DNA of 64,000 bases from Lachnospiraceae bacterium (GTDB taxonomy: Bacteria > Bacillota > Clostridia > Lachnospirales > Lachnospiraceae), in the NCBI GenBank assembly GCA_014239155.1, contig JAAZZQ010000037.1, positions 1 to 64,000 of the forward strand. Direction: 5' to 3'. A model generated the notes under the pieces. It was given only the letters and a program-made list of their open reading frames with translations, searched no databases and was not told the DNA's origin. The translations under genes and the position numbers were made by a program. Position 1 is the first letter of the stretch; every line of letters begins with the position of its first letter. Shown here one piece after another: positions 1 to 64,000 of this stretch.

Positions 1-31
1 CTGTATGACTGCTACTTCTATAGTCTGCCAT
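1..31 (-). CDS. tnpA: IS200-type transposase TnpA, N-terminal fragment
   Basis: Only the first ten codons are inside the window, reading MADYRSSSHT. The ATG at 31-29 is preceded by GGGAGG at 45-40 with 8 nt spacing, a strong ribosome binding site. Y1-type transposases of IS200/IS605 often begin with a short Ser/Asn/His-rich stretch like this before the conserved KYH motif, but that motif is beyond the window edge. The call rests mainly on the neighbouring tandem hairpins. Confidence 0.5.
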   Translation of the reverse strand, partial: MADYRSSSHT

Positions 32-117
32 GTTCTCATCCTCCCGTATACAGTATATCACAATCCACCTTTTGATAAAAGACGGCTCAAGCCGTACCGC
101 CTAAAGGCGGTGGTTTT
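1..117 (-). mobile_element. End of an IS200/IS605-family element
   Basis: Two adjacent perfect hairpins lie at 82-95 (arms ACGGCT/AGCCGT) and 96-111 (arms ACCGCC/GGCGGT), just upstream of a well-formed minus-strand start codon at 31-29. Subterminal hairpins beside a small transposase gene are the hallmark of IS200/IS605 elements, which move as single-stranded DNA. The reading frame of the downstream TPR gene is open up to the hairpins and closes inside the second one (TAA at 102-104), so the element boundary is near 112-125. The rest of the element lies outside the window. Family assignment is inference from the ends and ten residues of protein. Confidence 0.55.
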
Positions 118-119
118 TA

Positions 120-332
120 CCCCGCGCTTGGAAAATAAAACAGGCATTACTTTCCCGCAATATATTTCACTATGGTAAACATATCTACAACTGCTATCTG
201 GAAGAAATTTATTCTCTTTTTGGATGTTGTTCTTACTATTTTAAAGATACACTTCTACAAAAATATGTACCAGGAAAAGCAGAACACTATCAACAAGTAC
301 GAGCAATTTTAGAAGAACATTACCAAAATGAG
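120..332 (+). pseudogene. In-frame 5' extension of the TPR gene
   Basis: Frame 3 is open from 105 to the ATG at 333 and encodes about 75 residues without a start codon in good context. Composition (Tyr, Lys and Glu rich) matches the downstream protein. It has no ribosome binding site of its own and abuts the IS200/IS605 hairpins, so it reads as the stump of the interrupted N-terminal region. Confidence 0.45.
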
Positions 333-2453
333 ATGTCCAAATGGCTTGATGTAGATTTAGAGAACCGTGTAGGATATACCCCTTCTATAGAAGAGATTGA
401 ATATTTGCGCGATCAGGCACAAAAATTTATACGCACTGACGGAAATATAGACCAAGCGTTATTCTATCAATACCGCGCTATACTGCTTTCGCTAAAACGC
501 TGTGATGTCAGCCACCAATCTGTATTACTACAGGAATATGCCATTTTGCTAGACTGTATTAATTATATGGTTTCTACATTTCAAATTTCCTCTGACCCAA
601 TTCATGCATTGGAAATGTTAGCATACGCACAAAAAATCTCTGATCAAGTACTCACAAAATGGTCTGCTTATGACCAAAGCATTTCCCCGCAAAATCCAGA
701 GACTTGGACTGATTCTTTTATAGAAACTATTCCTGCTGTGTATTTTGAGACATTGTGTATCCTTCTGCGAAAAACAGGGGATATAAAATCTGAATTGTGC
801 GATTCAGAAAGTAATATTTCACACGAAGATGTCCTTGCAAGCTATCAGAAAGCACTGTCGCTCTCAGAGGCAATCTATGGCAGTGATAGTCCGCGGGCAG
901 ATGAAATTCGTGGAGAGATTGCTCTGTTTAATGCCTCCTTTGATGGCGAGGAGAAAATTCATGTTTTGTTACAACAGTTAGAGGAAGCAAAGCAATCTGA
1001 AGATTTAGACGATATAGAAAGTATGCACGGATTGATTTCGGAAGCTTACGAGGACCTTGGAAACTTTGAACAGGCTATTGTGCATTGGCAGAAAAAAGTT
1101 GATATTTTGGTAGAAATCTATGGAGACGACAGCGATGTAGCGGCTGACTATTATAACATGTTTGGAGAATTGTATGAACGGGCAAAAAAATATCCCGAAG
1201 CAAGCGCTTGTTATACACATGCGCTGGAAAATTACCGTGGGTATCTTTTGCGAACACAAGAGGAAGACTCCGATGACGCAGAAAGTATCTTATCAAACTA
1301 TGAGGAATGTCTCTATCAGGTAGGACGAATGCATCTAAATTCAGGGGAGTATGAGCAGGCACTTTCCAATTTTCAAGAAGCGCTGGAAATCTATGATTCC
1401 CGCAACGAGTATTCTGGCATTGAGCGTGCCCACTATATGAGCGCTTTGGCGCAGACCTACGAAAAAATATCCCTTACAGGAAAGGCAGTCCACTACTATT
1501 TGTTTGCATGGGATACCTACCACACAGTAGCAGAGTTTAATAAAGTGCGAGAACGCAATGTATCCCTGTTTGCATCAGAAACAGTGGAGTGTGAAAAATG
1601 TGAACAACAGGTACAACGTCATTTGACAGAACTTGGCTACGACCAACTATTTCGTTCCTTTGAGGAGATTGACTATCCTTCCTTAACCCAAGAAGAACAA
1701 ACTTATTTTCTAAATCGCTTTGCACAGCTTGTCCGCAGACGATTAGAAAAAATGGAACTTCGCGAAAAATGGATTATTTTATGGTGTATCTACTTCCGAT
1801 TGTGCACAGACTGGGGAGAATGGACAAACACAAAAGTACATGGTGCTATTTCAGACGCGCTTAATATACTACAAGACTATCTTAGAGAGAACGTCGATGA
1901 AGAAGAGTTGGCCGCTTTTAGTAAATGCTATTGGGAATATGTCAATGCAAATATGCCAGTGGATGACGCATTTGATTTGGATGATGACCAATTTGATATT
2001 GATGATGACGATGAGGAAGACGAATTTGATATTGATGATGAAGATGCGCTTGACGAATTTGATTTGGATGACGACGATGAGGAGGATGACCAATTCGACA
2101 TGGATGAGGATGATGACGAATCTGACATGGATGACGATGAGGATGATGACGAATCTGACATGGATGACGATGAGGAGCAAGTTCTCAGGTGGAATACAAT
2201 GTACTTACCATTTTACAGTGCAATTGCAGACTTCTTAAAAGATATTTCTGAAGCTGAAGTGGACTTTAATTCTTTGCAGACACTTATATGCGACCGTCTT
2301 CCTCTCTATGCAGAGGTATTTACCACCGTCTATCATAAAGACGAGCCATACACACCCTACGAGCAGCAGCTTCGCTATAAACAAGTAGTCTCCTCCCCAA
2401 CCTTCGCTGGTTGCATTGCCACCATTCAAGAAATTATAAAATTTAGGCAATAA
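333..2453 (+). CDS. TPR protein with Asp-rich tail, probably 5'-truncated
   Basis: The protein is built of tetratricopeptide-like helical repeats, clearest at about residues 220-400 (motifs such as NFEQAIVHWQKKVDI, KYPEASACYTHALENY and EYEQALSNFQEALEIY). A strongly acidic segment follows at about 540-615, then a short normal C-terminus. There is no signal peptide or membrane segment, so it is probably a cytoplasmic scaffold; I cannot assign a function. The ATG at 333 has no ribosome binding site, and the same frame stays open upstream to about position 105, with plausible protein (for example YLEEIYSLFGCC), until it meets the IS hairpins. The native start was therefore probably lost to the insertion, and this may be a decaying gene. 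Confidence 0.65.
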   Translation: MSKWLDVDLENRVGYTPSIEEIEYLRDQAQKFIRTDGNIDQALFYQYRAILLSLKRCDVSHQSVLLQEYAILLDCINYMVSTFQISSDPIHALEMLAYAQKISDQVLTKWSAYDQSISPQNPETWTDSFIETIPAVYFETLCILLRKTGDIKSELCDSESNISHEDVLASYQKALSLSEAIYGSDSPRADEIRGEIALFNASFDGEEKIHVLLQQLEEAKQSEDLDDIESMHGLISEAYEDLGNFEQAIVHWQKKVDILVEIYGDDSDVAADYYNMFGELYERAKKYPEASACYTHALENYRGYLLRTQEEDSDDAESILSNYEECLYQVGRMHLNSGEYEQALSNFQEALEIYDSRNEYSGIERAHYMSALAQTYEKISLTGKAVHYYLFAWDTYHTVAEFNKVRERNVSLFASETVECEKCEQQVQRHLTELGYDQLFRSFEEIDYPSLTQEEQTYFLNRFAQLVRRRLEKMELREKWIILWCIYFRLCTDWGEWTNTKVHGAISDALNILQDYLRENVDEEELAAFSKCYWEYVNANMPVDDAFDLDDDQFDIDDDDEEDEFDIDDEDALDEFDLDDDDEEDDQFDMDEDDDESDMDDDEDDDESDMDDDEEQVLRWNTMYLPFYSAIADFLKDISEAEVDFNSLQTLICDRLPLYAEVFTTVYHKDEPYTPYEQQLRYKQVVSSPTFAGCIATIQEIIKFRQ
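2109..2174 (+). repeat. 33-bp tandem duplication in the acidic tail
   Basis: Two exact 33-bp units at 2109-2141 and 2142-2174 each encode DDDESDMDDDE. They sit inside a longer run of imperfect FD(I/L/M)DD-type repeats from about 1965. This points to recent slippage or unequal exchange. Confidence 0.85.
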
Positions 2454-2482
2454 ACAACTGTTTAGATATAACTGATAACAAC

Positions 2483-2512
2483 TATCAGGCGGTGTTACAA
2501 CACCGCCTGATA
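2483..2512 (+). terminator. Hairpin after the TPR gene
   Basis: A perfect palindrome with 13-bp arms starts TATCAGGCGGTGTT and closes on a 4-nt or smaller loop 29 nt after the TPR stop codon. The following tract is AT-rich but not a clean run of T, so termination efficiency is uncertain. The rest of the 2454-2692 gap shows no other gene. Confidence 0.65.
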
Positions 2513-2692
2513 CAAATTATATTTATTACATGTTAGACCTTCTTTATTATATAGATGTACAACCTATCATTTTTTGTATAATCTCCTTTATTTCTTGCAA
2601 ATTTTAGTTTTCTAAAAAAACATCTTGAAACTGTTTTCCTCCATGCATATAATAGGGCTAAATATATCATTATGCAGAGAGGCTACAATCTT

Positions 2693-3862
2693 ATGACAAC
2701 GATTCTCTTAATCATTATCTATATCACTTTTATCGGTCTAGGAATTCCTGACTCCTTATTTGGAACTGCTTGGCCGGCAATTTATCCAGCGTTTAATGTT
2801 CCTATTTCCCACGCAAACTTTGTGACAAGCATTATTTCTGGCGGAACGATTCTTTCTAGTTTGCTTTCCACAAGGCTGATAAGGCGCTTTGGAACTGCAA
2901 AAATTACTGCTGTGAGCACTGCTATGACTGCGGGCGCACTGTTTGGCTTCTCTGTCTCACCCAACATGGTATTTTTGTGCCTTTTTGCTGTTCCGCTTGG
3001 CATTGGCGCTGGCGCAATAGACACTGCCCTAAACAATTATGTTGCACTGCATTACCGAGCAGTTCATATGAACTTTTTACACTGTTTTTATGGAATTGGA
3101 GTTTCGCTCAGCCCCTATCTTATGTCGCTTATGCTCTCCGCCACCGGAAATTGGCGACAAGGATACCAGACTGTTTTCTGGGTGCAATCAGGAATTGCCG
3201 CTGTGACAATCCTTTCCATTCCATTGTGGAAAAAAGTTAACAGTGCAGATTCCTGCACAGAAGAGGACACACTTGTGGTTGGAGTCTTAGATTTGCTAAA
3301 AGAGCAAAAGGTTCGTAGAGTCTGTCTTGTTCTTCTTGGTTCCTGCGCAATTGAGTACACCTGTGGTGTCTGGGGAAGCACATTTCTAGTCAATGAAAAG
3401 CAGATGGCCGTCGATGTCGCTGCAAAAGTTATTATGTTCTACTATATTGGCATGGCGCTTGGTCGCTTTTCCTCTGGTGTCCTCGCCCTAAAATGCACCA
3501 GCCAACAGATTATAAAAATAGGACAGTGCATCACACTAGTTGCCGTTGCGCTGCTGCTTTTTCCCCTTTCCTCTGTTGTTACCAGTGGTGCACTGTTTTT
3601 AATTGGTTTGGGAAACGGCCCCATATTCCCTAATATGATTCATCTCACACCAGAAACCTTTGGAAAAGAGCGCTCTCAAGCGGTTGTGAGCATACAGATG
3701 TCCGCGTCTTATGTCAGTATTATGCTCGCACCTGTTCTATTTGGTCTAATTGCACAGTACATTCGTGTTGCACTCTTTCCATATTATTTATGTGTAATGC
3801 TCTTTATAATGCTATTGGGAACATTTTTAGCACATAAATCAGAAAAAACAGATAAAAAATAA
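2693..3862 (+). CDS. MFS transporter
   Basis: A twelve-segment major facilitator superfamily membrane protein of about 389 residues, hydrophobic almost throughout. The N-terminus (FIGLGIPDSLFGTAWPAI) resembles the fucose-permease-like/FHS-type MFS group, in which an early GxxD motif is common. Substrate cannot be told. I prefer the ATG at 2693 over the one at 2672 because GAGAGG ends 10 nt before it and the membrane segment starts immediately. It is monocistronic and convergent with the ZIP transporter, whose stop codon is 27 nt away. Confidence 0.85.
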   Translation: MTTILLIIIYITFIGLGIPDSLFGTAWPAIYPAFNVPISHANFVTSIISGGTILSSLLSTRLIRRFGTAKITAVSTAMTAGALFGFSVSPNMVFLCLFAVPLGIGAGAIDTALNNYVALHYRAVHMNFLHCFYGIGVSLSPYLMSLMLSATGNWRQGYQTVFWVQSGIAAVTILSIPLWKKVNSADSCTEEDTLVVGVLDLLKEQKVRRVCLVLLGSCAIEYTCGVWGSTFLVNEKQMAVDVAAKVIMFYYIGMALGRFSSGVLALKCTSQQIIKIGQCITLVAVALLLFPLSSVVTSGALFLIGLGNGPIFPNMIHLTPETFGKERSQAVVSIQMSASYVSIMLAPVLFGLIAQYIRVALFPYYLCVMLFIMLLGTFLAHKSEKTDKK

Positions 3863-3889
3863 CTTTTTGTAACTGTCAACCTAAATTGA

Positions 3890-4669
3890 TTATCCCAGCG
3901 CGACATCAAGTATCATCATCACAACAAAACCAAATGCCACCCCAATTGTTCCAATATTGGTGTGCTCCCCTGCCTGCGACTCTGGGATTAACTCCTCAAC
4001 AACAACGTAAATCATTGCCCCTGCCGCAAATGCTAGGAAATAAGGTAGCATTGGCACAATCAATCCGGCGAGCAAAATTGTTAACACTGCGCCAATGGGC
4101 TCCACCAACCCTGACAGCAGACCATACACAAATGCTTTTCGTTTGGAAGTGCCTTGACTTTTTAGGGGCATTGAGATAATTGCACCTTCTGGAAAATTTT
4201 GTATTGCAATGCCTAATGCCAACGTAAAGGCACCCGCCATTGTAATCTGTGTATCACCCAAAAGCGCCCCCGCAAATGTGACGCCAACTGCCATTCCTTC
4301 CGGAATATTATGTAATGTTACTGCAAACACCATCATTGTCGTCTTCTTTACCTTTGTCCGAATGCCTTCTGGCTTTTCTGTGTCAAGGTGCAGGTGTGGT
4401 ATTACACTATCCAAAAGCAGCAAAAATGCCATTCCTAAAATAAATCCTATCGCCGCGGGAATCCACGCAATTTGATTCTGTTCTGCTGCCATGTCGATTG
4501 CAGGTATCAACAGCGACCACACAGACGCCGCCACCATCACGCCCGCTGCAAACCCCATCAACAGCTTTTCAATTTTTTTATTGATCTGATTTTTCATAAA
4601 AAACACCATAGCCGAACCTAGCGTCGTTCCAATAAATGGTATCATTACACCCGCCACGCTAATATCCAT
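3890..4669 (-). CDS. ZIP family divalent metal transporter
   Basis: A 259-residue membrane protein with the ZIP signature: HNIPEGMAVG in the fourth segment and NFPEGAIISMP in the fifth, whose His, Asn, Pro and Glu form the metal site. The length fits the short GufA/ZupT branch, which imports zinc and other divalent metals into the cytoplasm. The start follows a strong GGGGGAA site. The gene stands alone and no metal-regulator site is evident upstream. The specific metal is not predictable. Confidence 0.9.
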   Translation of the reverse strand: MDISVAGVMIPFIGTTLGSAMVFFMKNQINKKIEKLLMGFAAGVMVAASVWSLLIPAIDMAAEQNQIAWIPAAIGFILGMAFLLLLDSVIPHLHLDTEKPEGIRTKVKKTTMMVFAVTLHNIPEGMAVGVTFAGALLGDTQITMAGAFTLALGIAIQNFPEGAIISMPLKSQGTSKRKAFVYGLLSGLVEPIGAVLTILLAGLIVPMLPYFLAFAAGAMIYVVVEELIPESQAGEHTNIGTIGVAFGFVVMMILDVALG

Positions 4670-4870
4670 GCGAAATTCCCCCTTTTTCTTCCTTAATAAT
4701 ATATGTTTCGACCCAAAAATTGTGCAAACCCAAAGTTATATTATATCAAACTTTTATTAGTTGTAACTAACATTTATTACTATAACATACTCCTTTCTTC
4801 TTTGCAATATAAATTTATAGTATAACAATTTTTACCATAATACTGTTTCACGTAGCTTATAAAGCCATAA

Positions 4871-4907
4871 TTTGCAGCAAGTGCAAAGTCCTGAGCTGAA
4901 CTGTAAC
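4871..4907 (+). repeat. Remnant of the hairpin-rich repeat (3' arm only)
   Basis: This stretch matches the last stem and terminal inverted repeat of the full elements at 8850 and 59469: a GCAGCAAGTGCAAAGTCC stem followed by the end CTGAACTGTAAC. No matching left half is present. It lies in the 431-bp gap between the ZIP gene and the first chemoreceptor; the remainder of 4670-4970 is AT-rich with no gene I can support. Confidence 0.6.
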
Positions 4908-4974
4908 TTTTTACCAACAGTTTAGCCTATAATTTCCTAAATATATAATTCCTGTGAAACCAACGCTAAAAAGC

Positions 4975-5003
4975 TTGATGTATTTTATAGAAAAAGCTAT
5001 AAT
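4975..5003 (+). promoter_or_regulatory. Sigma-A promoter of the first chemoreceptor
   Basis: TTGATG at 4975-4980 and TATAAT at 4998-5003 are separated by exactly 17 bp. Transcription would start about 90 nt before the ATG at 5101. I see no sigma-D (flagellar) motif here. Confidence 0.65.
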
Positions 5004-5100
5004 AATGTCAATGTATACCAATAACCAAATAACCAAGAGGAGTGTTTAGAAACTGCTTCTAAGCAATTCCTAACAACACCTGGAAAGAAGGTATTAAAGA

Positions 5101-6978
5101 ATGAAAAAAATTTTTACGCAGCGACTGTTCTTCTATATGCTTGCCGCACTCCTTATCACAATTACAGCCATCTTTGCATTGCAGACATTTGTCAGCCATT
5201 CAAGCAACACCACTGCAAGTCAAATAAAACTTGAAGATGTACGCTCAAAACTTACCGCCAACGAGGAAAATATTGCGCAGCTCACCGAAAATCTCAGCAA
5301 AGATAATCTGGCAAAGACACGGGCTTTTGCAGATATGCTTGCCGCAGATAAATCCATTAATGGAAATCAACAAAAACTCAATGCAGTCAAGGACCGTTTA
5401 ATGGTCAACGAACTGCATATTATTGATGAAAATGGCATTATTACCAGCAGCACAGTTGATGCGTATATTGGTTTCGATATGAAAAGTGGGGAACAATCAA
5501 ATGCATTTATGGTAATTGCTGACAATCCTTCCATTGAAATTGTACAGGAACCGCAAAGAAATGTAGCAGAAGGAATTGTAATGCAGTACATTGGTGTTGC
5601 CAGAACGGACGCTAAAGGACTTGTGCAGGTTGGTGTCCGCCCTGAAGTCCTTGAAAACATGCTTGCAGGAACAGAAATCTCTGTTGTGCTCAAAGATATG
5701 GACTTTGGTGAGAAAGGCTATGTCTATGCGATTGATCCTGCCAGTGGGCTTATCTTGGCACATCAAAATTCTGCTCTGATTGGCACGCGCGCCACAGACG
5801 CAGGCTTCCCGTCAAATCTTATCGGCAAAGGCAAGGCAGTTGTCGATGGTGTAAAAGGTTATTATGTGGCAGAGGAATTTAATGGACAAATTATTGGAAC
5901 ATTTATGCCTTCTAAAGAATACTATTCTAGTCGCTTAAATCAAACCTTTGTTGTTTCCTTAAGTATGCTTATTATATTTAGTGCGCTGTTATTAACGATT
6001 AATCATATGGTTGATGACAAGATTGTACAGGGAATCAACCGAATTTCTAACTCCATGCACGCAATCGCAAGCGGAAATTTTAATATCACTGTACATGAGA
6101 CTGGAAATCCTGAGTTTGAAATGCTTTCTGACAGCATTAATAAAATGGTTCAAAGCATTCGACAGAGCATTCAGGAAAACGAACAGTTAATTGCAAAGCA
6201 AAAACAAGATATGGAACACAATCAACTACTGATCAACAATGTAAAAAATGCCTGTGGTGAGCTAAATCATGTGTCTGGAGAGACATTAGAACATGCTGAC
6301 AGCATCTCCAATGGAACAGGCGAGCAGGAAACCGCAGTGGAAGATTTAAAGCAGATTATGCAGCAGCTCACCGAAGAACTCAACAGCAGCGTAAAGGTTT
6401 CTGTCAATGTCACTGCCGAGACAAAAACCACTTCGGAGAAAATTATTCAAACACAGTCTCGTATGCAATTACTAACAGATTCCATGCAAAAAATTAGTGA
6501 TATGTCTATGGAGATTGAGAAGATTATCGGTGAAATTAACTCTATTGCACAGCAAACAAATATGCTGTCTCTAAACGCTTCTATCGAGGCAGCAAGAGCT
6601 GGCGAAAAGGGAAAAGGCTTTGCGGTGGTTGCAACGCAGGTTGGTGAGTTGGCAGCAAGAAGTGCACAGGCAGCAAGAGAAACCAGCGAGCTTATCATGA
6701 ACTCTATCAATGCAGTGGAAAGCGGCCGTCAGGTAACAGACCAAACTGTGGAGGCATTTGATGTCGTTGTGGAAGATATTCAAAAAACCAACCAAAACAT
6801 TGAAACTGTCACTAAAATGGTACGTCAAAATGTAGATATTGTATCACACGCTGTACGCCAGATTGAACGCATCTCTGGTGTTGTGGAAGAAAATGTAAGA
6901 ATCTCACAAGATACAAAACAAGTTTCCTCAAATATGGCAGAGATAACCGAAAAACTATTAGGCCTTGTAACACAGTAA
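5101..6978 (+). CDS. Methyl-accepting chemotaxis protein with periplasmic sensor
   Basis: A 625-residue transmembrane chemoreceptor. Segments at about 8-30 and 282-300 bracket an extracytoplasmic domain of about 250 residues whose KGYVYAIDP and SGLILAHQN motifs are typical of Cache (dCache/sCache) ligand-binding folds. A HAMP linker follows at about 301-355. The signalling hairpin tip with [20 protein letters not shown] is at about 485-510. It would relay ligand binding to CheA/CheW. There is no C-terminal pentapeptide for CheR/CheB tethering. It precedes two more chemoreceptors on the same strand but has its own promoter. The ligand is unknown. Confidence 0.93.
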   Translation: MKKIFTQRLFFYMLAALLITITAIFALQTFVSHSSNTTASQIKLEDVRSKLTANEENIAQLTENLSKDNLAKTRAFADMLAADKSINGNQQKLNAVKDRLMVNELHIIDENGIITSSTVDAYIGFDMKSGEQSNAFMVIADNPSIEIVQEPQRNVAEGIVMQYIGVARTDAKGLVQVGVRPEVLENMLAGTEISVVLKDMDFGEKGYVYAIDPASGLILAHQNSALIGTRATDAGFPSNLIGKGKAVVDGVKGYYVAEEFNGQIIGTFMPSKEYYSSRLNQTFVVSLSMLIIFSALLLTINHMVDDKIVQGINRISNSMHAIASGNFNITVHETGNPEFEMLSDSINKMVQSIRQSIQENEQLIAKQKQDMEHNQLLINNVKNACGELNHVSGETLEHADSISNGTGEQETAVEDLKQIMQQLTEELNSSVKVSVNVTAETKTTSEKIIQTQSRMQLLTDSMQKISDMSMEIEKIIGEINSIAQQTNMLSLNASIEAARAGEKGKGFAVVATQVGELAARSAQAARETSELIMNSINAVESGRQVTDQTVEAFDVVVEDIQKTNQNIETVTKMVRQNVDIVSHAVRQIERISGVVEENVRISQDTKQVSSNMAEITEKLLGLVTQ

Positions 6979-7074
6979 AAGCGATCACTTCCCATACCAG
7001 AATCGTGTTTTTACAAAATGCACATTCTTAACTTGTGAAAAGTAATAAACAACCAATGTGAGACAAGAAAAACA

Positions 7075-7104
7075 ATGGACAAATGCCATAAGAAGTTATA
7101 TAAT
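7075..7104 (+). promoter_or_regulatory. Sigma-A promoter of the second chemoreceptor
   Basis: ATGGAC at 7075-7080 and TATAAT at 7099-7104 with 18-bp spacing. The block of about 30 bp is nearly the same as the one before the third receptor (9095-9124). Transcription would start near 7111, after the upstream ATG at 7058, which is why that longer reading frame is rejected as the gene start. Confidence 0.65.
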
Positions 7105-7135
7105 TTTACATATTATATGTAAGGAGAAAAGGACT

Positions 7136-8845
7136 ATGTTAAAGAAATTGAATAATTTACAAATCAGAGACCGGCTTGTCAGAGCTTTTATTACGGTCGC
7201 AGCCATACTGACCACTGTCTCAGCAGTCATTTTGGTCACTATGATTGTTGTTTCTCGCATTTATAATTCCACCCTGATTGACTATGGGTTTGCACAGGGC
7301 GATATTGGCCGGGCAATGGCGCAGTTTGCGGACTCTCGCTCTGCAATGCGCGGTATTATTGGCTATGACGAGGAATCCGCCATCGCGCGCATCCTAAATG
7401 ACCACAATACCTACAAGACAGAGTTTATCAAAGAGTTTGAAAAACTTGAATCGAGTATGATCACACAAGAAAACAAAAAACTTTACGGTGACATTAAGGA
7501 ACACCTTGAAGAATATTGGATTCTTGAACAGGAAATTATTGAACTAGGCGGCACAACAGACCGCGAACAGTGCAAAATAGCACAGGATAAGGCACTTAAT
7601 ACGCTAGCTCCCATGTACAATGAAATCTATAATGATCTGACACAGATTATGGAAGTTAAAGTGGACAAAGGCCAAAGCCTATCTGGTGGGCTCACAGTAC
7701 TTATTATTATTTTAACTGTCATTATTATAATTATTATTGTGGGCTCTATCCTGTTTGCGATCTCTTTGGGCAAAGGAATTGCAAACAGCATTGCAGTTCC
7801 ACTTGACCAGCTCAAAAACCGCCTTGATATTTTTGCAAGGGGCGATTTGTCCTCACCATTCCCAACTGTAGACACAAAAGATGAGCTTGCCGATATGGTT
7901 TCTGTCACCACAAATATGGCCGCTTCCCTTCAGTTTATTATCCATGATGTAGCGGACATCCTAGACAAGATGGCTGCTGCTGACTTTACCGTTGTAAGTG
8001 CAGACAAGTCAAAATATCTTGGTGAATTTGAGGCAATCTTAGCTGCTATGGAACTTCTAAAAAGACAGATGGTCGAAACATTACATGCTGTTAATGATGC
8101 CTCCAATCAGGTGGCTGCAGGTGCAAGCAATCTGGCAGATGCTTCCCAAAATCTTGCGGAAGGCGCTACGGACCAAGCTGGTGCTGTTGAGGAAATGCAG
8201 GCGACGATCACCACAATTTCTGACGATATTCGTGCGACTGCAAACAGTGCAGGTGAATCTTATAATCAGGCGCGTACCTACGCCGACGAAGCAGAACGCA
8301 GCCATAGAGAAATGAAAGCAATGATGGAAGCAATGTCTCGCATCAATGACGCATCACAGCAAGTTGGAAATATTATCTCTGAAATTGAGGATATTGCATC
8401 ACAGACAAATCTGCTCTCTTTAAATGCTTCTATTGAGGCAGCAAGAGCTGGAGAAGCTGGAAAGGGCTTTGCAGTCGTAGCCGATCAAATTCGGCAGTTG
8501 GCAGAACAGAGCGCAAACTCCGCTGCGGAAACTAGAACTTTAATCGAGACTTCTTTAAGTGCAATCGCTGATGGAAGCAAGACAGCCGATGTCGTTAACG
8601 CCTCTATTGACCGTGTAGTAGAGGGGATTGAATTGATTGCCAGCTCGTCAAAGACCATTAGTGAAACAGCAAATGAACAGGCTGAGGCAATGAAACAAAC
8701 CGAACTTGGTGTCAGCCAGATTTCAGAGGTTGTGCAGTCAAACTCTGCAACAGCACAGGAAGCTTCTGCTACAAGTGAGGAATTATCAGCGCAGGCAATG
8801 ACATTAGATTCTCTCATTAGCAAATTTAAGCTGCCAAACATATAA
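7136..8845 (+). CDS. Methyl-accepting chemotaxis protein, tandem paralog A
   Basis: A 569-residue receptor beginning [18 protein letters not shown] after AAGGAGAAAAGG. It has a membrane segment at about 18-42, an extracytoplasmic helical region of about 150 residues of the four-helix-bundle (4HB_MCP) type, a very Ile-rich second segment at about 190-215, a HAMP domain with a second HAMP-like unit, and a signalling domain with [20 protein letters not shown] near 420-440. It is a close paralog of the next gene: the cytoplasmic parts are nearly identical in protein, while the sensor halves have diverged. A repeat element lies directly after the stop codon. Confidence 0.93.
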
Positions 8846-8849
8846 ATTA

Positions 8850-8984
8850 GTTACAGTTCAGCTTTGCCGGACTGTAACACATCAAGCCATGCAAAATCGC
8901 TGCGCGATAGCTTGATGCATCTCAACCACCATGTTTTCTTACGGACTTTGCAGCGCAGTGCAAAGCCCTAGGCTGAACCGTAAC
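8850..8984 (+). repeat. Hairpin-rich miniature element, copy A
   Basis: A 135-bp element with terminal inverted repeats GTTACAGTTCAG (8850-8861) and CTGAACCGTAAC (8973-8984). Inside are three stems: a left-end hairpin; a central one with ATCGC-TGC-GCGAT; and a right one with GGACTTTGCA pairing to TGCAAAGCCC. Flanking 8-mers ATAAATTA and ATAATTTA match at 6 of 8 positions, consistent with an old target duplication. It starts five bases after the chemoreceptor stop codon. Related copies are at 43537, 47917 and 59469. Confidence 0.75.
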
Positions 8985-9094
8985 ATAATTTACATAAAAT
9001 TAGCAAGTTTAAATTGTCAAATATAGAATTTACATAAAATAAAGTGAGTGTATGAAACATTTGCTTTATTTTTTTGTAAAAATACATAAAAATA

Positions 9095-9124
9095 TTGGAC
9101 AAAATTTATAAGTAGTTATATAAT
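9095..9124 (+). promoter_or_regulatory. Sigma-A promoter of the third chemoreceptor
   Basis: TTGGAC at 9095-9100 and TATAAT at 9119-9124, spacing 18 bp, the same arrangement as at 7075-7104. The 377-bp gap before this gene holds copy A of the repeat, this promoter and a leader of about 90 nt. Confidence 0.65.
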
Positions 9125-9222
9125 TTTAATATAAATATTATTTATCCTGAGCAGCCAAAATCTATGTCAGTCTACCGTGCGCAAAAGGAAATACTACACT
9201 ACAAAGTAAGGAGAATCGAATT

Positions 9223-10932
9223 ATGTTAAAAAAACTGAACAATCTACAAATCAGAGATCGACTCATTAGAGCCTTTGTTATGATCGCTTGTATGTTGACT
9301 GCCGTATCAGCTGTCATTCTGATCACGATGATTGTTATGTCGCGTCTCTACGCGTCCGCAATTGTTAACTATGGCTTTGCACAAGGCGATATAGGACGTG
9401 TAATGACACAGTTCGCCGACACGCGTTCCGCCATGCGTGGTATCGTTGGTTATGACGATCAAGATGCAATTAACAAACTGCTTTCAGATCGTGCTACCTA
9501 TAAGGAAAATTTCACAAAAGAGTTTAACAATCTTGAATCCAGTATGGTAACTGCAGAAAACAAAAAATTATATAGTGATATTAAAAATAAGCTGGTAGAC
9601 TACTGGAAGCTTGAAGAAGAAATTGTCACACAGGGTTCTACTGTTGATATAGAGCAGAGCAAACAGGCACAAGACAAAGCCTTAAATATACTAGTCCCTA
9701 TATACAATGAAATTTATGACGAAATGACCCAGATTATGGAAATTAAAGTGGATAAAGGACAGAGTGTATCCACCACGCTGACTGTTGTGATTATTATATT
9801 GACTGTTGTTATTATTATCATTATTGCAATATCAATCCTCTTCGCACTCTCTCTTGGCAAAGGCATTGCAAATAGCATTGCAGTCCCGCTTGACCAGATC
9901 AAAGCACGTTTGGATATCTTTGCAAAAGGAGACCTCTCGTCACCGTTCCCAACTGTTGAGACAAAAGATGAACTTGCAGATATGGTGACTGTCACCACAA
10001 ATATGGCAGCATCTCTTCAGTTTATTATTCATGATGTGGCACAAGTACTAGACCAGATGGCAAATGCGAACTTTGCAGTTATCAGCAAGGACAGAAGCAG
10101 ATATGTTGGCGAATTTGAAGCAATTCTAACCGCTATGCGGCTGTTAAAACGTCAGATGGCAGAAACGATACACGCTGTCAGTGAAGCTTCCAATCAGGTG
10201 GCTGCTGGTGCAAGCAATTTGGCAGACGCTTCCCAAAATCTTGCGGAGGGTGCTACTGATCAGGCTGGTGCTGTTGAGGAGATGCAAGCAACGATCACAA
10301 CAATCTCAGATGATATTCGTGCAACTGCAAACAATGCTGGTGCGTCTTACTCGCAGGCGCGTACATACGCAGATGAGGCGGAGCGCAGCCACAGAGAAAT
10401 GAAAGCAATGATGGAGGCAATGTCTCGTATTAATGACGCATCTCAACAGGTTGGAAATATTATCTCCGAGATAGAAGATATTGCTTCACAGACAAATCTG
10501 CTTTCCCTAAATGCTTCTATTGAGGCGGCAAGAGCCGGAGAAGCCGGCAGAGGCTTTGCAGTCGTAGCCGATCAGATTCGGCAGTTGGCAGAACAGAGTG
10601 CGAAATCTGCTGCGGAAACCAGAACATTAATCGAAACCTCATTGAGTGCAATCGAAGATGGAAGCAAGACTGCTGATGTGGTAAACGCCTCCATTGACCG
10701 CGTTGTAGAAGGCATTGAGTTGATTGCCAACTCTTCCAAAACCATTAGTGAGACAGCAACAGAACAGGCAGAAGCAATGAAACAGACTGAACTTGGTGTT
10801 AACCAAATTTCCGAAGTTGTACAATCAAACTCTGCAACAGCGCAGGAAGCTTCCGCTACAAGCGAGGAACTCTCCGCACAGGCTATGACATTAGACTCAT
10901 TAATTAGTAAGTTCACGCTGCCAAATGATTAA
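9223..10932 (+). CDS. Methyl-accepting chemotaxis protein, tandem paralog B
   Basis: A 569-residue receptor with the same layout as its upstream neighbour: membrane segment at about 18-42, four-helix-bundle-type sensor, Ile-rich second segment near 190-212, double HAMP-like region and signalling domain with [20 protein letters not shown]. Protein identity to paralog A is very high from the second membrane segment to the end, but many third codon positions differ. This argues for an older duplication held by selection rather than a fresh copy. Sensor residues differ more, so ligand specificity may have split. Start chosen after AAGGAGAATCGAATT. Confidence 0.93.
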
Positions 10933-10994
10933 AATTAGATAAATGACCACTTTAGTGGCATATTTCCTCTGCACAGGTCTGTGCATAAAGCAAT

Positions 10995-11024
10995 CGAGTA
11001 GGGAAGTTTTATCTTCCCTACTCG
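10995..11024 (+). terminator. Terminator-like hairpin after paralog B
   Basis: Perfect stem CGAGTAGGGAAG/CTTCCCTACTCG around a TTTTAT loop, 62 nt after the stop codon. Near-identical stems end the genes at 34748 and 53591, so this is a recurrent terminator sequence in this genome. A further hairpin GTCAGC-TTC-GCTGAC follows at 11039-11053 inside a longer imperfect palindrome. Confidence 0.65.
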
Positions 11025-11086
11025 CGCGCTGGGCACCCGTCAGCTTCGCTGACAATATTCCCTTGGGTGTCCATGCGCATAAGAAG

Positions 11087-11114
11087 AAAAGCCGATGTGT
11101 TCCCATCGACTTTT
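11087..11114. terminator. Bidirectional terminator between convergent genes
   Basis: AAAAGCCGATG pairs with CATCGACTTTT (one mismatch), followed by CTTTTT on the plus strand and preceded by a purine run that reads as T on the minus strand. It sits between the chemoreceptor and the convergent esterase, 22 nt from the esterase stop codon. Confidence 0.65.
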
Positions 11115-11135
11115 CTTTTTACATATAATATAATT

Positions 11136-11825
11136 TTATAATACTAACTCTTGATAAATTCCGCCCAGTTCCCGCAAACCATCTGCAATCAGACCTGCAT
11201 ACTTTACAGCGCCTTCATACCTTAAATGTGTATTATCCTCTTTTCCCTCTGGATAATTATCATAAATTCCTGCGTTAAAATACATATACCATTTGCGGCT
11301 CTCCTGTTCTCCTGCCCTTTTTAGCGCAGCACGACTCATACTGTATAAATCCACAAGCGGCACATTATTTTGTTCCGCTGTCTGCTTCATAGCCGCTACA
11401 TAATCTGAGTGTGCGCCCAAACCAAGCTGATTTGAATCCATAAAACATCTGCGTTCCAGAGGCGTAATCAACACTGGAAATGCATTGTGCTTTCTCGCAA
11501 CATCAATGTATTTTTTTAAATTTATCATATACGTAGAAAATGGTTCTGTATATCGTGCCGGGTCCTCGATTTTCTCATCATTGTGTCCAAATTGTATGAA
11601 TAAAAAATCCCCTTCTCCAATCTCTGCATCCATTGCACTTAAGCGCCCTTCATCAATAAAGCTCTTTGTGCTTCTTCCATTTTTTGCATGATTAAGAATC
11701 TCAACCCCTTCTCTTGTATAAAGCGAGAACACCTGTCCAATTCCTGTCTGCGGATATGTTGTAATTTTGTTTGTCTGAACGGTAGAATCCGCCGCCCAAT
11801 AAATTTTAATTGTCGTATTCTCCAT
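11136..11825 (-). CDS. SGNH-family esterase, rhamnogalacturonan acetylesterase-like
   Basis: About 229 residues with the SGNH/GDSL hydrolase blocks: block I reads WAADSTVQ, with the catalytic Ser kept but Ala replacing the usual Gly of GDS; block III reads QFGHNDEK; the final catalytic Asp-His pair is in DNTHLRYEG. This is the pattern of rhamnogalacturonan/acetylxylan acetylesterases, which remove acetyl groups from plant polysaccharide fragments. There is no signal peptide, so it probably acts on imported oligosaccharides. It is the last gene of the sugar-transport operon. I place the start at ATG 11825, just before the conserved strand. A TTG at 11855, with AAGGA overlapping the upstream stop codon, is an alternative. 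Confidence 0.82.
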   Translation of the reverse strand: MENTTIKIYWAADSTVQTNKITTYPQTGIGQVFSLYTREGVEILNHAKNGRSTKSFIDEGRLSAMDAEIGEGDFLFIQFGHNDEKIEDPARYTEPFSTYMINLKKYIDVARKHNAFPVLITPLERRCFMDSNQLGLGAHSDYVAAMKQTAEQNNVPLVDLYSMSRAALKRAGEQESRKWYMYFNAGIYDNYPEGKEDNTHLRYEGAVKYAGLIADGLRELGGIYQELVL

Positions 11826-11858
11826 ATTGATTTCCCCGCCGCCTGCGTTCTCCAACTC

Positions 11859-12725
11859 TTATTCCTTAACAGCTCCGATATTAACACCTTTTACAAAGTA
11901 TTTCTGTAAGAATGGATACAGAATCATAAACGGAAGAATCGCTGCGATAATGCCTGCGTTGTACAAAGTTGTCTGCGAAATTGGGTAAGCCGTAGGCGGT
12001 GTGTCACCATCCATAATCATAACACGAAGTTTATATTGGAAGTTTACCTGATCTGGAGAGTTTATGTAAATCTGAACTGTAGAGTAATCATTCCACACTG
12101 CCACAGCAAACATCAAACCAATGGAAGCAAGCGCTGCCTTTGAGAGTGGAAGCACAATCTTTACAAAAATTCCCATTGGTGTGCAACCGTCAATTCGCGC
12201 TGCCTCGTACAAACTTCCGGGAATCCCTTCAAAGAAATTTCGCATCAAGACAATATTTGACACATTGATACCATGCTTAATTACCAAAATCCACATATTG
12301 TTGAGTAAGCCAAGACGTCTCATTACCAAGTACTCTGGAATCATACCACCGGAAAAAATCATGGTAAACAACAGAAAGTATGCCAACAGATTACGACCGG
12401 GCATATCAAACTGAATCAGCACATAGCCCCCCAGTGTACTGAGCACTAGACCAAGCAGCGCACCCGCAATCGTTGTGACAAAAGAATTAATAAGGGGTCT
12501 TAAAAGCCCGCGCTCTCCCAAGATAACTTTATAGCCATCCAGTGTAAAATCCGTCGGCCACAATCGGAACTGATATACACCTACAGCGTTAAAAGAATCC
12601 ACTAATACTTTCCACATTGGTATTAAAATAATGAGTGCCAAGATGATAAAAACAATGTAATTGACCACAGAAAAGACCGTAATCTTTGTCTTTGGCTTTT
12701 TATAAGCCACTTTTGCTTCAGCCAT
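11859..12725 (-). CDS. Carbohydrate ABC transporter permease (LplC/MalG type)
   Basis: A 288-residue membrane protein with six predicted segments. The permease EAA loop reads YEAARIDGCTPMGIFVKIVLPLSK, in which the Gly contacts the ATPase. It ends with YFVKGVNIGAVKE, as in LplC/YtcP-type CUT1 permeases. It pairs with the permease encoded 11 bp upstream and the lipoprotein before that. No ATPase gene is nearby, as is usual for this family, which shares a common MsmX-like ATPase. Confidence 0.92.
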   Translation of the reverse strand: MAEAKVAYKKPKTKITVFSVVNYIVFIILALIILIPMWKVLVDSFNAVGVYQFRLWPTDFTLDGYKVILGERGLLRPLINSFVTTIAGALLGLVLSTLGGYVLIQFDMPGRNLLAYFLLFTMIFSGGMIPEYLVMRRLGLLNNMWILVIKHGINVSNIVLMRNFFEGIPGSLYEAARIDGCTPMGIFVKIVLPLSKAALASIGLMFAVAVWNDYSTVQIYINSPDQVNFQYKLRVMIMDGDTPPTAYPISQTTLYNAGIIAAILPFMILYPFLQKYFVKGVNIGAVKE

Positions 12726-12736
12726 ATTCGCACCTC

Positions 12737-13702
12737 CTATACAATGCCGCGGCCACGGACTTTATTGCTTGCCTTATTACAGATTAACACCAATATACAG
12801 CCAACGATAGAACGGAACAAACCTACTGCTGTCGAGTACCCGTAGTCTGGTCTAGCAACCATAAAGGTCTGGCGATAAATATAAGTACCAATAACATCAG
12901 ATACATCATACACTGCACTATTGTACAATACAAATACAGACTCAAATAGGTTCATAACCTTTGCCAGATTCAAAATCAAGACAGTGATAATTGTATTGGC
13001 AAGAGCTGGCATGGTCACATAGCGAATCTTCTGAAGACGCGTTGCACCATCAATATCAGCCGCTTCATATAGCTCCGGGCTAATACCAGATAATGTTGCA
13101 AGGAAGATAATTGTTCCCCAACCAGTATCCTTCCAAATATTAATCATATAGAATATTGGACGCCACATCTTAGAGTCTGCCAGGAAATAAATGCTGCTGT
13201 CATTTGGTCCTAATATCCCCATATCCCGCAACATACCGTTAATCATACCTGTGCTGGAAGGAGACAGAATCAAAGTAAAAATAGAAGCGACAACTGCCCA
13301 GGACATAAAATGTGGTAGATAAATAATCGTCTGCAAGGTCTTCTTTACAAAAAGATTTCCCATCTCATTTAAGAAGACAGATACAATAACCGACGCGAAG
13401 GTTGTCAAGAACAGTTTTACAAGGCTTAATACCAATGTATTGCCAAACGCCGACCAAAAGGCACTTGTGCTAAACATTCTTTCAAAATGTGTAAAACCTG
13501 TCCATGAAGGAGTTCCGCCTGCCTTGTACTCCATAAATGCATATCGGATACCCAACATAGGCCAATAATTTAGGATTAGTACAAAGATAAATACAGGCAC
13601 AAACATGATATAATGACCACGGTTGTTCCAGATACGGAGCCCCAATGGTTTTTTGCGGACCTGAACAGTGCCGGAAGTCATGGTTGTATTATTATTGCTC
13701 AT
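12737..13702 (-). CDS. Carbohydrate ABC transporter permease (LplB type)
   Basis: A 321-residue six-segment permease with the EAA loop PELYEAADIDGATRLQKIRYVTMP. Length and the N-terminal WPMLGIRYAFMEYKAG block match LplB/YteP-type partners of the LplC-like subunit. It forms the heterodimeric channel with the next gene. The start follows GAAAGGAAGAGACGGT. A strong hairpin separates it from the binding-protein gene. Confidence 0.92.
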   Translation of the reverse strand: MSNNNTTMTSGTVQVRKKPLGLRIWNNRGHYIMFVPVFIFVLILNYWPMLGIRYAFMEYKAGGTPSWTGFTHFERMFSTSAFWSAFGNTLVLSLVKLFLTTFASVIVSVFLNEMGNLFVKKTLQTIIYLPHFMSWAVVASIFTLILSPSSTGMINGMLRDMGILGPNDSSIYFLADSKMWRPIFYMINIWKDTGWGTIIFLATLSGISPELYEAADIDGATRLQKIRYVTMPALANTIITVLILNLAKVMNLFESVFVLYNSAVYDVSDVIGTYIYRQTFMVARPDYGYSTAVGLFRSIVGCILVLICNKASNKVRGRGIV

Positions 13703-13749
13703 ACCGTCTCTTCCTTTCTTAAATAAATGCTTGTTTTTTGGTTAAAAAA

Positions 13750-13789
13750 TCCCTGTGCTGCCGGGGCTGCCCCACAGGCAGTACAGGGA
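13750..13789 (-). terminator. Intra-operon hairpin after the binding-protein gene
   Basis: On the minus strand TCCCTGTACTGCC pairs with GGCAGCACAGGGA and is followed by TTTTTT. It lies between the binding-protein stop codon and the permease start. Such a partial terminator or RNA-end stabiliser is a common way to make more binding protein than permease. Confidence 0.7.
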
Positions 13790-13813
13790 ATATATGCGAT
13801 ATTGTTTCTGGAT

Positions 13814-15508
13814 TTACTGAGCGCTATTGAGTTCCTCTAAGATTTGGTCAACCAAACTGCCAACACTTGAAGTATACTTCTGCATAGCAGCGTCAACATC
13901 ACCGCCATTTACAACAACTTCTGCGATAACTACGTCACGCGCATCAATAATCTCTGCAGAACGCTCACTGTACGTCTCAGAAGCAGGTGCTGAAGGAGCA
14001 TCTACACAGTGATCGGTAAAGAACTTGTTGCTGACATCTTGCAGATCTGTGCTGCTAACAAATCCGTTTGTGAGTGGTGCGATAACAAGTGCTGGGTCAA
14101 GATGGTTCTTAACTGCAAGAACATTGGGGTCCTCCAGACCTGGGCGCATATGGAACTCGCCATCTTTGTAGGAGTACTCTTTTTTCTTGTCAGGATCATC
14201 TGGATAAAGTGCAAAATCCTCAGCCTCTGTAGACCATGCAATGCCTTCAGGACCATAAGTCCATAAAGTCTGCACCTTGTCACCATCAAGCATTGTATCA
14301 AGAATTGCAGTAAAGATTGCCTGCTCACGGGAATCATCGCCATCGCCATCATCTAGGATAACCCAAACTGGAGCCTCCCTGTTAAGATAACCGCCAAAAG
14401 TATCTGTGATTTCTTTAATGGGTGCCAGCTCATATACCTCGTTGTCCACACCGTTCTTTTCCAAGTTGTTTGCAAGATTCTGATACCATGTTCCTGCCCA
14501 GTATGTAAACACACCTGCCGAACCAGACTGCTCTGCACCATACCATTTCTCACGTGCATCCTTTGTGCCTGCGGTAAAGCTATCTGGGTCAATCACCCCA
14601 TCCTGATATGCCTTTTGCATTCTAAGGAGCGCTTCCTTTGCCTCTGGTGCTTGGAAACCATCATACCAAACGCCGTCCTCACCCTGAATAATGCTTGGGT
14701 ATGCTCCCTGCCAGAACTCTGCCACATAGTTAATCCACGGCGCCTCTGTTCCAATCAAACCTGCAGAAATAAATCCATAGGTATCGCCATCCACACCATT
14801 GCCGTCAGGGTCTTCTTTAGAAAATCTCTCTAACATATTGTAGAAATCATCATAGGTCTTAATATCGTCACCGTTAATGCCTAAATTATCTAACCATGCC
14901 TGTTTTATATATGTAATACAACCATTGCCATAAGTTGGTGCAAATCCGTACAAGTGTCCCTGAGCATCTTTTAAGCCCTCATTGATACCAGGCAATTTCA
15001 TGCGGTTTTGGAACTCTGCATTGTCATATGCATTTGCCATATCCCACAATAACCCCGTTGTCTCATACTGTTTGAGCATGTCAGCACTCATAATCATAAC
15101 GTCAGGATACTGCTCGCTAACAAACATACGCCCTACATACCCAGCATAATCAGAATGGCTTGCAACCTCAAAATCGATGTTAATCTCATGTCCAATTGCC
15201 TCGCCAACCGCCGCTTCAAGCTGTGGAATAAACGCATCTCTTGTCGTCTGCTGTGCCTCTGTCTCCTGTTTTACAGAATTTACTGTACCATTTACCATAA
15301 TCTTGACATCTGTCAAAACATAGTCTCCGGAATTCGTTTCCCCTGATGTATTATCAGATGATGTAGTGTCTCCACTCTTATCTGCAGAAGCTGTGTTACT
15401 GTTTCCAGATGAAGAGTTACTTGATGTTTCATTGTCGCCACCGCCACATGCAGTTAATGAGACAACCATTGTCGATGCTAATAGTAAGGATAATGCTTTC
15501 TTTTTCAT
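13814..15508 (-). CDS. Extracellular sugar-binding lipoprotein
   Basis: A 564-residue ABC substrate-binding protein. It has a lipoprotein signal with lipobox LTAC (Cys21), then a Ser/Thr/Asn-rich linker to about residue 62. The large two-lobe CUT1 binding domain is of the 500-plus-residue type typical of LplA/YtcQ-like proteins. It would sit on the outer face of the membrane and hand oligosaccharides to the two downstream permeases. The esterase in the operon suggests acetylated pectin or similar oligosaccharides, but this is inference. It is the first gene of the operon and divergent from the regulator. Confidence 0.9.
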   Translation of the reverse strand: MKKKALSLLLASTMVVSLTACGGGDNETSSNSSSGNSNTASADKSGDTTSSDNTSGETNSGDYVLTDVKIMVNGTVNSVKQETEAQQTTRDAFIPQLEAAVGEAIGHEINIDFEVASHSDYAGYVGRMFVSEQYPDVMIMSADMLKQYETTGLLWDMANAYDNAEFQNRMKLPGINEGLKDAQGHLYGFAPTYGNGCITYIKQAWLDNLGINGDDIKTYDDFYNMLERFSKEDPDGNGVDGDTYGFISAGLIGTEAPWINYVAEFWQGAYPSIIQGEDGVWYDGFQAPEAKEALLRMQKAYQDGVIDPDSFTAGTKDAREKWYGAEQSGSAGVFTYWAGTWYQNLANNLEKNGVDNEVYELAPIKEITDTFGGYLNREAPVWVILDDGDGDDSREQAIFTAILDTMLDGDKVQTLWTYGPEGIAWSTEAEDFALYPDDPDKKKEYSYKDGEFHMRPGLEDPNVLAVKNHLDPALVIAPLTNGFVSSTDLQDVSNKFFTDHCVDAPSAPASETYSERSAEIIDARDVVIAEVVVNGGDVDAAMQKYTSSVGSLVDQILEELNSAQ

Positions 15509-15581
15509 TTTCTTCCTCCCTTTTTAAAAATTAGTTTTTCTAAGAAATGATGCCGATTTCCAACAGCATCTCTTTAAACGT

Positions 15582-15611
15582 ACTATAGCATTGTGCATTT
15601 TGCTATTTCAA
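15582..15611 (-). promoter_or_regulatory. Candidate promoter of the sugar-uptake operon
   Basis: Minus-strand TTGAAA (15611-15606) and TATAGT (15587-15582), spacing 18 bp, about 74 nt before the binding-protein ATG. Confidence 0.5.
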
Positions 15612-15679
15612 GCTACAATTTTTGACTAACGTGCATATTTTGTACCTCCAAAAAGCAAAATCCTTTATTTTCGCGGTTA

Positions 15680-15693
15680 TGAAAACACTTACA
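15680..15693. promoter_or_regulatory. Possible cre (CcpA) site
   Basis: TGAAAACACTTACA differs at one central position from the cre consensus TGWAANCGNTNWCA. It lies in the divergent control region between the binding protein and the AraC-type regulator, as expected for carbon repression of a sugar locus. The loss of the central CG lowers confidence. Confidence 0.35.
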
Positions 15694-15780
15694 TATTGTA
15701 ATTTTTTTATTTTGCTGATAAAATAAAAAAGAAATTATATTAAATTTTAATTAAAAACACGAAAAAAGAGGTAAGCAGAA

Positions 15781-18045
15781 ATGCATATTTCGTTTAAAAA
15801 TATACAAAATGACATAAAAATAACAAAAAACCAGACAAATACTATCTATCATAGACAGTCCCTTATGCTGAAAATGGTAACATCGTATAGCATTTTTCTA
15901 TTTATTATCTTGCTGTTGTGTGTCTATCTGTATATGTCTGATACACGGGCGTCTCGCCGCCTGTATAATTTGCAGACCAAAGCGACTCTTATGAGCAATG
16001 TAGAATTGTTTGAAAAGGATATTGATATTATGAAAACCTATTGTCGCCAGCTTCTGCAAGATGGAAGATTCCGCACATTGGCGAGAAATACAGAGGTGGA
16101 TAATGCGTTGTTGGTCCTTGGAAATACCTTCGCATCTACTGTTGCTACCGATGTGTATCCACAGATTCTTCTTCCTATGACTGAAGTCTACTGTTACTTT
16201 CCAAATTCTGACTATATCTTAGGTTCTGGCTATTTTGTGAAGCAGGATAGATTCTATAAGCGAATTAAGGGATATGCAGAGGAAGTACACGAAATCTTTA
16301 TGGAAGTGCTCACAACGCCTGAATATTACTACCATTTTATTCCTATGGATGCGTTTCTTCCGCGCAGCGGCAAAGAATTCTATATGTACGTGATTGATCT
16401 AAATGACCTCTATTATATGGATGTTCATGCAGTCACCTACTTTGTGCTTGAGAAAGAAGAGCTTTCCAGCTTATTTGACTGTATGAACACAGATGCGCCA
16501 TATCGGTTTCTCGCTGTGCAAGGCGCACAAAATGACAACGTTCTGTCACTGTTTACGGAGGAAAGTCAACTGTTTCACAATATGATTGTGCAAGAGCAAT
16601 TTGACCAGATGGAACGTTTTTTGCATTCCTGCAAGATGACGATGAACAGCTACACCTCCACAAATACAGGCTTTACCTACTATTTTACCCACCCTTCCTA
16701 CGAGGCAACCACAAATAATGCACCCCCTCAAATATTGTATGCTGCATTATTTGCGGCAACTTTAATCGGCGGTCTTATTATTATTTTTATGCTTTCTGCC
16801 CGAAATATACGCCCTATTTTACAGCTCAATCAAAAACTGCAAGTAACAGAGCAGGAAAAAAGTTATTTGCAGAAAGTGATGGATAATCAACGCCCTATTA
16901 TTTTTCACTCTTATGTCCGTCAATTTTTGCGCGGCATGATTCTCTCTGTGCAGGAAGCTTCCTACGCCAAGACATTTCTTGGACTGTCAGATGAGAAACT
17001 TCTCTACAATGGTTTATATATTGTTGCTTATAACAGCGCGAATGAATATCATGCTTACTCGGAAGGATTTCTCACGCATGAAGAATGCCATAATATTATA
17101 TTGGAAACACTAGAAAAGTTTCTGGGTAGCCCACTCTACTGTTTTAGCCCTTCTGACCGTATCTATGGACTGATTGTTGTCGGTCGGCCAGATGATGAGA
17201 AAGACCTCATTATTAAGACCAATGAAGCCGTTGTAAAAATACACGATTATCTCTTAGATGCTTATGGGATATGGCTGTTTGCCGGAATTGGCAAGAATAC
17301 AAGTGATATTTTAAATGTTTGGGAATCTTATCAGCAGGCGATGGAGGCAGTGAACTATACAAGCAAAAATTATATTTTCTTTCCCTATGAATTTATTAAG
17401 AAAAACTCAAATGCCTTTTACTATCCAAATGAACTCTCAACAAAGCTAATACACTTTATCACAACAGGAAATACATCGCAGGTAATAGAACTTTTTAGCC
17501 TGCTGCATCAAGAAAATATTGAGGAGCGCGCACTTCCTGTTAATATGCTACAGTTTTTGTTATCAGATATTAGAAACACCCTACTAAAAGCACGGTTTGC
17601 ACTGCCGCAAAACATACCGGCAGAAACCATTAAAACGCTTGACGACGCCTTTAGTCAGCATGTCTCCTTTATGCTGTGCGAGGATATTGCACTGAAACTG
17701 TGTACTCTTTTCACAGAGAAGGCGAATGACTCTGATTTAATATCAATGATAGAAAAATATATTCATGAGAACTATAGTGACCCTTCTATGGGACTTAATA
17801 AGATTTCAGACAAGTTTCAGATTTCTGAGAGTTACTTCTCCCATCTCTTCAAGGAAAAAAAAGGGGTAAACTTCTCAACGTACTTAGAAAATATGCGTAT
17901 GAGTGAGGCAGCCAGGCTGATCCGTGAAACAGATACCAGCCTGAACGAACTCTATCTCTCTGTAGGTTATAACAATGCAAATACATTCCGCCGCGCCTTC
18001 AAGAAAGTTTATGGCATGACGCCGAGCACAATGCGCGATTCGTAA
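15781..18045 (+). CDS. Membrane-anchored AraC-family regulator (YesN/YtdP-like)
   Basis: A 754-residue protein with a membrane segment at about 33-53, an extracytoplasmic sensor of about 260 residues, a second segment at about 318-338, a cytoplasmic linker, and two helix-turn-helix motifs of the AraC type at about 655-750 (ISESYFSHLFKEKKG, NTFRRAFKKVYGMTPS). Proteins of this shape in Bacillus and clostridia sit next to Lpl/Yte-type sugar transporters and are thought to activate them after sensing a ligand outside or the loaded binding protein. It is divergent from the transporter operon. The 3' end overlaps the convergent pyrC gene by 47 bp. Confidence 0.88.
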   Translation: MHISFKNIQNDIKITKNQTNTIYHRQSLMLKMVTSYSIFLFIILLLCVYLYMSDTRASRRLYNLQTKATLMSNVELFEKDIDIMKTYCRQLLQDGRFRTLARNTEVDNALLVLGNTFASTVATDVYPQILLPMTEVYCYFPNSDYILGSGYFVKQDRFYKRIKGYAEEVHEIFMEVLTTPEYYYHFIPMDAFLPRSGKEFYMYVIDLNDLYYMDVHAVTYFVLEKEELSSLFDCMNTDAPYRFLAVQGAQNDNVLSLFTEESQLFHNMIVQEQFDQMERFLHSCKMTMNSYTSTNTGFTYYFTHPSYEATTNNAPPQILYAALFAATLIGGLIIIFMLSARNIRPILQLNQKLQVTEQEKSYLQKVMDNQRPIIFHSYVRQFLRGMILSVQEASYAKTFLGLSDEKLLYNGLYIVAYNSANEYHAYSEGFLTHEECHNIILETLEKFLGSPLYCFSPSDRIYGLIVVGRPDDEKDLIIKTNEAVVKIHDYLLDAYGIWLFAGIGKNTSDILNVWESYQQAMEAVNYTSKNYIFFPYEFIKKNSNAFYYPNELSTKLIHFITTGNTSQVIELFSLLHQENIEERALPVNMLQFLLSDIRNTLLKARFALPQNIPAETIKTLDDAFSQHVSFMLCEDIALKLCTLFTEKANDSDLISMIEKYIHENYSDPSMGLNKISDKFQISESYFSHLFKEKKGVNFSTYLENMRMSEAARLIRETDTSLNELYLSVGYNNANTFRRAFKKVYGMTPSTMRDS

Positions 18046-19330
18046 ACACCACTTTTCCATCCACAATTGTATAGCACACCTTCCCCTTAAGTGTCTGCCC
18101 AACAAAAGGAGAATTGGAAGACTTTGACGCAAACGCTTCGACAGTCCATGAAGCGCCCGCATCAAAAATTACGACATCGGCTGGCGCGCCCTCCGACAAA
18201 GTTCCTGCAAAAAGCCCATACAGACGCGCAGGAGCCGTTGACATTCTTTCGATTAATGTCTCTATTGGCAATTGATTGGTATCAACAAGATTTGTAATGC
18301 CAAGTGCCAATGCAGTTTCTAGGCCAATAATACCGCTTGGTGCCTCTGTGATGGGTTTTGCCTTCTCCTCCGCGCTATGCGGTGCATGGTCTGTTGCAAT
18401 AATGTCAATTGTGCCATCCTTTAACCCCTCTATCACTGCTCGTCTGTCCGCTTCCTCTCGTAATGGGGGATTCATCTTTGCAAGCGTTCCATACTGAAGA
18501 ACCGCATCTTGTGTCAAACTAAAATGATGTGGTGTTGCCTCCGCATGAATATTATGCAATCCTAATTCTGCCGCTTTCTTTTTTGCCTCTCTGACAAGTG
18601 CAACACCCTCCTTGGTGCTAATATGTTGGATATTTAATATCGCCCCCGTATCCAATGCTATCTGAAGATCGCGCGCTATCATAGAAATCTCAGCTTCTCG
18701 CGGCGAACCACCAATTCCATAATATTCTGCCACCTTGCCTGCATTCACACCATTATTTTGAATACAAGTGGGATTTTCTTCATGCAGACTAACTGGCACT
18801 TTTAATGCTGCGGCTCTTCTTAGAGCACTCTCCATCAGCGCAGCATCCATAATGGGTCTGCCATCATCCGTAAATCCAACTGCTCCCTTGGAGATAAGAG
18901 ACTTCATGTCTGTCAGTTCTGTTCCAGCCATTCCTTTTGTCACTGTGGCACAACTATATATCTTTAAATTCGTCTTACTTCCCTTTTCCAAAACATAAGT
19001 TAGCGTCTCTGTATTATCCACGACAGGATTCGTGTTTGCCATTAACACAACGCTTGTAAAACCACCTTGCAAGGCAGCTTTTGCTCCTGTCTCAATATCT
19101 TCCTTGTACGTAAACCCCGGATCGCGAAAATGCACATGTACATCCACAAGCCCCGGCGCTACAATACAGCCTAAAGCATTGATTCTATCGCAAGAATTGG
19201 CATCTATCGCGCTCATCTCTTCTATATTTTCTAAAATCTTTGCAATTTTTCCATGTTTAATTAGCACAGATGCCTGTTTTGTAATACCGTTTGCGGGGTC
19301 TATCACCATGCCATTTTCTATCAAAATCAT
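17999..19330 (-). CDS. pyrC: Dihydroorotase
   Basis: About 443 residues. It catalyses ring closure of carbamoyl-aspartate to dihydroorotate in pyrimidine synthesis. Type I dihydroorotase features are clear: the zinc-binding DVHVHFRDPG at about 63-72, the QHIS region, and ATDHAPHSAEEK with the metal/catalytic Asp. I choose the internal ATG at 19330 (MILIENGMVIDPANG) because GAGAGGG precedes it by 9 nt and homologs begin there. It is not next to pyrD and pyrK, which are 17 kb away. The last 16 codons overlap the convergent AraC-type gene. Confidence 0.93.
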   Translation of the reverse strand: MILIENGMVIDPANGITKQASVLIKHGKIAKILENIEEMSAIDANSCDRINALGCIVAPGLVDVHVHFRDPGFTYKEDIETGAKAALQGGFTSVVLMANTNPVVDNTETLTYVLEKGSKTNLKIYSCATVTKGMAGTELTDMKSLISKGAVGFTDDGRPIMDAALMESALRRAAALKVPVSLHEENPTCIQNNGVNAGKVAEYYGIGGSPREAEISMIARDLQIALDTGAILNIQHISTKEGVALVREAKKKAAELGLHNIHAEATPHHFSLTQDAVLQYGTLAKMNPPLREEADRRAVIEGLKDGTIDIIATDHAPHSAEEKAKPITEAPSGIIGLETALALGITNLVDTNQLPIETLIERMSTAPARLYGLFAGTLSEGAPADVVIFDAGASWTVEAFASKSSNSPFVGQTLKGKVCYTIVDGKVVFTNRALCSASCHKLS

Positions 19331-19391
19331 CTCTTTTATCCCTCTCTTTTTTCTCACACTGTATTTTTAGCTTTTATTTATTGTATTATTT

Positions 19392-19823
19392 TTACTTAAA
19401 TTCAATTGCCTTATCCGCAATATTTTCTGTTTTTATCACAATATAAGGCCGTGTTGGTGTGTTGGTCACATTCTCTGCCTTTCCAGGTCCAATTAGTGTC
19501 GTATCAATCACCAACGACTCTTCTGTCTCATAGAACGCATTTACACTGATACTGTATCCTCCGCTTGGCTGCTCCCCATATCCGACAGCAATATAAAGCT
19601 CCTCGCCAAGCGTATAGCTAATCTGAAATGGCTGTGCAGATTTTTCCGCAACAATCTCTTTGAGCGAATCCGGCTGCTGATCCTCTCCAATTACAGTAAA
19701 TTCAATATCTTTTAGTTTATCCTCCTCCGTTGACTCGCCGGCACAGCCAGCAAGAAACAGCATCATCATAACACATGCTGCCACAAATATGGTAAGCCTT
19801 TTCTTCTTTCCCAATTTGTCCAT
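19392..19823 (-). CDS. PrcB-like lipoprotein
   Basis: A 143-residue predicted lipoprotein: a basic start, a hydrophobic stretch and lipobox LAGC (Cys27). The mature part contains YGEQPSGGYSI, characteristic of the PrcB C-terminal domain, first named from a protease-complex subunit in Treponema. In Firmicutes the domain occurs in small secreted proteins of unknown role, sometimes with protease or protease-inhibitor suggestions. The start follows AGGAGGCAGA. It lies 61 bp before pyrC on the same strand and could be co-transcribed, though no functional link is obvious. Confidence 0.72.
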   Translation of the reverse strand: MDKLGKKKRLTIFVAACVMMMLFLAGCAGESTEEDKLKDIEFTVIGEDQQPDSLKEIVAEKSAQPFQISYTLGEELYIAVGYGEQPSGGYSISVNAFYETEESLVIDTTLIGPGKAENVTNTPTRPYIVIKTENIADKAIEFK

Positions 19824-19997
19824 TCTGCCTCCTAAAGATTATATGATATCTATATTTATGCGGTTTCCGGGGAAGATATACTTTAAAAACTTGATTTTAA
19901 CCGCGATACTGTATAGAATAGAATGGAGTGTAAATTTTTATTACAGCAAGAATACCGATGGCATTCTTGAATAAATTACGAAAGGTATGGTATTTTT

Positions 19998-20732
19998 ATG
20001 ATTCGATTAATCCTTGTTGCAGGCTTTGTCATTCTCTTTCTGATACTGAGCACCCCTATTATGCTTATAGAATGGCTGATTGGCAGGCGCAATGCAGAGA
20101 TCAAAAGTCGCTCTAGTCTGGCAATTGTAAACTGGGCTTTTCGATGTGTCCGCTTTCTCTCCGGTGCCAAAGTGGATTATATCGGAGAGGAAAACATTCC
20201 AACAGATACGCCAGTGCTCTATATCGGCAATCACAGAAGCTTCTTTGATGTGGTGCTGACTTATATCCGTGTTCCGCGTCCCACTGGTTATATCGCCAAG
20301 AAAAGTATGGAAAGGGTGCCATTGTTAAATATCTGGATGCGCAACCTTCACTGCCTGTTCCTTGACCGCGAAAATATCAAGGCAGGTATGCAAACCATCC
20401 TTGCTGCTATCGACCTTATGAAAAATGGTAAATCCATCTGCATTTTTCCAGAAGGCACACGAAATAAAGAGGAGGGCACGCTACTGCCTTTTCATGAAGG
20501 CAGTTTTAGGATTGCAGCGAAAGCAGACTGCCCCATTATTCCTATGACTATCAACAATAGCGCTGCGGTCTTTGAAAACCAATTTCCGTGGATTAAAAAG
20601 GCACACGTTATTATTGAGTATGGGAAACCAATCTATATTAAAGAACTGCCAAAAGAACAACAGAAAAAACTAGCGCCCTATGTGCAAAGTATTATCCTAG
20701 AAACTTATCAAAAAAATAAAGAAACTATCTAA
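19998..20732 (+). CDS. plsC: 1-acyl-sn-glycerol-3-phosphate acyltransferase
   Basis: A 244-residue membrane-associated acyltransferase. It has an N-terminal membrane segment at about 3-25. The catalytic motif NHRSFFD at 78-84 gives the HX4D pair, and FPEGTRNKEEG at about 151-161 is the phosphate-binding motif. It converts lysophosphatidate to phosphatidate in phospholipid synthesis. It is monocistronic on the plus strand between minus-strand operons and ends 8 bp from the murF stop codon. Confidence 0.92.
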   Translation: MIRLILVAGFVILFLILSTPIMLIEWLIGRRNAEIKSRSSLAIVNWAFRCVRFLSGAKVDYIGEENIPTDTPVLYIGNHRSFFDVVLTYIRVPRPTGYIAKKSMERVPLLNIWMRNLHCLFLDRENIKAGMQTILAAIDLMKNGKSICIFPEGTRNKEEGTLLPFHEGSFRIAAKADCPIIPMTINNSAAVFENQFPWIKKAHVIIEYGKPIYIKELPKEQQKKLAPYVQSIILETYQKNKETI

Positions 20733-20739
20733 TCTTCTA

Positions 20740-22137
20740 TTATGAAAGCTTTGCGATAATCTCCTCAAAATGCATTCCATGAGATGCCTTGACAAGTACA
20801 ATATCCCCATCTTGAATTATTTTATCCATCTCACAGAACAGTGCTTCCTTATCTGCAAAGTAATAACATGTGGGGTTCGCACACGCTATGCTCTGCGCAC
20901 CATCGAACATATTTCTACACAATGTTCCCACACAAATTAGCACGTCAAGCCCTTTCTGCGCCGCGTAGACACCCACTTCGCGGTGCAGCGCAACCTCCTG
21001 CGCACCAAGTTCAAACATATCTCCCAAAATTGCTATTTTTCGTGTCTTTTTATTCAATCCATCTGTCATGCTAAGCAGGTCAAGTGCAGCCTTCACAGAG
21101 ACTGGATTGGCATTGTAACAATCATCAATTAGAGTGTAGCGGTTAGTACGCATCACATGACTTCTGCCATCTACAGCTTCTACCTCCTGAATCCCCGCTT
21201 GAATCTGTGCTGGTGTCAATCCAAAAAAAGCGCCAACCGCAGCTGCAGCAAGTGCGTCATACAACATGTGTTCGCCCGGAAGTGGTATCTCCACTGGAAA
21301 CACGGTTTTATCAATGTGAATCTGTGCTCTGCTGCCATTTAATCCTCTGTTTTCATAACAATCTGCATAAACAGTATTATTGCTCCCAGTGCCAAAAAAT
21401 ACTGGGGTTCTCCCTTTTACTTTTTGGATTGTAATGAGCTTATCATCATCGCCATTTAGAAAAACACCTGACTCTCCCTGTATAAAATCAAAAATTTCAG
21501 ATTTCGCTTGTAAAATCCCATCTCTTGTGCCAAGATTCTCCAGATGGCATTGTCCAATATTTGTAATGAGACATACATCTGGCTTTGCAATCTGACTAAG
21601 CCGATGCATCTCTCCAAAATTGCTAATCCCCATCTCAAGCACTGCAAGCTCGCAATCCGCCTGTATCCGAAGAACGGTGAGCGGGAGCCCAATCTCATTG
21701 TTATAATTGCCCTTTGTCTTTAGGACACGAAACTTTTTTGACAGAACACTTGCCACAAACTCTTTGGTGCTAGTTTTGCCAACACTGCCTGTTATCCCTA
21801 CAACTTTGACTGGAAGCTGCATTCTGTAATACTCTGCCAACTCCCTCAATGCCCGAAAACTATCCTCAACAACGATATATGGTCCTTTTGGATTCTTAGG
21901 TGCTTGCTCACAGATTACTCCCAACGCCCCTGAATCAAATACAGCATCTATAAAACAATGCCCATCCACATGTTCCCCGCGCGTTGCAATAAAGATGTCA
22001 CCTTTTCCGACCTTTCTTGAGTCAAGAAACACCCCTTCTGCTTCCACAGTATCAACAGATAGCAAATCGCATAACACCTCTGTATGAAGTGTACCTCCTA
22101 CTGCGTTTGCAATCTTTTTTAATGTCATATTTTTCAT
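20740..22137 (-). CDS. murF: UDP-N-acetylmuramoyl-tripeptide--D-alanyl-D-alanine ligase
   Basis: A 465-residue Mur ligase. The ATP-binding loop GITGSVGKTSTKE at about 113-125 is followed by central-domain motifs (LEMGISNFGEMHRLS) and the C-terminal DDCYNANPVS and ILGDMFELG motifs that set MurF apart from MurC, D and E. It adds D-Ala-D-Ala to the peptidoglycan precursor in the cytoplasm. It follows ddl, whose product supplies its substrate; the two form an evident unit with a 71-bp gap. Confidence 0.96.
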   Translation of the reverse strand: MKNMTLKKIANAVGGTLHTEVLCDLLSVDTVEAEGVFLDSRKVGKGDIFIATRGEHVDGHCFIDAVFDSGALGVICEQAPKNPKGPYIVVEDSFRALRELAEYYRMQLPVKVVGITGSVGKTSTKEFVASVLSKKFRVLKTKGNYNNEIGLPLTVLRIQADCELAVLEMGISNFGEMHRLSQIAKPDVCLITNIGQCHLENLGTRDGILQAKSEIFDFIQGESGVFLNGDDDKLITIQKVKGRTPVFFGTGSNNTVYADCYENRGLNGSRAQIHIDKTVFPVEIPLPGEHMLYDALAAAAVGAFFGLTPAQIQAGIQEVEAVDGRSHVMRTNRYTLIDDCYNANPVSVKAALDLLSMTDGLNKKTRKIAILGDMFELGAQEVALHREVGVYAAQKGLDVLICVGTLCRNMFDGAQSIACANPTCYYFADKEALFCEMDKIIQDGDIVLVKASHGMHFEEIIAKLS

Positions 22138-22208
22138 GACAGTCTCTCCCTCTCCTAAGATATTTACCGAAATTCCAAAACTGTTGCTATGGCTGGTTTC
22201 ACCTTATT

Positions 22209-23246
22209 TCACATATACTTATTCATAGAACTGTCAATAATTCGCTGACACAAATCTGCGAAATCCATACCAATTACAGCAGCCTCCTGTGGAAGTAAGG
22301 ATGTCGGTGTCATGCCCGGCAGCGTGTTTGCCTCCAGACAATAAAACTGATATTCATTGTCCATACGAAAATCCATACGCGCATATGTTTTTAGGCGAAG
22401 TGCCCGATACACAGACTCCGCACATGACTGCATCGCCTTTGTCACATTTGCATCCAAATCTGCCGGGCAAGTCTCCACTGTCGTTCCCGCCTGATATTTA
22501 TTTTTGTAATCATAAAAACCAACCTTCGGGGCAATCTCAATGACAGGAAGCGCTTCCCCATCAATAACACCAATAGAAAATTCCCGTCCGTCTATGTACT
22601 GCTCTATCAAAATCCTGTCCTCAAACGCAAATGCCTTTGTCAGTGCACTGTCCAGTTGCTGCCTGTCATCTGCACGGTAAACACCCACGCTAGAACCACC
22701 GCAATTTACCTTGACAATGCATGGAAAGATATTCCACGCCTCCACAATCTGCATCTCACTTTTGCATACAGTGATTCCCTTTGGCGTCGGTATTTTGTAC
22801 TTGTGAAACAGTTCCTTAGAAATTGCCTTATCCATTGCAAGCGCACTAGAAATATAATCTGTACCTGTATATTTAATATCCAACAGGTCAAACATTGCCT
22901 GTATCTTTCCATCTTCACCATTCTGTCCATGAAGCGCCAGAAAAACAATATCTGCCTGACGACAAATATCAATGACATGTGGTCCAACTGCGCACTCTGG
23001 ATGTTCCTTCCGCAGTGCCTTTACTGCGCTGATATCCGGACAGCTCTCGGAAATGCTACCAAAATTTTCACTCCAGTCCTTTTCCAACGCAAAAATATTT
23101 TCAAACTTTTGTTCATATCCCAGATACAAATCCAGAAGGATTGTCTGGTGCCCTTTTTTTCTGAGTGCATGATAAATCATGGAACCTGTCACAAGCGACA
23201 CATCGCGTTCCGTACTGGTTCCACCCGCCAAAATAACAATTTTCAT
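22209..23246 (-). CDS. ddl: D-alanine--D-alanine ligase
   Basis: A 345-residue ATP-grasp ligase with N-terminal LAGGTSTERDVSL, central LHGQNGEDGKIQ, KVNCGGSSVGV and the C-terminal metal-binding EANTLPGMTPTSLLPQ. It makes D-Ala-D-Ala for the wall precursor. The residue after the LHG-GEDG block and the ordinary TPTSL end suggest a standard D-Ala-D-Ala enzyme, not a VanA-type lactate ligase. It lies directly upstream of murF. The 248-bp gap before it, toward the amidohydrolase, holds no gene I can support. Confidence 0.95.
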   Translation of the reverse strand: MKIVILAGGTSTERDVSLVTGSMIYHALRKKGHQTILLDLYLGYEQKFENIFALEKDWSENFGSISESCPDISAVKALRKEHPECAVGPHVIDICRQADIVFLALHGQNGEDGKIQAMFDLLDIKYTGTDYISSALAMDKAISKELFHKYKIPTPKGITVCKSEMQIVEAWNIFPCIVKVNCGGSSVGVYRADDRQQLDSALTKAFAFEDRILIEQYIDGREFSIGVIDGEALPVIEIAPKVGFYDYKNKYQAGTTVETCPADLDANVTKAMQSCAESVYRALRLKTYARMDFRMDNEYQFYCLEANTLPGMTPTSLLPQEAAVIGMDFADLCQRIIDSSMNKYM

Positions 23247-23494
23247 AATTTCTGACCATTCCTCTCCTGATTGCTAATTAACACAGCCTACTGTATATCT
23301 TTCTAATATATGTACAAAGGTCTCTGTCTGTGCCGCCTTCCAAGAAAATATGTGTCAGAACTTCGCAGAGGAGACAAACAGTGACCTAGACAATTCCACA
23401 GTATTTTCTGCTGTGTATTTTCACAGGGCAGCAAGCCCCTATTTTTTTTATTTTACACGCATTTCCTCCACAAGTAAAGCCACTAAAATAAAAT

Positions 23495-24721
23495 CTATTG
23501 CGGCAGCGTAATTGCTCCACAATCCACATCTGGAATTGAAGCATCATGATACACTACCCTTCCGTCAATCAGTGTCATTAACGTCTTGGTAAACACTTCC
23601 ATTGGATTTCCACTAAAAATTGCAATATCTGCATCTTTTCCGCTTTCCAGACTCCCAACGCGATCAGATATTCCGCAGATTTTTGCCGCATTGATTGTCA
23701 TTGCGCGATATCCCTCTTCCATAGAAAGCCCCTGTTTTACACATAGTCCCACACACAGCGGAAGCGATTGAATCAAAGACACTGGATGATCCGTTGTGAT
23801 CGATACCATAACGCCTGCCTCAGCAAGAACACCCGCAGTTTTAAACGCTACATTCTGCACTTCTATTTTGTTGCGAGTGGCTAAATCTGGTCCTACAATA
23901 GCAGGAAAACCAGACTCTGCAATCTCCTTCGCGACAAGATGGCCTTCACTACAGTGGTCGAGTGTCATATCTAAACCAAACTCCTTCGCGATACGAATTG
24001 CAGTAAAAATATCATCTACGCGGTGCACATGTGCTTTAAGAGGTATCTTTTTTTCAAATACAGGTCTCCACGCCTCATAGTGCAAATTGAAATCCGTATC
24101 CTCCCAATCACCTTTCTCCAAATACTGTCTTGCATTGACAAGCTCGTTTCGCAACATTCCTGCAATTGCCATGCGTGTCACAGGCGATGTATTCATTCCG
24201 GCATAATTTACTTTAGGATTCTCGCCAAACGCAATTTTCATCGCAGATGGAAATTTAAGAGTAATATCATCAATTCTTCTGCCATAAGTCTTCACAACCG
24301 CAAATTGGCCTCCGACAACATTTGTGCTGCCGGGACCAATATTTGCAGAGGTAATGCCAGCCCTTACTGCGTCAGCAAAAGCTGCATCCATCGTATTGAT
24401 AGCATCAATTGCGCGGAGCATTGGCGTGACAGGTTGCACTGTCTCATTACAGTCGTCACCCTCCCGACCTTTTTTCTCCTCGGTGATCCCCATATGGCAG
24501 TGAGCCTCAATAATCCCCGGCATTACCAAATGATGGTTCACATCTATTTTCATACAATCCGCAGACTGTGGAAGTTCTATCTTCGGAGATACCTCAAGGA
24601 TTTTTCCATCCTTTATAAGTATACCGCCCTCAAGGATATCCGTTTTATATTGTTCGCATACAGCGTCACTCATACTGCGGATTGCTGCGTTTTCTAATAA
24701 AAGCATATTGTCAATAACCAT
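23495..24721 (-). CDS. Amidohydrolase (imidazolonepropionase-like)
   Basis: About 408 residues of the metal-dependent amidohydrolase superfamily: GIIEAHCHMGITEEKKGREGDD holds the first metal His pair, later His residues are in KAHVHRVDD and LDHCSEGH, and ITTDHPVSL holds the metal Asp. The closest group by pattern is the imidazolonepropionase-related enzymes of unknown substrate found in clostridia. A longer frame from 24814 would overlap the upstream SpoIIQ-like gene by 77 bp; I prefer ATG 24721 or 24706, near GGAAGGG. It is the last gene of the long minus-strand run. Confidence 0.8.
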   Translation of the reverse strand: MVIDNMLLLENAAIRSMSDAVCEQYKTDILEGGILIKDGKILEVSPKIELPQSADCMKIDVNHHLVMPGIIEAHCHMGITEEKKGREGDDCNETVQPVTPMLRAIDAINTMDAAFADAVRAGITSANIGPGSTNVVGGQFAVVKTYGRRIDDITLKFPSAMKIAFGENPKVNYAGMNTSPVTRMAIAGMLRNELVNARQYLEKGDWEDTDFNLHYEAWRPVFEKKIPLKAHVHRVDDIFTAIRIAKEFGLDMTLDHCSEGHLVAKEIAESGFPAIVGPDLATRNKIEVQNVAFKTAGVLAEAGVMVSITTDHPVSLIQSLPLCVGLCVKQGLSMEEGYRAMTINAAKICGISDRVGSLESGKDADIAIFSGNPMEVFTKTLMTLIDGRVVYHDASIPDVDCGAITLPQ

Positions 24722-24737
24722 GCCCTTCCATGTTATT

Positions 24738-25625
24738 CTAACCCCTGTGTAGAGGGTCAATTGGAACGCCATCCTTTGTAAGTTTATAATAAATGTTTGT
24801 TCCTTCCTCCGCATAATAGATGGTTGGCTTTGCTACCTTTCCGACAATATCACCTACAGATACCCTGTCACCACTCTTCAGGCTGATATCGCTGAGCTGT
24901 CCATACGTAAGAAGATATCCATCTCCAAGGTCAAAACAAATGGTGTTGCCCGTCTTAGCATCATAATATACATCTGTCACCACACCGTCAGCCGCCGCAG
25001 TGATTGTCTGTCCCTCACTTGCTGCAATAACCAGTGCTGGATTATAATAGTATTGCTGCATTGTAGTATGATAAATAGCCTTGTCCATACTGTAGTCCAA
25101 TAAAACATCGCCGATTACTGGAAGCGCAAGGGAATCCTCATCAGAAAATGTCAGCGGTGTATCCATCACAAGGTCTTGTTCTTGTGACTGCTCCTGTCCA
25201 TCCATAAACACTGCTGCTTTGTCTGTCCCCTCAAGAGAATTTTTTAACTTTGCATTCTCCACTTGCCCTGAGTTTGCCTCCGTAAAGGCTGGATCGACAT
25301 CCATATCATTGTTGTCACTTAAATCGTACATATCCTCATCCACAAATCTGGTGTCTACCTGTTTCTTTTTCTCTGTAGAAGTCTCTGACTGTGCCTTTCC
25401 AGATACAAATCTGGTGTCTGCAAGACCTGTATCCCCTTCGTCCACTGTAGTATTTTGCTGTTCCAGCTTTGCAAAATCTATGCGATTTTCTTCTTTTTTC
25501 TCTTCGCCCTGCTTTGACATATACACGCCCGCAAGAGTAAGTGCTGACAATACAAATACTGATGCTGCGATAATACTAATCTTTTCCCTCTGCAAGGCAG
25601 GACGCCTGTTGTTTCGTCTGTTCAT
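24738..25625 (-). CDS. spoIIQ: SpoIIQ-like protein with inactive LytM (M23) domain
   Basis: 295 residues: a single membrane segment at about 15-36, an acidic spacer containing a repeated DTRFV motif, and a C-terminal LytM/M23-type domain at about 175-290 (ITAAADGVVTDVYYDAKTGN, LTYGQLSDI, VSVGDIVGKVAKP). The zinc-binding His residues of active M23 enzymes are missing: the HxxxD site is replaced by YYYNPAL, and the HxH site by NIYYKL. Such a degenerate domain next to spoIID matches SpoIIQ, the forespore half of the channel that contacts SpoIIIAH during engulfment. Here it cannot cut wall itself. Confidence 0.8.
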   Translation of the reverse strand: MNRRNNRRPALQREKISIIAASVFVLSALTLAGVYMSKQGEEKKEENRIDFAKLEQQNTTVDEGDTGLADTRFVSGKAQSETSTEKKKQVDTRFVDEDMYDLSDNNDMDVDPAFTEANSGQVENAKLKNSLEGTDKAAVFMDGQEQSQEQDLVMDTPLTFSDEDSLALPVIGDVLLDYSMDKAIYHTTMQQYYYNPALVIAASEGQTITAAADGVVTDVYYDAKTGNTICFDLGDGYLLTYGQLSDISLKSGDRVSVGDIVGKVAKPTIYYAEEGTNIYYKLTKDGVPIDPLHRG

Positions 25626-25717
25626 CCTTTCCCTCCATTTCCGGCAAACAGTTCTGCCTCTGACAAAACTGCAACAAACCCTTTGCCTGTCTATAGCATT
25701 GACGTGTCAGGAGGATT

Positions 25718-26401
25718 TTATTCATAAATATTAACCCTGATATCACCGTAAAAATATTTTAATATCTCATAAAAATCCAAGCCTTGCGCCGCAAGCACAT
25801 AGGCATAGTTGAGTGAAAAACCCACTTGATCACCCGCCTCAGACACAAGCATTCCCGCAGGTGAAGTGGTAAAAAAAGGAGCGGCAATTACGCTCCCATC
25901 CTTCGTAATCACAGCTCCTTCTACGGCTTCCACAGCGCGTTGTATTTCATTTAATTTTACAAATGCATCTGAATCTGATGCCGCTTCTGTATATATTCGA
26001 TAAAAATAATTGGCTGTAAAGCGCATCTTCTCATAATCTAGCACCTCCGGGCATTGCTCCGCCTCCCACACCGCCACAAGATTGCTGCGACACACAATTG
26101 CAAGCGCTTTTAAGTACTCCTGTTCGGGGTCTCGAACAGTATCTGCTCCGGCAATATAATCTTCAGATGAACTAAATGTCATATCCTCTGGGATTGCCTT
26201 ATACATTAAAAACTGCGTCAACTGTTCCGGCTGAAAAACAAAGTTGCCAATATCCTCCTCAATGCGAATGACAAAGCGCTCATCTATGCCTGCCTCATCG
26301 CGTTCCTCTGTTTTCCATGCTCCTTTATCTGGCTTGACAAAAACAGTTCCAATCAAAGGAAGACACACAATAAAGGTTATTAGCCTTGAAATTTTTTTCA
26401 A
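25718..26401 (-). CDS. spoIID: Stage II sporulation protein D
   Basis: About 227 residues with an N-terminal membrane anchor (KKISRLITFIVCLPLIGTVFV) and a shortened SpoIID-type lytic transglycosylase domain, recognisable from the YLKALAIVCRSNLVAV segment and the SPAGMLVSEA and GFSLNYAYVLAAQG motifs near the end. SpoIID digests septal peptidoglycan during engulfment, usually with SpoIIM and SpoIIP. The best start is TTG at 26401, 8 nt after GGCAGG. It is followed by the SpoIIQ-like gene with a 92-bp gap, the clostridial gene order. It is shorter than Bacillus SpoIID (about 340 residues) and the active site should be checked. Confidence 0.78.
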   Translation of the reverse strand: MKKISRLITFIVCLPLIGTVFVKPDKGAWKTEERDEAGIDERFVIRIEEDIGNFVFQPEQLTQFLMYKAIPEDMTFSSSEDYIAGADTVRDPEQEYLKALAIVCRSNLVAVWEAEQCPEVLDYEKMRFTANYFYRIYTEAASDSDAFVKLNEIQRAVEAVEGAVITKDGSVIAAPFFTTSPAGMLVSEAGDQVGFSLNYAYVLAAQGLDFYEILKYFYGDIRVNIYE

Positions 26402-26437
26402 AGCGCAATCACCTGCCTGCAATATTCTATTGTTTCT

Positions 26438-26465
26438 ATTTTATGCATTTCCAAAAATACTATAC
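26438..26465 (-). promoter_or_regulatory. Candidate sigma-E promoter of spoIID
   Basis: On the minus strand GTATAGT (26465-26459) is followed after 13 bp by CATAAAAT (26445-26438), one change from the sigma-E -10 motif CATACAAT. spoIID is a mother-cell sigma-E gene in Bacillus, which fits. Confidence 0.4.
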
Positions 26466-26482
26466 CCAATGGAAATTTTTAC

Positions 26483-27412
26483 TTACTGGTTTATCATAAT
26501 ATCCATTGCTTGCATATCATCTGTAAGTGTTACAAGCTTATGTTTCCCTCCAAACTCGCCATCAAGTGTCCATGCAACTTCTTCCTGAGACTCTATTATC
26601 AATTTTCCCGACTTAAAACTATACATATATTCTGTATCAATATTCTGAATGGCAAGCGCTGCAAGGATAGAGTTTAACTCTATAGGATTCTTTGGCATTT
26701 TGATGAGTGTCACTTCAAAAAGCCCATCATTTAATGCAATTCTGCCTTTAAATACATTGCCTGCAATGCTTTTAAAACCGCCAACCGAATAGGAGTTTGT
26801 GACCATACCAAATATAAAATCATCCTCAATTATCTTCGTCTCTCCATTTTCTGACACACTTGTCACTTTTAACCGATAAGATTTAATATTTTGAAGATGT
26901 TTTACTCCTTCCAGAATATAAGCCATATGTCCCAGCATGTTTTTCATCTCTTGTGGCGTCCCATAAGAAACCTCTGTAAAAAGACCAAACGCAGCAATAT
27001 ACACAAAAACATCCTCGTTGAATCTGCCAACATCGCAGGAAAATACTGTGCCATTGACTACAGTCTCCGCGGCTTGTTTCATGGTCGAAGAAATTTTTAA
27101 GCTGTTTGCAAAATCATTTGTGCTCCCTGCTGGAATATAACCAATTGTCGTTTTAAAGCCAGACTGTATCATTCCTGTCACAATCTCATCTAGCGTTCCA
27201 TCCCCACCGCTACATACTACAAGATTATAATACTTATTGCGCTCTCGCATTGCACGGCAAGCGTCTCCTCGTCCCTGTGTGGGGTAGACAGTCACTTCAT
27301 ATCCAGCTTTTACCAAAATATCCACAATCCCCAACAAGCTGTTTTTTATCAGCCCCTTGCCTGAATGCGGATTGATTATAAACAATGCTTTTTGTTCTAA
27401 AACTGTACTCAT
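26483..27412 (-). CDS. Diacylglycerol/lipid kinase (DagK/YegS family)
   Basis: About 309 residues with NPHSGKG near the N-terminus, the nucleotide-binding SGGDGTLDEIV at about 65-75 and GSTNDFANSL, the three signatures of the DAGK catalytic family. In Gram-positives it recycles diacylglycerol released during lipoteichoic acid synthesis. The ATG at 27412 shares one base with the whiA stop codon (TGATG) and has GAGG at 6 nt, implying translational coupling to whiA. Confidence 0.88.
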   Translation of the reverse strand: MSTVLEQKALFIINPHSGKGLIKNSLLGIVDILVKAGYEVTVYPTQGRGDACRAMRERNKYYNLVVCSGGDGTLDEIVTGMIQSGFKTTIGYIPAGSTNDFANSLKISSTMKQAAETVVNGTVFSCDVGRFNEDVFVYIAAFGLFTEVSYGTPQEMKNMLGHMAYILEGVKHLQNIKSYRLKVTSVSENGETKIIEDDFIFGMVTNSYSVGGFKSIAGNVFKGRIALNDGLFEVTLIKMPKNPIELNSILAALAIQNIDTEYMYSFKSGKLIIESQEEVAWTLDGEFGGKHKLVTLTDDMQAMDIMINQ

Positions 27413-28299
27413 CAATCACCTCTAAGCTTCTCTGCCAGCTCACTCAGCTTTCTCAATCTATGATTTACTCCCGACTTGCCCACTGGTGGAGACAGATATT
27501 CTCCTAACTCCTTTAATGCAATCTCTGGATATTCCAAGCGCAACTCTGCCACCTGCCTAAGATTTTCTTTCAGATTATCAAATCCATAATGTTCTTTGAT
27601 ATATTCGATATCTGCAATCTGCTTTGTGGCTGCATTGACTGTCTTTGTAATATTAGCTGTCTCACAGTTTACTCTCCTGTTAATAGAATTGCGCATATCC
27701 TTTAATATTCGTAAATTTTCAAGTTTCATCAGAGATACGTGCGCGCCAATTACATTTAGCAGTTCCACAATCTCCTCGCTTTCCTTGATATATACAACCT
27801 GATACTTCTTTCGCGCCACGGTCTTTGCGCGAATATCATATACCAATAGAGTATCTATGATCTGTGCGACTTGCTGTACATTTGTGCACGCATATTCCAA
27901 ATGATATCCCTTTTCAGGATTGCTCATGGAACCGACAGCCAAAAAAACCCCCCTTAAGAAAGCACGCTTACAACATAAACTCTTTATCAATAATGGATTG
28001 ACAAGCTGTTCGCCACTGCCATATTTTATTGTTTGCAATACTTTATGAACATATTTTGTATCTTGTATAAAATGTTGTTCCTTAAGAAGCGGTTTCCCAA
28101 ACAATTTATCAAAAAGTATCTGGCATCTTTGCCTTACAAGCGGGACATCCGCTGGCAATTCAATATACTTCCCTCCCAAAACATCTGTTTTGACTGTATC
28201 TGCATACATTAGAACTGCTGCAAGCTCCGCTATCTGACAATGTCTTGCATCATTCTCAAGCCTTAAAAGTTCATCCTTCACATCTCCCGAAAAAGACAT
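27412..28299 (-). CDS. whiA: DNA-binding protein WhiA
   Basis: 295 residues matching WhiA: MSFSGDVKDELLR at the start, an N-terminal LAGLIDADG-like domain (RAFLRGVFLAVGSMSNPEKGYHLE), then a C-terminal helix-turn-helix (LGEYLSPPVGKSGVNHRLRKL). WhiA governs sporulation septation in actinomycetes and affects division and nucleoid organisation in Firmicutes. It follows rapZ by 13 bp in the conserved rapZ-whiA pairing and overlaps the lipid kinase start by 1 nt. Confidence 0.95.
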   Translation of the reverse strand: MSFSGDVKDELLRLENDARHCQIAELAAVLMYADTVKTDVLGGKYIELPADVPLVRQRCQILFDKLFGKPLLKEQHFIQDTKYVHKVLQTIKYGSGEQLVNPLLIKSLCCKRAFLRGVFLAVGSMSNPEKGYHLEYACTNVQQVAQIIDTLLVYDIRAKTVARKKYQVVYIKESEEIVELLNVIGAHVSLMKLENLRILKDMRNSINRRVNCETANITKTVNAATKQIADIEYIKEHYGFDNLKENLRQVAELRLEYPEIALKELGEYLSPPVGKSGVNHRLRKLSELAEKLRGD

Positions 28300-28312
28300 T
28301 GAACCACCTACT

Positions 28313-29164
28313 TCACTTTGTATCTCTGTGACGCAGAGTCAACCCATAATCGCCCTTGTCTTTCATGCGGTTATAAAGTTCACCGGCAAGCGTCACGCTT
28401 CTGTGCTGACCACCTGTACATCCAATTGCAATGACAAGCTGATATTTTCCCTCATTAATATAGTGTGGGATTAGAAAATGAATCATATCTGTCAATTTCT
28501 CCACAAACTCATGCGCTTCTGGAAAGCTCATAACATAATCCTGTACTTCACGGTCCAGTCCTGTTTTTTGCTTTAACTCGTCAATATAAAACGGGTTGGG
28601 CAGAAAACGCACATCAAAAACCAAGTCTGCCTCCTGTGGAATCCCATGTTTAAAGCCAAAGGACATTACATTCACCATCAAGCTGTTATAGGACTGATTG
28701 TTGACAAATATTCGATCCAATTCCATTTTCAGTTCCCGTGTCAACAAGTTTGTCGTGTCAATCACATAGTCCGCCGCCTGCTTAATACTTGCAAGTAACG
28801 CTCGCTCCCTAGTGATACCACTCATCAAATCCCCATCCACTGACAACGGATGAATACGACGTGATTCCTTATAACGTTTTAACAGCACATTGTCTGCTGC
28901 CTCAAGAAACAGAATCTCAAAAGCATAATTTTCTCGCAGACGCGCGATAAGCTGATTGACATCCTCAAAAGATTGATCAGCTCTGACATCCAATCCCAGC
29001 GCCACTTTCAAGATACCATTGTCTGGCATTGCCAAAAGTTCCATAAATTTTTCGATTAGCGGTACTGGCATATTGTCAGCGCAATAGTACCCTGCATCCT
29101 CAAGCATCTTCATTGCTGTTGACTTCCCGCCACCGCTCATGCCAGTAACGATCACAAATCTCAT
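28313..29164 (-). CDS. rapZ: RNase adapter / nucleotide-binding protein RapZ (YvcJ)
   Basis: 283 residues beginning MRFVIVTGMSGGGKS, the Walker A loop of the RapZ/YvcJ family, with the C-terminal IGCTGGQHRSVTLAGELY block. In Escherichia coli RapZ targets a small RNA controlling glucosamine-6-phosphate synthase. In Bacillus YvcJ is a GTPase-like protein tied to competence and wall precursor supply. The murB-rapZ-whiA order fits an envelope-metabolism role. Gaps on both sides are under 15 bp, so it is surely co-transcribed. Confidence 0.95.
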   Translation of the reverse strand: MRFVIVTGMSGGGKSTAMKMLEDAGYYCADNMPVPLIEKFMELLAMPDNGILKVALGLDVRADQSFEDVNQLIARLRENYAFEILFLEAADNVLLKRYKESRRIHPLSVDGDLMSGITRERALLASIKQAADYVIDTTNLLTRELKMELDRIFVNNQSYNSLMVNVMSFGFKHGIPQEADLVFDVRFLPNPFYIDELKQKTGLDREVQDYVMSFPEAHEFVEKLTDMIHFLIPHYINEGKYQLVIAIGCTGGQHRSVTLAGELYNRMKDKGDYGLTLRHRDTK

Positions 29165-29178
29165 CTTATCAGCCCTTT

Positions 29179-30129
29179 CTAATCAAATCCCAGCAAGATG
29201 ACTTCCGGCTCTAATGTAACCTTTGCAGACGCATACACCCGCCTTTGCACTTCCGTAATCAACGCCTGAATATCTGCAGCAGAAGCGTTATTTTTATTAA
29301 TCACGAAACCACAATGTTTCTCAGAAATCTGCGCACCGCCCACTGAAAAACCACGCAGCCCCGCCTCCTCAATTAATTTTCCCGCAAAATACCCTTCCGG
29401 CCGCTTAAACGTAGAACCTGCACTGGGATATTCCAGCGGCTGCTTTTCCCATCGTCTACTTGCCAAATCTTTCATCCTTGCCTGTATCTCTTCCTGATTT
29501 CCATGCATAAGTGCAAGCGTCACTTCCAAAACAATTAGCGGTTGTTCCTTCACAATACTATGTCTGTATGCAAAATTCATTTCTGCTCCACTTTTCTCTA
29601 TAAATGTACCATCTGGTGTTATAAGCAGCACACGCTCTACAACCTGTCGCATCTCTCCGCCGTACGCCCCTGCATTCATAACAATAGCGCCGCCAATACT
29701 TCCAGGAATCCCAGCCACAAACTCAAACCCTGTCAACGCATGCTCACATGCCTTGTGTGCAACCTGCGCGAGCGTTGCTCCTGCCTCACAGACCAATGTT
29801 GTATCATGCACAACAATATTGGCATATGCTTTTGACAAATGCAATACCACACCTTGTATGCCTTTGTCACTCACCAACACATTGCTACCATTTCCCAGCA
29901 GGAAAAAATCCTCGTTCAGACGAGAAAGCCCCTCCGCCCGCAATGCCGCAAGTACACTGCCAAGTTGCGCAGAAGTATCGATCTCTATAAATATGTCAGC
30001 TTTACCACCTGTGCGAAAGGTGGTATGAGCTGACATCTCCTCATTAAATAGTATTTGTTCCGAATCTAGGATTTCGGACAGTCTTTGGTAGAGTCTCTTT
30101 TTTGCTTCCTGATTAAACTCCATCTTCAA
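29179..30129 (-). CDS. murB: UDP-N-acetylenolpyruvoylglucosamine reductase
   Basis: A 316-residue FAD enzyme that makes UDP-MurNAc. It has HTTFRTGG near 40-47, GNGSNVLVSDKG for FAD binding, GIPGSIGGAIVMNAGAYGGE, YRHSIVKEQPL and the C-terminal AGSTFKRPEG...AGKLIEEAGLRG of type II MurB. The likely start is TTG at 30129, 9 nt after AAAGAGG; the ATG two codons later is 15 nt from it. It heads the murB-rapZ-whiA unit. Confidence 0.95.
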   Translation of the reverse strand: MKMEFNQEAKKRLYQRLSEILDSEQILFNEEMSAHTTFRTGGKADIFIEIDTSAQLGSVLAALRAEGLSRLNEDFFLLGNGSNVLVSDKGIQGVVLHLSKAYANIVVHDTTLVCEAGATLAQVAHKACEHALTGFEFVAGIPGSIGGAIVMNAGAYGGEMRQVVERVLLITPDGTFIEKSGAEMNFAYRHSIVKEQPLIVLEVTLALMHGNQEEIQARMKDLASRRWEKQPLEYPSAGSTFKRPEGYFAGKLIEEAGLRGFSVGGAQISEKHCGFVINKNNASAADIQALITEVQRRVYASAKVTLEPEVILLGFD

Positions 30130-30196
30130 TTGCTGAAACCTCTTTAAATAATATCATTCTATTTTTTATCTTTTATTGTAATACTTTTTCTCTCAT

Positions 30197-31144
30197 TTAT
30201 TCCAAGACTAATTTCGCTGCCCCATAAATTCCCGCATCATTTCCAAGAGTTGCCAATCGAAACTGCACCTCTTTACATCCATGAAAAACATATGTTTTGT
30301 AATACTTCGAGACATATTGACACAAAATCTCTCCTGCTTTTGATACACCACCACCAAGCACAATCACCTCTGGATTCACTACGCAGGCAATCATTGCCAG
30401 TCCCTTTCCAAGATACGCTCCAAATTGTTCCGCCACTTCACATGCGAGACTGTCTCCTTCTTTCACTGCGTCAAACACTACCTTTGCGCTCAACTTATTA
30501 TTTGCCTTTGCAGCTCGAAGCACACTGTCCTGTTCGGAACGAGCAAGTTCTCTGTTTGCCAAACGCACAATACCCGTCGCAGATGCATACTGTTCCAAAC
30601 ATCCATGCCCACCGCAACCACATGCATCAGGCTCTCCTTCCTCAATGTGAATATGTCCAATTTCCCCGCCAGAGCCAGTAGCACCTGTCACCATCTTTCC
30701 ATTGACAATAATACCACCGCCAACGCCAGTGCCTAATGTTGCGAGTACCATGTCGCTACAGCCCTTTCCACCGCCGCACCACATCTCTCCAAGTGCTGCC
30801 ACATTCGCATCATTTCCCGCCTTGACAGGTATTTGTAGCAAATTGCCAAGAACCTCATTAATATTGGTAACACCCCATCCGAGATTAACCGCCATATGTA
30901 CAACTCCCTGTTCATCTACTGGTCCGGGTACACCAATTCCAACACCAATTACATCTTCTTTAGCAATCTGCTTTTCGGCAATTTTATCTTGTATCGCCTT
31001 TGCAATATCCGGCAGAATTTGACTTCCGTTGTCCTCTTTCCGCGTTAAAATCTCCCATTTTTCTATCACTGTTCCCTGTGGGTCAAAAAGACCGATTTTC
31101 ACTGTGGTTCCACCCAAATCTACCCCAAAACAATATTTGCTCAT
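30197..31144 (-). CDS. glcK: ROK-family glucokinase
   Basis: 315 residues with GVDLGGTTVKIGLF (phosphate 1), GVPGPVDEQG, LGTGVGGGII and the ROK zinc motif CGCGGHGCLEQYAS at about 173-186. It phosphorylates glucose in the cytoplasm. It sits between hprK and murB, and the pairing with hprK suggests shared control of sugar flux. There is no DNA-binding N-terminal extension, so it is a kinase and not a ROK repressor. Confidence 0.93.
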   Translation of the reverse strand: MSKYCFGVDLGGTTVKIGLFDPQGTVIEKWEILTRKEDNGSQILPDIAKAIQDKIAEKQIAKEDVIGVGIGVPGPVDEQGVVHMAVNLGWGVTNINEVLGNLLQIPVKAGNDANVAALGEMWCGGGKGCSDMVLATLGTGVGGGIIVNGKMVTGATGSGGEIGHIHIEEGEPDACGCGGHGCLEQYASATGIVRLANRELARSEQDSVLRAAKANNKLSAKVVFDAVKEGDSLACEVAEQFGAYLGKGLAMIACVVNPEVIVLGGGVSKAGEILCQYVSKYYKTYVFHGCKEVQFRLATLGNDAGIYGAAKLVLE

Positions 31145-31172
31145 ATCATTCTCCTTGTATCATTAACAAATT

Positions 31173-32114
31173 TTATTCTTCTTCATCCTCTCGCGGTTTT
31201 GAAAGGGAGTTCTGTACACGCTGGTACAACTCCTGCGCGGCATTGTAACCCATCTTTTTCTGACGGTAATTGACTGCCGCAGACTCGCAGATAATTGCAA
31301 GATTTCTGCCTGGTCGAACCGGTATATTATGGCAGACAACTTTATTGCCCAAATACTCTGTGAAATTTTCCTCAAGTCCTAGTCGGTCATATTTCTTTTC
31401 CTTATCCCAATCTTCCAGACGAATAACCAAATTAATATTTGTTGTGTCCATAACACTCTGTACACCATAAAGCGTCTTTACATCAATAATACCAATACCG
31501 CGCAGCTCGATAAAGTGACGCGTAATATCTGGCGCAGAACCTATCAAGGTATCATCACTTACCTTTCTAATCTCCACAACGTCATCCGAAACCAGACGGT
31601 GCCCACGCTTTATAAGTTCCAGAGCCGCCTCACTCTTTCCTATGCCGCTCTCCCCTGTAATCAGCACACCTTCTCCATACACATCCACCAACACACCATG
31701 TACAGAAATACATGGAGCAAGTTTGACATTCAGCCATCGTATAATCTCTGCCATAAACGCAGAAGTTGGTTTTCCTGTGACCAAAATCGGAACATTATGC
31801 TCCAGTGCTGATTCCATAAACATGTCATCCGGCTGCAAATTGCGGCAAAAAATAATACAGGGCGTTTTCTCTGAAATAACTCTTGGATAAACTTCCTTTT
31901 TCCTCTCGTCGGAAAGATTTTTCATATAGGAATACTCCACAAAACCAATAATCTGTGGTCTAGTCTCCTCAAAATGCTCAAAATATCCTGCCAACTGCAA
32001 CGCTGGTCTGTTAATATCTGGCTGATGAATCTTTACGCTCGCCACATCAATTTGCGGTGTTAAATTAATCAGCTTGAGCTTTTCAATTACCTGTTCAATG
32101 CTTACACTTGCCAT
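31173..32114 (-). CDS. hprK: HPr kinase/phosphorylase
   Basis: 313 residues. The Walker A loop GESGIGKSE is at about 152-160, followed by the HprK signature region (ELRGIGIIDVKTLYG) and the capping motif NIPVRPGRNLAIICESAAVN. It phosphorylates Ser46 of HPr when fructose-1,6-bisphosphate is high, making the CcpA co-repressor. A consensus cre site is found in this window at ackA, so the CcpA circuit is likely functional. It is followed by glcK with a 28-bp gap. Confidence 0.96.
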   Translation of the reverse strand: MASVSIEQVIEKLKLINLTPQIDVASVKIHQPDINRPALQLAGYFEHFEETRPQIIGFVEYSYMKNLSDERKKEVYPRVISEKTPCIIFCRNLQPDDMFMESALEHNVPILVTGKPTSAFMAEIIRWLNVKLAPCISVHGVLVDVYGEGVLITGESGIGKSEAALELIKRGHRLVSDDVVEIRKVSDDTLIGSAPDITRHFIELRGIGIIDVKTLYGVQSVMDTTNINLVIRLEDWDKEKKYDRLGLEENFTEYLGNKVVCHNIPVRPGRNLAIICESAAVNYRQKKMGYNAAQELYQRVQNSLSKPREDEEE

Positions 32115-32134
32115 TTTTGTTTTCCCTCATTTCT

Positions 32135-33307
32135 TTACTTATAGACCAATGCATATGCTGTTGTTGGTTTTTTTGTTCGGAAGGTAATCGTATTATCTGC
32201 AGCATCAAGGTCATCATAAATATAAACCTCCCCCTCACCGACTGCCAACAGCCGGAAACTCCTTCCTGCATGGCGATACGCCTTTGGAATTGTAAGAATA
32301 TAATCCAGCTCACTAGCTGTCTCCTTTACAGGCTGTTCTTCCTTCTCCACACTAATATTGAAAGTCGTCGCAAATGTATAATCCTCTATAAATGCAGCGT
32401 ACACCTCATAACAGACCGTCCCCGGATACACTCTCTGCGCTGACACCTTCAGCGTTGGGTCTGGCGTCAAGGGCGACAATTTACAGATTGGCGTAATCTC
32501 ATGCCCGTTTGAATTCTTTGGAATATCGTTCCACGGAGCTTTCTTATTTTTTGCCGAGTACACATTGTTAATTGTCGGATTGGTACTCTCCTGAAAGGCA
32601 GTCGCTTTCTTGTTGTCATCTAAGACATAGGCCGCTCCTATTGCGTTAGACTGCGCAAACGCCAAAATGCTGTCCATGCTAGTATAAGGTATTGTTCCAT
32701 ACATCCGGGTTTGCACCTTCTCATTAACAATTCTAAAAACAGGCCAGTAACTGATCCCCTCAAAAGCGTTTTTATTATTGATAAAAGTACTTGTCGCAAT
32801 AGTGATATATTTAATATTGGGACACTTATAAAATGCATATGCACCAATGGACGTGATGGAGCTGTCAATAATCAGATGTTGTGCTGACGAGCTGTGCCAC
32901 GGCCGCTCATGTAGTTTCCAATAATCTACATCTGGAAAATCTCCTGTGCCACAAAGCCGAATTATATTATCACCCATATACGCCCTAATGTCGGTTCCCT
33001 CAAGATAATGCCATCCATCTCCCGGGTGTGTCCAAGTACCCATTACAGTCTGCTGTACAGTGGCGTCTTCTGTCTCCGATTCCTCCGTCTCTGTCTCAAT
33101 ACCTTCTGTTTCCGACTCTATTGGCTCCTGTCCTATATCCTCCCATATAGTGTCTTGCATCTCCAACGCTTCTAGTTCTTCCAATGTAGTATACTCTGTC
33201 TCTGACTCCTCCGCTGCTTTTGTCTGAATCTCTGGCACAATCGGAAATGACAATGTCAGTGCCAGCAAAGCTGCCAACCCTTTATGATATCTCGTTTTTT
33301 TTCTCAT
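32135..33307 (-). CDS. Secreted protein with BspA-type LRR motif
   Basis: 390 residues with a cleavable signal peptide (cut near 31, IQTKA-AEE), then a Glu/Thr-rich low-complexity segment at about 33-85. A short leucine-rich repeat of the BspA/LRR_5 kind follows (LIIDSSITSIGAYAFYKCPNIKYITI), then a C-terminal part of no recognised fold. BspA-like repeats often occur in surface or secreted proteins of gut Firmicutes. There is no anchor motif. It lies 20 bp upstream of hprK on the same strand, which is odd for a secreted protein. Function unknown. Confidence 0.75.
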   Translation of the reverse strand: MRKKTRYHKGLAALLALTLSFPIVPEIQTKAAEESETEYTTLEELEALEMQDTIWEDIGQEPIESETEGIETETEESETEDATVQQTVMGTWTHPGDGWHYLEGTDIRAYMGDNIIRLCGTGDFPDVDYWKLHERPWHSSSAQHLIIDSSITSIGAYAFYKCPNIKYITIATSTFINNKNAFEGISYWPVFRIVNEKVQTRMYGTIPYTSMDSILAFAQSNAIGAAYVLDDNKKATAFQESTNPTINNVYSAKNKKAPWNDIPKNSNGHEITPICKLSPLTPDPTLKVSAQRVYPGTVCYEVYAAFIEDYTFATTFNISVEKEEQPVKETASELDYILTIPKAYRHAGRSFRLLAVGEGEVYIYDDLDAADNTITFRTKKPTTAYALVYK

Positions 33308-33422
33308 TCTCCTCCTCGTTCTCCTTTCCCATTTTTTTGGGCAGTTATCATTGCTGTTTGTCTGTTGTCATTATAACATATTACAGCGAGACTTTCCACA
33401 GAACTTTTTGAAAATTTAAAAC

Positions 33423-33455
33423 GCCGCCTGAATCCATTTGGCAGATTCAGGCGGC
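33423..33455 (-). terminator. Rho-independent terminator of the 80-residue gene
   Basis: Perfect 12-bp stem GCCGCCTGAATC/GATTCAGGCGGC with a 9-nt loop. On the minus strand it is followed by GTTTTAAATTTT. It starts 4 nt after the stop codon of the small gene at 33459. Confidence 0.85.
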
Positions 33456-33458
33456 AGC

Positions 33459-33701
33459 TTATCTAAGCACCGGACGATTTTTAAAATTGACTGCTGATGA
33501 ACCATAGTATGGCTTTCTGCTAAATGCTGCTCTTGCCTCTGGGGCAATTCCCCCCGCATTGAGTTCTTTTTCTGTGACTCTTCGATACTCCGGCATCTCA
33601 TGTTCAACATAGGTGCTAACCATCCGAACGGCACCTCTTTCGCTGACAAAATCCATAGCAATTCCCCCTACAAATACAATTAAGAAAAGAGACTGAATCA
33701 T
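33459..33701 (-). CDS. Small membrane-anchored protein of unknown function
   Basis: 80 residues: MIQSLFLIVFVGGIAMDF is a short hydrophobic start, then a charged, Arg-rich tail ending NFKNRPVLR. I recognise no family. Support comes from a GAGA-type ribosome site, a perfect terminator 4 nt after the stop codon, and isolation from other genes. Confidence 0.55.
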   Translation of the reverse strand: MIQSLFLIVFVGGIAMDFVSERGAVRMVSTYVEHEMPEYRRVTEKELNAGGIAPEARAAFSRKPYYGSSAVNFKNRPVLR

Positions 33702-33870
33702 AACATAAAAATCTCTTTCTTTATATAGCTATATTTATACCACAATATTTTATGATATACAATAGAAATTTGTGTAAATTTTACAAAAAATAGGAATATT
33801 TATTATGATTTCTATTACTTTATTGACATGATAGACTTTCCACAAATTAGTAAATTCTGTCTATTCACAG

Positions 33871-33898
33871 TTAAGTTTCCGTGTTATAATGCCGATAT
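33871..33898 (+). promoter_or_regulatory. Candidate sigma-D (flagellar) promoter
   Basis: TTAAG at 33871-33875 and CCGATAT at 33892-33898, 16 bp apart, resemble the sigma-D/sigma-28 consensus (TAAA, then GCCGATAT). A TATAAT is embedded at 33885-33890 but lacks a good -35. The leader to the ATG at 34086 is about 180 nt and contains hairpins such as AACCAG/CTGGTT at about 33907-33931. I match it to no riboswitch. The rest of 33702-33870 is AT-rich without a gene. Confidence 0.5.
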
Positions 33899-34085
33899 AA
33901 AGATTAAAACCAGTATATCTATATCTGGTTGAAGCCACGGATGGCGTCACATTTCCCGCAGCAAACTAAAAGCACAACAACCTGCAAGATATGTGACCCT
34001 TGCAGCATTTGCCAAATGTCTGTTACACAGTTGCTTGGCACGCTGACTGCGAAAATTATTTATATAGGAAGGGAAGGGATACCAT

Positions 34086-34748
34086 ATGAGTTTATCAGGA
34101 ATTGGAAATAACAATCCAACAGATTTGTACGCTGTTGAGGCAGAAAAAAAAGAAAATACTTCTTCAAAAGTTGATACTACAAAGAACGAAGCTGTGTCAA
34201 GTACAGAAGAGAAAGAGAAACCGGCTGCTGTCTATGATAAGAGAAAACTGTCAGACGAAGACAGAAAGTCTATTGTTGCGCAGCTTAAAGCAGATCAAGA
34301 GAAGCGCCAGAGCCAGTTGACGGACTTAGTACATAGTATGCTCAATACACAGACAAATACATTTGGCGAGGCAAACAATATCTGGCAGTTCCTTGCAAAA
34401 GGAAATTACACTGTCGATGCAGCAACACAGAAAAAAGCACAGGAAGCAATTTCCGAAGACGGTTACTGGGGTGTAAAGCAGACCTCTGACCGAATTGTAT
34501 CTTTTGCGACTGCACTTGCAGGCAATGATTCCAAACAGCTTGAAAAGATGCGTGATGCATTCTTAAAGGGATATGAGAAAGCTGAGAAAACATGGGGTGG
34601 CAAACTTCCTGACATTTCAAAGAGAACTTATGACGCCGTACTCGAAAAGTTTGATAAGCTAATGGAGCCAAAGACCGAGGACAAAGAGTCCACAAAGGAT
34701 ACTGTTACTACAACCGAAGATGGAACAGTTGTAGCAAGAGCACAATAA
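34086..34748 (+). CDS. Conserved clostridial protein of unknown function, possibly motility-linked
   Basis: A 220-residue soluble, hydrophilic protein with no signal peptide. The N-terminus (to about 70) is low-complexity and charged; the middle (about 90-205) is helical with DGYWGVKQTSDRIVSFA and KTWGGKLPDISKRTYDAVLEKFDKL. I recall similar unnamed proteins in Lachnospiraceae, possibly of the DUF5610 type, but cannot confirm it. The upstream sigma-D-like promoter suggests expression with flagellar genes. It has a strong AAGGGAAGGGA site and ends in a good terminator shared with sipL. Confidence 0.75.
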   Translation: MSLSGIGNNNPTDLYAVEAEKKENTSSKVDTTKNEAVSSTEEKEKPAAVYDKRKLSDEDRKSIVAQLKADQEKRQSQLTDLVHSMLNTQTNTFGEANNIWQFLAKGNYTVDAATQKKAQEAISEDGYWGVKQTSDRIVSFATALAGNDSKQLEKMRDAFLKGYEKAEKTWGGKLPDISKRTYDAVLEKFDKLMEPKTEDKESTKDTVTTTEDGTVVARAQ

Positions 34749-34751
34749 ATC

Positions 34752-34779
34752 GAGTAGGGGAAAAACCTTTCCCCTACTC
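34752..34779. terminator. Bidirectional terminator between convergent genes
   Basis: Stem GAGTAGGGGAAA/TTTCCCCTACTC, loop AACC, with TAATTTTTATTTT on the plus side. It ends both the unknown gene and sipL. The stem is kin to those at 10995 and 53605. Confidence 0.85.
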
Positions 34780-34785
34780 TAATTT

Positions 34786-36354
34786 TTATTTTACAATTAA
34801 CAGTTTATCCCCTGCCTTTATCTCATCTTCCGTCAAATTATTCATCTCCTTCACTCTATTTACACTTACATAGTACTTTTTGCCAATTTGCCACAGGGAA
34901 TCACCCGGCTTGACATAATAAATTGCAAATCCCGGCAACTTTTCAAGCACCTCTGCGTCAAGCGGTGTAATGTTCAAGTCTGTCAAAATATTTTCACTCT
35001 TAGCGCTATAAAGCCGCAATTCAATATTCATACTGCCCCGCCACTCAAGCTGAGAACTGTCCTTAATGCTCACGGTCTGCTGTGGTATCTGAACAGACAG
35101 AGAATACTGATCCACTTGCCGCTCATCCACATTCGGAAGTTCTTTCTCAATCTCAAATGGCACAGTGCTCCGCACTGGATAAAGACCTGTGCCACTTTCA
35201 TTGGAAGCATAGAGCACTTGTAATTCAATCTCTCCAGCAAGCCGCAGCATTCCTTCCCGAAAAGCTGTTTCCTCCAATTTCACCCGCGCATCACTGTGGC
35301 AAACCTGCAAAATTTTTGGATCTGCATCCTCGATTTTAATACTGCGCGTCAGCTTTTCTTCTATGTTTAACTCTGTGCAAAGGCTGCGAAACTGCTTATT
35401 GTCAATTCCTGCCTGAACCTCACAGCTCACACCGTACACATCTGCCACAATAGAGGTGTTCTCCTTCTCATAGAGTTTAATTTCCAACTCAATTGTCATC
35501 TCAATTCCAATCAGACGAAACTCTCCATCAGCATCTTCTTTCACTGTAATTTCCTCATGCCCTGTATCGTACGTCACATCAGCAATCATGCCCTCCCTGC
35601 TATTTTGGCATTCCACAGAACCATTAAATGGAATCATTGTCTCATACCAATTAATTCTTCCAGAAGCGTCCTCCCGATACACGATAAACAAACTTATCTC
35701 CCCCGTAATTCCAAGTTTCTCATCCATTGGGCGGAAACTAATACTGCTAATCTGAGCATTTTTCCACAAAGCGGCACCAATGTCCGGCATTCCGGCAGGC
35801 AAGCGTGTCTCTTCATGAACGCGCAATAAATCCCGCTTTTTTACAATTGTCTCCAGAAAGTCCAGACTCTTTTTGCGGTATTCCAGTTTCTCAAGCTCTG
35901 AATCCCCCGAATTATCGAGTTCTACACACAGCTCTTCCACAATGCCTTCCTCCACTCTAGGCTCTAGTGATATAACAGACTGAATGCTAAGCTTTCTTGA
36001 ATTAATAATATGTACCCGCATATCATCCAGACTCGTCTTGCAAATCACTCTGTCCTGTCCCTCCAGCTTATCGAGATAGATTTCCTCCATAAAAGGAATA
36101 TCCCCCTCCATACCAGCAAGCGCTTTGTCCTCACTCTCTGTCTGATACAAAAATTGATAACACAAACGCCCTTTGACCCAAATTTTGTTCATCCCGGTCT
36201 TAATCTCATCCACCTTAATCTTGCCACAGTCATAAATCACTTTCGCAACATCCGGCTTTGCATCGGACACATTGATATCTGTCTCCAGCGGCACCTGCAA
36301 TAACGCCTTTGACTTTATCCGCTCTGTATGGATATTTTTCTTCATTAATTCCAT
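34786..36354 (-). CDS. sipL: SpoIVA-interacting spore protein SipL
   Basis: 522 residues with repeated DUF3794 domains (first one from about 25: LLQVPLETDINVSDAKPDVAK) and a C-terminal LysM domain at about 474-521 (YVKPGDSLWQIGKKYYVSVN). That combination defines SipL, which in Clostridioides difficile binds the SpoIVA ATPase through LysM and tethers the coat to the forespore. It acts in the mother cell. The start follows GGGAGGTTTTTTAT. A hairpin CAGCATACAC/GTGTACGCTG lies between it and upstream pyrD and probably ends the pyr transcript. Confidence 0.9.
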   Translation of the reverse strand: MELMKKNIHTERIKSKALLQVPLETDINVSDAKPDVAKVIYDCGKIKVDEIKTGMNKIWVKGRLCYQFLYQTESEDKALAGMEGDIPFMEEIYLDKLEGQDRVICKTSLDDMRVHIINSRKLSIQSVISLEPRVEEGIVEELCVELDNSGDSELEKLEYRKKSLDFLETIVKKRDLLRVHEETRLPAGMPDIGAALWKNAQISSISFRPMDEKLGITGEISLFIVYREDASGRINWYETMIPFNGSVECQNSREGMIADVTYDTGHEEITVKEDADGEFRLIGIEMTIELEIKLYEKENTSIVADVYGVSCEVQAGIDNKQFRSLCTELNIEEKLTRSIKIEDADPKILQVCHSDARVKLEETAFREGMLRLAGEIELQVLYASNESGTGLYPVRSTVPFEIEKELPNVDERQVDQYSLSVQIPQQTVSIKDSSQLEWRGSMNIELRLYSAKSENILTDLNITPLDAEVLEKLPGFAIYYVKPGDSLWQIGKKYYVSVNRVKEMNNLTEDEIKAGDKLLIVK

Positions 36355-36423
36355 ATAAAAAACCTCCCAACAGCGTACACGCTCTAGTTAAGTGTATGCT
36401 GTGGAAGGACTTGTTATGACTTT

Positions 36424-37326
36424 TTATTTCACGGCTCCAATAATCTCTGTCAATTCTTCAATATTATACTGACACATATATTCCTCAATGCCTTTTATCA
36501 CCTCAGCTGTGGTGTAAGGATTGACAAAATTCATGGCACCGACAGCGACACCTGACGCACCTGCCAACAGAAATTCAATCGCATCCTCTGCACATGCAAT
36601 GCCTCCCATACCTATAATAGGTATCTTTACAGCATTCGCCGCTTGATATACCATACGCACGGCAATTGGCTTAATCGCAGGACCAGACAGCCCGCCCGTC
36701 TTGTTTGCCAGTGCAAAAGTTTTTTTGTGAATGTCAACCTTCATCCCAGTAATGGTATTAATCAGTGAGATTGCATCACTTCCCGCCGCCTCTGCTGCCT
36801 TTGCCATCTCTGTAATATCTGTCACATTTGGAGACAACTTCATAATAATCGGCTGTTTTGCTTTTATCTTGATTTCCTTTGTGATATCAAATAGACATTT
36901 TGGGTCCTGCCCAAAAGCAATCCCGCCATGTTTTACATTTGGACAGGAAACATTAATCTCAAGCATATCAACTGGCTGTTCTGCCAACTTTTCCACAACT
37001 TCCACATAATCTGACACAGACTGCCCACAGACATTGACAATAATCCTTGTGTCATACTGTTTTAAAAATGGAATATCCCTTCTAATAAACACATCGACTC
37101 CCGGATTTTGCAGCCCAATTGCGTTGAGCATCCCTCCATAGGTCTCCTGAACACGCGGCGTCGGATTTCCCTCCCACGGCACATTTGCAACGCCTTTTGT
37201 CACAACTGCACCCAGACAATTTAAGTCAACAAACTCTGCATATTCCATACCAGAGCCAAATGTTCCCGACGCTGTCATCACTGGATTTTTGAATGTAACA
37301 CCTGCTATTGTTATTTTTGTATTCAA
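36424..37326 (-). CDS. pyrD: Dihydroorotate dehydrogenase B, catalytic subunit
   Basis: A 300-residue FMN enzyme oxidising dihydroorotate to orotate. Class 1B features: GVTFKNPVMTASGTFG, NVSCPNVKHGG with the Cys used as catalytic base, KLSPNVTDI and GMGGIACAEDAIEFLLAGA. The start is TTG, 7 nt after GGAGG. It follows pyrK, its electron-transfer partner, which feeds NAD+. Confidence 0.95.
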   Translation of the reverse strand: MNTKITIAGVTFKNPVMTASGTFGSGMEYAEFVDLNCLGAVVTKGVANVPWEGNPTPRVQETYGGMLNAIGLQNPGVDVFIRRDIPFLKQYDTRIIVNVCGQSVSDYVEVVEKLAEQPVDMLEINVSCPNVKHGGIAFGQDPKCLFDITKEIKIKAKQPIIMKLSPNVTDITEMAKAAEAAGSDAISLINTITGMKVDIHKKTFALANKTGGLSGPAIKPIAVRMVYQAANAVKIPIIGMGGIACAEDAIEFLLAGASGVAVGAMNFVNPYTTAEVIKGIEEYMCQYNIEELTEIIGAVK

Positions 37327-37368
37327 ATCTATTCCTCCACTCTGATTCCACCTGTTTGTTCCAAACCG

Positions 37369-38151
37369 TTAAATCTCGACATCCTCTGCATTATAGACAG
37401 GACCATCTGTGCAAATCCGCGCATTGTTCACATGAGAATGATGGTCAATCTTTGTCGTTTTTACAACGCAGCCAAGACATGCCCCCACACCGCATGCCAT
37501 CCGCTCCTCAAGAGAAATATACGCGGCAATTCCTTTTTCGCCCGCATACTTCTTAATTGCCCGCAGCATTGGCATTGGACCGCAGGCAAAGATTATATCC
37601 GCCTCTAGCTTTTTCTCCTCAATAACATTCATAACAGTTCCCTTTGTGCCAACGCTGCCATCTTCTGTCGCGATATGAATTGATGCATACTTTTCCAAAT
37701 CCTCCGCTAAAAACAATTCCTTGTCCCGATAACCGACAATCACATCGATAGACGCCGCATTTTTAACTGCCTTTGCAACCGCGAGCATGGGAGGGATTCC
37801 GATTCCGCCGCCTATCAGAAAAAGGTGTTTTCCCTCTGCTTTTTCCAGAGGAAAACCATTTCCGAGCGCTCCGAGAATATCCACCCGATGGCCTGTTTTG
37901 TACCTTGAAAATTCCGTTGTTCCCTTTCCTGCCACGCGGTATACAATGCGCAACCGATCGTTTACAACATCCGTCTCACAGATGCTGATTGGGCGCGGCA
38001 GAAGTGCTGATTTGTCTTGTGTATACACGCTGATAAACTGCCCTGGTTTTGCCTGACGCGCTAATGTGGTATTGATCCACATGTCGTAAATTCCTGGTGC
38101 AATCTGCTGCTGTTTGTAAACTCTGGCGAATTCTTTTTTTTTCTGTTCCAT
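37369..38151 (-). CDS. pyrK: Dihydroorotate dehydrogenase electron transfer subunit
   Basis: 260 residues: an FAD-binding N-terminal barrel (LLPRPISICE), an NAD-binding middle (LIGGGIGIPPMLAVAK) and a C-terminal [2Fe-2S] site in CGVGACLGCVVK plus a later Cys in ARICTDGPVY. With PyrD it forms the heterotetrameric B-type enzyme that passes electrons from dihydroorotate to NAD+. It is first in the pyrK-pyrD pair. I looked for a PyrR-type attenuator in the 198 bp upstream and did not find a convincing one. Confidence 0.95.
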   Translation of the reverse strand: MEQKKKEFARVYKQQQIAPGIYDMWINTTLARQAKPGQFISVYTQDKSALLPRPISICETDVVNDRLRIVYRVAGKGTTEFSRYKTGHRVDILGALGNGFPLEKAEGKHLFLIGGGIGIPPMLAVAKAVKNAASIDVIVGYRDKELFLAEDLEKYASIHIATEDGSVGTKGTVMNVIEEKKLEADIIFACGPMPMLRAIKKYAGEKGIAAYISLEERMACGVGACLGCVVKTTKIDHHSHVNNARICTDGPVYNAEDVEI

Positions 38152-38349
38152 ATGACCATTCCTTTCCTCGCTATTGGTATTACAAATTCTTATCCCCTTT
38201 TTACCAAAATGTTCCTATTCTCTGACAAGGATTCTTCAAACAATATCTATTGACATTGTTTGTGAACAGTAACAATATTTTTCTTAATGTGGATTTATTT
38301 CCAATTATTTTAATTGTAACATATTAGAAATAAGGTTGAAATAAAAATT

Positions 38350-38706
38350 TTAATGATAAATGGCTAAAAATGATGTTATTTTCCCATAAATATACTCGCC
38401 GTCAATCAATCCAAATTCTGGATCATAATATTTATTGTCATATAACAGTGCCCAATGTGTATAACCTGCATTTGTATGTACTGTTAGAATGGAGTATTGG
38501 TATGGCACAGGGTTCTTTTTAGAAATACGTGTATTTCGTTCTGCATGTTTCACATTGTAAAAATCCAATATTTCTATCAGTTGCCCTATACTGGTAGGAC
38601 CGCTTGTTTTCATATCTTTTATTACTTCCCTTATATCTTTGCCTGTAATCATTGCAATACATGCCTGACCGCAGGTCTCAGGGGTTGGCTGCATTATAAG
38701 CTGCAT
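38350..38706 (-). CDS. Small stand-alone C39-like (papain-fold) cysteine peptidase
   Basis: 118 residues, essentially one domain: QPTPETCGQACIAMITGKD carries a catalytic-type Cys after Gln, GYTHWALLYDNKYYDPEFG carries a His-Trp and a following Asp. This order (Q..C, H, D) fits peptidase family C39 or related papain-like folds. There is no signal peptide, no membrane part and no ABC exporter attached. It could be a maturation peptidase or an inhibitor-type or toxin-type enzyme. It has a strong GAAAGGAGGATGAACA start and stands alone near an antitoxin remnant. Confidence 0.65.
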   Translation of the reverse strand: MQLIMQPTPETCGQACIAMITGKDIREVIKDMKTSGPTSIGQLIEILDFYNVKHAERNTRISKKNPVPYQYSILTVHTNAGYTHWALLYDNKYYDPEFGLIDGEYIYGKITSFLAIYH

Positions 38707-38853
38707 TGTTCATCCTCCTTTCAAATTTTTCCTTCAGACTAAATTAAACCACAAAAATTTTTGAAATACCACAAAACAACACTAAAATCCTCTTGCCGTT
38801 ACCCATATATAAAATCCTATCTTTATAGCCTTTTAAATGCTTTAGATTCATAA

Positions 38854-38994
38854 GGTAATTCCTATGACATCAAAAAAAGAGAAATCCCTTTTTCTGCTGA
38901 ACTGTCTACGGAAATTAAAACTTCTGATGCCATCACAGATGATGAATTTAATGAAATGATGCAGACCGGACTGGATGCACGGGTCTGCACATAA
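38854..38994 (+). pseudogene. Remnant of a RelB/DinJ-type antitoxin
   Basis: A 46-codon open stretch without a start codon encodes KREIPFSAELSTEI followed by DDEFNEMMQTGLD. The REIPF segment and the DDEFN..MQ.G tail are typical of the C-terminal half of RelB/DinJ-family antitoxins. The frame is closed upstream by TAA at 38851-38853, where the usual Gln codon before Gly-Asn seems to have mutated. No toxin gene follows. This accounts for most of the 329-bp gap before the transketolase gene. Confidence 0.5.
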
Positions 38995-39035
38995 AATAGG
39001 CGCCACCTTAAGGATGACGCCAAAAACTACTAAAA

Positions 39036-39998
39036 TTATGATGCCAAAAATGTTTTTACCTGCTCATATACGCCTTTTGCATCAAGTTTGTATTTCTCAA
39101 CAAGTGCTGCCGCAGAACCGGACTCACCGAATGTATCCTGCATACCAATCTTGCAGACAGGTACTGGATAAGATTTGCAAAGTGCATCACAGACTGCACT
39201 TCCCAATCCGCCAATTACAGAATGCTCTTCAGCGGTAACTACCTTGCCAGTCTTTTTTGCAGAGTTAACAATAATTTCCTCATCCAGTGGCTTAATGGTG
39301 CAAATGTTAATTACCTCTGCATGAATGCCCTCTTTCTCAAGCATCTCGGCGGCACCAAGTGCGGAATCCACACAGATTCCAGTTGCTACAATAGTCACAT
39401 CTGTGCCCTCTTTCACAACTGTACCCTTTCCAATCTCAAACTTGTAATCTGGTCTGTCGTTGATAACAGGTACTGCCGCGCGTCCAAAACGGATATATAC
39501 TGGTCCCTCATATTCTACTGCTGCGCGCACTGCCGCCTTTGCCTCAATATCATCTGCTGGGCACATTACAACCATTCCCGGAATAGTGCGCATCAATGCA
39601 ATATCCTCATTGCATTGATGCGATGCGCCGTCCTCCCCCACTGTAATACCTGCATGTGTCGCGCCAATTTTGACATTTAGATGCGGATAGCCAATGGAGT
39701 TTCTCACCTGCTCAAATGCACGTCCTGCCGCAAACATCGCAAAAGAACTCATAAATGGAATCTTGCCTGCAAGCGACAATCCAGCTGCGACACCTGCCAT
39801 ATTACACTCTGCAATTCCACAGTCAATATGTCTCTCTGGAAACACCTTCTTAAATACACCTGTCTTTGTAGCCGCCGCAAGGTCCGCGTCAAGAACAACT
39901 ACATTTGGATTTTCTTTTCCAATCTCAACGAGAGCATTCCCGTAGCTCTCTCTTGTTGCTATTTTTGAAACGACTTTGTTCGTTTTTACATCTGCCAT
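39036..39998 (-). CDS. Transketolase, C-terminal subunit
   Basis: About 320 residues holding the pyrimidine-binding and C-terminal domains of transketolase (GIAECNMAGVAAGLSLAGKIPF with the conserved Glu, THAGITVGEDGASHQ). It pairs with the gene upstream to form a split transketolase, as in many Firmicutes and archaea. It is placed in the pentose operon, so it probably feeds xylulose-5-phosphate and ribose-5-phosphate into glycolysis. ATG 39998 follows GGAAGGGAG; the longer frame to 40019 would overlap the partner's stop. Confidence 0.94.
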   Translation of the reverse strand: MADVKTNKVVSKIATRESYGNALVEIGKENPNVVVLDADLAAATKTGVFKKVFPERHIDCGIAECNMAGVAAGLSLAGKIPFMSSFAMFAAGRAFEQVRNSIGYPHLNVKIGATHAGITVGEDGASHQCNEDIALMRTIPGMVVMCPADDIEAKAAVRAAVEYEGPVYIRFGRAAVPVINDRPDYKFEIGKGTVVKEGTDVTIVATGICVDSALGAAEMLEKEGIHAEVINICTIKPLDEEIIVNSAKKTGKVVTAEEHSVIGGLGSAVCDALCKSYPVPVCKIGMQDTFGESGSAAALVEKYKLDAKGVYEQVKTFLAS

Positions 39999-40019
39999 TT
40001 TTTTCTCCCTTCCATGCAT

Positions 40020-40853
40020 CTAAGCCAACTGTTGCGCAATCTTCTCTAAATCTGCCATAGCAATTGCGTACTCCTCATCATTTGGAGCCTTGCCATGCCA
40101 ATCTACATTTCCTTCCATAAACGATACGCCTTTACCCTTCAAGGAATGCGCAATAATCGCTGTAGGCATACCCTTCGTCTCTCTTGCTTCCTTAAATGCC
40201 GCACGGATTTTGTCAAAATCATGCGCGTCATCCAAGTTGATGACATGGAAATTAAACGCCTCAAACTTTTTATCAATTGGATAAGGTGAGCACACATCCT
40301 CAATTTTACCATCAATCTGCAAGCCGTTGTTGTCCACAATCACACAAAGATTATCCAATTTTCTATGTCCAGCAAACATAGAAGCCTCCCAAACCTGCCC
40401 CTCCTCGATCTCACCATCACCAAGCAAGGTGTATACACGATAATCTGCATTGGACATTTTCGCACCAAGCGCCATACCACACGCTACAGAAATGCCCTGA
40501 CCAAGCGAACCAGATGACATATCAACGCCGGGTACATGCTGCATACAAGGGTGTCCTTGCAGATAGGAACCAAGTTTTCTGAGTGTCACCAAATCCTCCA
40601 CTGGAAAATATCCGCGATTTGCAAGGGTCGAATAAAGTCCCGGTGCTGTATGTCCCTTTGAGAGAACAAAACGGTCCCTATCCGCTTTCTTTGGGTCCTT
40701 CGGATCGATATTCATCTCCTCAAAATAAAGGTACGTATAGATATCTGCCGCTGAGAGCGATCCCCCCGGATGTCCTGCCTTTGCAGCATGGACTCCCGTC
40801 ACGATGCCCTTACGAACTTCATTTGCCATTTTTTGAAGCTCCAAATTTGTCAT
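40020..40853 (-). CDS. Transketolase, N-terminal subunit
   Basis: About 277 residues with the thiamine diphosphate site: KAGHPGGSLSAADIY, SKGHTAPGLYS and LLGDGEIEEGQVWEA (GDG..N-type motif). The start at 40853 is 8 nt after GGAGG. It is separated by 21 bp from its C-terminal partner and lies 131 bp after araD. Confidence 0.94.
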   Translation of the reverse strand: MTNLELQKMANEVRKGIVTGVHAAKAGHPGGSLSAADIYTYLYFEEMNIDPKDPKKADRDRFVLSKGHTAPGLYSTLANRGYFPVEDLVTLRKLGSYLQGHPCMQHVPGVDMSSGSLGQGISVACGMALGAKMSNADYRVYTLLGDGEIEEGQVWEASMFAGHRKLDNLCVIVDNNGLQIDGKIEDVCSPYPIDKKFEAFNFHVINLDDAHDFDKIRAAFKEARETKGMPTAIIAHSLKGKGVSFMEGNVDWHGKAPNDEEYAIAMADLEKIAQQLA

Positions 40854-40984
40854 TGTTTTTTCCTCCAATCAAAGTCAATCAGTATACTTTACACTTTTTA
40901 AAACTACCATAAAATAAATTATCCGTAAATATATAAACTAGATAACAATACCTTACAAATTAAACATTATCCTAATAAATATAT

Positions 40985-41680
40985 CTACTCAACTTTGTTG
41001 CCATAATACGCATTTGCACCATGCTTTCTGTAATAGTGTTTGTCCTGAATACGCTGTGGTGCTGGCTCTACGTCTTTATTCAACTGTTCTGTGAACAGAG
41101 CCATCTTTGCCACTTCCTCTAAGACAACTGCATTGTGTACAGCTTCCTTTGCATCCTTTCCCCATGCAAACGGACCATGATTCTTGCAAAGCACTGCCGG
41201 AACTGCCATAACGTCCTTATCCTTGAACGTCTCTATAATAAGCGTTCCTGTATTTTTCTCATAACCCTCGTCAATCTCCTCCTGTGTAAGCACACGTGCA
41301 CAAGGAATTTCCCCATACATATAATCTGCGTGCGTTGTCCCATAGCAAGGAATACTTCTGCCAGACTGCGCCCAACTTGTGGCATATGTACTGTGGGTAT
41401 GTACAATTCCACCAATCTCTGGAAATGCCTTGTAGAGCTCTAGATGGGTTGGGGTATCGGAGGAAGGATTGTATTTCCCCTCCACTCTATTGCCCTCCAA
41501 ATCCATAACAACCATATCCTCAGGCTTTAACAAGTCATAGTCAACACCGCTTGGTTTAATGACAAACAGACCGCTCTCTCTATCTATGGCGCTTACATTC
41601 CCCCATGTAAAAGTAACAAGACCATACTTGGGCAAATCCATATTTGCCTCATACACTTTCTTTTTTAACTCCTCTAACAT
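40985..41680 (-). CDS. araD: L-ribulose-5-phosphate 4-epimerase
   Basis: A 231-residue class II aldolase-fold enzyme. [25 protein letters not shown] and the zinc-binding His pair in [15 protein letters not shown] match AraD, as does the C-terminal [13 protein letters not shown]. It converts L-ribulose-5-phosphate to D-xylulose-5-phosphate. It directly follows an FGGY kinase, which would supply the substrate, and precedes transketolase. Confidence 0.95.
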
Positions 41681-41712
41681 TTCAATCCTCCAGATTTCGT
41701 TATAATAGTTCT

Positions 41713-43308
41713 TTACAGATGTTCCACTGCTGCACGCTCAATTGCAAGTCCCTTTTTATAGCGCTCAATAAAGGTCTCAAAACCTGTCACATCCGCAGCG
41801 TCTGGTTCCACACGCACAGACTCTTCACCAGCAAATACTTTGTTGTTGAGATAATCGCTAAGGGACTCCTCTGCACCCTTTTTCATCATATAATTTGCAA
41901 GGACTGCAATGCCCCATGCGCCGCCCTCGCCTGCTGTCTTCATAACAGACACGGGAACATTGACAGCGGCTGCCACAATTTTTTGCCCGACACCTTCTGT
42001 CTTAAACAATCCACCATGTCCAAGAAGCTCATCGAGCGTCACATTTTCCTGCTTAAATAAAATATCCATGCCAATCTTAATCGCGCCAAGCGCTGTAAAC
42101 AGATTGACCCGCATAAAATTTGCCAGTGTAAATTTCGCGTCTGGTGTCCGCACAAAGAGCGGTCTTCCTTCCTCAAACCCTGTCACATGTTCGCCGGAAA
42201 AATAACCATATGCAAGAAGCCCGCCACAGTCGGAATCGCCTTCAAGCGCCTTTCTATAGAGCGTTCCATAAAGTTCATTCATATCGACTTTGTGCCCCAT
42301 TGACTCCTGAAATTCCTTAAAAATATTCACCCATGCATTTAAATCCGAAGTGCAATTATTGCAATGAACCATTGCCACAAGACTTCCATCAGGAGTTGTC
42401 ACAAGGTCAAGCTCATCATAAGATTTGGACAAATCCTTCTCAAGAACTGCCATAGCAAACACAGAGGTACCTGCCGAAATATTTCCAGTACGCTGCGCCA
42501 CACTGTTTGTCGCCACCATGCCAGTACCAGCATCACCTTCTGGCGGACACATTGGAATCCCCGCTTGAAGTGTGCCTGTCACATCAAGAAGTTTCGCACC
42601 TGCCTCTGTCAATGTGCCTGCCTTATCTCCAGAAACTAATACTTTAGGCATAATATCTGCAAGTTTCCACGAGAAATTTTTCTCTGCGACAAGCGTATCA
42701 AACTGCCCAATCATATACCCATTAAAACTTTTTGTATCAATATCAATCGGAAACATACCAGATGCCTCACCCACACCAAGTACCTTCTCACCACTTAATT
42801 GCCAGTGAATATAGCCTGCAAGTGTCGTGAAGAAGTCCACCTTGCCAACATGCTCCTCACCGTTGAGAATTGCTTGATACAGGTGTGCAATGCTCCATCT
42901 CTGTGGAATGTGATAGTCAAAAAGCGCTGTAAGTTTCTCGCTCGCTTCCTGCGTAATTGTGTTTCTCCATGTCCGGAAAGGCACCAAAAGTTCTCCCTCT
43001 TTGTCAAATGCCATATACCCATGCATCATAGCGCTAAAACCAAGAGAGCCAAGCGTGCTTACCTGCGTCCCATATTTTTCTTGCACAGACTTTGCCAAAT
43101 CCTGATAGCAATCCTGAAGCCCTTTCCAGATGGCATCCAGACTGTAAGTCCAGATATTATTCACCAATTGATTTTCCCAGTCATGATTTCCAATGGCGAG
43201 TACTTCATGATTCTCATCAATCAGGACTGCCTTGATTCTGGTCGAGCCAAACTCAATACCAAGCGCAGTCTTACCACTCTCGATTGCGCTCTTTGCATCC
43301 AATCCCAT
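41713..43308 (-). CDS. FGGY-family sugar kinase, probable L-ribulokinase
   Basis: 531 residues with the FGGY kinase fold: [15 protein letters not shown] (phosphate 1), [23 protein letters not shown] and the C-terminal [15 protein letters not shown] and [13 protein letters not shown]. It is unlike classical AraB and would often be labelled xylulokinase. Its position just before araD makes L-ribulose the likeliest substrate; a non-orthologous ribulokinase (AraK type) is known from Clostridium acetobutylicum. No araA isomerase is in the window. The start follows ACAGGAGGTTATTT. Confidence 0.8.
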
Positions 43309-43455
43309 AAATAACCTCCTGTTCTATTTTGTTGCCGTAACATCATATATTTATCTTTCAGATAGCAGAATATCTATACAATATATACAAAGCAAATTTT
43401 TCACTCCATACAGATTGCACAATTAAATCCGCGTATCTGAATTGTTGCTATTGTA

Positions 43456-43491
43456 ATTATAACAATAAGCCTGCAATATTGCAAGCTTATT
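43456..43491 (-). promoter_or_regulatory. Promoter with overlapping palindrome, pentose operon
   Basis: Minus-strand TTGCAA (43484-43479) and TATAAT (43461-43456) are 17 bp apart. A 28-bp near-perfect inverted repeat (43464-43491, arms AATAAGC and GCTTATT around TGCAATATTGCA) covers the -35 box and the spacer. It is placed like a repressor operator for the kinase-araD operon. It could instead be a weak terminator of ackA. The leader to the kinase ATG is about 140 nt. Confidence 0.5.
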
Positions 43492-43536
43492 ATTTACTCA
43501 ATATTAAAATATTTTAGGAACCATTAAGAAGCAACA

Positions 43537-43714
43537 GATTATAGTTCAGTCTAGAGCGTGTTTGAAAAATGCTCTAAAACTTTGCCTTTACTGCAAAGTC
43601 CATAAATTTGTGTAGTGGTATAGATGCATCAGCCACGGGACGTGGCTTTAACACCACAAAGGATTTTTACATGGCTCGATACCTGTAACAGAAAGCTGAA
43701 GGCTCAACGGTTAC
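43537..43714 (-). repeat. Hairpin-rich miniature element, copy C
   Basis: About 178 bp, reversed relative to copies A and B. Read on the minus strand it runs from GTAACCGTTGAG through a left hairpin, AGCCATGTAAAAATCC, the AAGCCACG/CGTGGCT stem, GATGCATC, GGACTTTGCA and ACTGAACTATAATC. Its outer GTTAC end contains the ackA stop codon. The right stem is extended by an extra hairpin (GAGCATTTTTCAAACACGCTC region). No clear flanking duplication remains. Confidence 0.65.
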
Positions 43715-44910
43715 ACAATGGATACAAGCGTCGCTGTCTGTCTTGCAATCGCAAGCTCCTCGTTTGTTGGAACACACAGAAGTGCAACTTTGCTTGTCTC
43801 TGTGGAGATAACCCTATCTTCACCTCTAATATTGTTTTTCTCAACATCTATTTCTGTGCCAAGATATCCCAAATACTTTGCAATCTCAGCGCGTCCTGAA
43901 ATGTTGTTCTCCCCTACGCCTGCCGTAAATGCAATTGCATCCACGCCGTTCATCGCCGCTGCATAAGCGCCAATATATTTTGCCACACTGTAATAAAATG
44001 CCTCCAAAGCTACCTTTGCAAGCTGGTTGTCATTTGCTGCTGCCGCCTCAATATCTCGAAAATCCGAAGAAACTTTTGAGAGACCAAGCACACCTGACTT
44101 TTTGTTCAAAATCGTATTCATCTCCGCTGGTGTTATCTTTTCTTTCTGACAGATAAAATCACAGATAGCTGGGTCAATGCTGCCGGAGCGTGTCCCCATA
44201 ATAATGCCCTCGAGCGGCGTAAGCCCCATAGAAGTATCGACACACTTTCCATGATCAACTGCTGACACAGAACCGCCATTTCCTAGATGACAAACGATAA
44301 TCTTCAGCTCATCTCTGGTCTTGCCAAGAATCTTTGCTGCCCTTGCAGATACATAGTCATGACTCGTTCCATGAAATCCATAACGGCGCACCTTATACTT
44401 TTCATAATACTCATATGGAAGTCCGTATAGATAAGCTTTCTCAGGCATTGTCTGGTGAAATGCGGTATCGAACACTGCCACCATTGGCACATTGGGCATA
44501 ATCTCCTTGCAGGAGTTGATGCCAATCAAATTTGCCGGATTGTGAAGCGGTGCAAGGTCATTACATTCTTCTATTGCCGCCAAAACCTTATCATTGATAA
44601 TGACAGAAGAAGCAAACTTCTCACCGCCGTGAACAACGCGATGCCCAACTGCTTTAATCTCGTCAAGTGATTGAACCACACCATGATTTGCGTCAGTAAG
44701 CGCGTCAATCACAAGCTTGACCGCCACAGTATGGTTTGGCATTGGTGTCTCGATTATTACTTTGTCTTTTCCTGCAGGCGTGTGTGTAAGAACACTCCCG
44801 TCAATCCCAATGCGCTCGCAGAGTCCCTTCGCAAGCACAGCTTCAGTGTCGCTGTCAATCAGTTGGTATTTTAGCGAAGAACTGCCACAGTTGATTACTA
44901 AAATGTTCAT
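43711..44910 (-). CDS. ackA: Acetate kinase
   Basis: A 399-residue ASKHA kinase with [57 protein letters not shown] and FTAGVGENN. It makes ATP and acetate from acetyl-phosphate, a main energy step in fermenters. No pta is adjacent. The TAA stop codon is the terminal GTTAC of the repeat copy C (read on the other strand), though protein length is normal. A consensus cre site lies 79 bp upstream of the ATG. Start after ATGGAGGGATAATACA. Confidence 0.96.
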
Positions 44911-44988
44911 TGTATTATCCCTCCATAATTTTTTTCTACAGCTTCTTAACCTTGATACATCATTATCATACCTTATTTTCCCAGAAAA

Positions 44989-45002
44989 TGAAAGCGCTTA
45001 CA
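44989..45002. promoter_or_regulatory. cre site upstream of ackA
   Basis: TGAAAGCGCTTACA matches the CcpA consensus TGWAANCGNTNWCA at every position. It lies 79-92 bp before the ackA ATG, at or just above a possible TTTCAT/TATGAT promoter. CcpA activates ackA in Bacillus subtilis from an upstream cre; whether this one activates or represses depends on the exact start site, which I cannot fix. Confidence 0.75.
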
Positions 45003-45055
45003 ATGAAATTTTTTAATTTTTATGACCATTCAATCTTCGGCTTCCCATTATTTTA

Positions 45056-46495
45056 TTAATACGCCCTGCCCCAGTAAACCATCTTTTTCGCGGGTTTGCC
45101 GCAGCACACACAAGTTGTACTTAACTGCTCTTGCTCAAATGGCATACAACGGCTTGTCGCTGCCAGCTCATCCTTAATCTTGTCCTCGCAGGTGCGCTCC
45201 CCACACCACATTGCCTTGACAAATCCCGGTTTATTGTTGATGGTATCACAAAATTCTTCCCATGACACTGCATTGTAAATATGGGTCTCAAGATGCCTCT
45301 TTGCCGCCTCATACATATCAGACTGAATTGTATCTAAAAGCGCTGCTGCCTTTGCCTCAACTTCATCCAGACTGACTTCAATTTTCTCCCTTGTATCACG
45401 TCGCACGAAAACACATTGATTGTTCTCGATATCTTTTGGTCCAATTTCAATTCTAAATGGCACACCACGCATCTCGCACTCGCTAAATTTCCACCCCGGA
45501 CTCTTGTCAGAATCGTCTACTTTTACCCGAAATCCTTTTTCAAACAGAAGTTCTCTAAGTGCATATGCCTTATCAAGCACCCCTTCTTTCTTCTGCTGAA
45601 TTGGAACAATCATAATCTGTGTCGGCGCCACCTTTGGCGGTAGTTTTAAACCAGAATCATCACCGTGCACCATAATAACTGCACCGATAATGCGTGTTGA
45701 CAATCCCCATGAAGTCTGATGACAATATCTTAATGTATTGTCCTTATCCGTAAATTGAATTCCAAACGCCTTTGCAAAACCGTCTCCAAAGTTGTGGCTT
45801 GTGCCCGACTGCAATGCCTTGCCATCATGCATCAACGCTTCAATTGTATAGGTTGCTTCCGCGCCTGCAAATTTCTCTTTGTCTGTCTTCTGCCCTTTTA
45901 CGACAGGAATCGCAAGCACATCACGCACAAAATCTGCATACACGTTCAGCATTTGAATCGTCCGCTCTTCTGCCTCCTCTGCCGTCGCATGTGCAGTATG
46001 TCCCTCCTGCCACAGAAATTCACGGCTTCTCAAAAACGGCCGCGTTGTCTTTTCCCAGCGCACCACAGAACACCACTGATTATATACTTTTGGTAAATCC
46101 CGGTAAGACTGCACCTCATTCTTATAGAAATCACAGAACAAAGTCTCTGACGTTGGCCGCACGCAAAGTCTTTCCTGTAATGGCTCAAGCCCTCCGTGTG
46201 TCACCCACGCAACCTCTGGCGCAAATCCTTCAACATGGTCTTTCTCCTTTTGCAGAAGACTTTCTGGTATAAACATTGGCATGTACACATTCTCCACGCC
46301 TGTCCTCTTAAATGCAGCGTCAAGTTGCTGTTGAATCTGCTCCCAAATCGCATAACCTGCTGGTTTGATAATCATACAGCCTTTCACACTGGAATAATCA
46401 CACAGCTCGGCCTTCTTCACCACATCTGTGTACCACTGCGCAAAATCCTCCTCCATCGAAGTAATCGCTTCCACTAGTTTCTTGTCATTTGCCAT
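45056..46495 (-). CDS. proS: Prolyl-tRNA synthetase (type 3, archaeal/eukaryal-like)
   Basis: A 479-residue class II synthetase without the bacterial editing insertion. Motif 2 is in [31 protein letters not shown] and motif 3 in [19 protein letters not shown]. The C-terminal zinc-binding part ([29 protein letters not shown]) is the archaeal/eukaryal form found in many clostridia. It charges tRNA-Pro. Expression is controlled by the upstream T-box. Confidence 0.96.
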
Positions 46496-46550
46496 CTTTC
46501 CTCATCCTTTCTAATCCTTGCTGACAATGTTCCTTTAGGTACCTGTGTAC

Positions 46551-46850
46551 ATAAAATAGGGTGGTAACACCATATGCTTCCCCTAGGGGCCTTCATACGG
46601 CGTTACCACCCTGATTTCACTCATCCTACCGTTAACGCCGGCGCTACGCTGTATTTCGCAATCCTACTTTAAGAATGCCATTGGCATTCTCGCTGCGGCG
46701 TGTAAGTCAGCTCTGCTGACAAATTACAAATTCGCACGCCTGCAATAAAAATTACCCATACAGAACTCCAAGGCAGGTTCCAAAGCTTTTTCTTAGCAAC
46801 CTCACACCGAATGATTCCCTCTCTGAAAAGCTTCCACTTTGTACTAATCC
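46551..46850 (-). ncRNA. T-box riboswitch, proline-specific, upstream of proS
   Basis: On the minus strand the leader carries AGAGAGGGAATC and GTGTGAGGTTGCT stem I elements, a specifier loop with GGAACCTGCC in which CCU (46777-46775) is a proline codon, and the conserved T-box AGGGTGGTAACGCCG (46612-46598). The last can pair alternatively with GGTGTTACCACCCT to form the terminator (46612-46558), which is followed by ATTTTAT. Uncharged tRNA-Pro would stabilise the antiterminator and switch on proS. Between stem I and the T-box lies an unusually long hairpin-rich stretch (about 46635-46740). The leader fills most of the 408-bp gap. Confidence 0.88.
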
Positions 46851-46903
46851 TTTTCCACGTTATAATTTGTTCAATTCAATAAAAATATAATATCTTGTCC
46901 AAC

Positions 46904-47173
46904 TTACAATTCATCCACAATTGCTGCCGACGATACAAATGTCCCGACAACAGAAAGCACAACCGCCAGAATAATGATTAACATTCCCCCCATCAGAAGA
47001 ATCATCGCTCCACCACCATTGTCCTCAGAACCATCCGTCTGCACCGTATTCTCCACAGTTGTTTCCGCCGCCTGCGCTGTGTGCACACCAAAGGAAAACG
47101 CCGTAATAAATGCCCCTAAAACCATGACAAGCAACAACTTCCAGATTTTGCAGACACGATTTTGTTTTTCCAT
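46904..47173 (-). CDS. Small secreted/membrane protein of unknown function
   Basis: 89 residues: a signal peptide with a cut site near 36 (HTAQA-AETT), a short acidic Thr/Asn segment, then a C-terminal membrane segment at about 57-80 (MILLMGGMLIIILAVVLSVVG). It would be a small single-pass protein with a short outside loop. I recognise no family. It has a fair AAGGTG site at 7 nt. It lies just before the proS T-box on the same strand. Confidence 0.6.
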   Translation of the reverse strand: MEKQNRVCKIWKLLLVMVLGAFITAFSFGVHTAQAAETTVENTVQTDGSEDNGGGAMILLMGGMLIIILAVVLSVVGTFVSSAAIVDEL

Positions 47174-47311
47174 TCATTTCACCTTCTCTACTTCTATTAT
47201 TTTATGTTCATTTTACAGTTTATCATACAATTCTCAAAATGTGAATTCTTTTCCGCAATTTTACCAAAAAAGGTGGTTGAAACACCTTCAATTTTCGTTT
47301 TTAAGAAAAGA

Positions 47312-47357
47312 ACACTGTAACAATAGGTTCTCCCTCATTAGCCCATTGTTACAGTGT
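47312..47357 (-). terminator. Terminator of the 128-residue gene
   Basis: Stem ACACTGTAACAAT/ATTGTTACAGTGT with a 20-nt loop. The minus-strand tail TTCTTTTCTTAAAAA follows. It lies 33 nt after the stop codon of the gene at 47390. Confidence 0.65.
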
Positions 47358-47389
47358 CCTTCTCTCTTTTCTTTCATATAACGAAAGCT

Positions 47390-47776
47390 CTACTCCTCTT
47401 CCTCCACGAAATCCGTGTGGAACATCAGCAGAAATTCCGCTCCATTTCTGATTGTGAGTTTCATCACAACGCCTTTGCCATCCACTGATATCTTTGCATT
47501 TACCTTTTTAACGGTACTCAGGTTAAGCTGGACTGTTGTGAACATATCATCACTCATCAGACACATTACTCTGCCAGCTACTTTCACCTCAGAGCAAATC
47601 ACAGAAAACGACATGTTTAATCCGGTTCCGTCTGTCACGTCCTCTATCGTTGATAGTGCAATTGGAATATTTTTTACATCCATCAATACTGAAATCAAAC
47701 TATCAGCGTCATTGACAAGCAGCAGACGATTGCGCATAACCTCCAAATAATTCGTCCAGTTCTGCATTCCATCCAT
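47390..47776 (-). CDS. Conserved hypothetical protein
   Basis: A 128-residue soluble protein without signal peptide or membrane segment. It begins MDGMQNWTNYLEVMRNRLLLVNDADSL and alternates short hydrophobic strands, with an acidic end VEEEE. I do not recognise a domain. AAAGGAGGCCAAAGC gives a strong start, and a good terminator follows, so it is a real single gene. Repeat copy D lies in the 250-bp gap upstream. Confidence 0.65.
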   Translation of the reverse strand: MDGMQNWTNYLEVMRNRLLLVNDADSLISVLMDVKNIPIALSTIEDVTDGTGLNMSFSVICSEVKVAGRVMCLMSDDMFTTVQLNLSTVKKVNAKISVDGKGVVMKLTIRNGAEFLLMFHTDFVEEEE

Positions 47777-47916
47777 GCTTTGGCCTCCTTTGTATTACTG
47801 TGTTACTCCCCTTTTCTGAGTTCTTGCAAAATACAAGGCCTTTGTTTATACTATTATTATACTTTTTTCACAAAAATGTGTCAACAGCTAATTTGTGTTG
47901 TTTTTTTCAGAATATT

Positions 47917-48049
47917 GTTACTATTCACTGCGTTCCAGTAACAGGTAAAAATCCATGCAAAATCACCTTCGGTGATGGATTTTTACTTGAATGCGATACA
48001 TTTTCACACGGAATTAGCAGTGAATGCTAATTCCTGTCTGAACAATAAC
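47917..48049 (+). repeat. Hairpin-rich miniature element, copy D
   Basis: A 133-bp element with ends GTTACTATTCA and TGAACAATAAC. Left hairpin GTTACT...AGTAAC; central hairpin AATCACC-TTC-GGTGAT inside AAAAATCCA/TGGATTTTT; right hairpin GGAATTAGCA/TGCTAATTCC, a perfect stem. Flanking 8-mers AGAATATT and AAAATATT agree at 7 of 8. Its stems differ in sequence from copies A and B but keep pairing. The right end forms the last codons and stop of the neighbouring pseudouridine synthase gene. Confidence 0.75.
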
Positions 48050-48719
48050 AAAATATTTTCATAAATTTATCAATGTTCAACAAAAATTCCATTTTTTTCT
48101 GTTTTATTGGATGGATAAAGCACAACTGATATGCCAAAAGTGCTGTTTCACGGATAGAAAATGCATCTGACAACTCTTTTCCTTGCACAGATCCGTATTT
48201 TAAATCGCCCAGCAGTGGAAACCCTGCATATGCCATCTGCACCCGAATTTGATGATGCCTGCCAGTGAACAGTTCTATTTCCAAAAGAGAAACTTTATCA
48301 TTGTGCGCCAAAAGCTTCCACTGAAGGGATGCCTTTTTCGCCCCGGGTGTGTCCGCTAGGACTACTTTTGAAAGATTGGTTCGTCCATCCTTAATCAAAA
48401 AATCTGTCAGTACACCTTCCTGTGTCTGTGGTACTCCCGCAATCAAAGCCACATATTTTTTGGTAAGATTACCCTCCCGCAAACAGTCACTGAGCGTTTT
48501 TGCTGTGTGTGTATCCTTTGCAAAAACAAGAAGCCCCTCCACCGGCTGGTCAAGTCTGTGTACTATGCCAATATAGGTATCTTCACCTTTTTTCTTTCGG
48601 TAATTTTTTAATTCAGAAACAAGGTCTGCCTGACCAATCTTTGCAGTCTCTGTCGCAATCCCCGCAGGTTTGTGCACGACAAGCAGAACAGTGTCCTCAT
48701 ACATTATCATATTGTCCAT
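48027..48719 (-). CDS. RluA-family pseudouridine synthase
   Basis: About 230 residues. The catalytic Asp is in IVHRLDQPVEGLLVFAKD, with the RluA-type C-terminal motif TGRHHQIRVQMAYAGFPLLGD. It isomerises uridines in rRNA or tRNA; the target is unknown. It lacks an S4 domain. The final residues CYCSDRN and the stop codon come from repeat copy D, so the native C-terminus was replaced. I prefer ATG 48719, 9 nt after AGGA, over 48728. Confidence 0.86.
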   Translation of the reverse strand: MDNMIMYEDTVLLVVHKPAGIATETAKIGQADLVSELKNYRKKKGEDTYIGIVHRLDQPVEGLLVFAKDTHTAKTLSDCLREGNLTKKYVALIAGVPQTQEGVLTDFLIKDGRTNLSKVVLADTPGAKKASLQWKLLAHNDKVSLLEIELFTGRHHQIRVQMAYAGFPLLGDLKYGSVQGKELSDAFSIRETALLAYQLCFIHPIKQKKMEFLLNIDKFMKIFCYCSDRN

Positions 48720-48745
48720 TTTTGTCATTCCTATTCGGAGGAAAA

Positions 48746-49435
48746 TTAGAGCTTAAAGCGATATCCAACACCCCAGATTGTTTCAATATACTGTGGCTTA
48801 GAAGTGTCCGTCTCAATCTTTTCCCGTATTTTTTTGATATGCACGGTGACTGTTGCAATGTCACCAATCGAATCCATATCCCATATTTCCCGAAAAATTT
48901 CTTCTTTTGTAAAAACATGGTTTGGATTTTCTGCAAGAAATGTCAAAAGATCAAATTCCTTTGTTGTAAAATTCCGCTCCTCACCATCCACAAACACACG
49001 CCGCGCTGTCTTATCAATACGGATACCGCGAATCTCCACAATGTCGTTCTCCTTGGTATGACTGCCCACCAGACGATTGTAGCGCGCCATATGTGCCTTC
49101 ACACGCGCCACAAGCTCGCTGGGGCTAAATGGCTTTGTCAAATAATCATCTGCGCCTAGTCCTAGTCCTCGAATTTTGTCAATATCATCCTTCTTGGCAG
49201 ATACCATCAAAATTGGAACATTTTTATCCTCCCGAATGCGCTTGCAAATCTCAAAGCCGTCAATCCCCGGAAGCATCAAATCCAAAATAATCAAGTCAAA
49301 ATCCTCCGCTAATGCTGTGGCAAGTCCAGTGTCACCACTGTTTTCAATTTTCACCTCAAAGTCATTTAACTCCAAATAATCCTTCTCCAGCTCTGCAATT
49401 GCCTCCTCGTCCTCTACAATCAAAATTTTGCTCAT
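48746..49435 (-). CDS. OmpR-family response regulator
   Basis: 229 residues: a receiver domain with phospho-acceptor Asp in LIILDLMLPG (about 52), Lys in TKPFSPSEL (about 101), and a C-terminal winged helix (VTVHIKKIREKIETD...ETIWGVGYRFKL). It is the DNA-binding partner of the histidine kinase encoded downstream. The targets are not visible here. The start follows GAAAGGAAAGAGCAT. Confidence 0.95.
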   Translation of the reverse strand: MSKILIVEDEEAIAELEKDYLELNDFEVKIENSGDTGLATALAEDFDLIILDLMLPGIDGFEICKRIREDKNVPILMVSAKKDDIDKIRGLGLGADDYLTKPFSPSELVARVKAHMARYNRLVGSHTKENDIVEIRGIRIDKTARRVFVDGEERNFTTKEFDLLTFLAENPNHVFTKEEIFREIWDMDSIGDIATVTVHIKKIREKIETDTSKPQYIETIWGVGYRFKL

Positions 49436-49522
49436 ATGCTCTTTCCTTTCTTAAATATAGTAATAATATAGTAAATAAAGTTTCACCATTTTGCATAAAT
49501 CTGTTTATCCGTTGATATCCTG

Positions 49523-50692
49523 CTAAATAACAACTTCATCTGTCGGTTCCATGTACTTGCGCAACACAAAATGCATGCAGGTCCCTTCTCCTTCCTTGCT
49601 GGTAGCCCAGACATAGCCTCCGTGATCCTCAATAATCTTTTTCACAATGCTAAGTCCAATTCCACTGCCACCTTGCAAAGAGTTTCGAGAGGCATCCGTT
49701 CTATAAAACCGCTCAAAAATATTGCCGATATCCTTGGAGGCAATTCCTTTTCCATCATCTTCAATCTCAATCTTTACAGATTCACTCTCATCCAGAATCC
49801 GAATATCAATCACACCGTTATCATGTCCCATATACTTCACACTGTTGCTGATAATATTGTTAATCACCTTTTTTAACTGCTCTGGGTCTGCCACAACACA
49901 AGTATCTGGAGATACCAAATTTGTAAAATTTAAATGAATATTTTTGGATTCTAAATCAAGCCCCACCTCCTCAACACAATCCGAAAAATAATCCGAAACA
50001 TTCAATATATGAAAATGATACGGAATTTTATTGGAGTCAATCCCAGAGTAAGTAGTCAACTCATTGATAAGTCTATCCATATCATTTGCTTTATTATAGA
50101 TGGTCTTAATATACTTATCCATCTTCTCCGGCGTGTCCGCCACACCGTCCATAATCCCCTCAACATAGCCCTTAATAGAAGTGATTGGCGTCTTGAGATC
50201 ATGGGAAATATTGCTTACAAGTTCTTTGGATTTCTTCTCATTTTGCTCTTTCTCCTCCTCACTCTCCTTCAACTGAAGCCGCATCTGTTCATAATTATCA
50301 TACAATATGCCAATCTCATCCTCGCGTCCGTCATTCATATGATAGTCAAAATCACCCTCTGAAATATGCTGCATTGCCACACTTAACTCCTTGAGTGGTC
50401 TGTAAATATCCCGATTGAGCCAAGCTGTGATAATTGCACTTGTAATGATCAAAATTATCACCATAGCAACCACCAGATATTTCATAAGACGCCGGTTAAT
50501 CATGGCACCAATCATAATTTCATTTTTATTTAACTCACGTATCACATCAATATTTTCATAGTATCCATAGCCAAAAAATACCATTATCCCACAAGTAAGC
50601 GGAACTAAAATAATCGCCAGAAAAAGTATCATCATTTTTGTTTTCAATTTAATTCTTGGTCCTTTTCTCATCTCTGTTCGTCTCTCTTTCAT
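49523..50692 (-). CDS. Sensor histidine kinase
   Basis: 389 residues with two membrane segments at about 22-42 and 72-93, only a short outside loop, a HAMP domain to about 146, the H-box SNISHDLKTPITSIKGYVEG with His near 166, and N, G1 and G2 boxes (NNIISNSVKY, IEDDGKGIASKD, GGSGIGLSIVKKII). The tiny loop suggests sensing within the membrane or through another protein. It is encoded upstream of and presumably pairs with the regulator at 48746. A hairpin AGAGTT-TTAT-AACTCT lies about 30 nt upstream of the start. Confidence 0.94.
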   Translation of the reverse strand: MKERRTEMRKGPRIKLKTKMMILFLAIILVPLTCGIMVFFGYGYYENIDVIRELNKNEIMIGAMINRRLMKYLVVAMVIILIITSAIITAWLNRDIYRPLKELSVAMQHISEGDFDYHMNDGREDEIGILYDNYEQMRLQLKESEEEKEQNEKKSKELVSNISHDLKTPITSIKGYVEGIMDGVADTPEKMDKYIKTIYNKANDMDRLINELTTYSGIDSNKIPYHFHILNVSDYFSDCVEEVGLDLESKNIHLNFTNLVSPDTCVVADPEQLKKVINNIISNSVKYMGHDNGVIDIRILDESESVKIEIEDDGKGIASKDIGNIFERFYRTDASRNSLQGGSGIGLSIVKKIIEDHGGYVWATSKEGEGTCMHFVLRKYMEPTDEVVI

Positions 50693-50966
50693 GAACTACC
50701 CCGACCTAAAAGGTCAAAGCTTCTAAGAGTTTTATAACTCTATTTAAGAAGTTTGGTATTTCAGTTTAAGTTATAGCAAATTCGACAGTGTAAATTACAA
50801 CAGCACGCATCTTTTTTACTGTAGTATATCATATCTCAATTGAAAATATAGTAGTTTTGACATTTCTTTATTCTTTTTTAATCTCGAAAGAGCTAACAGT
50901 TTATACAATAAAAATCCTGCTTTGCAATTTTTTATTCTTTTTTTATTTTTGATTTGAAGTTTTGTA

Positions 50967-51012
50967 TTGACAAGCTCTAAAAAACAAAATATAATAACAG
51001 TAATCATTACTG
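50967..51012 (+). promoter_or_regulatory. Consensus promoter and PerR-type operator of perR
   Basis: TTGACA (50967-50972) and TATAAT (50990-50995) with 17-bp spacing form a perfect sigma-A promoter. Starting 2 bp after it, CAGTAATCATTACTG (50998-51012) is a perfect 7-1-7 inverted repeat, the architecture of Fur/PerR boxes, placed over the start of transcription. Autorepression of perR by peroxide-sensitive binding is the natural reading. The remaining sequence between 50693 and 50966 is AT-rich and shows no gene. Confidence 0.75.
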
Positions 51013-51052
51013 ATTTTTTAGAAATGATTTCAGGAGGATTGGAGGTTTTTAT

Positions 51053-51454
51053 ATGACTATGAAATACAGCCGCCAACGAGCAGCGATCCTCTCCTACCTG
51101 CAGTCCCGCAAGGACCACCCAACTGCAGAATCTATTTACTTAAGTGTAAAGGAGGAGTTTCCAAATATCAGCCTTGGCACAGTGTACCGCAATCTGAATC
51201 AACTAGCAGAAGCTGGCATGATTGCAAAACACAGTTTCGGAGCCCTAGGAATTGACCGCTTTGATTACAATACCAGTCCGCATTATCATTTTATATGCAA
51301 CTGTTGCAATGCTGTCATAGACCTGCCACTGGAAAATGATGCTTTTTCAGTAATTGATGTACAAGCTTCCGAAGGCTTTGACGGATTGATACGGGAACAT
51401 TGTCTCTATTTCTGCGGTATGTGCAAAAATTGCCTGAACAGACAGGCAGAATAA
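51053..51454 (+). CDS. perR: Fur-family peroxide-responsive repressor PerR
   Basis: 133 residues with a winged helix (SLGTVYRNLNQLAEAGMI), the regulatory-metal His/Asp set in HPTAESIY, RFDYNTSPHYHFIC and following residues, and the structural zinc site CNCC plus CGMCKNC. The N-terminal His in HPTA and the Asp after Arg-Phe fit PerR more than Fur or Zur. It would release DNA when peroxide oxidises iron-bound His. It heads a set with reverse rubrerythrin and rubredoxin. Confidence 0.86.
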   Translation: MTMKYSRQRAAILSYLQSRKDHPTAESIYLSVKEEFPNISLGTVYRNLNQLAEAGMIAKHSFGALGIDRFDYNTSPHYHFICNCCNAVIDLPLENDAFSVIDVQASEGFDGLIREHCLYFCGMCKNCLNRQAE

Positions 51455-51525
51455 TTTATTAAAATTGGCAGTGCCCGTGGACATGCTCCCGGGTGTGCTC
51501 ATATAATATTAAGGAGGACCTTTAA

Positions 51526-52065
51526 ATGAAATTTGTATGTAATGTATGTGGTTATGTTTACGAGGGAGACAGCGCGCCAGAGAGATGCCCGCAGTGCAAT
51601 GCGCCTGCTGAGAAATTTTCAGCACAGTCTGGTGAAAAAACTTGGGCTGCAGAGCATGTTGTTGGCGTAGCGAAGGGTGTCAGCGAGGACATTATGGCAG
51701 ACTTAAGAGCAAACTTTAACGGCGAATGCACAGAAGTTGGTATGTACCTTGCAATGGCAAGAGTTGCACACAGAGAAGGCTATCCTGAAATTGGTCTTTA
51801 CTGGGAGAAAGCTGCATGGGAAGAGGCTGAACACGCTGCAAAATTTGCAGAGCTGTTAGGAGAAGTTGTAACAGATTCTACGAAAAAGAATCTTGAGATG
51901 CGTGTCGAGGCAGAGAATGGCGCAACCGCTGGCAAGTTTGACCTTGCAAAGCGCGCAAAAGCTGCTAATCTTGACGCAATCCATGATACTGTGCATGAGA
52001 TGGCTAGAGATGAGGCAAGGCATGGAAAAGCTTTCGAGGGCTTGTTAAAGAGATATTTTGGCTAA
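51526..52065 (+). CDS. Reverse rubrerythrin (NADH peroxidase component)
   Basis: 179 residues. An N-terminal rubredoxin domain with [10 protein letters not shown] and CPQCNAP precedes a ferritin-like di-iron domain (Glu-rich helices: [56 protein letters not shown]). The domain order is the reverse of classical rubrerythrin, as in the PerR-controlled enzymes of Clostridium acetobutylicum. It reduces hydrogen peroxide with electrons from NADH through rubredoxin. It lies 71 bp after perR, with AAGGAGG at the start. Confidence 0.95.
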
Positions 52066-52108
52066 GAGAAACCAAAAAATTTATTTATAAACAAAGGAGA
52101 AATACAAT

Positions 52109-52282
52109 ATGAAAAAATATTTTTGTAATCCGTGTGGCTATACCTATGACCCTGAAAAGGGAGATCCTGAGCATGGCATTGCTCCAGGCACTGCTTTTGA
52201 AGATCTTCCGGCTGACTGGTGCTGCCCTCTATGCGGTGTGACAAAAGATATGTTTCAGCCTTGTATTGATAACTACAACTAA
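52109..52282 (+). CDS. Rubredoxin
   Basis: 57 residues: [18 protein letters not shown] and [15 protein letters not shown] give the two CxxCG iron-binding loops at about 6-10 and 39-43, with [15 protein letters not shown] between them, the typical rubredoxin core. It is a cytoplasmic one-electron carrier, here most likely the donor for the reverse rubrerythrin encoded 43 bp upstream. AAAGGAGA precedes the ATG. An additional Cys sits beside the second loop (WCCP). Confidence 0.95.
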
Positions 52283-52295
52283 ATAATGTGTTGGC

Positions 52296-52340
52296 AGGGA
52301 ATAAATCAAGAATGGTTTATTCCCTCTTTTTTATCTTTTT
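52296..52340 (+). terminator. Terminator of the peroxide-defence genes
   Basis: AGGGAATAAATC pairs with GGTTTATTCCCT (one mismatch), followed by CTTTTTTATCTTTTTT. It lies 13 nt after the rubredoxin stop codon. Confidence 0.85.
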
Positions 52341-52392
52341 TACAGCTTCTTAATATTACAATTTTTCTATTTCTAAAAAACTATAAAAAATT

Positions 52393-52421
52393 TGTAACCA
52401 ATTCCTTTTTTGCTTTGTATC
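52393..52421 (+). promoter_or_regulatory. Candidate ECF sigma-type promoter
   Basis: TGTAACC at 52393-52399 and GTATC at 52417-52421, spaced by 17 bp, resemble ECF promoters (AAC-type -35, CGT-like -10). It lies about 50 nt before the sigma-factor gene, fitting autoregulation. Confidence 0.4.
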
Positions 52422-52471
52422 ATTAGTGAAAGGCTTTTCAGAGACAAAAAATTTTGCACGAAGGAGCGCTC

Positions 52472-52954
52472 ATGAGGCAGACAGTACAAGAACTGGCAAC
52501 ATTGTATCAGAGTAATCTCTTTGCTGTGGCATTTAATATTTGTAAAAATGCGCAAGATGCAGAGGATATTGTTCAAGATACATTTGTTCAATATTATACA
52601 ACCAGAAAAGAGTTTGAGAGTGCACAACACATACGCGCATGGCTAATTCGGGTAGCAGTCAACAAGGCAAAAAACGTCACCCGCACTTTCTGGAGACGCA
52701 ACAAAGTTTCCATTGAAGACTATATGGAAACGCTTATTTTTGAAACTCCAGAGGCGGAAAATTTATTTGAAACCGTTATGCATCTTCCCGAAAAATATCG
52801 CATTGTGATTCACTTATATTATTATGAGGATTATGCGGTCCGTGAAATCGCAGATATTTTAAAGCTGAGCGAAAGTAATGTAAAAATCAGGTTGTCGCGC
52901 GGACGTGCGCTACTCAAAGAAGCATTGAAGGAGGAATGGGATAATGACAAATAA
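52472..52954 (+). CDS. ECF-type RNA polymerase sigma factor
   Basis: About 160 residues: region 2 (LFAVAFNICKNAQDAEDIVQDTFVQ, then IRAWLIRVAVNKAKNV) and region 4 (LPEKYRIVIHLYYYEDYAVREIADILKLSESNVKIRLSRGR). This is a minimal sigma-70 of the extracytoplasmic-function class. ATG 52472 follows GAAGGAG. The stop codon overlaps the next gene by 11 nt, linking it to its membrane partner, which probably restrains it. Confidence 0.92.
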   Translation: MRQTVQELATLYQSNLFAVAFNICKNAQDAEDIVQDTFVQYYTTRKEFESAQHIRAWLIRVAVNKAKNVTRTFWRRNKVSIEDYMETLIFETPEAENLFETVMHLPEKYRIVIHLYYYEDYAVREIADILKLSESNVKIRLSRGRALLKEALKEEWDNDK

Positions 52955-53591
52955 AGAACGATACAAACAGGCTTTTTCTGCACTTCCATCCTCCCATCAA
53001 TTTTATTTGGAGGAAGCAGAAATGATGCAGATTCATAAAAAGCACAAAAAAAATATAGCAGTTGCAGCGGCAATCGCATGCGCAGTTATCATCGGCGGTT
53101 CTGGAACCGTATACGCCGCAGATATTGGCGGTATCCAAGAAAAACTTTCTATATGGCTCTATGGAAAGCAGACCGAGGTTGAGGTAAACGAAAATGAAAA
53201 TGGGGGATATACCTTCACTTACGACCGTGGAAATGGAGCAGAAGGAATGTCTGTTTTTAGCGGTGTCAGTTTTGATACAGATGGCAGTGAAACTTGGCTA
53301 ACTGCTGACAAGCTCGCAGAACAAATTAACAACTCGGCTACTGTCGAGAAAGACGCAGACGGCAAAGTATGGGTCTACTACTATGACCAGAAACAAGATA
53401 TAACAGACATGTTCGCTAAGAATGACGTCTGCCAAATCACAATGACACACGAGGGAAAAACCGTCCATCTAACCATCACTGAAAATGGAAATGGCGGATA
53501 TTCTCTGACACAGACTGATGACAATACAGAACCAGAAACTTCTACATTCACCACAACTACCACAACAAACATCATTACCACAGACGATTAA
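52944..53591 (+). CDS. Membrane protein partner of the ECF sigma factor, likely anti-sigma
   Basis: 215 residues: a cytoplasmic head of about 36 residues, one membrane segment at about 38-59 (IAVAAAIACAVIIGGSGTVYA), and an outside domain with two NGGY(T/S) motifs (ENGGYTFTYD, GNGGYSLTQ), ending in a Thr-rich tail. Topology and overlap with the sigma gene indicate an anti-sigma factor, though the head is short and has no zinc motif. GGAGG within the sigma gene serves as its ribosome site, so the two are translationally coupled. Confidence 0.72.
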   Translation: MTNKERYKQAFSALPSSHQFYLEEAEMMQIHKKHKKNIAVAAAIACAVIIGGSGTVYAADIGGIQEKLSIWLYGKQTEVEVNENENGGYTFTYDRGNGAEGMSVFSGVSFDTDGSETWLTADKLAEQINNSATVEKDADGKVWVYYYDQKQDITDMFAKNDVCQITMTHEGKTVHLTITENGNGGYSLTQTDDNTEPETSTFTTTTTTNIITTDD

Positions 53592-53604
53592 TTTATCTTA
53601 AATG

Positions 53605-53632
53605 GAGTAGGGAAGTTTCATCTTCCCTACTC
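53605..53632 (+). terminator. Terminator after the sigma/anti-sigma pair
   Basis: Stem GAGTAGGGAAG/CTTCCCTACTC with loop TTTCAT, near-identical to the hairpin at 10995. It lies between convergent genes. Confidence 0.8.
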
Positions 53633-53678
53633 ATATACAAGGTATTTGTTAATTTGCTGACATCAAAAGTAATATTTT

Positions 53679-54485
53679 CTAAAACTTTCCACCGCCACCA
53701 CCGTGGGATTTACCAGAAGAAGATGTATGTGTACTGGAACCACCGCCACTAGAACTACTCTTTTGGCGCACTGTACGGTCAACATGAGAATACAAAAACA
53801 AATCTCTTTTCTCTGTGACATTCATGCTGCCACTCTTGATATACGCAGATGCTGCCGGCTGAAATCGCACAGACTTCATGTTATAACGCATTGTAGCGGT
53901 GACAATAACTGCAATCAATAACCCAATCAACAACGCCCTACTCAAATGGTATCCAACAGAAAAAGGAGCTTTAGGGAGCGTACTACTATCGTAGGATTCC
54001 CCAGTCTGCGCCTGTGTAATAAATTCATCGCAAAGATATGCAAAACGAGTAAAAGCCTCCTCATAATTACCATCACCCAACTGTGGTAGAAACTGTTCTG
54101 ACAAATATGTAATCCCCGTATCTGTAAATACTGTAATACCATATCCAGCAGTAGAAATCCACCAGTCTCTGTCCTCCATACTTACAAGAAGTAATACCCC
54201 ATCTTTTTCTGCGCCAAAACCATAGTCGTTTTCATCATAATAATCATCGGCATAGGTCATAGGCGATTTTCCATCCAGAGTGTTTGTTGTGACGACAACA
54301 ATATCAAACTGTTGTCTCTCACTTATCTCATCTAATATTGTTAGAAGTCCTTCCTCCTCCGATTCTGTCAAAATATCTGCAAAATCCACAAGCCTTGGAG
54401 ACTTTCCTTCTGTTGCACAGACCACCATGCCAAAGGACAAACAAAGAATCGCAATTAACAAAGCAGCCATAAATCTTTTTTTCAT
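53679..54485 (-). CDS. TPM-domain membrane protein (YgcG/YdjH-like)
   Basis: About 268 residues: signal peptide to about 22 (VVCA-TEG), a TPM domain at about 25-155 (LVDFADILTESEEEGL, DIVVVTTNTLDGKSPMTYADDYYDENDYG, DRDWWISTAGYG), a membrane segment at about 185-205, and a Ser/Gly/His-rich tail ending GGGGGKF. In Bacillus YdjH-type proteins work with a zinc-ribbon partner and the SPFH protein YdjI in membrane stress response; the same three gene types are adjacent here. ATG 54485 follows GGGAGAG. Confidence 0.85.
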   Translation of the reverse strand: MKKRFMAALLIAILCLSFGMVVCATEGKSPRLVDFADILTESEEEGLLTILDEISERQQFDIVVVTTNTLDGKSPMTYADDYYDENDYGFGAEKDGVLLLVSMEDRDWWISTAGYGITVFTDTGITYLSEQFLPQLGDGNYEEAFTRFAYLCDEFITQAQTGESYDSSTLPKAPFSVGYHLSRALLIGLLIAVIVTATMRYNMKSVRFQPAASAYIKSGSMNVTEKRDLFLYSHVDRTVRQKSSSSGGGSSTHTSSSGKSHGGGGGKF

Positions 54486-54502
54486 AACAGATCTCTCCCT
54501 TA

Positions 54503-55585
54503 TTATAGCCACAATAAATAGCTAATGCCAAAAACTACGGCACTGATAACGCCCCATAATCCAAACAGCCATCTTATAAAGGCGCCGTTGTCCACTGGCA
54601 GATTACCAACGAATTTCCCCGTCTGCCCATTCATTGCAAAAACATACTTGTTATTTTTCCACGTCGTATTTAAAATCCACACCGGATACAATGCATATTT
54701 TGCCTCGCCGTTGTGCAGACGCACACTTGTAGATTCCGGAATAACAGAAACATAGCCTTGTACAGTCCCTGCAAAACTATCCTGTGTGCTTTTCTTAATG
54801 CGCTCATTTGCGCGCTCAATACTCTGTTTCGCATCCACATCATATTTATCTGCAAGGTATCCTGCTAAATAAGCAGTCTGAAAATCCACCGCCTCCGAAA
54901 ATTGAAACGGTTCTATGGATTCCATTAAATCATCTGGCATTTTAGAAGAGCCATCCACTGGAACGCGCTCAAAATCAATTGTTCCGCCGCGCATCACCGC
55001 ATAATGACTTGTCTTTGTATAGTGATAGTTGCTGTCACTCCAACTGCGTACTTTTGTTGCCCTGTAGCGGATATTTGCTTCCGCCTTCGCGTCAAAGAGC
55101 CAAAATGGTACATAAATGCCTTTCACTTCATCTATATGGTTTTGGTCCTTAAATACTTTTGGCAAAAAAGGCTTGTTCTTATAATGTTTATTTAGCGCTT
55201 CTTTTGCCGCTTTTTTATCCAATTTAAATGGAATCACATAATCTGGTTTTAACGCGCCAGAAAATTGTCCCATCATCACCACAGGATTTCCGCAATAAGG
55301 GCAGGAAGTTGCCGCAGTATTTTCATCACCGACAATTTCTCCGCCGCAGGATTTGCATACATATGTTCTGAGCTTATCCATCTCATCTGACTGCCACTCA
55401 GAACTTGCCGAAATGTTCCAATCCATCTGGTCCGCCTGCTCGTTTTTTAGTTCATCATCATATCCTGCTAATGTCTCCATCTCAAACTCTGTATCACAGA
55501 AGGGACATTTCATTTTCTGAATTGAACTGTCAAAAGCAATTGCACCGCCACAGCAGGGACATTTATATTCTTTTAATTCCGCCAT
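54503..55585 (-). CDS. Zinc-ribbon membrane protein (YdjG-like)
   Basis: 360 residues with two zinc ribbons at the N-terminus: CPCCGG with CPFC, and CKSCGG with CPYCGN. A long middle domain follows (YVPFWLFDAKAEANIRYRA, AKYALYPVWILNTTW) and a C-terminal membrane segment at about 338-358. The pattern matches the TFIIB-like zinc-ribbon proteins found beside SPFH and TPM proteins. It starts 5 bp after the SPFH gene stop codon and ends 17 bp before the TPM gene, so the three form one operon. Confidence 0.82.
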   Translation of the reverse strand: MAELKEYKCPCCGGAIAFDSSIQKMKCPFCDTEFEMETLAGYDDELKNEQADQMDWNISASSEWQSDEMDKLRTYVCKSCGGEIVGDENTAATSCPYCGNPVVMMGQFSGALKPDYVIPFKLDKKAAKEALNKHYKNKPFLPKVFKDQNHIDEVKGIYVPFWLFDAKAEANIRYRATKVRSWSDSNYHYTKTSHYAVMRGGTIDFERVPVDGSSKMPDDLMESIEPFQFSEAVDFQTAYLAGYLADKYDVDAKQSIERANERIKKSTQDSFAGTVQGYVSVIPESTSVRLHNGEAKYALYPVWILNTTWKNNKYVFAMNGQTGKFVGNLPVDNGAFIRWLFGLWGVISAVVFGISYLLWL

Positions 55586-55590
55586 TCGTG

Positions 55591-56910
55591 CTATCTCCTG
55601 TCACTCTCGTCAAAAACATCTCCACACTCTGGGCAGAATTTCGGCGGGTGCGCAGGATCTTCTGGCTCCCAGCCACACTTGTCACAGCGATAAAGCGGTG
55701 TGCCTTCCGGCTTCTTTGCACCGCAATTTTGACAGAACTTTCCTTTATTCACAGTGCCACAAGAACAGGTCCATCCATTGTCCGCAGGCTTTGGCGCACC
55801 ACATTCTGGACAGAATTTACCTGTTGAGACAGCGCCACAGGAACATTTCCAACTGTCAGCGGAAGACGCCGCAGGTGTTGGTGGCGCGGAGGTGGGCGCC
55901 TGTTGCTGTCCCATAGCAAACAAGTTCTGTGCATTCATGCCGCCTACATTCATTGCCATACCCATACCAACAAAGCCATTCATTGCGCCCGCTGCATTTC
56001 CAGCCGCTGTGCGCATAGCATCTGCCTGTGCACCTGCCAGCGTAGCGCCCGCCATATTTGGATTCTGCAAAACCGCTGTGCGCTGAAGCTGCTTAATCAT
56101 CTCTGCATCCTCTGGTGGCAGAGAGACAGAACCAAGCGCAATGCTCACAACTTTTAATCCGCGCAGTTTGCCCCATTTTGTAGAGAGCGCGGCGTTCATC
56201 GCCTCCTCTAATTCTGTATTGTGAGAGACAATTTGATTGGGGCGCAACTCCAATTCAGACAACTTGCCAAACGCAGGCTGCAATGCACTGATAAATTCTG
56301 TTTTTAACTGGCTCTCAATCTCGTCTCTCGTGTATGCCTGTTCTACATTGCCACAGACTTTTGTGTAAAATAAAAGTGGGTCCGCTATCATGTACGAATA
56401 CACACCAGAACAGCGAATAGAAACATCTACATCTAATCCAAGCCTAGAATCCACCACCCGAAAAGGAATCGGATTTGGAGTGCCAAATTTATTGTCCATA
56501 ATTTCCTTGACATTAAAATAATACACGCGCTGATCTTTTCCAGTATCGCCTCCATAAGTAAAACGCTTTCCTATTGTGCGAAAGGTATCTGTAATCCCTT
56601 TTCCAAGACTACCAGAAAAAATACTTGGTTCTGTAGAAGAATCATATGTAAATTCCCCTGGTTCCGCGCAGACCTCAACAACCTTTCCCTGCTCCACAAT
56701 TATCATACACTGTCCATCCGCCACAGCAATGCCTGACCCATTAGAGATAATATTGTCATTTCCCTTTGTATTGGAAGAGCGGCTGCTTACACGCTTCTGT
56801 CCTTTTACCACCAACACATCTTGATCGAGCGCATCACAGTAGAAAAACTCCTTCCACTGATCGGCAAGCGTGCCGCCTGCTGCCCCCAATGCCGCTTTGA
56901 TAAGTCCCAT
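55591..56910 (-). CDS. SPFH-domain protein with C-terminal zinc ribbons (YdjI-like)
   Basis: 439 residues. An SPFH/Band-7 domain covers about 20-250 (QDVLVVKGQKRVSSRSSNTK, LGLDVDVSIRCSGVYSYMI). A Met/Gly/Ala-rich segment follows, then three zinc-ribbon units at the end (CSCGAVSTGKFCPECGA, CSCGTVNKGKFCQNCGA, CDKCGW with CPECGD). It is often annotated as a virion core-like protein. Bacillus YdjI has this layout and recruits PspA to the membrane. No pspA is present in this window. The start follows AGAAAGGAGTATTTTT. Confidence 0.87.
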   Translation of the reverse strand: MGLIKAALGAAGGTLADQWKEFFYCDALDQDVLVVKGQKRVSSRSSNTKGNDNIISNGSGIAVADGQCMIIVEQGKVVEVCAEPGEFTYDSSTEPSIFSGSLGKGITDTFRTIGKRFTYGGDTGKDQRVYYFNVKEIMDNKFGTPNPIPFRVVDSRLGLDVDVSIRCSGVYSYMIADPLLFYTKVCGNVEQAYTRDEIESQLKTEFISALQPAFGKLSELELRPNQIVSHNTELEEAMNAALSTKWGKLRGLKVVSIALGSVSLPPEDAEMIKQLQRTAVLQNPNMAGATLAGAQADAMRTAAGNAAGAMNGFVGMGMAMNVGGMNAQNLFAMGQQQAPTSAPPTPAASSADSWKCSCGAVSTGKFCPECGAPKPADNGWTCSCGTVNKGKFCQNCGAKKPEGTPLYRCDKCGWEPEDPAHPPKFCPECGDVFDESDRR

Positions 56911-57031
56911 AAAAATACTCCTTTCTGTATTCTTTTACAGAATTCTTAAATTTATTTTCTTACTCATTATATCAAGTCTTTTATGTAACGGCTAGACTCA
57001 ATTATAAAAAATAAAAATTTTATACAGAATG

Positions 57032-57059
57032 AAAAAACAGCCACCCATCTTGGGTGGCT
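57032..57059 (-). terminator. Terminator of ftsH
   Basis: Perfect stem AGCCACCC/GGGTGGCT with a 5-nt loop, followed on the minus strand by GTTTTTTC. It lies 8 nt after the ftsH stop codon. Confidence 0.93.
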
Positions 57060-57066
57060 AAAATAC

Positions 57067-58869
57067 TTAGGCAAACAACGCCTCAAACTCATCTCTGCCA
57101 ATTTTCTCCTTCTCAAGAAGAAGATCCGCGCAGGCATGCAATACCTTTTCATTTTTCAAAATAATATCTTTTGCCTTCTTATAGCAATCATCTACAATTG
57201 CCTTAACTTCAATGTCAATCTCTCCGGCAACCGCTTCAGAATGACTTCTGGTATGTGCCAAATCACGCCCAATAAATACTTCGTTGTCCTCCTCGTCATA
57301 ATTAATAACACCAATATTCTCGGAAAAGCCAAATTTCGTTACCATCGCTCTTGCCACTTTGGTCGCCTTTTTAATATCACTTGAAGCACCTGTTGTCACA
57401 TCATCAAAAATAATTTCTTCCGCGATGCGCCCACCAAGCGACACCATAATATCCTGCAACATTCTACCCTTGGTGTTAAACATCTCATCTCGCTCTGGAA
57501 GTGGCATGGTGTAGCCTGCTGCGCCAAGTCCTGTCGGTATAATAGAAACCGTATAGACTGGTCCTACATCTGGCAGTATATGAAACAGTATCGCATGTCC
57601 TGCCTCATGGTAAGCTGTAATCTTTTTCTCTTTCTCTGAGATAATGCGGCTCTTTTTCTCCGCGCCAATTCCAACTTTAATAAAAGACTTTTTAATATCA
57701 TCTTGTTTAATAAAAGCACGGTTTTCCTTTGCAGCCTGAATCGCAGACTCATTTAAAAGATTTTCAAGATCTGCTCCAGTAAATCCTGCTGTTGTCTGCG
57801 CCACTTGTTTTAAATCCACATCTTCTGAGAGCGGTTTGTTTCTGGCATGTACATTGAGAATTTCCTCTCTGCCACCTACATCTGGCGGAGAGACTGTAAT
57901 TTTTCTGTCAAAGCGCCCCGGGCGCAAAATTGCTGGGTCAAGAATATCAACACGGTTTGTCGCCGCCATCACAATAATGCCCTCGTTTGTGCCAAATCCA
58001 TCCATCTCTACCAACATTTGATTCAAGGTCTGTTCCCGCTCATCATGACCGCCACCCATTCCAGTACCACGGCGCCTTGCCACAGCGTCAATCTCGTCAA
58101 TGAACACAATGCAGGGTGCATTTTTCTTTGCCTCCGCAAAGAGATCACGCACTCTTGATGCACCCACACCGACAAACATCTCCACAAAATCAGAACCAGA
58201 TATAGAAAAAAACGGCACATTTGCCTCGCCGGCAATCGCTTTTGCAAGCAGGGTTTTACCCGTACCGGGTGCACCCTCAAGCAATACACCCTTTGGAATC
58301 CTTGCGCCAACCTTTGTGTATTTTCCAGGGTCCTTTAGAAAATCCACAATCTCCTCAAGGTCCTCCTTCTCCTCCTTCAGACCTGCCACATCCTTCAATG
58401 TGACTTCGCCGCCAGTCATAAGACGCGCCCTGCTCTTTCCAAAATTCATCATCTTTCCGCCGCTGTTTCCAGCATTTTGGGCATTCATCATACTAAACAT
58501 AAACACGACGACTACCAATAACATCAACAATGGCAAAAGCTCTGTGATAAACCAATTCTCCTGCGGCACATCTTTCACAATGGGCTCAATATTGTAGTTC
58601 TTTACAATCTCCTGCGCCTCAACAACATCAGATACATAGAGATTTCGCTGCTGATTATCCTTTAATGTAACGCGCAGCATACCTGTTGGCACCTGAACAT
58701 TTGGGTGAATTTCTACATCTACAACAAGACCTTCCTCCATCTCAGAAATCAACTGTCCCATTGTGTAGGAGCCGCTGCCACCACTGTTGGTACTCGCCCA
58801 AATCAATACTAGCACCAATATCAGTATAAATATAAATGTTAAATTAATTCCTTTTGCACCTTTTCCCAA
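57067..58869 (-). CDS. ftsH: ATP-dependent zinc metalloprotease FtsH
   Basis: 600 residues: membrane segments at about 8-25 and 110-128, the AAA domain with Walker A GAPGTGKT at about 197-204, Walker B IVFIDEID, the second region of homology around RPGRFDR, and the protease site HEAGH at about 420-424 with a distant metal-binding Asp. It degrades membrane and short-lived regulatory proteins as a hexamer. Start is TTG after GGGAGGAGA. It follows hpt and tilS in the classical Firmicute order. Confidence 0.97.
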
Positions 58870-58898
58870 TTTCTGTCTCCTCCCGGTCCTGCCACTGC

Positions 58899-59429
58899 TT
58901 ATTCTTCGTCAAACGTAACCACTCCAATATATGGAAGATTTCTATAACGCTGATCATAGTCAAGACCATAACCTACCACAAATTTGTCAGGTATCTCAAA
59001 ACCTGTGTAGTCCACCTTCACATCAACCACACGCCGCTCCGGCTTGTCAAGAAGTGTACACAGCCTCATGCTCTTTGGCCCACGCTGCCCTAACAATTCC
59101 AGCAGATAACTTAGCGTTCTGCCAGAATCCACAATATCCTCTACGACAATCACATCCTTATCCTTTAAGGGCTCATCTAAGTCCTTTACAATCTTTACAA
59201 CCCCACTTGATTTTGTGCTCCCGCCATAACTTGACACAGACATAAAATCCAGGGATACAGGAACTGTGATTCGCTTGGCAAGTTCACACATAAAAAAACT
59301 GCCACCTTTGAGCACACACACCAAATGAACCTGCCTACCAGCATAGTCGCGGCTAATCTGCTCACCAATCGCGTTTATCCTATCGTTTACCTCGTCTTCC
59401 GTCAGCATGACTTCAATCTTTTCAGCCAT
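58899..59429 (-). CDS. hpt: Hypoxanthine phosphoribosyltransferase
   Basis: A 176-residue type I phosphoribosyltransferase with the PRPP loop [14 protein letters not shown] at about 94-107, [15 protein letters not shown] and [20 protein letters not shown]. It salvages hypoxanthine and guanine. It lies between tilS and ftsH as in Bacillus; repeat copy B is inserted in the 204-bp gap upstream. Start after AGGAGG. Confidence 0.96.
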
Positions 59430-59468
59430 AATTCGGTCCTCCTTTGTTTAACATACACCTGACAGTGC

Positions 59469-59623
59469 GTAACAGTTCAGCCTTTGGCTTCCTGTTACAA
59501 GCATCAAGCCATGCATAATCGCTTCGCGGTGTCAAAGCCACGTACCGTGGCTTGATGCATCTCAACTACTACGCTTTCCCACGGACTTTGCAGCGCAGTG
59601 CAAAGTCCTGTCTGAACTGTTAC
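59469..59623 (+). repeat. Hairpin-rich miniature element, copy B, with 8-bp target duplication
   Basis: A 155-bp element between tilS and hpt. Ends GTAACAGTTCAG (59469-59480) and CTGAACTGTTAC (59612-59623) are 12-bp perfect inverted repeats. It is flanked on both sides by GACAGTGC (59461-59468 and 59624-59631), a perfect 8-bp direct repeat. Inside: left hairpin (TAACAG...CTGTTA), central stems (ATCGC-TTC-GCGGT and AAGCCACG/CGTGGCTT) and right stem GGACTTTGCA/TGCAAAGTCC. No coding capacity. Confidence 0.85.
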
Positions 59624-59633
59624 GACAGTGCAC

Positions 59634-61097
59634 TTATGAATCCTCAGCATTTGTGTGCCTAAAAACAACGCACAAAATCGTCTTTGTCTGTTCACTCACT
59701 TTATAATAATTGCTGATTCGCTCACCCACAATCCACATAATGTGTCTGTCATCTGCTAGGAGACAAATCTGATCCCGGTCCTTTTGCGGAATCTTGCGAT
59801 CAACAAAGTACGATTTTAATGTTTTGCGTTGATTCATGGAATTTACTGTCAAATAATCCCCCGGCCTACGAGTTCTTATGACAATATTATTTTTTATTTT
59901 ACCATAATCAAACCATTTCGTATACTTATTTTGCGGAATATTTTCAAAATCAATGCCATTTTTTCCCACAGGAATTATTTTTATCTGCATCTTTTGATGT
60001 ACACCAATAAAAAATACAAGTTCCTCTCCCGCAAAAAGTGCATTCTGTTCTTCTACAGACAACGCAATCTCTGGAAACCCTATTGCCTGATTTGTTTTTT
60101 GTGTCACACAATCCGTAGAAATTTTGTACAAAGAAACACCTGTGTAGGTGCGCTCTGCTCGCAAATGATGTGGAAGCATCACAGTTCTTCCGCATTGACT
60201 GTCCATCAGTGCTTGCACTTGTCTGACATGAATTGCCTCCAAATCCTTACCGCTGCCAGATGCCTGTGCTAACACTGCAAAAATCACATATCCTTGTATT
60301 GTCGTGTGAAGCTGCAAAAACTGCTCCTTATCAATCTGAAAAACTTCTTTATCGAATTCTTTATCCACTTTGACACAAGCGGCAACTCCCTGTTTTGTAA
60401 ACTCTGCAATCAATTCATACGCATCTTTTATCTGCTCACAGGCATTATAAATATGGTCCACTGTCGCTGTGTTGATTTTTTTTTCCGCAGTATCCAAAAT
60501 ATGGTGCCGAATAATGTTCCTTGAATAATTATCTTCCAAATTGGTGCTATCTATGCAATATGGCATGTTTCTTTCCCGCAGAAACGCTTCAATCTCACTC
60601 CGCGACAGACATAGTAATGGTCGAATAATTGTATCGCGCACAGGCTGTATTCCTGTCAATCCCTTTAATGAGGTCCCTCGAAATAAATGAAACAAAAACG
60701 TTTCACAGCAGTCATTTTTGTTGTGTGCAACAGCAATTTTTCCTTTCTTTTTCCCCAACTCCCGCGCAAATGCATTGTAACGCGCAATACGCCCTGCCTC
60801 TTCCGTGGAAATATGGTGTTGTTGTGCCAGTGCACACACATCTTCTTCCACCAGTGTAAAAGGAATTTGTTCTATACTGCAAATTATTCGTACATATTCT
60901 GCATCCTTCGCGGCATCTGTCCGTATCAAATGATTGACATGCACTACGCGCAACTCAATTGGAACCTGCTTGCGAAATTCCAGAAGCATCAGAAGCAGGC
61001 AGACAGAGTCTGCCCCTCCTGACACGCCCGCCACAATGCAGTCGCCCTTTTCAATCATTTGATGTTCGTCAATATACTGCAACACTTTCTTTATCAT
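59634..61097 (-). CDS. tilS: tRNA(Ile)-lysidine synthetase
   Basis: A 487-residue N-type ATP pyrophosphatase with the PP-loop VSGGADSVCLLLML at about 24-37, the family HNKNDCCETFLFHLFRGTSLKGLTGI block and the C-terminal TilS domain (IRTRRPGDYLTVNSMNQRKTLKSYFVDRKIPQKDRD). It modifies C34 of the tRNA-Ile that reads AUA; this is essential. It follows spoIIE by 56 bp. The start has GAGGAAGT at 4-9 nt. The 3' end lies 2 bp from the repeat's flanking duplication. Confidence 0.95.
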   Translation of the reverse strand: MIKKVLQYIDEHQMIEKGDCIVAGVSGGADSVCLLLMLLEFRKQVPIELRVVHVNHLIRTDAAKDAEYVRIICSIEQIPFTLVEEDVCALAQQHHISTEEAGRIARYNAFARELGKKKGKIAVAHNKNDCCETFLFHLFRGTSLKGLTGIQPVRDTIIRPLLCLSRSEIEAFLRERNMPYCIDSTNLEDNYSRNIIRHHILDTAEKKINTATVDHIYNACEQIKDAYELIAEFTKQGVAACVKVDKEFDKEVFQIDKEQFLQLHTTIQGYVIFAVLAQASGSGKDLEAIHVRQVQALMDSQCGRTVMLPHHLRAERTYTGVSLYKISTDCVTQKTNQAIGFPEIALSVEEQNALFAGEELVFFIGVHQKMQIKIIPVGKNGIDFENIPQNKYTKWFDYGKIKNNIVIRTRRPGDYLTVNSMNQRKTLKSYFVDRKIPQKDRDQICLLADDRHIMWIVGERISNYYKVSEQTKTILCVVFRHTNAEDS

Positions 61098-61153
61098 TTG
61101 TACTTCCTCAAAAGCGAACTAGATACCCGCATAATACAGTTAAAAGCAATTGT

Positions 61154-62407
61154 CTATACAGCCTCCTCACGCCGTTTTACGCAGCAGGTAAGAACGGTCA
61201 TGTCATCTCGAATCCGCCCACCATCACTGTTAATAGCACACTGCAAAAGATAGTCTGCCATCTCCTTAGGATTGATAATATGGCTTCTTGAAATCATTTC
61301 CCGTGTCCTGCCTACCATCTCTCTGTCAATTGCATCTAAGATTCCGTCAGACACCATGACAAGCATATCTGTATCTGTCAGCTTGACACTCTGCGTAATT
61401 GGGCTTAACTCCTCCATGCTGCCAATTGGAAGGGTGTCCGCCGACACCTCATCCACCCAATTTCCGCGCTTAATATAGCTTGCCGCTGCACCTGCCTTGA
61501 TAAACTCTGCCTCTCCTGTCAGCAGATTGACTGCGCACAAGTCAAGCGTTGTCAGGTTACAGCAACCATTCTGCGCGGCAATTGCACCGTTGACCATAGC
61601 AAACGCCTTCTCCTTTGGAAATCCCGCCTCCAAAAAACGCTCCATAAACTCAATCACTGCTTGGCTGTCCCGACACGCTTGTACACCGCTCCCCATACCA
61701 TCTGCAATCATAACAATCATTTGATTTTGATTATATTCCTCCACAGAGAAATTGTCACCTGAAATTTTTTCATCTTCTCGCACTGCGCGGGAAATCGCGC
61801 TCAAAACTTTATATTTGGGTTCATCCTCATAGATAAAAGTATGGTATCCTCGCTCAATTCTCAGTGCGCTCTCCGCAGACAAAACAAGGCTTCTGCCAAA
61901 AAATTCTGAGAGTAGCCCCCCTAAAACACTTGCTGGTACTCCATGCTTGCTAATTGTGCGCGCCTCAATGCTGATTTTGGTTCCGCAGCGGCCATCAGCA
62001 GCGGTCCCATAGTTTCCAGCATCGCCGCCTTCCAGAAAAATTAATCCATGCACAATAATACCGCGCTTTTTTAAATATTGTATCAAGGTCCGTTTCTTAT
62101 GTGCCATTGGAACACTAAAATGCACAACGGTGTCTGCGACATCAGCAAACGCATCTGAAATCTCCTCAAGATGATTTGCAAAAACCTCCTTAGTCTCCTG
62201 TATTTGTTTCTGGTAGAGCATGTCCTTTCTGTCAATACAAGCATAATCTGCATCTGGTATGCCGCGATAGAGCTTTGCCAACTCCTCATATGTCTCTGAC
62301 AAACAATAGAGTTTTCGCTTGCTATATCCATTAAACAAATATCCTTCTGTGATTTTTAATTTATTTTCTGCCTCTCGCGAAGCCTTTGGTGTCCATACTT
62401 TCAACAT
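61154..62407 (-). CDS. spoIIE: Stage II sporulation protein E, membrane-less form
   Basis: 417 residues comprising a linker region and a complete PP2C-type phosphatase domain: MIVMIADGMGSGVQACRDSQ, LTTLDLCAVNLLTGEAEFIKAGAAASYIKRG, DMLVMVSDGILDA and RIRDDMTVLTCCV carry the metal-binding Asp residues. SpoIIE dephosphorylates SpoIIAA to activate sigma-F in the forespore. Canonical SpoIIE is about 800 residues with about ten membrane segments; these are absent here, and the frame upstream is non-coding. Position before tilS is canonical. Start after GGGGGACAATGTT. Confidence 0.85.
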   Translation of the reverse strand: MLKVWTPKASREAENKLKITEGYLFNGYSKRKLYCLSETYEELAKLYRGIPDADYACIDRKDMLYQKQIQETKEVFANHLEEISDAFADVADTVVHFSVPMAHKKRTLIQYLKKRGIIVHGLIFLEGGDAGNYGTAADGRCGTKISIEARTISKHGVPASVLGGLLSEFFGRSLVLSAESALRIERGYHTFIYEDEPKYKVLSAISRAVREDEKISGDNFSVEEYNQNQMIVMIADGMGSGVQACRDSQAVIEFMERFLEAGFPKEKAFAMVNGAIAAQNGCCNLTTLDLCAVNLLTGEAEFIKAGAAASYIKRGNWVDEVSADTLPIGSMEELSPITQSVKLTDTDMLVMVSDGILDAIDREMVGRTREMISRSHIINPKEMADYLLQCAINSDGGRIRDDMTVLTCCVKRREEAV

Positions 62408-62436
62408 AACATTGTCCCCCTGTTATTCTTCTCCAA

Positions 62437-62465
62437 TAACAGTTCAGCCTTTGGCTTCCTGTTAC
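62437..62465 (+). repeat. Solo left hairpin of the repeat family
   Basis: A 29-bp hairpin starting TAACAGTTCAGCC and ending CTTCCTGTTAC. It is identical to the left hairpin of copy B at 59470-59498. The rest of the element is absent. It sits between the spoIIE promoter and its start codon. Confidence 0.65.
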
Positions 62466-62479
62466 CTTTTCCACTCTTT

Positions 62480-62512
62480 AGTATAAAAGGGAATTCGTTC
62501 ATATTTTGTCAA
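62480..62512 (-). promoter_or_regulatory. spoIIE promoter with 21-bp spacing and Spo0A-like box
   Basis: Minus-strand TTGACA (62512-62507) and TATACT (62485-62480) are 21 bp apart. Spo0A-driven sigma-A promoters of spoIIE and spoIIG in Bacillus share this over-long spacing. TTTTGTCAAA on the plus strand (62504-62513) differs by one base from the Spo0A box core TGTCGAA and overlaps the -35. Confidence 0.55.
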
Positions 62513-62552
62513 ACCTATGCACAGATTTCTAATTTTTTATTGACAAAAATCA

Positions 62553-62586
62553 GCACCGTTATCTAGGATTTTCCCAATAACGGTGC
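62553..62586 (-). terminator. Terminator of the yabP-yabQ-divIC operon
   Basis: GCACCGTTAT pairs with ATAACGGTGC; on the minus strand TGATTTTTGTC follows. It lies 4 nt after the divIC stop codon, separating that operon from spoIIE. Confidence 0.8.
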
Positions 62587-62590
62587 AATG

Positions 62591-62932
62591 TTAATCAATC
62601 TCCTGAAAAATAATCTCATTTTCATACACAAGCCCCAGCTTATCTTTTGCCACTTCCTCCGCATACTTTTTTGTCTTTGTGTAAGTGGCAAACTCCTCAA
62701 GTTCCTTTGCGCGTGCCTCCTCCACTGCAATGAGCTGCAAAAGCTCCTGTTCTTTGGCGGCATATGCCTTTTCCTTCTGTTTTAGGGAGATGGAATGGAT
62801 TCCAACCACACTGGTCGTAATTAGAATCGCAAATGCGGCAATCAGCATTCCAAAGCGATTTTCATTCCTGTCGCGAAGAAACTCTGGCGTTTTTCTTTTT
62901 GTCTTTTTTGTGCTTTTTTTTCTTTCTGCCAT
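62591..62932 (-). CDS. divIC: Septum formation initiator DivIC
   Basis: 113 residues: a basic cytoplasmic tail, a membrane segment at about 30-48 (MLIAAFAILITTSVVGIHSI), then a coiled coil (EKAYAAKEQELLQLIAVEEARAKELEE) and a short end domain. This is the FtsB/DivIC layout; DivIC works with FtsL and DivIB at the division septum. The start, with AAGGAAG, lies 71 bp inside the yabQ reading frame. Confidence 0.88.
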   Translation of the reverse strand: MAERKKSTKKTKRKTPEFLRDRNENRFGMLIAAFAILITTSVVGIHSISLKQKEKAYAAKEQELLQLIAVEEARAKELEEFATYTKTKKYAEEVAKDKLGLVYENEIIFQEID

Positions 62933-63404
62933 ACTTCCTTTTCTCCCTCCTTTGTTTTGCCTTTGTAGCGTGATATAATTTCATATTATGATGAATTGTC
63001 GCACACGTCAACCGAATTTTTTTCATTGCCGCACGTTTTCGACGCTTTATTGGCTCCAACAGCCTCCGAAATAGACGCAACAGATTGCCAATGGTCTTAT
63101 CTATCACAAAATAGCTAACTTTAATAAAAAATTGTCCTATTGTAACAGCATACAGCAACATACCAACTGCTGCACCAAACACTGCTGCAAAACGTATCAC
63201 GCCATTATTTCCATAATATAAAAGAGCAAAACTAAAGCAAAACCAGACAATCCAATATAGAAGGTCCTCCAAATCGACTGCAACCTTACCATGCTTTATC
63301 AATCTCCGAAACAGCCGCAACAAGTCATATGAAAATGCCATACAGGCGCCCGTTGCAATAGAAGCCAACCAGAAGTACCATTCCCTGATAATCTCTCCAC
63401 TCAT
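62862..63404 (-). CDS. yabQ: Spore cortex protein YabQ
   Basis: 180 residues with membrane segments at about 9-30, 45-65 and 70-95, then an extremely basic tail (REKRKYGRKKKKHKKDKKKNAR). The topology and place between yabP and divIC identify YabQ, an outer-forespore-membrane protein needed for cortex formation. It shares TGATG with the yabP stop codon. Its 3' end overlaps divIC by 71 bp in another frame. Confidence 0.88.
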   Translation of the reverse strand: MSGEIIREWYFWLASIATGACMAFSYDLLRLFRRLIKHGKVAVDLEDLLYWIVWFCFSFALLYYGNNGVIRFAAVFGAAVGMLLYAVTIGQFFIKVSYFVIDKTIGNLLRLFRRLLEPIKRRKRAAMKKIRLTCATIHHNMKLYHATKAKQRREKRKYGRKKKKHKKDKKKNARVSSRQE

Positions 63405-63703
63405 CAGCTAAACAGGCGTGTAAGCAGCCCCTCTCCTTTTTTGGCAAGCGTAGTCTTATCAGAATAGGTAAGTGCATCCACCCTGCCATCTACATCTGCC
63501 TCACCTTTTTCAAGATTCAACCTGCTTACATGAAGACCACTCCCTTTGATGGCAAGCATCCCATCCACTGTCTCCATTAGGATATTGTTCTCGTCAAAGG
63601 AATGAACTTCCAACACCCCTGTTATTTTACAGTCCCGACGCTGCTCCATACCCAGCCTGTGCTTTCCTATGTTTGCACTTGTGCTTCCATTTCTGCTCTC
63701 CAT
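63404..63703 (-). CDS. yabP: Sporulation protein YabP
   Basis: About 99 residues of the YabP/YqfC family: HRLGMEQRRDCKITGVLEVHSFDENNILMETVDGMLAIKGSGLHVSRLNLEKGEADVDG is the conserved core, here given by its landmarks ITGVLEV, GMLAIKG and LNLEKGE. It is needed for the spore cortex in Bacillus. ATG 63703 is 8 nt after AAAGGA; the longer frame to 63763 has no such site. It overlaps yabQ by one base. Confidence 0.88.
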   Translation of the reverse strand: MESRNGSTSANIGKHRLGMEQRRDCKITGVLEVHSFDENNILMETVDGMLAIKGSGLHVSRLNLEKGEADVDGRVDALTYSDKTTLAKKGEGLLTRLFS

Positions 63704-63781
63704 AGACACTGTCCTTTCCTCATCCAAGGAAGTATTCCATATATTATATGGGAGAGCATACACAGATATGCTTTATACCCG

Positions 63782-64000
63782 TCAAACATAGCGGAACAAT
63801 TCTTTTGCATCGTCTTTCTTCACTGTCTCCTGCACATCAAGAATCTCTACTTTTGTCTCTTTATTGCCAAACTGGATTGTCAGAATATCCCCCACTTTGA
63901 CATTTGTAGACGCCTTTGCCGGCTTGTCGTTAATCAGCACACGCCCTGCGTCACAAGCCTCATTGGCAACAGTACGGCGCTTTATAATCCGTGAAACCTT
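63782..64000 (-). CDS. rqcP: S4-domain RNA-binding protein RqcP/YabO, 3' part
   Basis: The last 72 codons are in the window (the start is beyond 64000). SRIIKRRTVANEACDAGRV, LINDKPAKASTNVKVGD and LTIQFGNKETKVEIL form an S4 domain of the HslR/YabO type. RqcP acts with RqcH in alanine tailing of stalled chains on the 50S subunit. It precedes yabP, as in Bacillus subtilis. Confidence 0.88.
   Translation of the reverse strand, partial: KVSRIIKRRTVANEACDAGRVLINDKPAKASTNVKVGDILTIQFGNKETKVEILDVQETVKKDDAKELFRYV

Follow-up and report, generated by a model that had tools for sequence, protein, structure and literature searches.

Repeat copies within the 64-kb window

The window, that is, the whole 64,000-nucleotide stretch of Lachnospiraceae DNA analysed, contains four full copies of a short repeat carrying three hairpins (H1, H2 and H3), a decayed copy and a solitary left hairpin (Table 1). 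These are the copies and partial copies listed in the original prediction, all of which are real, although its copy letters were out of coordinate order. The right end of copy B was set by eye, the model match ending at 43561, and a recognisable target duplication (TSD) was not found around this copy. Two copies contribute to neighbouring reading frames: the first bases of copy B, GTAAC, are the source of the TAA stop of an acetate kinase gene (43711-44910, minus strand), and the last 23 bp of a pseudouridine synthase ORF (48027-48728, minus strand) fall within copy C. The presumed partial copy at 62437 proved to be the left hairpin alone, flanked by its own TSD; it is probably the leftover of a deletion between internal and terminal CTGTTAC repeats, or else is mobile in its own right.

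Table 1. Copies of the repeat in the window, with their hairpins, flanking duplications and setting.
Feature	Position	Strand	Hairpins	Left TSD	Right TSD	TSD match	Features and setting
Copy A	8850-8984	+	H1 8850-8878, H2 8880-8917, H3 8943-8968	ATAAATTA (8842-8849)	ATAATTTA (8985-8992)	7/8	Left end GTTACAGTTCAGC; directly after a chemotaxis receptor gene (7058-8845), ahead of another (9223-10932)
Copy B	43538-43714	-					Extra hairpin insertion near right end
Copy C	47917-48049	+	H1 47917-47942, H2 about 47945-47986, H3 48010-48034	AGAATATT (47909-47916)	AAAATATT (48050-48057)	7/8	Left end GTTACTATTCACTG
Copy D	59469-59623	+	H1 59469-59498, H2 59501-59558, H3 59583-59608	GACAGTGC (59461-59468)	identical (59624-59631)	8/8	Left end GTAACAGTTCAGCC; extended central hairpin; between a tilS-like gene (59634-61097, -) and a phosphoribosyltransferase gene (58899-59429, -)
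Solo left hairpin	62436-62465	+		CTTCTCCA	CTTTTCCA	7/8	30 bp
Decayed copy	4779-4907	+					Only the right part, about 4871-4907, clearly recognisable

Family size, ends and mobility

The genome contains 136 matches to the repeat family at E<=0.001, with 150 candidates scored, and relatives occur in other Lachnospiraceae, including 26 of 35 other genomes of the same genus. Most copies are 126-170 bp long, which leaves no room for a transposase gene, so that the family combines the short length, lack of transposase and high copy number characteristic of MITEs. In the sample from this genome, 126 aligned rows in which two places are present on both strands, most rows possess terminal inverted repeats (TIRs) resembling GTWACWGTTCA, identical over about 11-14 bp, the ends being GTAACAG or GTTACTG; the TIR pattern matches 232 times versus 41 times for the reversed pattern. 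The duplications have a fixed length of 8 bp, matching at 7 or more of 8 positions in 70 of the 126 rows, versus 1.1 expected from shuffled flanks, and exactly in 45, with other lengths near chance. Similarly, 57 of 106 rows from other genomes have an 8-bp TSD (0.86 expected). Insertions are also polymorphic, as the close strains represented by L084 and L221 carry different insertions at one locus, each site being empty in the other, and an empty site is seen approximately between L039 and L233, whose flanks are 87% and 72% alike. A candidate shared insertion, L078 and L216, was rejected as two different elements inserted near each other.

The first half of the proposal that the repeats are a structured mobile element or RNA is supported by the inverted terminal repeats, by duplications of exactly 8 bp, by insertions that are polymorphic and have empty sites, and by an IS66 element whose ends match (see below). 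The repeats are thus a large family of tiny mobile DNA elements of gut Lachnospiraceae. Plasmid and phage collections gave no match to the MITE and spread by these vehicles is not supported; a 31-nt pattern had a match in one viral contig.

Pairing of the hairpin arms

The stems quoted in the original prediction, whose arms differ yet still pair, are present: GGACTTTGCA/TGCAAAGTCC in copy D, GGAATTAGCA/TGCTAATTCC and ATCACC/GGTGAT in copy C, and ATCGC/GCGAT in copy A, while CCATGCAAAATC, put forward as a constant motif, is fairly constant in several subfamilies. The copies folded better than shuffled sequences, with z values of -3.08 and -5.57 (copies A and C), -4.75 (copy D, cut to 59475-59623) and -2.48 (copy B, for which 3 of 200 shuffles folded equally well). 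Covariation of the arms of all three hairpins was confirmed, two-sided changes being observed in 31 of 32 pairs over the 126 rows of this genome. It is also observed over 112 rows from other genomes, 13 of them contributed by a closely related strain and some picked by a central-hairpin pattern, which biases H2 there; both alignments were fitted to the model structure and therefore lean towards it. A sequence-only alignment of 35 copies shows two-sided change in 13 of 26 predicted pairs, and sliding one arm by 1-3 columns reduces paired cells from 92.8% to 29-45%.

Local pairing in H1 (91.6%) exceeds matching of the two ends (80.5%) in 114 copies, and at position 3 the local partner complements the left arm in 109 of the 114, compared with 63 for the far end. 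As the three full IS66 elements compared also lack these hairpins, the suggestion that folding exceeds what transposition ends require is upheld. These 114 copies belong to the 117 rows that remained after the tree work dropped 9 of 126 (2 second-strand readings and 7 partial or very diverged rows), whereas the TSD count used all 126.

Subfamily stems stay paired despite large sequence turnover. Parsimony counts on one FastTree tree gave 230 tip and 43 internal one-sided changes and 36 tip and 32 internal two-sided changes. Two diverged copies (L069:2619-2751 and L086:10267-10402) contribute 14 of the 36 two-sided changes on tips, those in L029 (2 events) and L071:301-456 (3 events) are partly due to an inverted loop and alignment shift, and chance would roughly account for about 4.8. 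Direct pair-to-pair changes number 68, a figure raised by some of the long branches and by shifts in the alignment, and 40 of these are of transversion type, bridged by no G·U step. The mutation rate of paired sites on tip branches is about 0.55-0.7 times that of unpaired sites.

Proposed arm copying and possible selection on the DNA hairpin

Template switching, a DNA replication error, can invert hairpin loops, homogenise arms and generate compensatory changes, according to the accessible text of PMC8794818 and PMC8604942, which covers RNA genes and yeast coding sequence, in contrast to the mobile element described here, with more than 100 copies in one genome. The L029 hairpin loop lies inverted in place when compared with the orthologous L271, the sequence outside the element showing 3 differences. 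This inversion, which distinguishes two close strains, demonstrates that the hairpin arms interact as DNA, and indicates that template switching between arms can yield paired changes without selection; how much of the covariation stems from arm interaction is a matter of inference. A second inverted loop occurs in L175, from another genome, these two being the only ones found among 238 rows by a simple motif screen in which 72 rows were unclassifiable. L071, suggested by the pair table as a third, was rejected because its sequence reads in normal orientation. Either inverted loop might in principle reflect an error of assembly.

Combined, these results suggest that the three hairpins are DNA palindromes, which would remain complementary through one arm being copied from the other. 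Copying would occur via template switching during replication, probably aided by better spread of copies with an intact palindrome. The claim of selection on folding is not proven, because template switching between arms also makes paired changes and a loop inversion of the type it generates is visible.

Selection on the DNA hairpin in mobile copies is nevertheless possible, if somewhat doubtful, and is not exclusive of the MITE and template-switch explanation. Variants that no longer pair may fail to spread if propagating copies require their palindromes: H1 could, for instance, be a palindromic site for the transposase, or the hairpins could be needed in single-stranded DNA at the fork. This would account for one-sided changes falling mostly on tips and two-sided changes being about as often internal, for the better preservation of local H1 pairing and for stems that pair across diverged subfamilies. 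However, a tip/internal contrast of this kind also results when arms are copied along long internal branches, and the lower tip mutation rate of paired sites fits arm correction as well as selection on pairing. In addition, short elements without H2 have TSDs (29 bp and 68 bp, both 8/8), although post-insertion deletion would explain the 29-bp one, and none of three full IS66 elements compared has the hairpins. A stricter form, in which the hairpins are functional structures in IS66 transposition that each mobile copy must fold, with compensatory evolution at the DNA level and template switching supplying single-step paired mutations, appears unlikely. In that form H1 would serve as a local palindromic end and H2 and H3 would act in single-stranded or cruciform DNA.

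Relationship to IS66 elements

IS66 inverted repeats start with GTAAGCG and duplications are 8 bp in the accessible text of PMC11946415, and a 15-bp IS66 end, GTAACCGTCCGGGCA, is printed in the accessible part of PMC12888890. In a same-genus genome of another species, a 2251-bp IS66-family element (L125:1329-3579) encodes a transposase matching Pfam PF03050 (E 3.9e-25), has ends beginning GTTACTGTTCAC and is flanked by the TSD GCTGCTTT (8/8). Its ends match two GTTACT-type MITE subfamilies, with 12-15 bp shared, and one end has GTTACTGTTCACTCC in common with copies such as L095; the MITE thus shares its ends with an autonomous element, albeit one of another species. The commonest MITE left end has only 9 of 12 bases in common with the element that matches the GTTACT types exactly. 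GTTACTTTTCAC forms the ends of two further IS66 elements, each flanked by an 8/8 TSD. Of 12 IS66 loci, cut about 1.5 kb either side, only 1 displays a TSD together with the two ends, and for the second IS66 copy of L129 TIRs are present but a matching TSD was not found.

Given that the 12-15 terminal bases and an 8/8 duplication recur in an IS66 element of the genus, we consider it likely that the repeats are non-autonomous IS66-type MITEs whose hairpins are held complementary at the DNA level and not as RNA, and an IS66-type transposase probably moves them. In this model, an IS66-family element whose ends resemble GTTACTGTTCAC would supply a DDE transposase in trans; the enzyme would recognise the MITE by its 11-14 bp terminal repeats and integrate it with an 8-bp target duplication, a step we infer from the shared ends. 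As far as the accessible IS66 descriptions extend, IS66 and the MITE have 8-bp direct repeats and GTAA or GTTA starts in common, whereas the MITE ends do not form inverted repeats of 20-30 bp starting GTAAGCG, no IS66 DDE transposase is encoded, and three internal hairpins are present. As the element is too short and PF03050 has no match in this genome, the family is at most an IS66-linked MITE and not an IS66 element.

An IS66 transposase, intact or broken, was not found in this genome, and may have been lost or be missing from the 89-contig assembly; a classical IS66 of the same genome was accordingly rejected as the source. Half-copies in G016, G033 and G035 were rejected as transposase-bearing, those stretches having yielded no long element that combines TIRs with a good TSD, and no autonomous copy was recognised by eye among the listed TIR matches lying 0.5-5 kb apart.

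Movement by a non-IS66 transposase, of another DDE family with 8-bp duplications, is improbable. No IS66 gene was found in this genome, yet insertions are recent, and the MITE is found in 26 of 35 genomes versus only 12 of 38 with a relative of the L125 transposase, some merely fragments; against this, the 12-15 terminal bases and the TSD length are identical to those of a real IS66 element of the genus, and its other IS66 elements have near-identical ends.

Tests for folding at the RNA level

Covariation is commonly taken as proof of a functional RNA. In this family, mismatches at paired positions are G·T in 112 and A·C in 147 of 3,826 cells in this genome, and 36 and 57 cells, respectively, in other genomes. 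A·C exceeds G·T in 6 of 6 helix-by-dataset comparisons and on internal branches by 23 to 8, while tip mutations at paired sites are C-to-T in 72 of 1756 and G-to-A in 83 of 1729. Because mismatches are close to strand-symmetric and G·T is not above A·C, the excess of G-U over A-C tolerated in RNA families is not observed, folding is not maintained as RNA to any large degree, and the RNA half of the original proposal is not supported.

Rfam gave no match at gathering threshold over the window and none at E<=1 for copy D, and a terminator-like site was not found at the two copies scanned. A promoter role was rejected: copy D has no promoter-like site, and the 2 at copy A, where 0.6 were expected, both lie outside it. 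Among 113 copies, judged on crude gene calls, no convincing orientation preference was observed; of the 25 with gene calls on both sides, two co-directional genes run opposite to the copy in 12 cases and in its direction in 6, the neighbours being convergent in 4 and divergent in 3. It is thus very improbable that the repeat is a structured RNA whose folding comes under selection once the element or its neighbours have been transcribed: low folding energy, strong covariation, copies between same-strand genes in possible operons (such as the tilS-like and phosphoribosyltransferase genes) and an A·C excess hinting at weak selection on the opposite strand are outweighed by the lack of G·T excess on the modelled strand, Rfam match, terminator-like site or clear orientation preference, the A·C excess itself being small in cells (147:112 and 57:36) and the two classes alike in tip rates.

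A DNA transposon with more than 100 copies in one genome displays textbook covariation while lacking the G-U excess expected from RNA selection. The family is a caution for covariation-based RNA discovery and lends itself naturally to telling selection apart from template switching.

Comparison with other short repeats

This may be the first IS66-linked MITE family, no earlier one having been found in a literature search that left most subscription journals outside. The repeats resemble REP/REPIN sequences in being short, palindromic and intergenic. REP/REPIN are mobilised by RAYT without target duplication; the 8-bp TSDs do not agree with this and, with the TIRs, point to a DDE transposase and not to the RAYT tyrosine transposase.

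Correia/NEMIS, ERIC and RUP, in the accessible text of PMC2229807, are likewise below 200 bp, lack a transposase and have TIRs, TSDs and long stem-loops, and RUP is tied to IS630-Spn1 through common ends, as the MITE is to IS66. Most of these end in TA dinucleotides, unlike the MITE with its 8-bp TSD and IS66-type ends, which also differs from them, as described there, in its three separate hairpins with arms covarying between subfamilies.

Copy number, distribution and anatomy

The repeats are apparently a new family of miniature non-autonomous transposons (MITEs) linked to the insertion sequence IS66, one without an existing name; no IS66-linked MITE was found in the papers searched. The four full and two partial copies originally predicted in the window were confirmed to within a few bases. 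With copy A as query, a DNA search of its own genome (4.57 Mb, 89 contigs) gave 43 matches, and a covariance model derived from 35 copies gave 136 at E<=0.001 from 150 scored candidates, a total that includes at least one place counted on both strands and to which further copies may be added. Copy D as query matched its own genome and 26 of 35 other genomes of the same genus, and none of 24 genomes from the order's other families. A 31-nt central-hairpin pattern was detected in at least 110 stretches in named genomes, nearly all of them labelled Lachnospiraceae or members of that family, such as COE1, A4, Mediterraneibacter agrestimuris and Hominisplanchenecus murintestinalis. The exceptions among the matches listed are one MAG labelled Porphyromonadaceae and one record labelled only 'Bacterium'. 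The pattern also occurs on one viral contig (L279, IMGVR_UViG_3300010163_000502, 2741-2771).

The consensus is 137 bp, most aligned copies being 126-170 bp, with ends GTWACWGTTCA...TGAACWGTWAC. H1, the left hairpin, is a local structure of 26-30 bp overall, comprising the left end together with an inverted repeat of the 7 bases with which it begins, H2 is a long central hairpin with an asymmetric loop containing ATGCAAAA, and H3 is a 10-bp hairpin close to the right end. At least five subfamilies are distinguishable by eye, with left ends GTAACAGTTCAGCC, GTTACAGTTCAGCC, GTAACAGTTCAGAT/AC, GTTACTGTTCACTG and GTTACTGTTCACTC. Elements of 30, 29 and 68 bp may have been left by deletions or may represent the minimum size that is mobile.

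Family copies, related elements and other repeats (L, loci compared; C, contigs)
Feature	Location	Target duplication	Context
Copy A	window 8850-8984 (+)		directly after chemotaxis receptor gene
Copy B	window 43538-43714 (-)		supplies stop codon of acetate kinase gene
Copy C	window 47917-48049 (+)		contains final codons of pseudouridine synthase ORF
Copy D	window 59469-59623 (+)		flanked by tilS-like and phosphoribosyltransferase genes, same strand
Nested insertion	C12:45535-45814	outer, CTACTTTT	one copy inside another
Different interior, same GTAACAGTTCAG ends	L114 (C45:160058-160244)	7/8	
Different interior, same GTAACAGTTCAG ends	L115 (C57:75317-75503)	8/8	
Different interior, same GTAACAGTTCAG ends	L102 (C79:35215 on)		
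Solo H1 or very short element, 30 bp	window 62436-62465	7/8	
Solo H1 or very short element, 29 bp	L116 (C2:27604-27632)	8/8	
Solo H1 or very short element, 68 bp	C61:4831-4898	8/8	
Palindrome AATCGAGTAGGG..CCCTACTC	window 10992-11023, 34748-34779, 53601-53632		separate from the family
33-bp unit, six times	window 1974-2168		within open frame

Mobility and the IS66 partner

The original prediction of a mobile element is supported by target duplications, by reciprocal empty sites and by a full IS66 element with corresponding ends. Flank comparison indicated a duplication of exactly 8 bp, perfect in 45 of 126 rows and matching at 7 or more of 8 positions in 70 of the 126 (two places being entered on both strands), the expectation from shuffled flanks being 1.1. 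At lengths of 4-7 and 9-12 the same rows were near chance. The corresponding figure for rows from other genomes is 57 of 106, with 0.86 expected. Two polymorphic insertions are present at one locus, L084 in this genome and L221 in isolate G1-1A_111220.8, where members of different subfamilies are inserted ∼70 bp apart within flanks 97.6–99.3% alike, each site being empty in the counterpart. Many loci of this isolate are 98–100% like this genome, two contigs (L174, L232) are only ∼85% alike and the listed contamination is 7%. The assembly may thus be mixed, and the comparison is therefore one of contig with contig, not of whole strains.

GTAA-type ends combined with an 8-bp duplication pointed to IS66, for which PMC11946415 describes both features. 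The IS66 transposase domain PF03050 has no match in this genome and is detected in 18 of 38 same-genus genomes. Ends were examined at 12 IS66 loci, of which one, L125 in genome G003, holds a full element and another, L128, a single similar end. The L125 element is 2251 bp, encloses a 571-aa transposase gene and has ends, read inwards, of GTTACTGTTCACAGG and GTTACTGTTCACTCC with an 8/8 duplication, GCTGCTTT. Elements of 2323 and 2304 bp at L130 and L131 have ends GTTACTTTTCAC and 8/8 duplications, and at L129 the ends match and the duplication is absent. The L125 transposase exceeds the Pfam IS66 cut-off and lies slightly under that of NCBIfam (167.8 v 180 bits); 12 of the 38 genomes of the genus contain relatives, some of them fragments only, and none was found in this genome. 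H1, H2 and H3 are absent from the ends of L125, L130 and L131 as judged by eye and, for L125, also by folding.

Covariation of the stem arms

The central claim of the original prediction, that the stem arms covary, held in alignments of 126 and 112 rows, both fitted to the structure. In the 126 rows from its own genome, two-sided change occurs at 31 of 32 pairs, with 428 cells altered on both sides compared with 115 in shuffles that ignore relatedness, and the paired signal vanishes on sliding. In the 112 rows from other genomes, obtained from 100 loci searched and picked partly by the H2 pattern, with 13 rows from the close strain G016, all 32 pairs show two-sided change (206 cells vs 29.5, the shuffles again ignoring relatedness). 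With 35 copies aligned by sequence alone, both sides had changed at 13 of the 26 predicted pairs.

DNA-level processes account best for this covariation. Template switching between the arms of an inverted repeat is known to make the arms alike and to flip the spacer (PMC8604942), and also to produce compensatory changes of several bases (PMC8794818). Such an event, a template switch or inversion, is visible at L029:401-551, where the H2 loop is inverted in place relative to the orthologue L271 of isolate G1-1A_111220.8 (G000 C82 about 37369-37519), the two having a common insertion site and differing at 3 positions beyond the element. L175, from another genome, has an inverted loop as well. 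A simple motif screen of 238 rows classed 162 as normal, left 72 without class and flagged 4, comprising two real inversions, one second-strand reading and one false match. Selection on the DNA hairpin in propagating copies would explain two further observations: of the one-sided changes, most lie at tips (230, with 43 internal), unlike the two-sided ones (36 v 32), and H1 retains local pairing where the two transposon ends have ceased matching. Template switching and hairpin selection may both be at work.

The weakest alternative is selection on RNA. An RNA helix tolerates G·U and not A·C, the reverse applying to the opposite strand. The predicted RNA reading was not supported, G·T cells falling below A·C in both data sets (112 v 147 in its own genome, beside 3,440 Watson-Crick and 127 other mismatches; 36 v 57 in other genomes). 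Tree events from Watson-Crick pairs comprise 119 to A·C, 87 to G·T, 67 one-step changes to other mismatches and 68 direct changes to another Watson-Crick pair, 40 of transversion type. At paired sites, tip mutation rates are alike for the two mutation classes, C-to-T and G-to-A, and mutation proceeds at ∼0.55–0.7 of the unpaired rate. Combined, the mismatch and tree data speak against selection on RNA and favour a process acting near-equally on both DNA strands. A·C exceeds G·T slightly in 6 of 6 helix-by-dataset comparisons (internal branches, 23 vs 8), an excess which counts against a wholly strand-symmetric reading.

Neighbouring features

Scans of copies A and D revealed no terminator-like site. 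The separate AATCGAGTAGGG..CCCTACTC palindrome is possibly another small repeat family or a terminator, and a similar motif adjoins a MITE copy in L032. The 33-bp repeat apparently encodes an acidic Asp/Glu-rich repeat.
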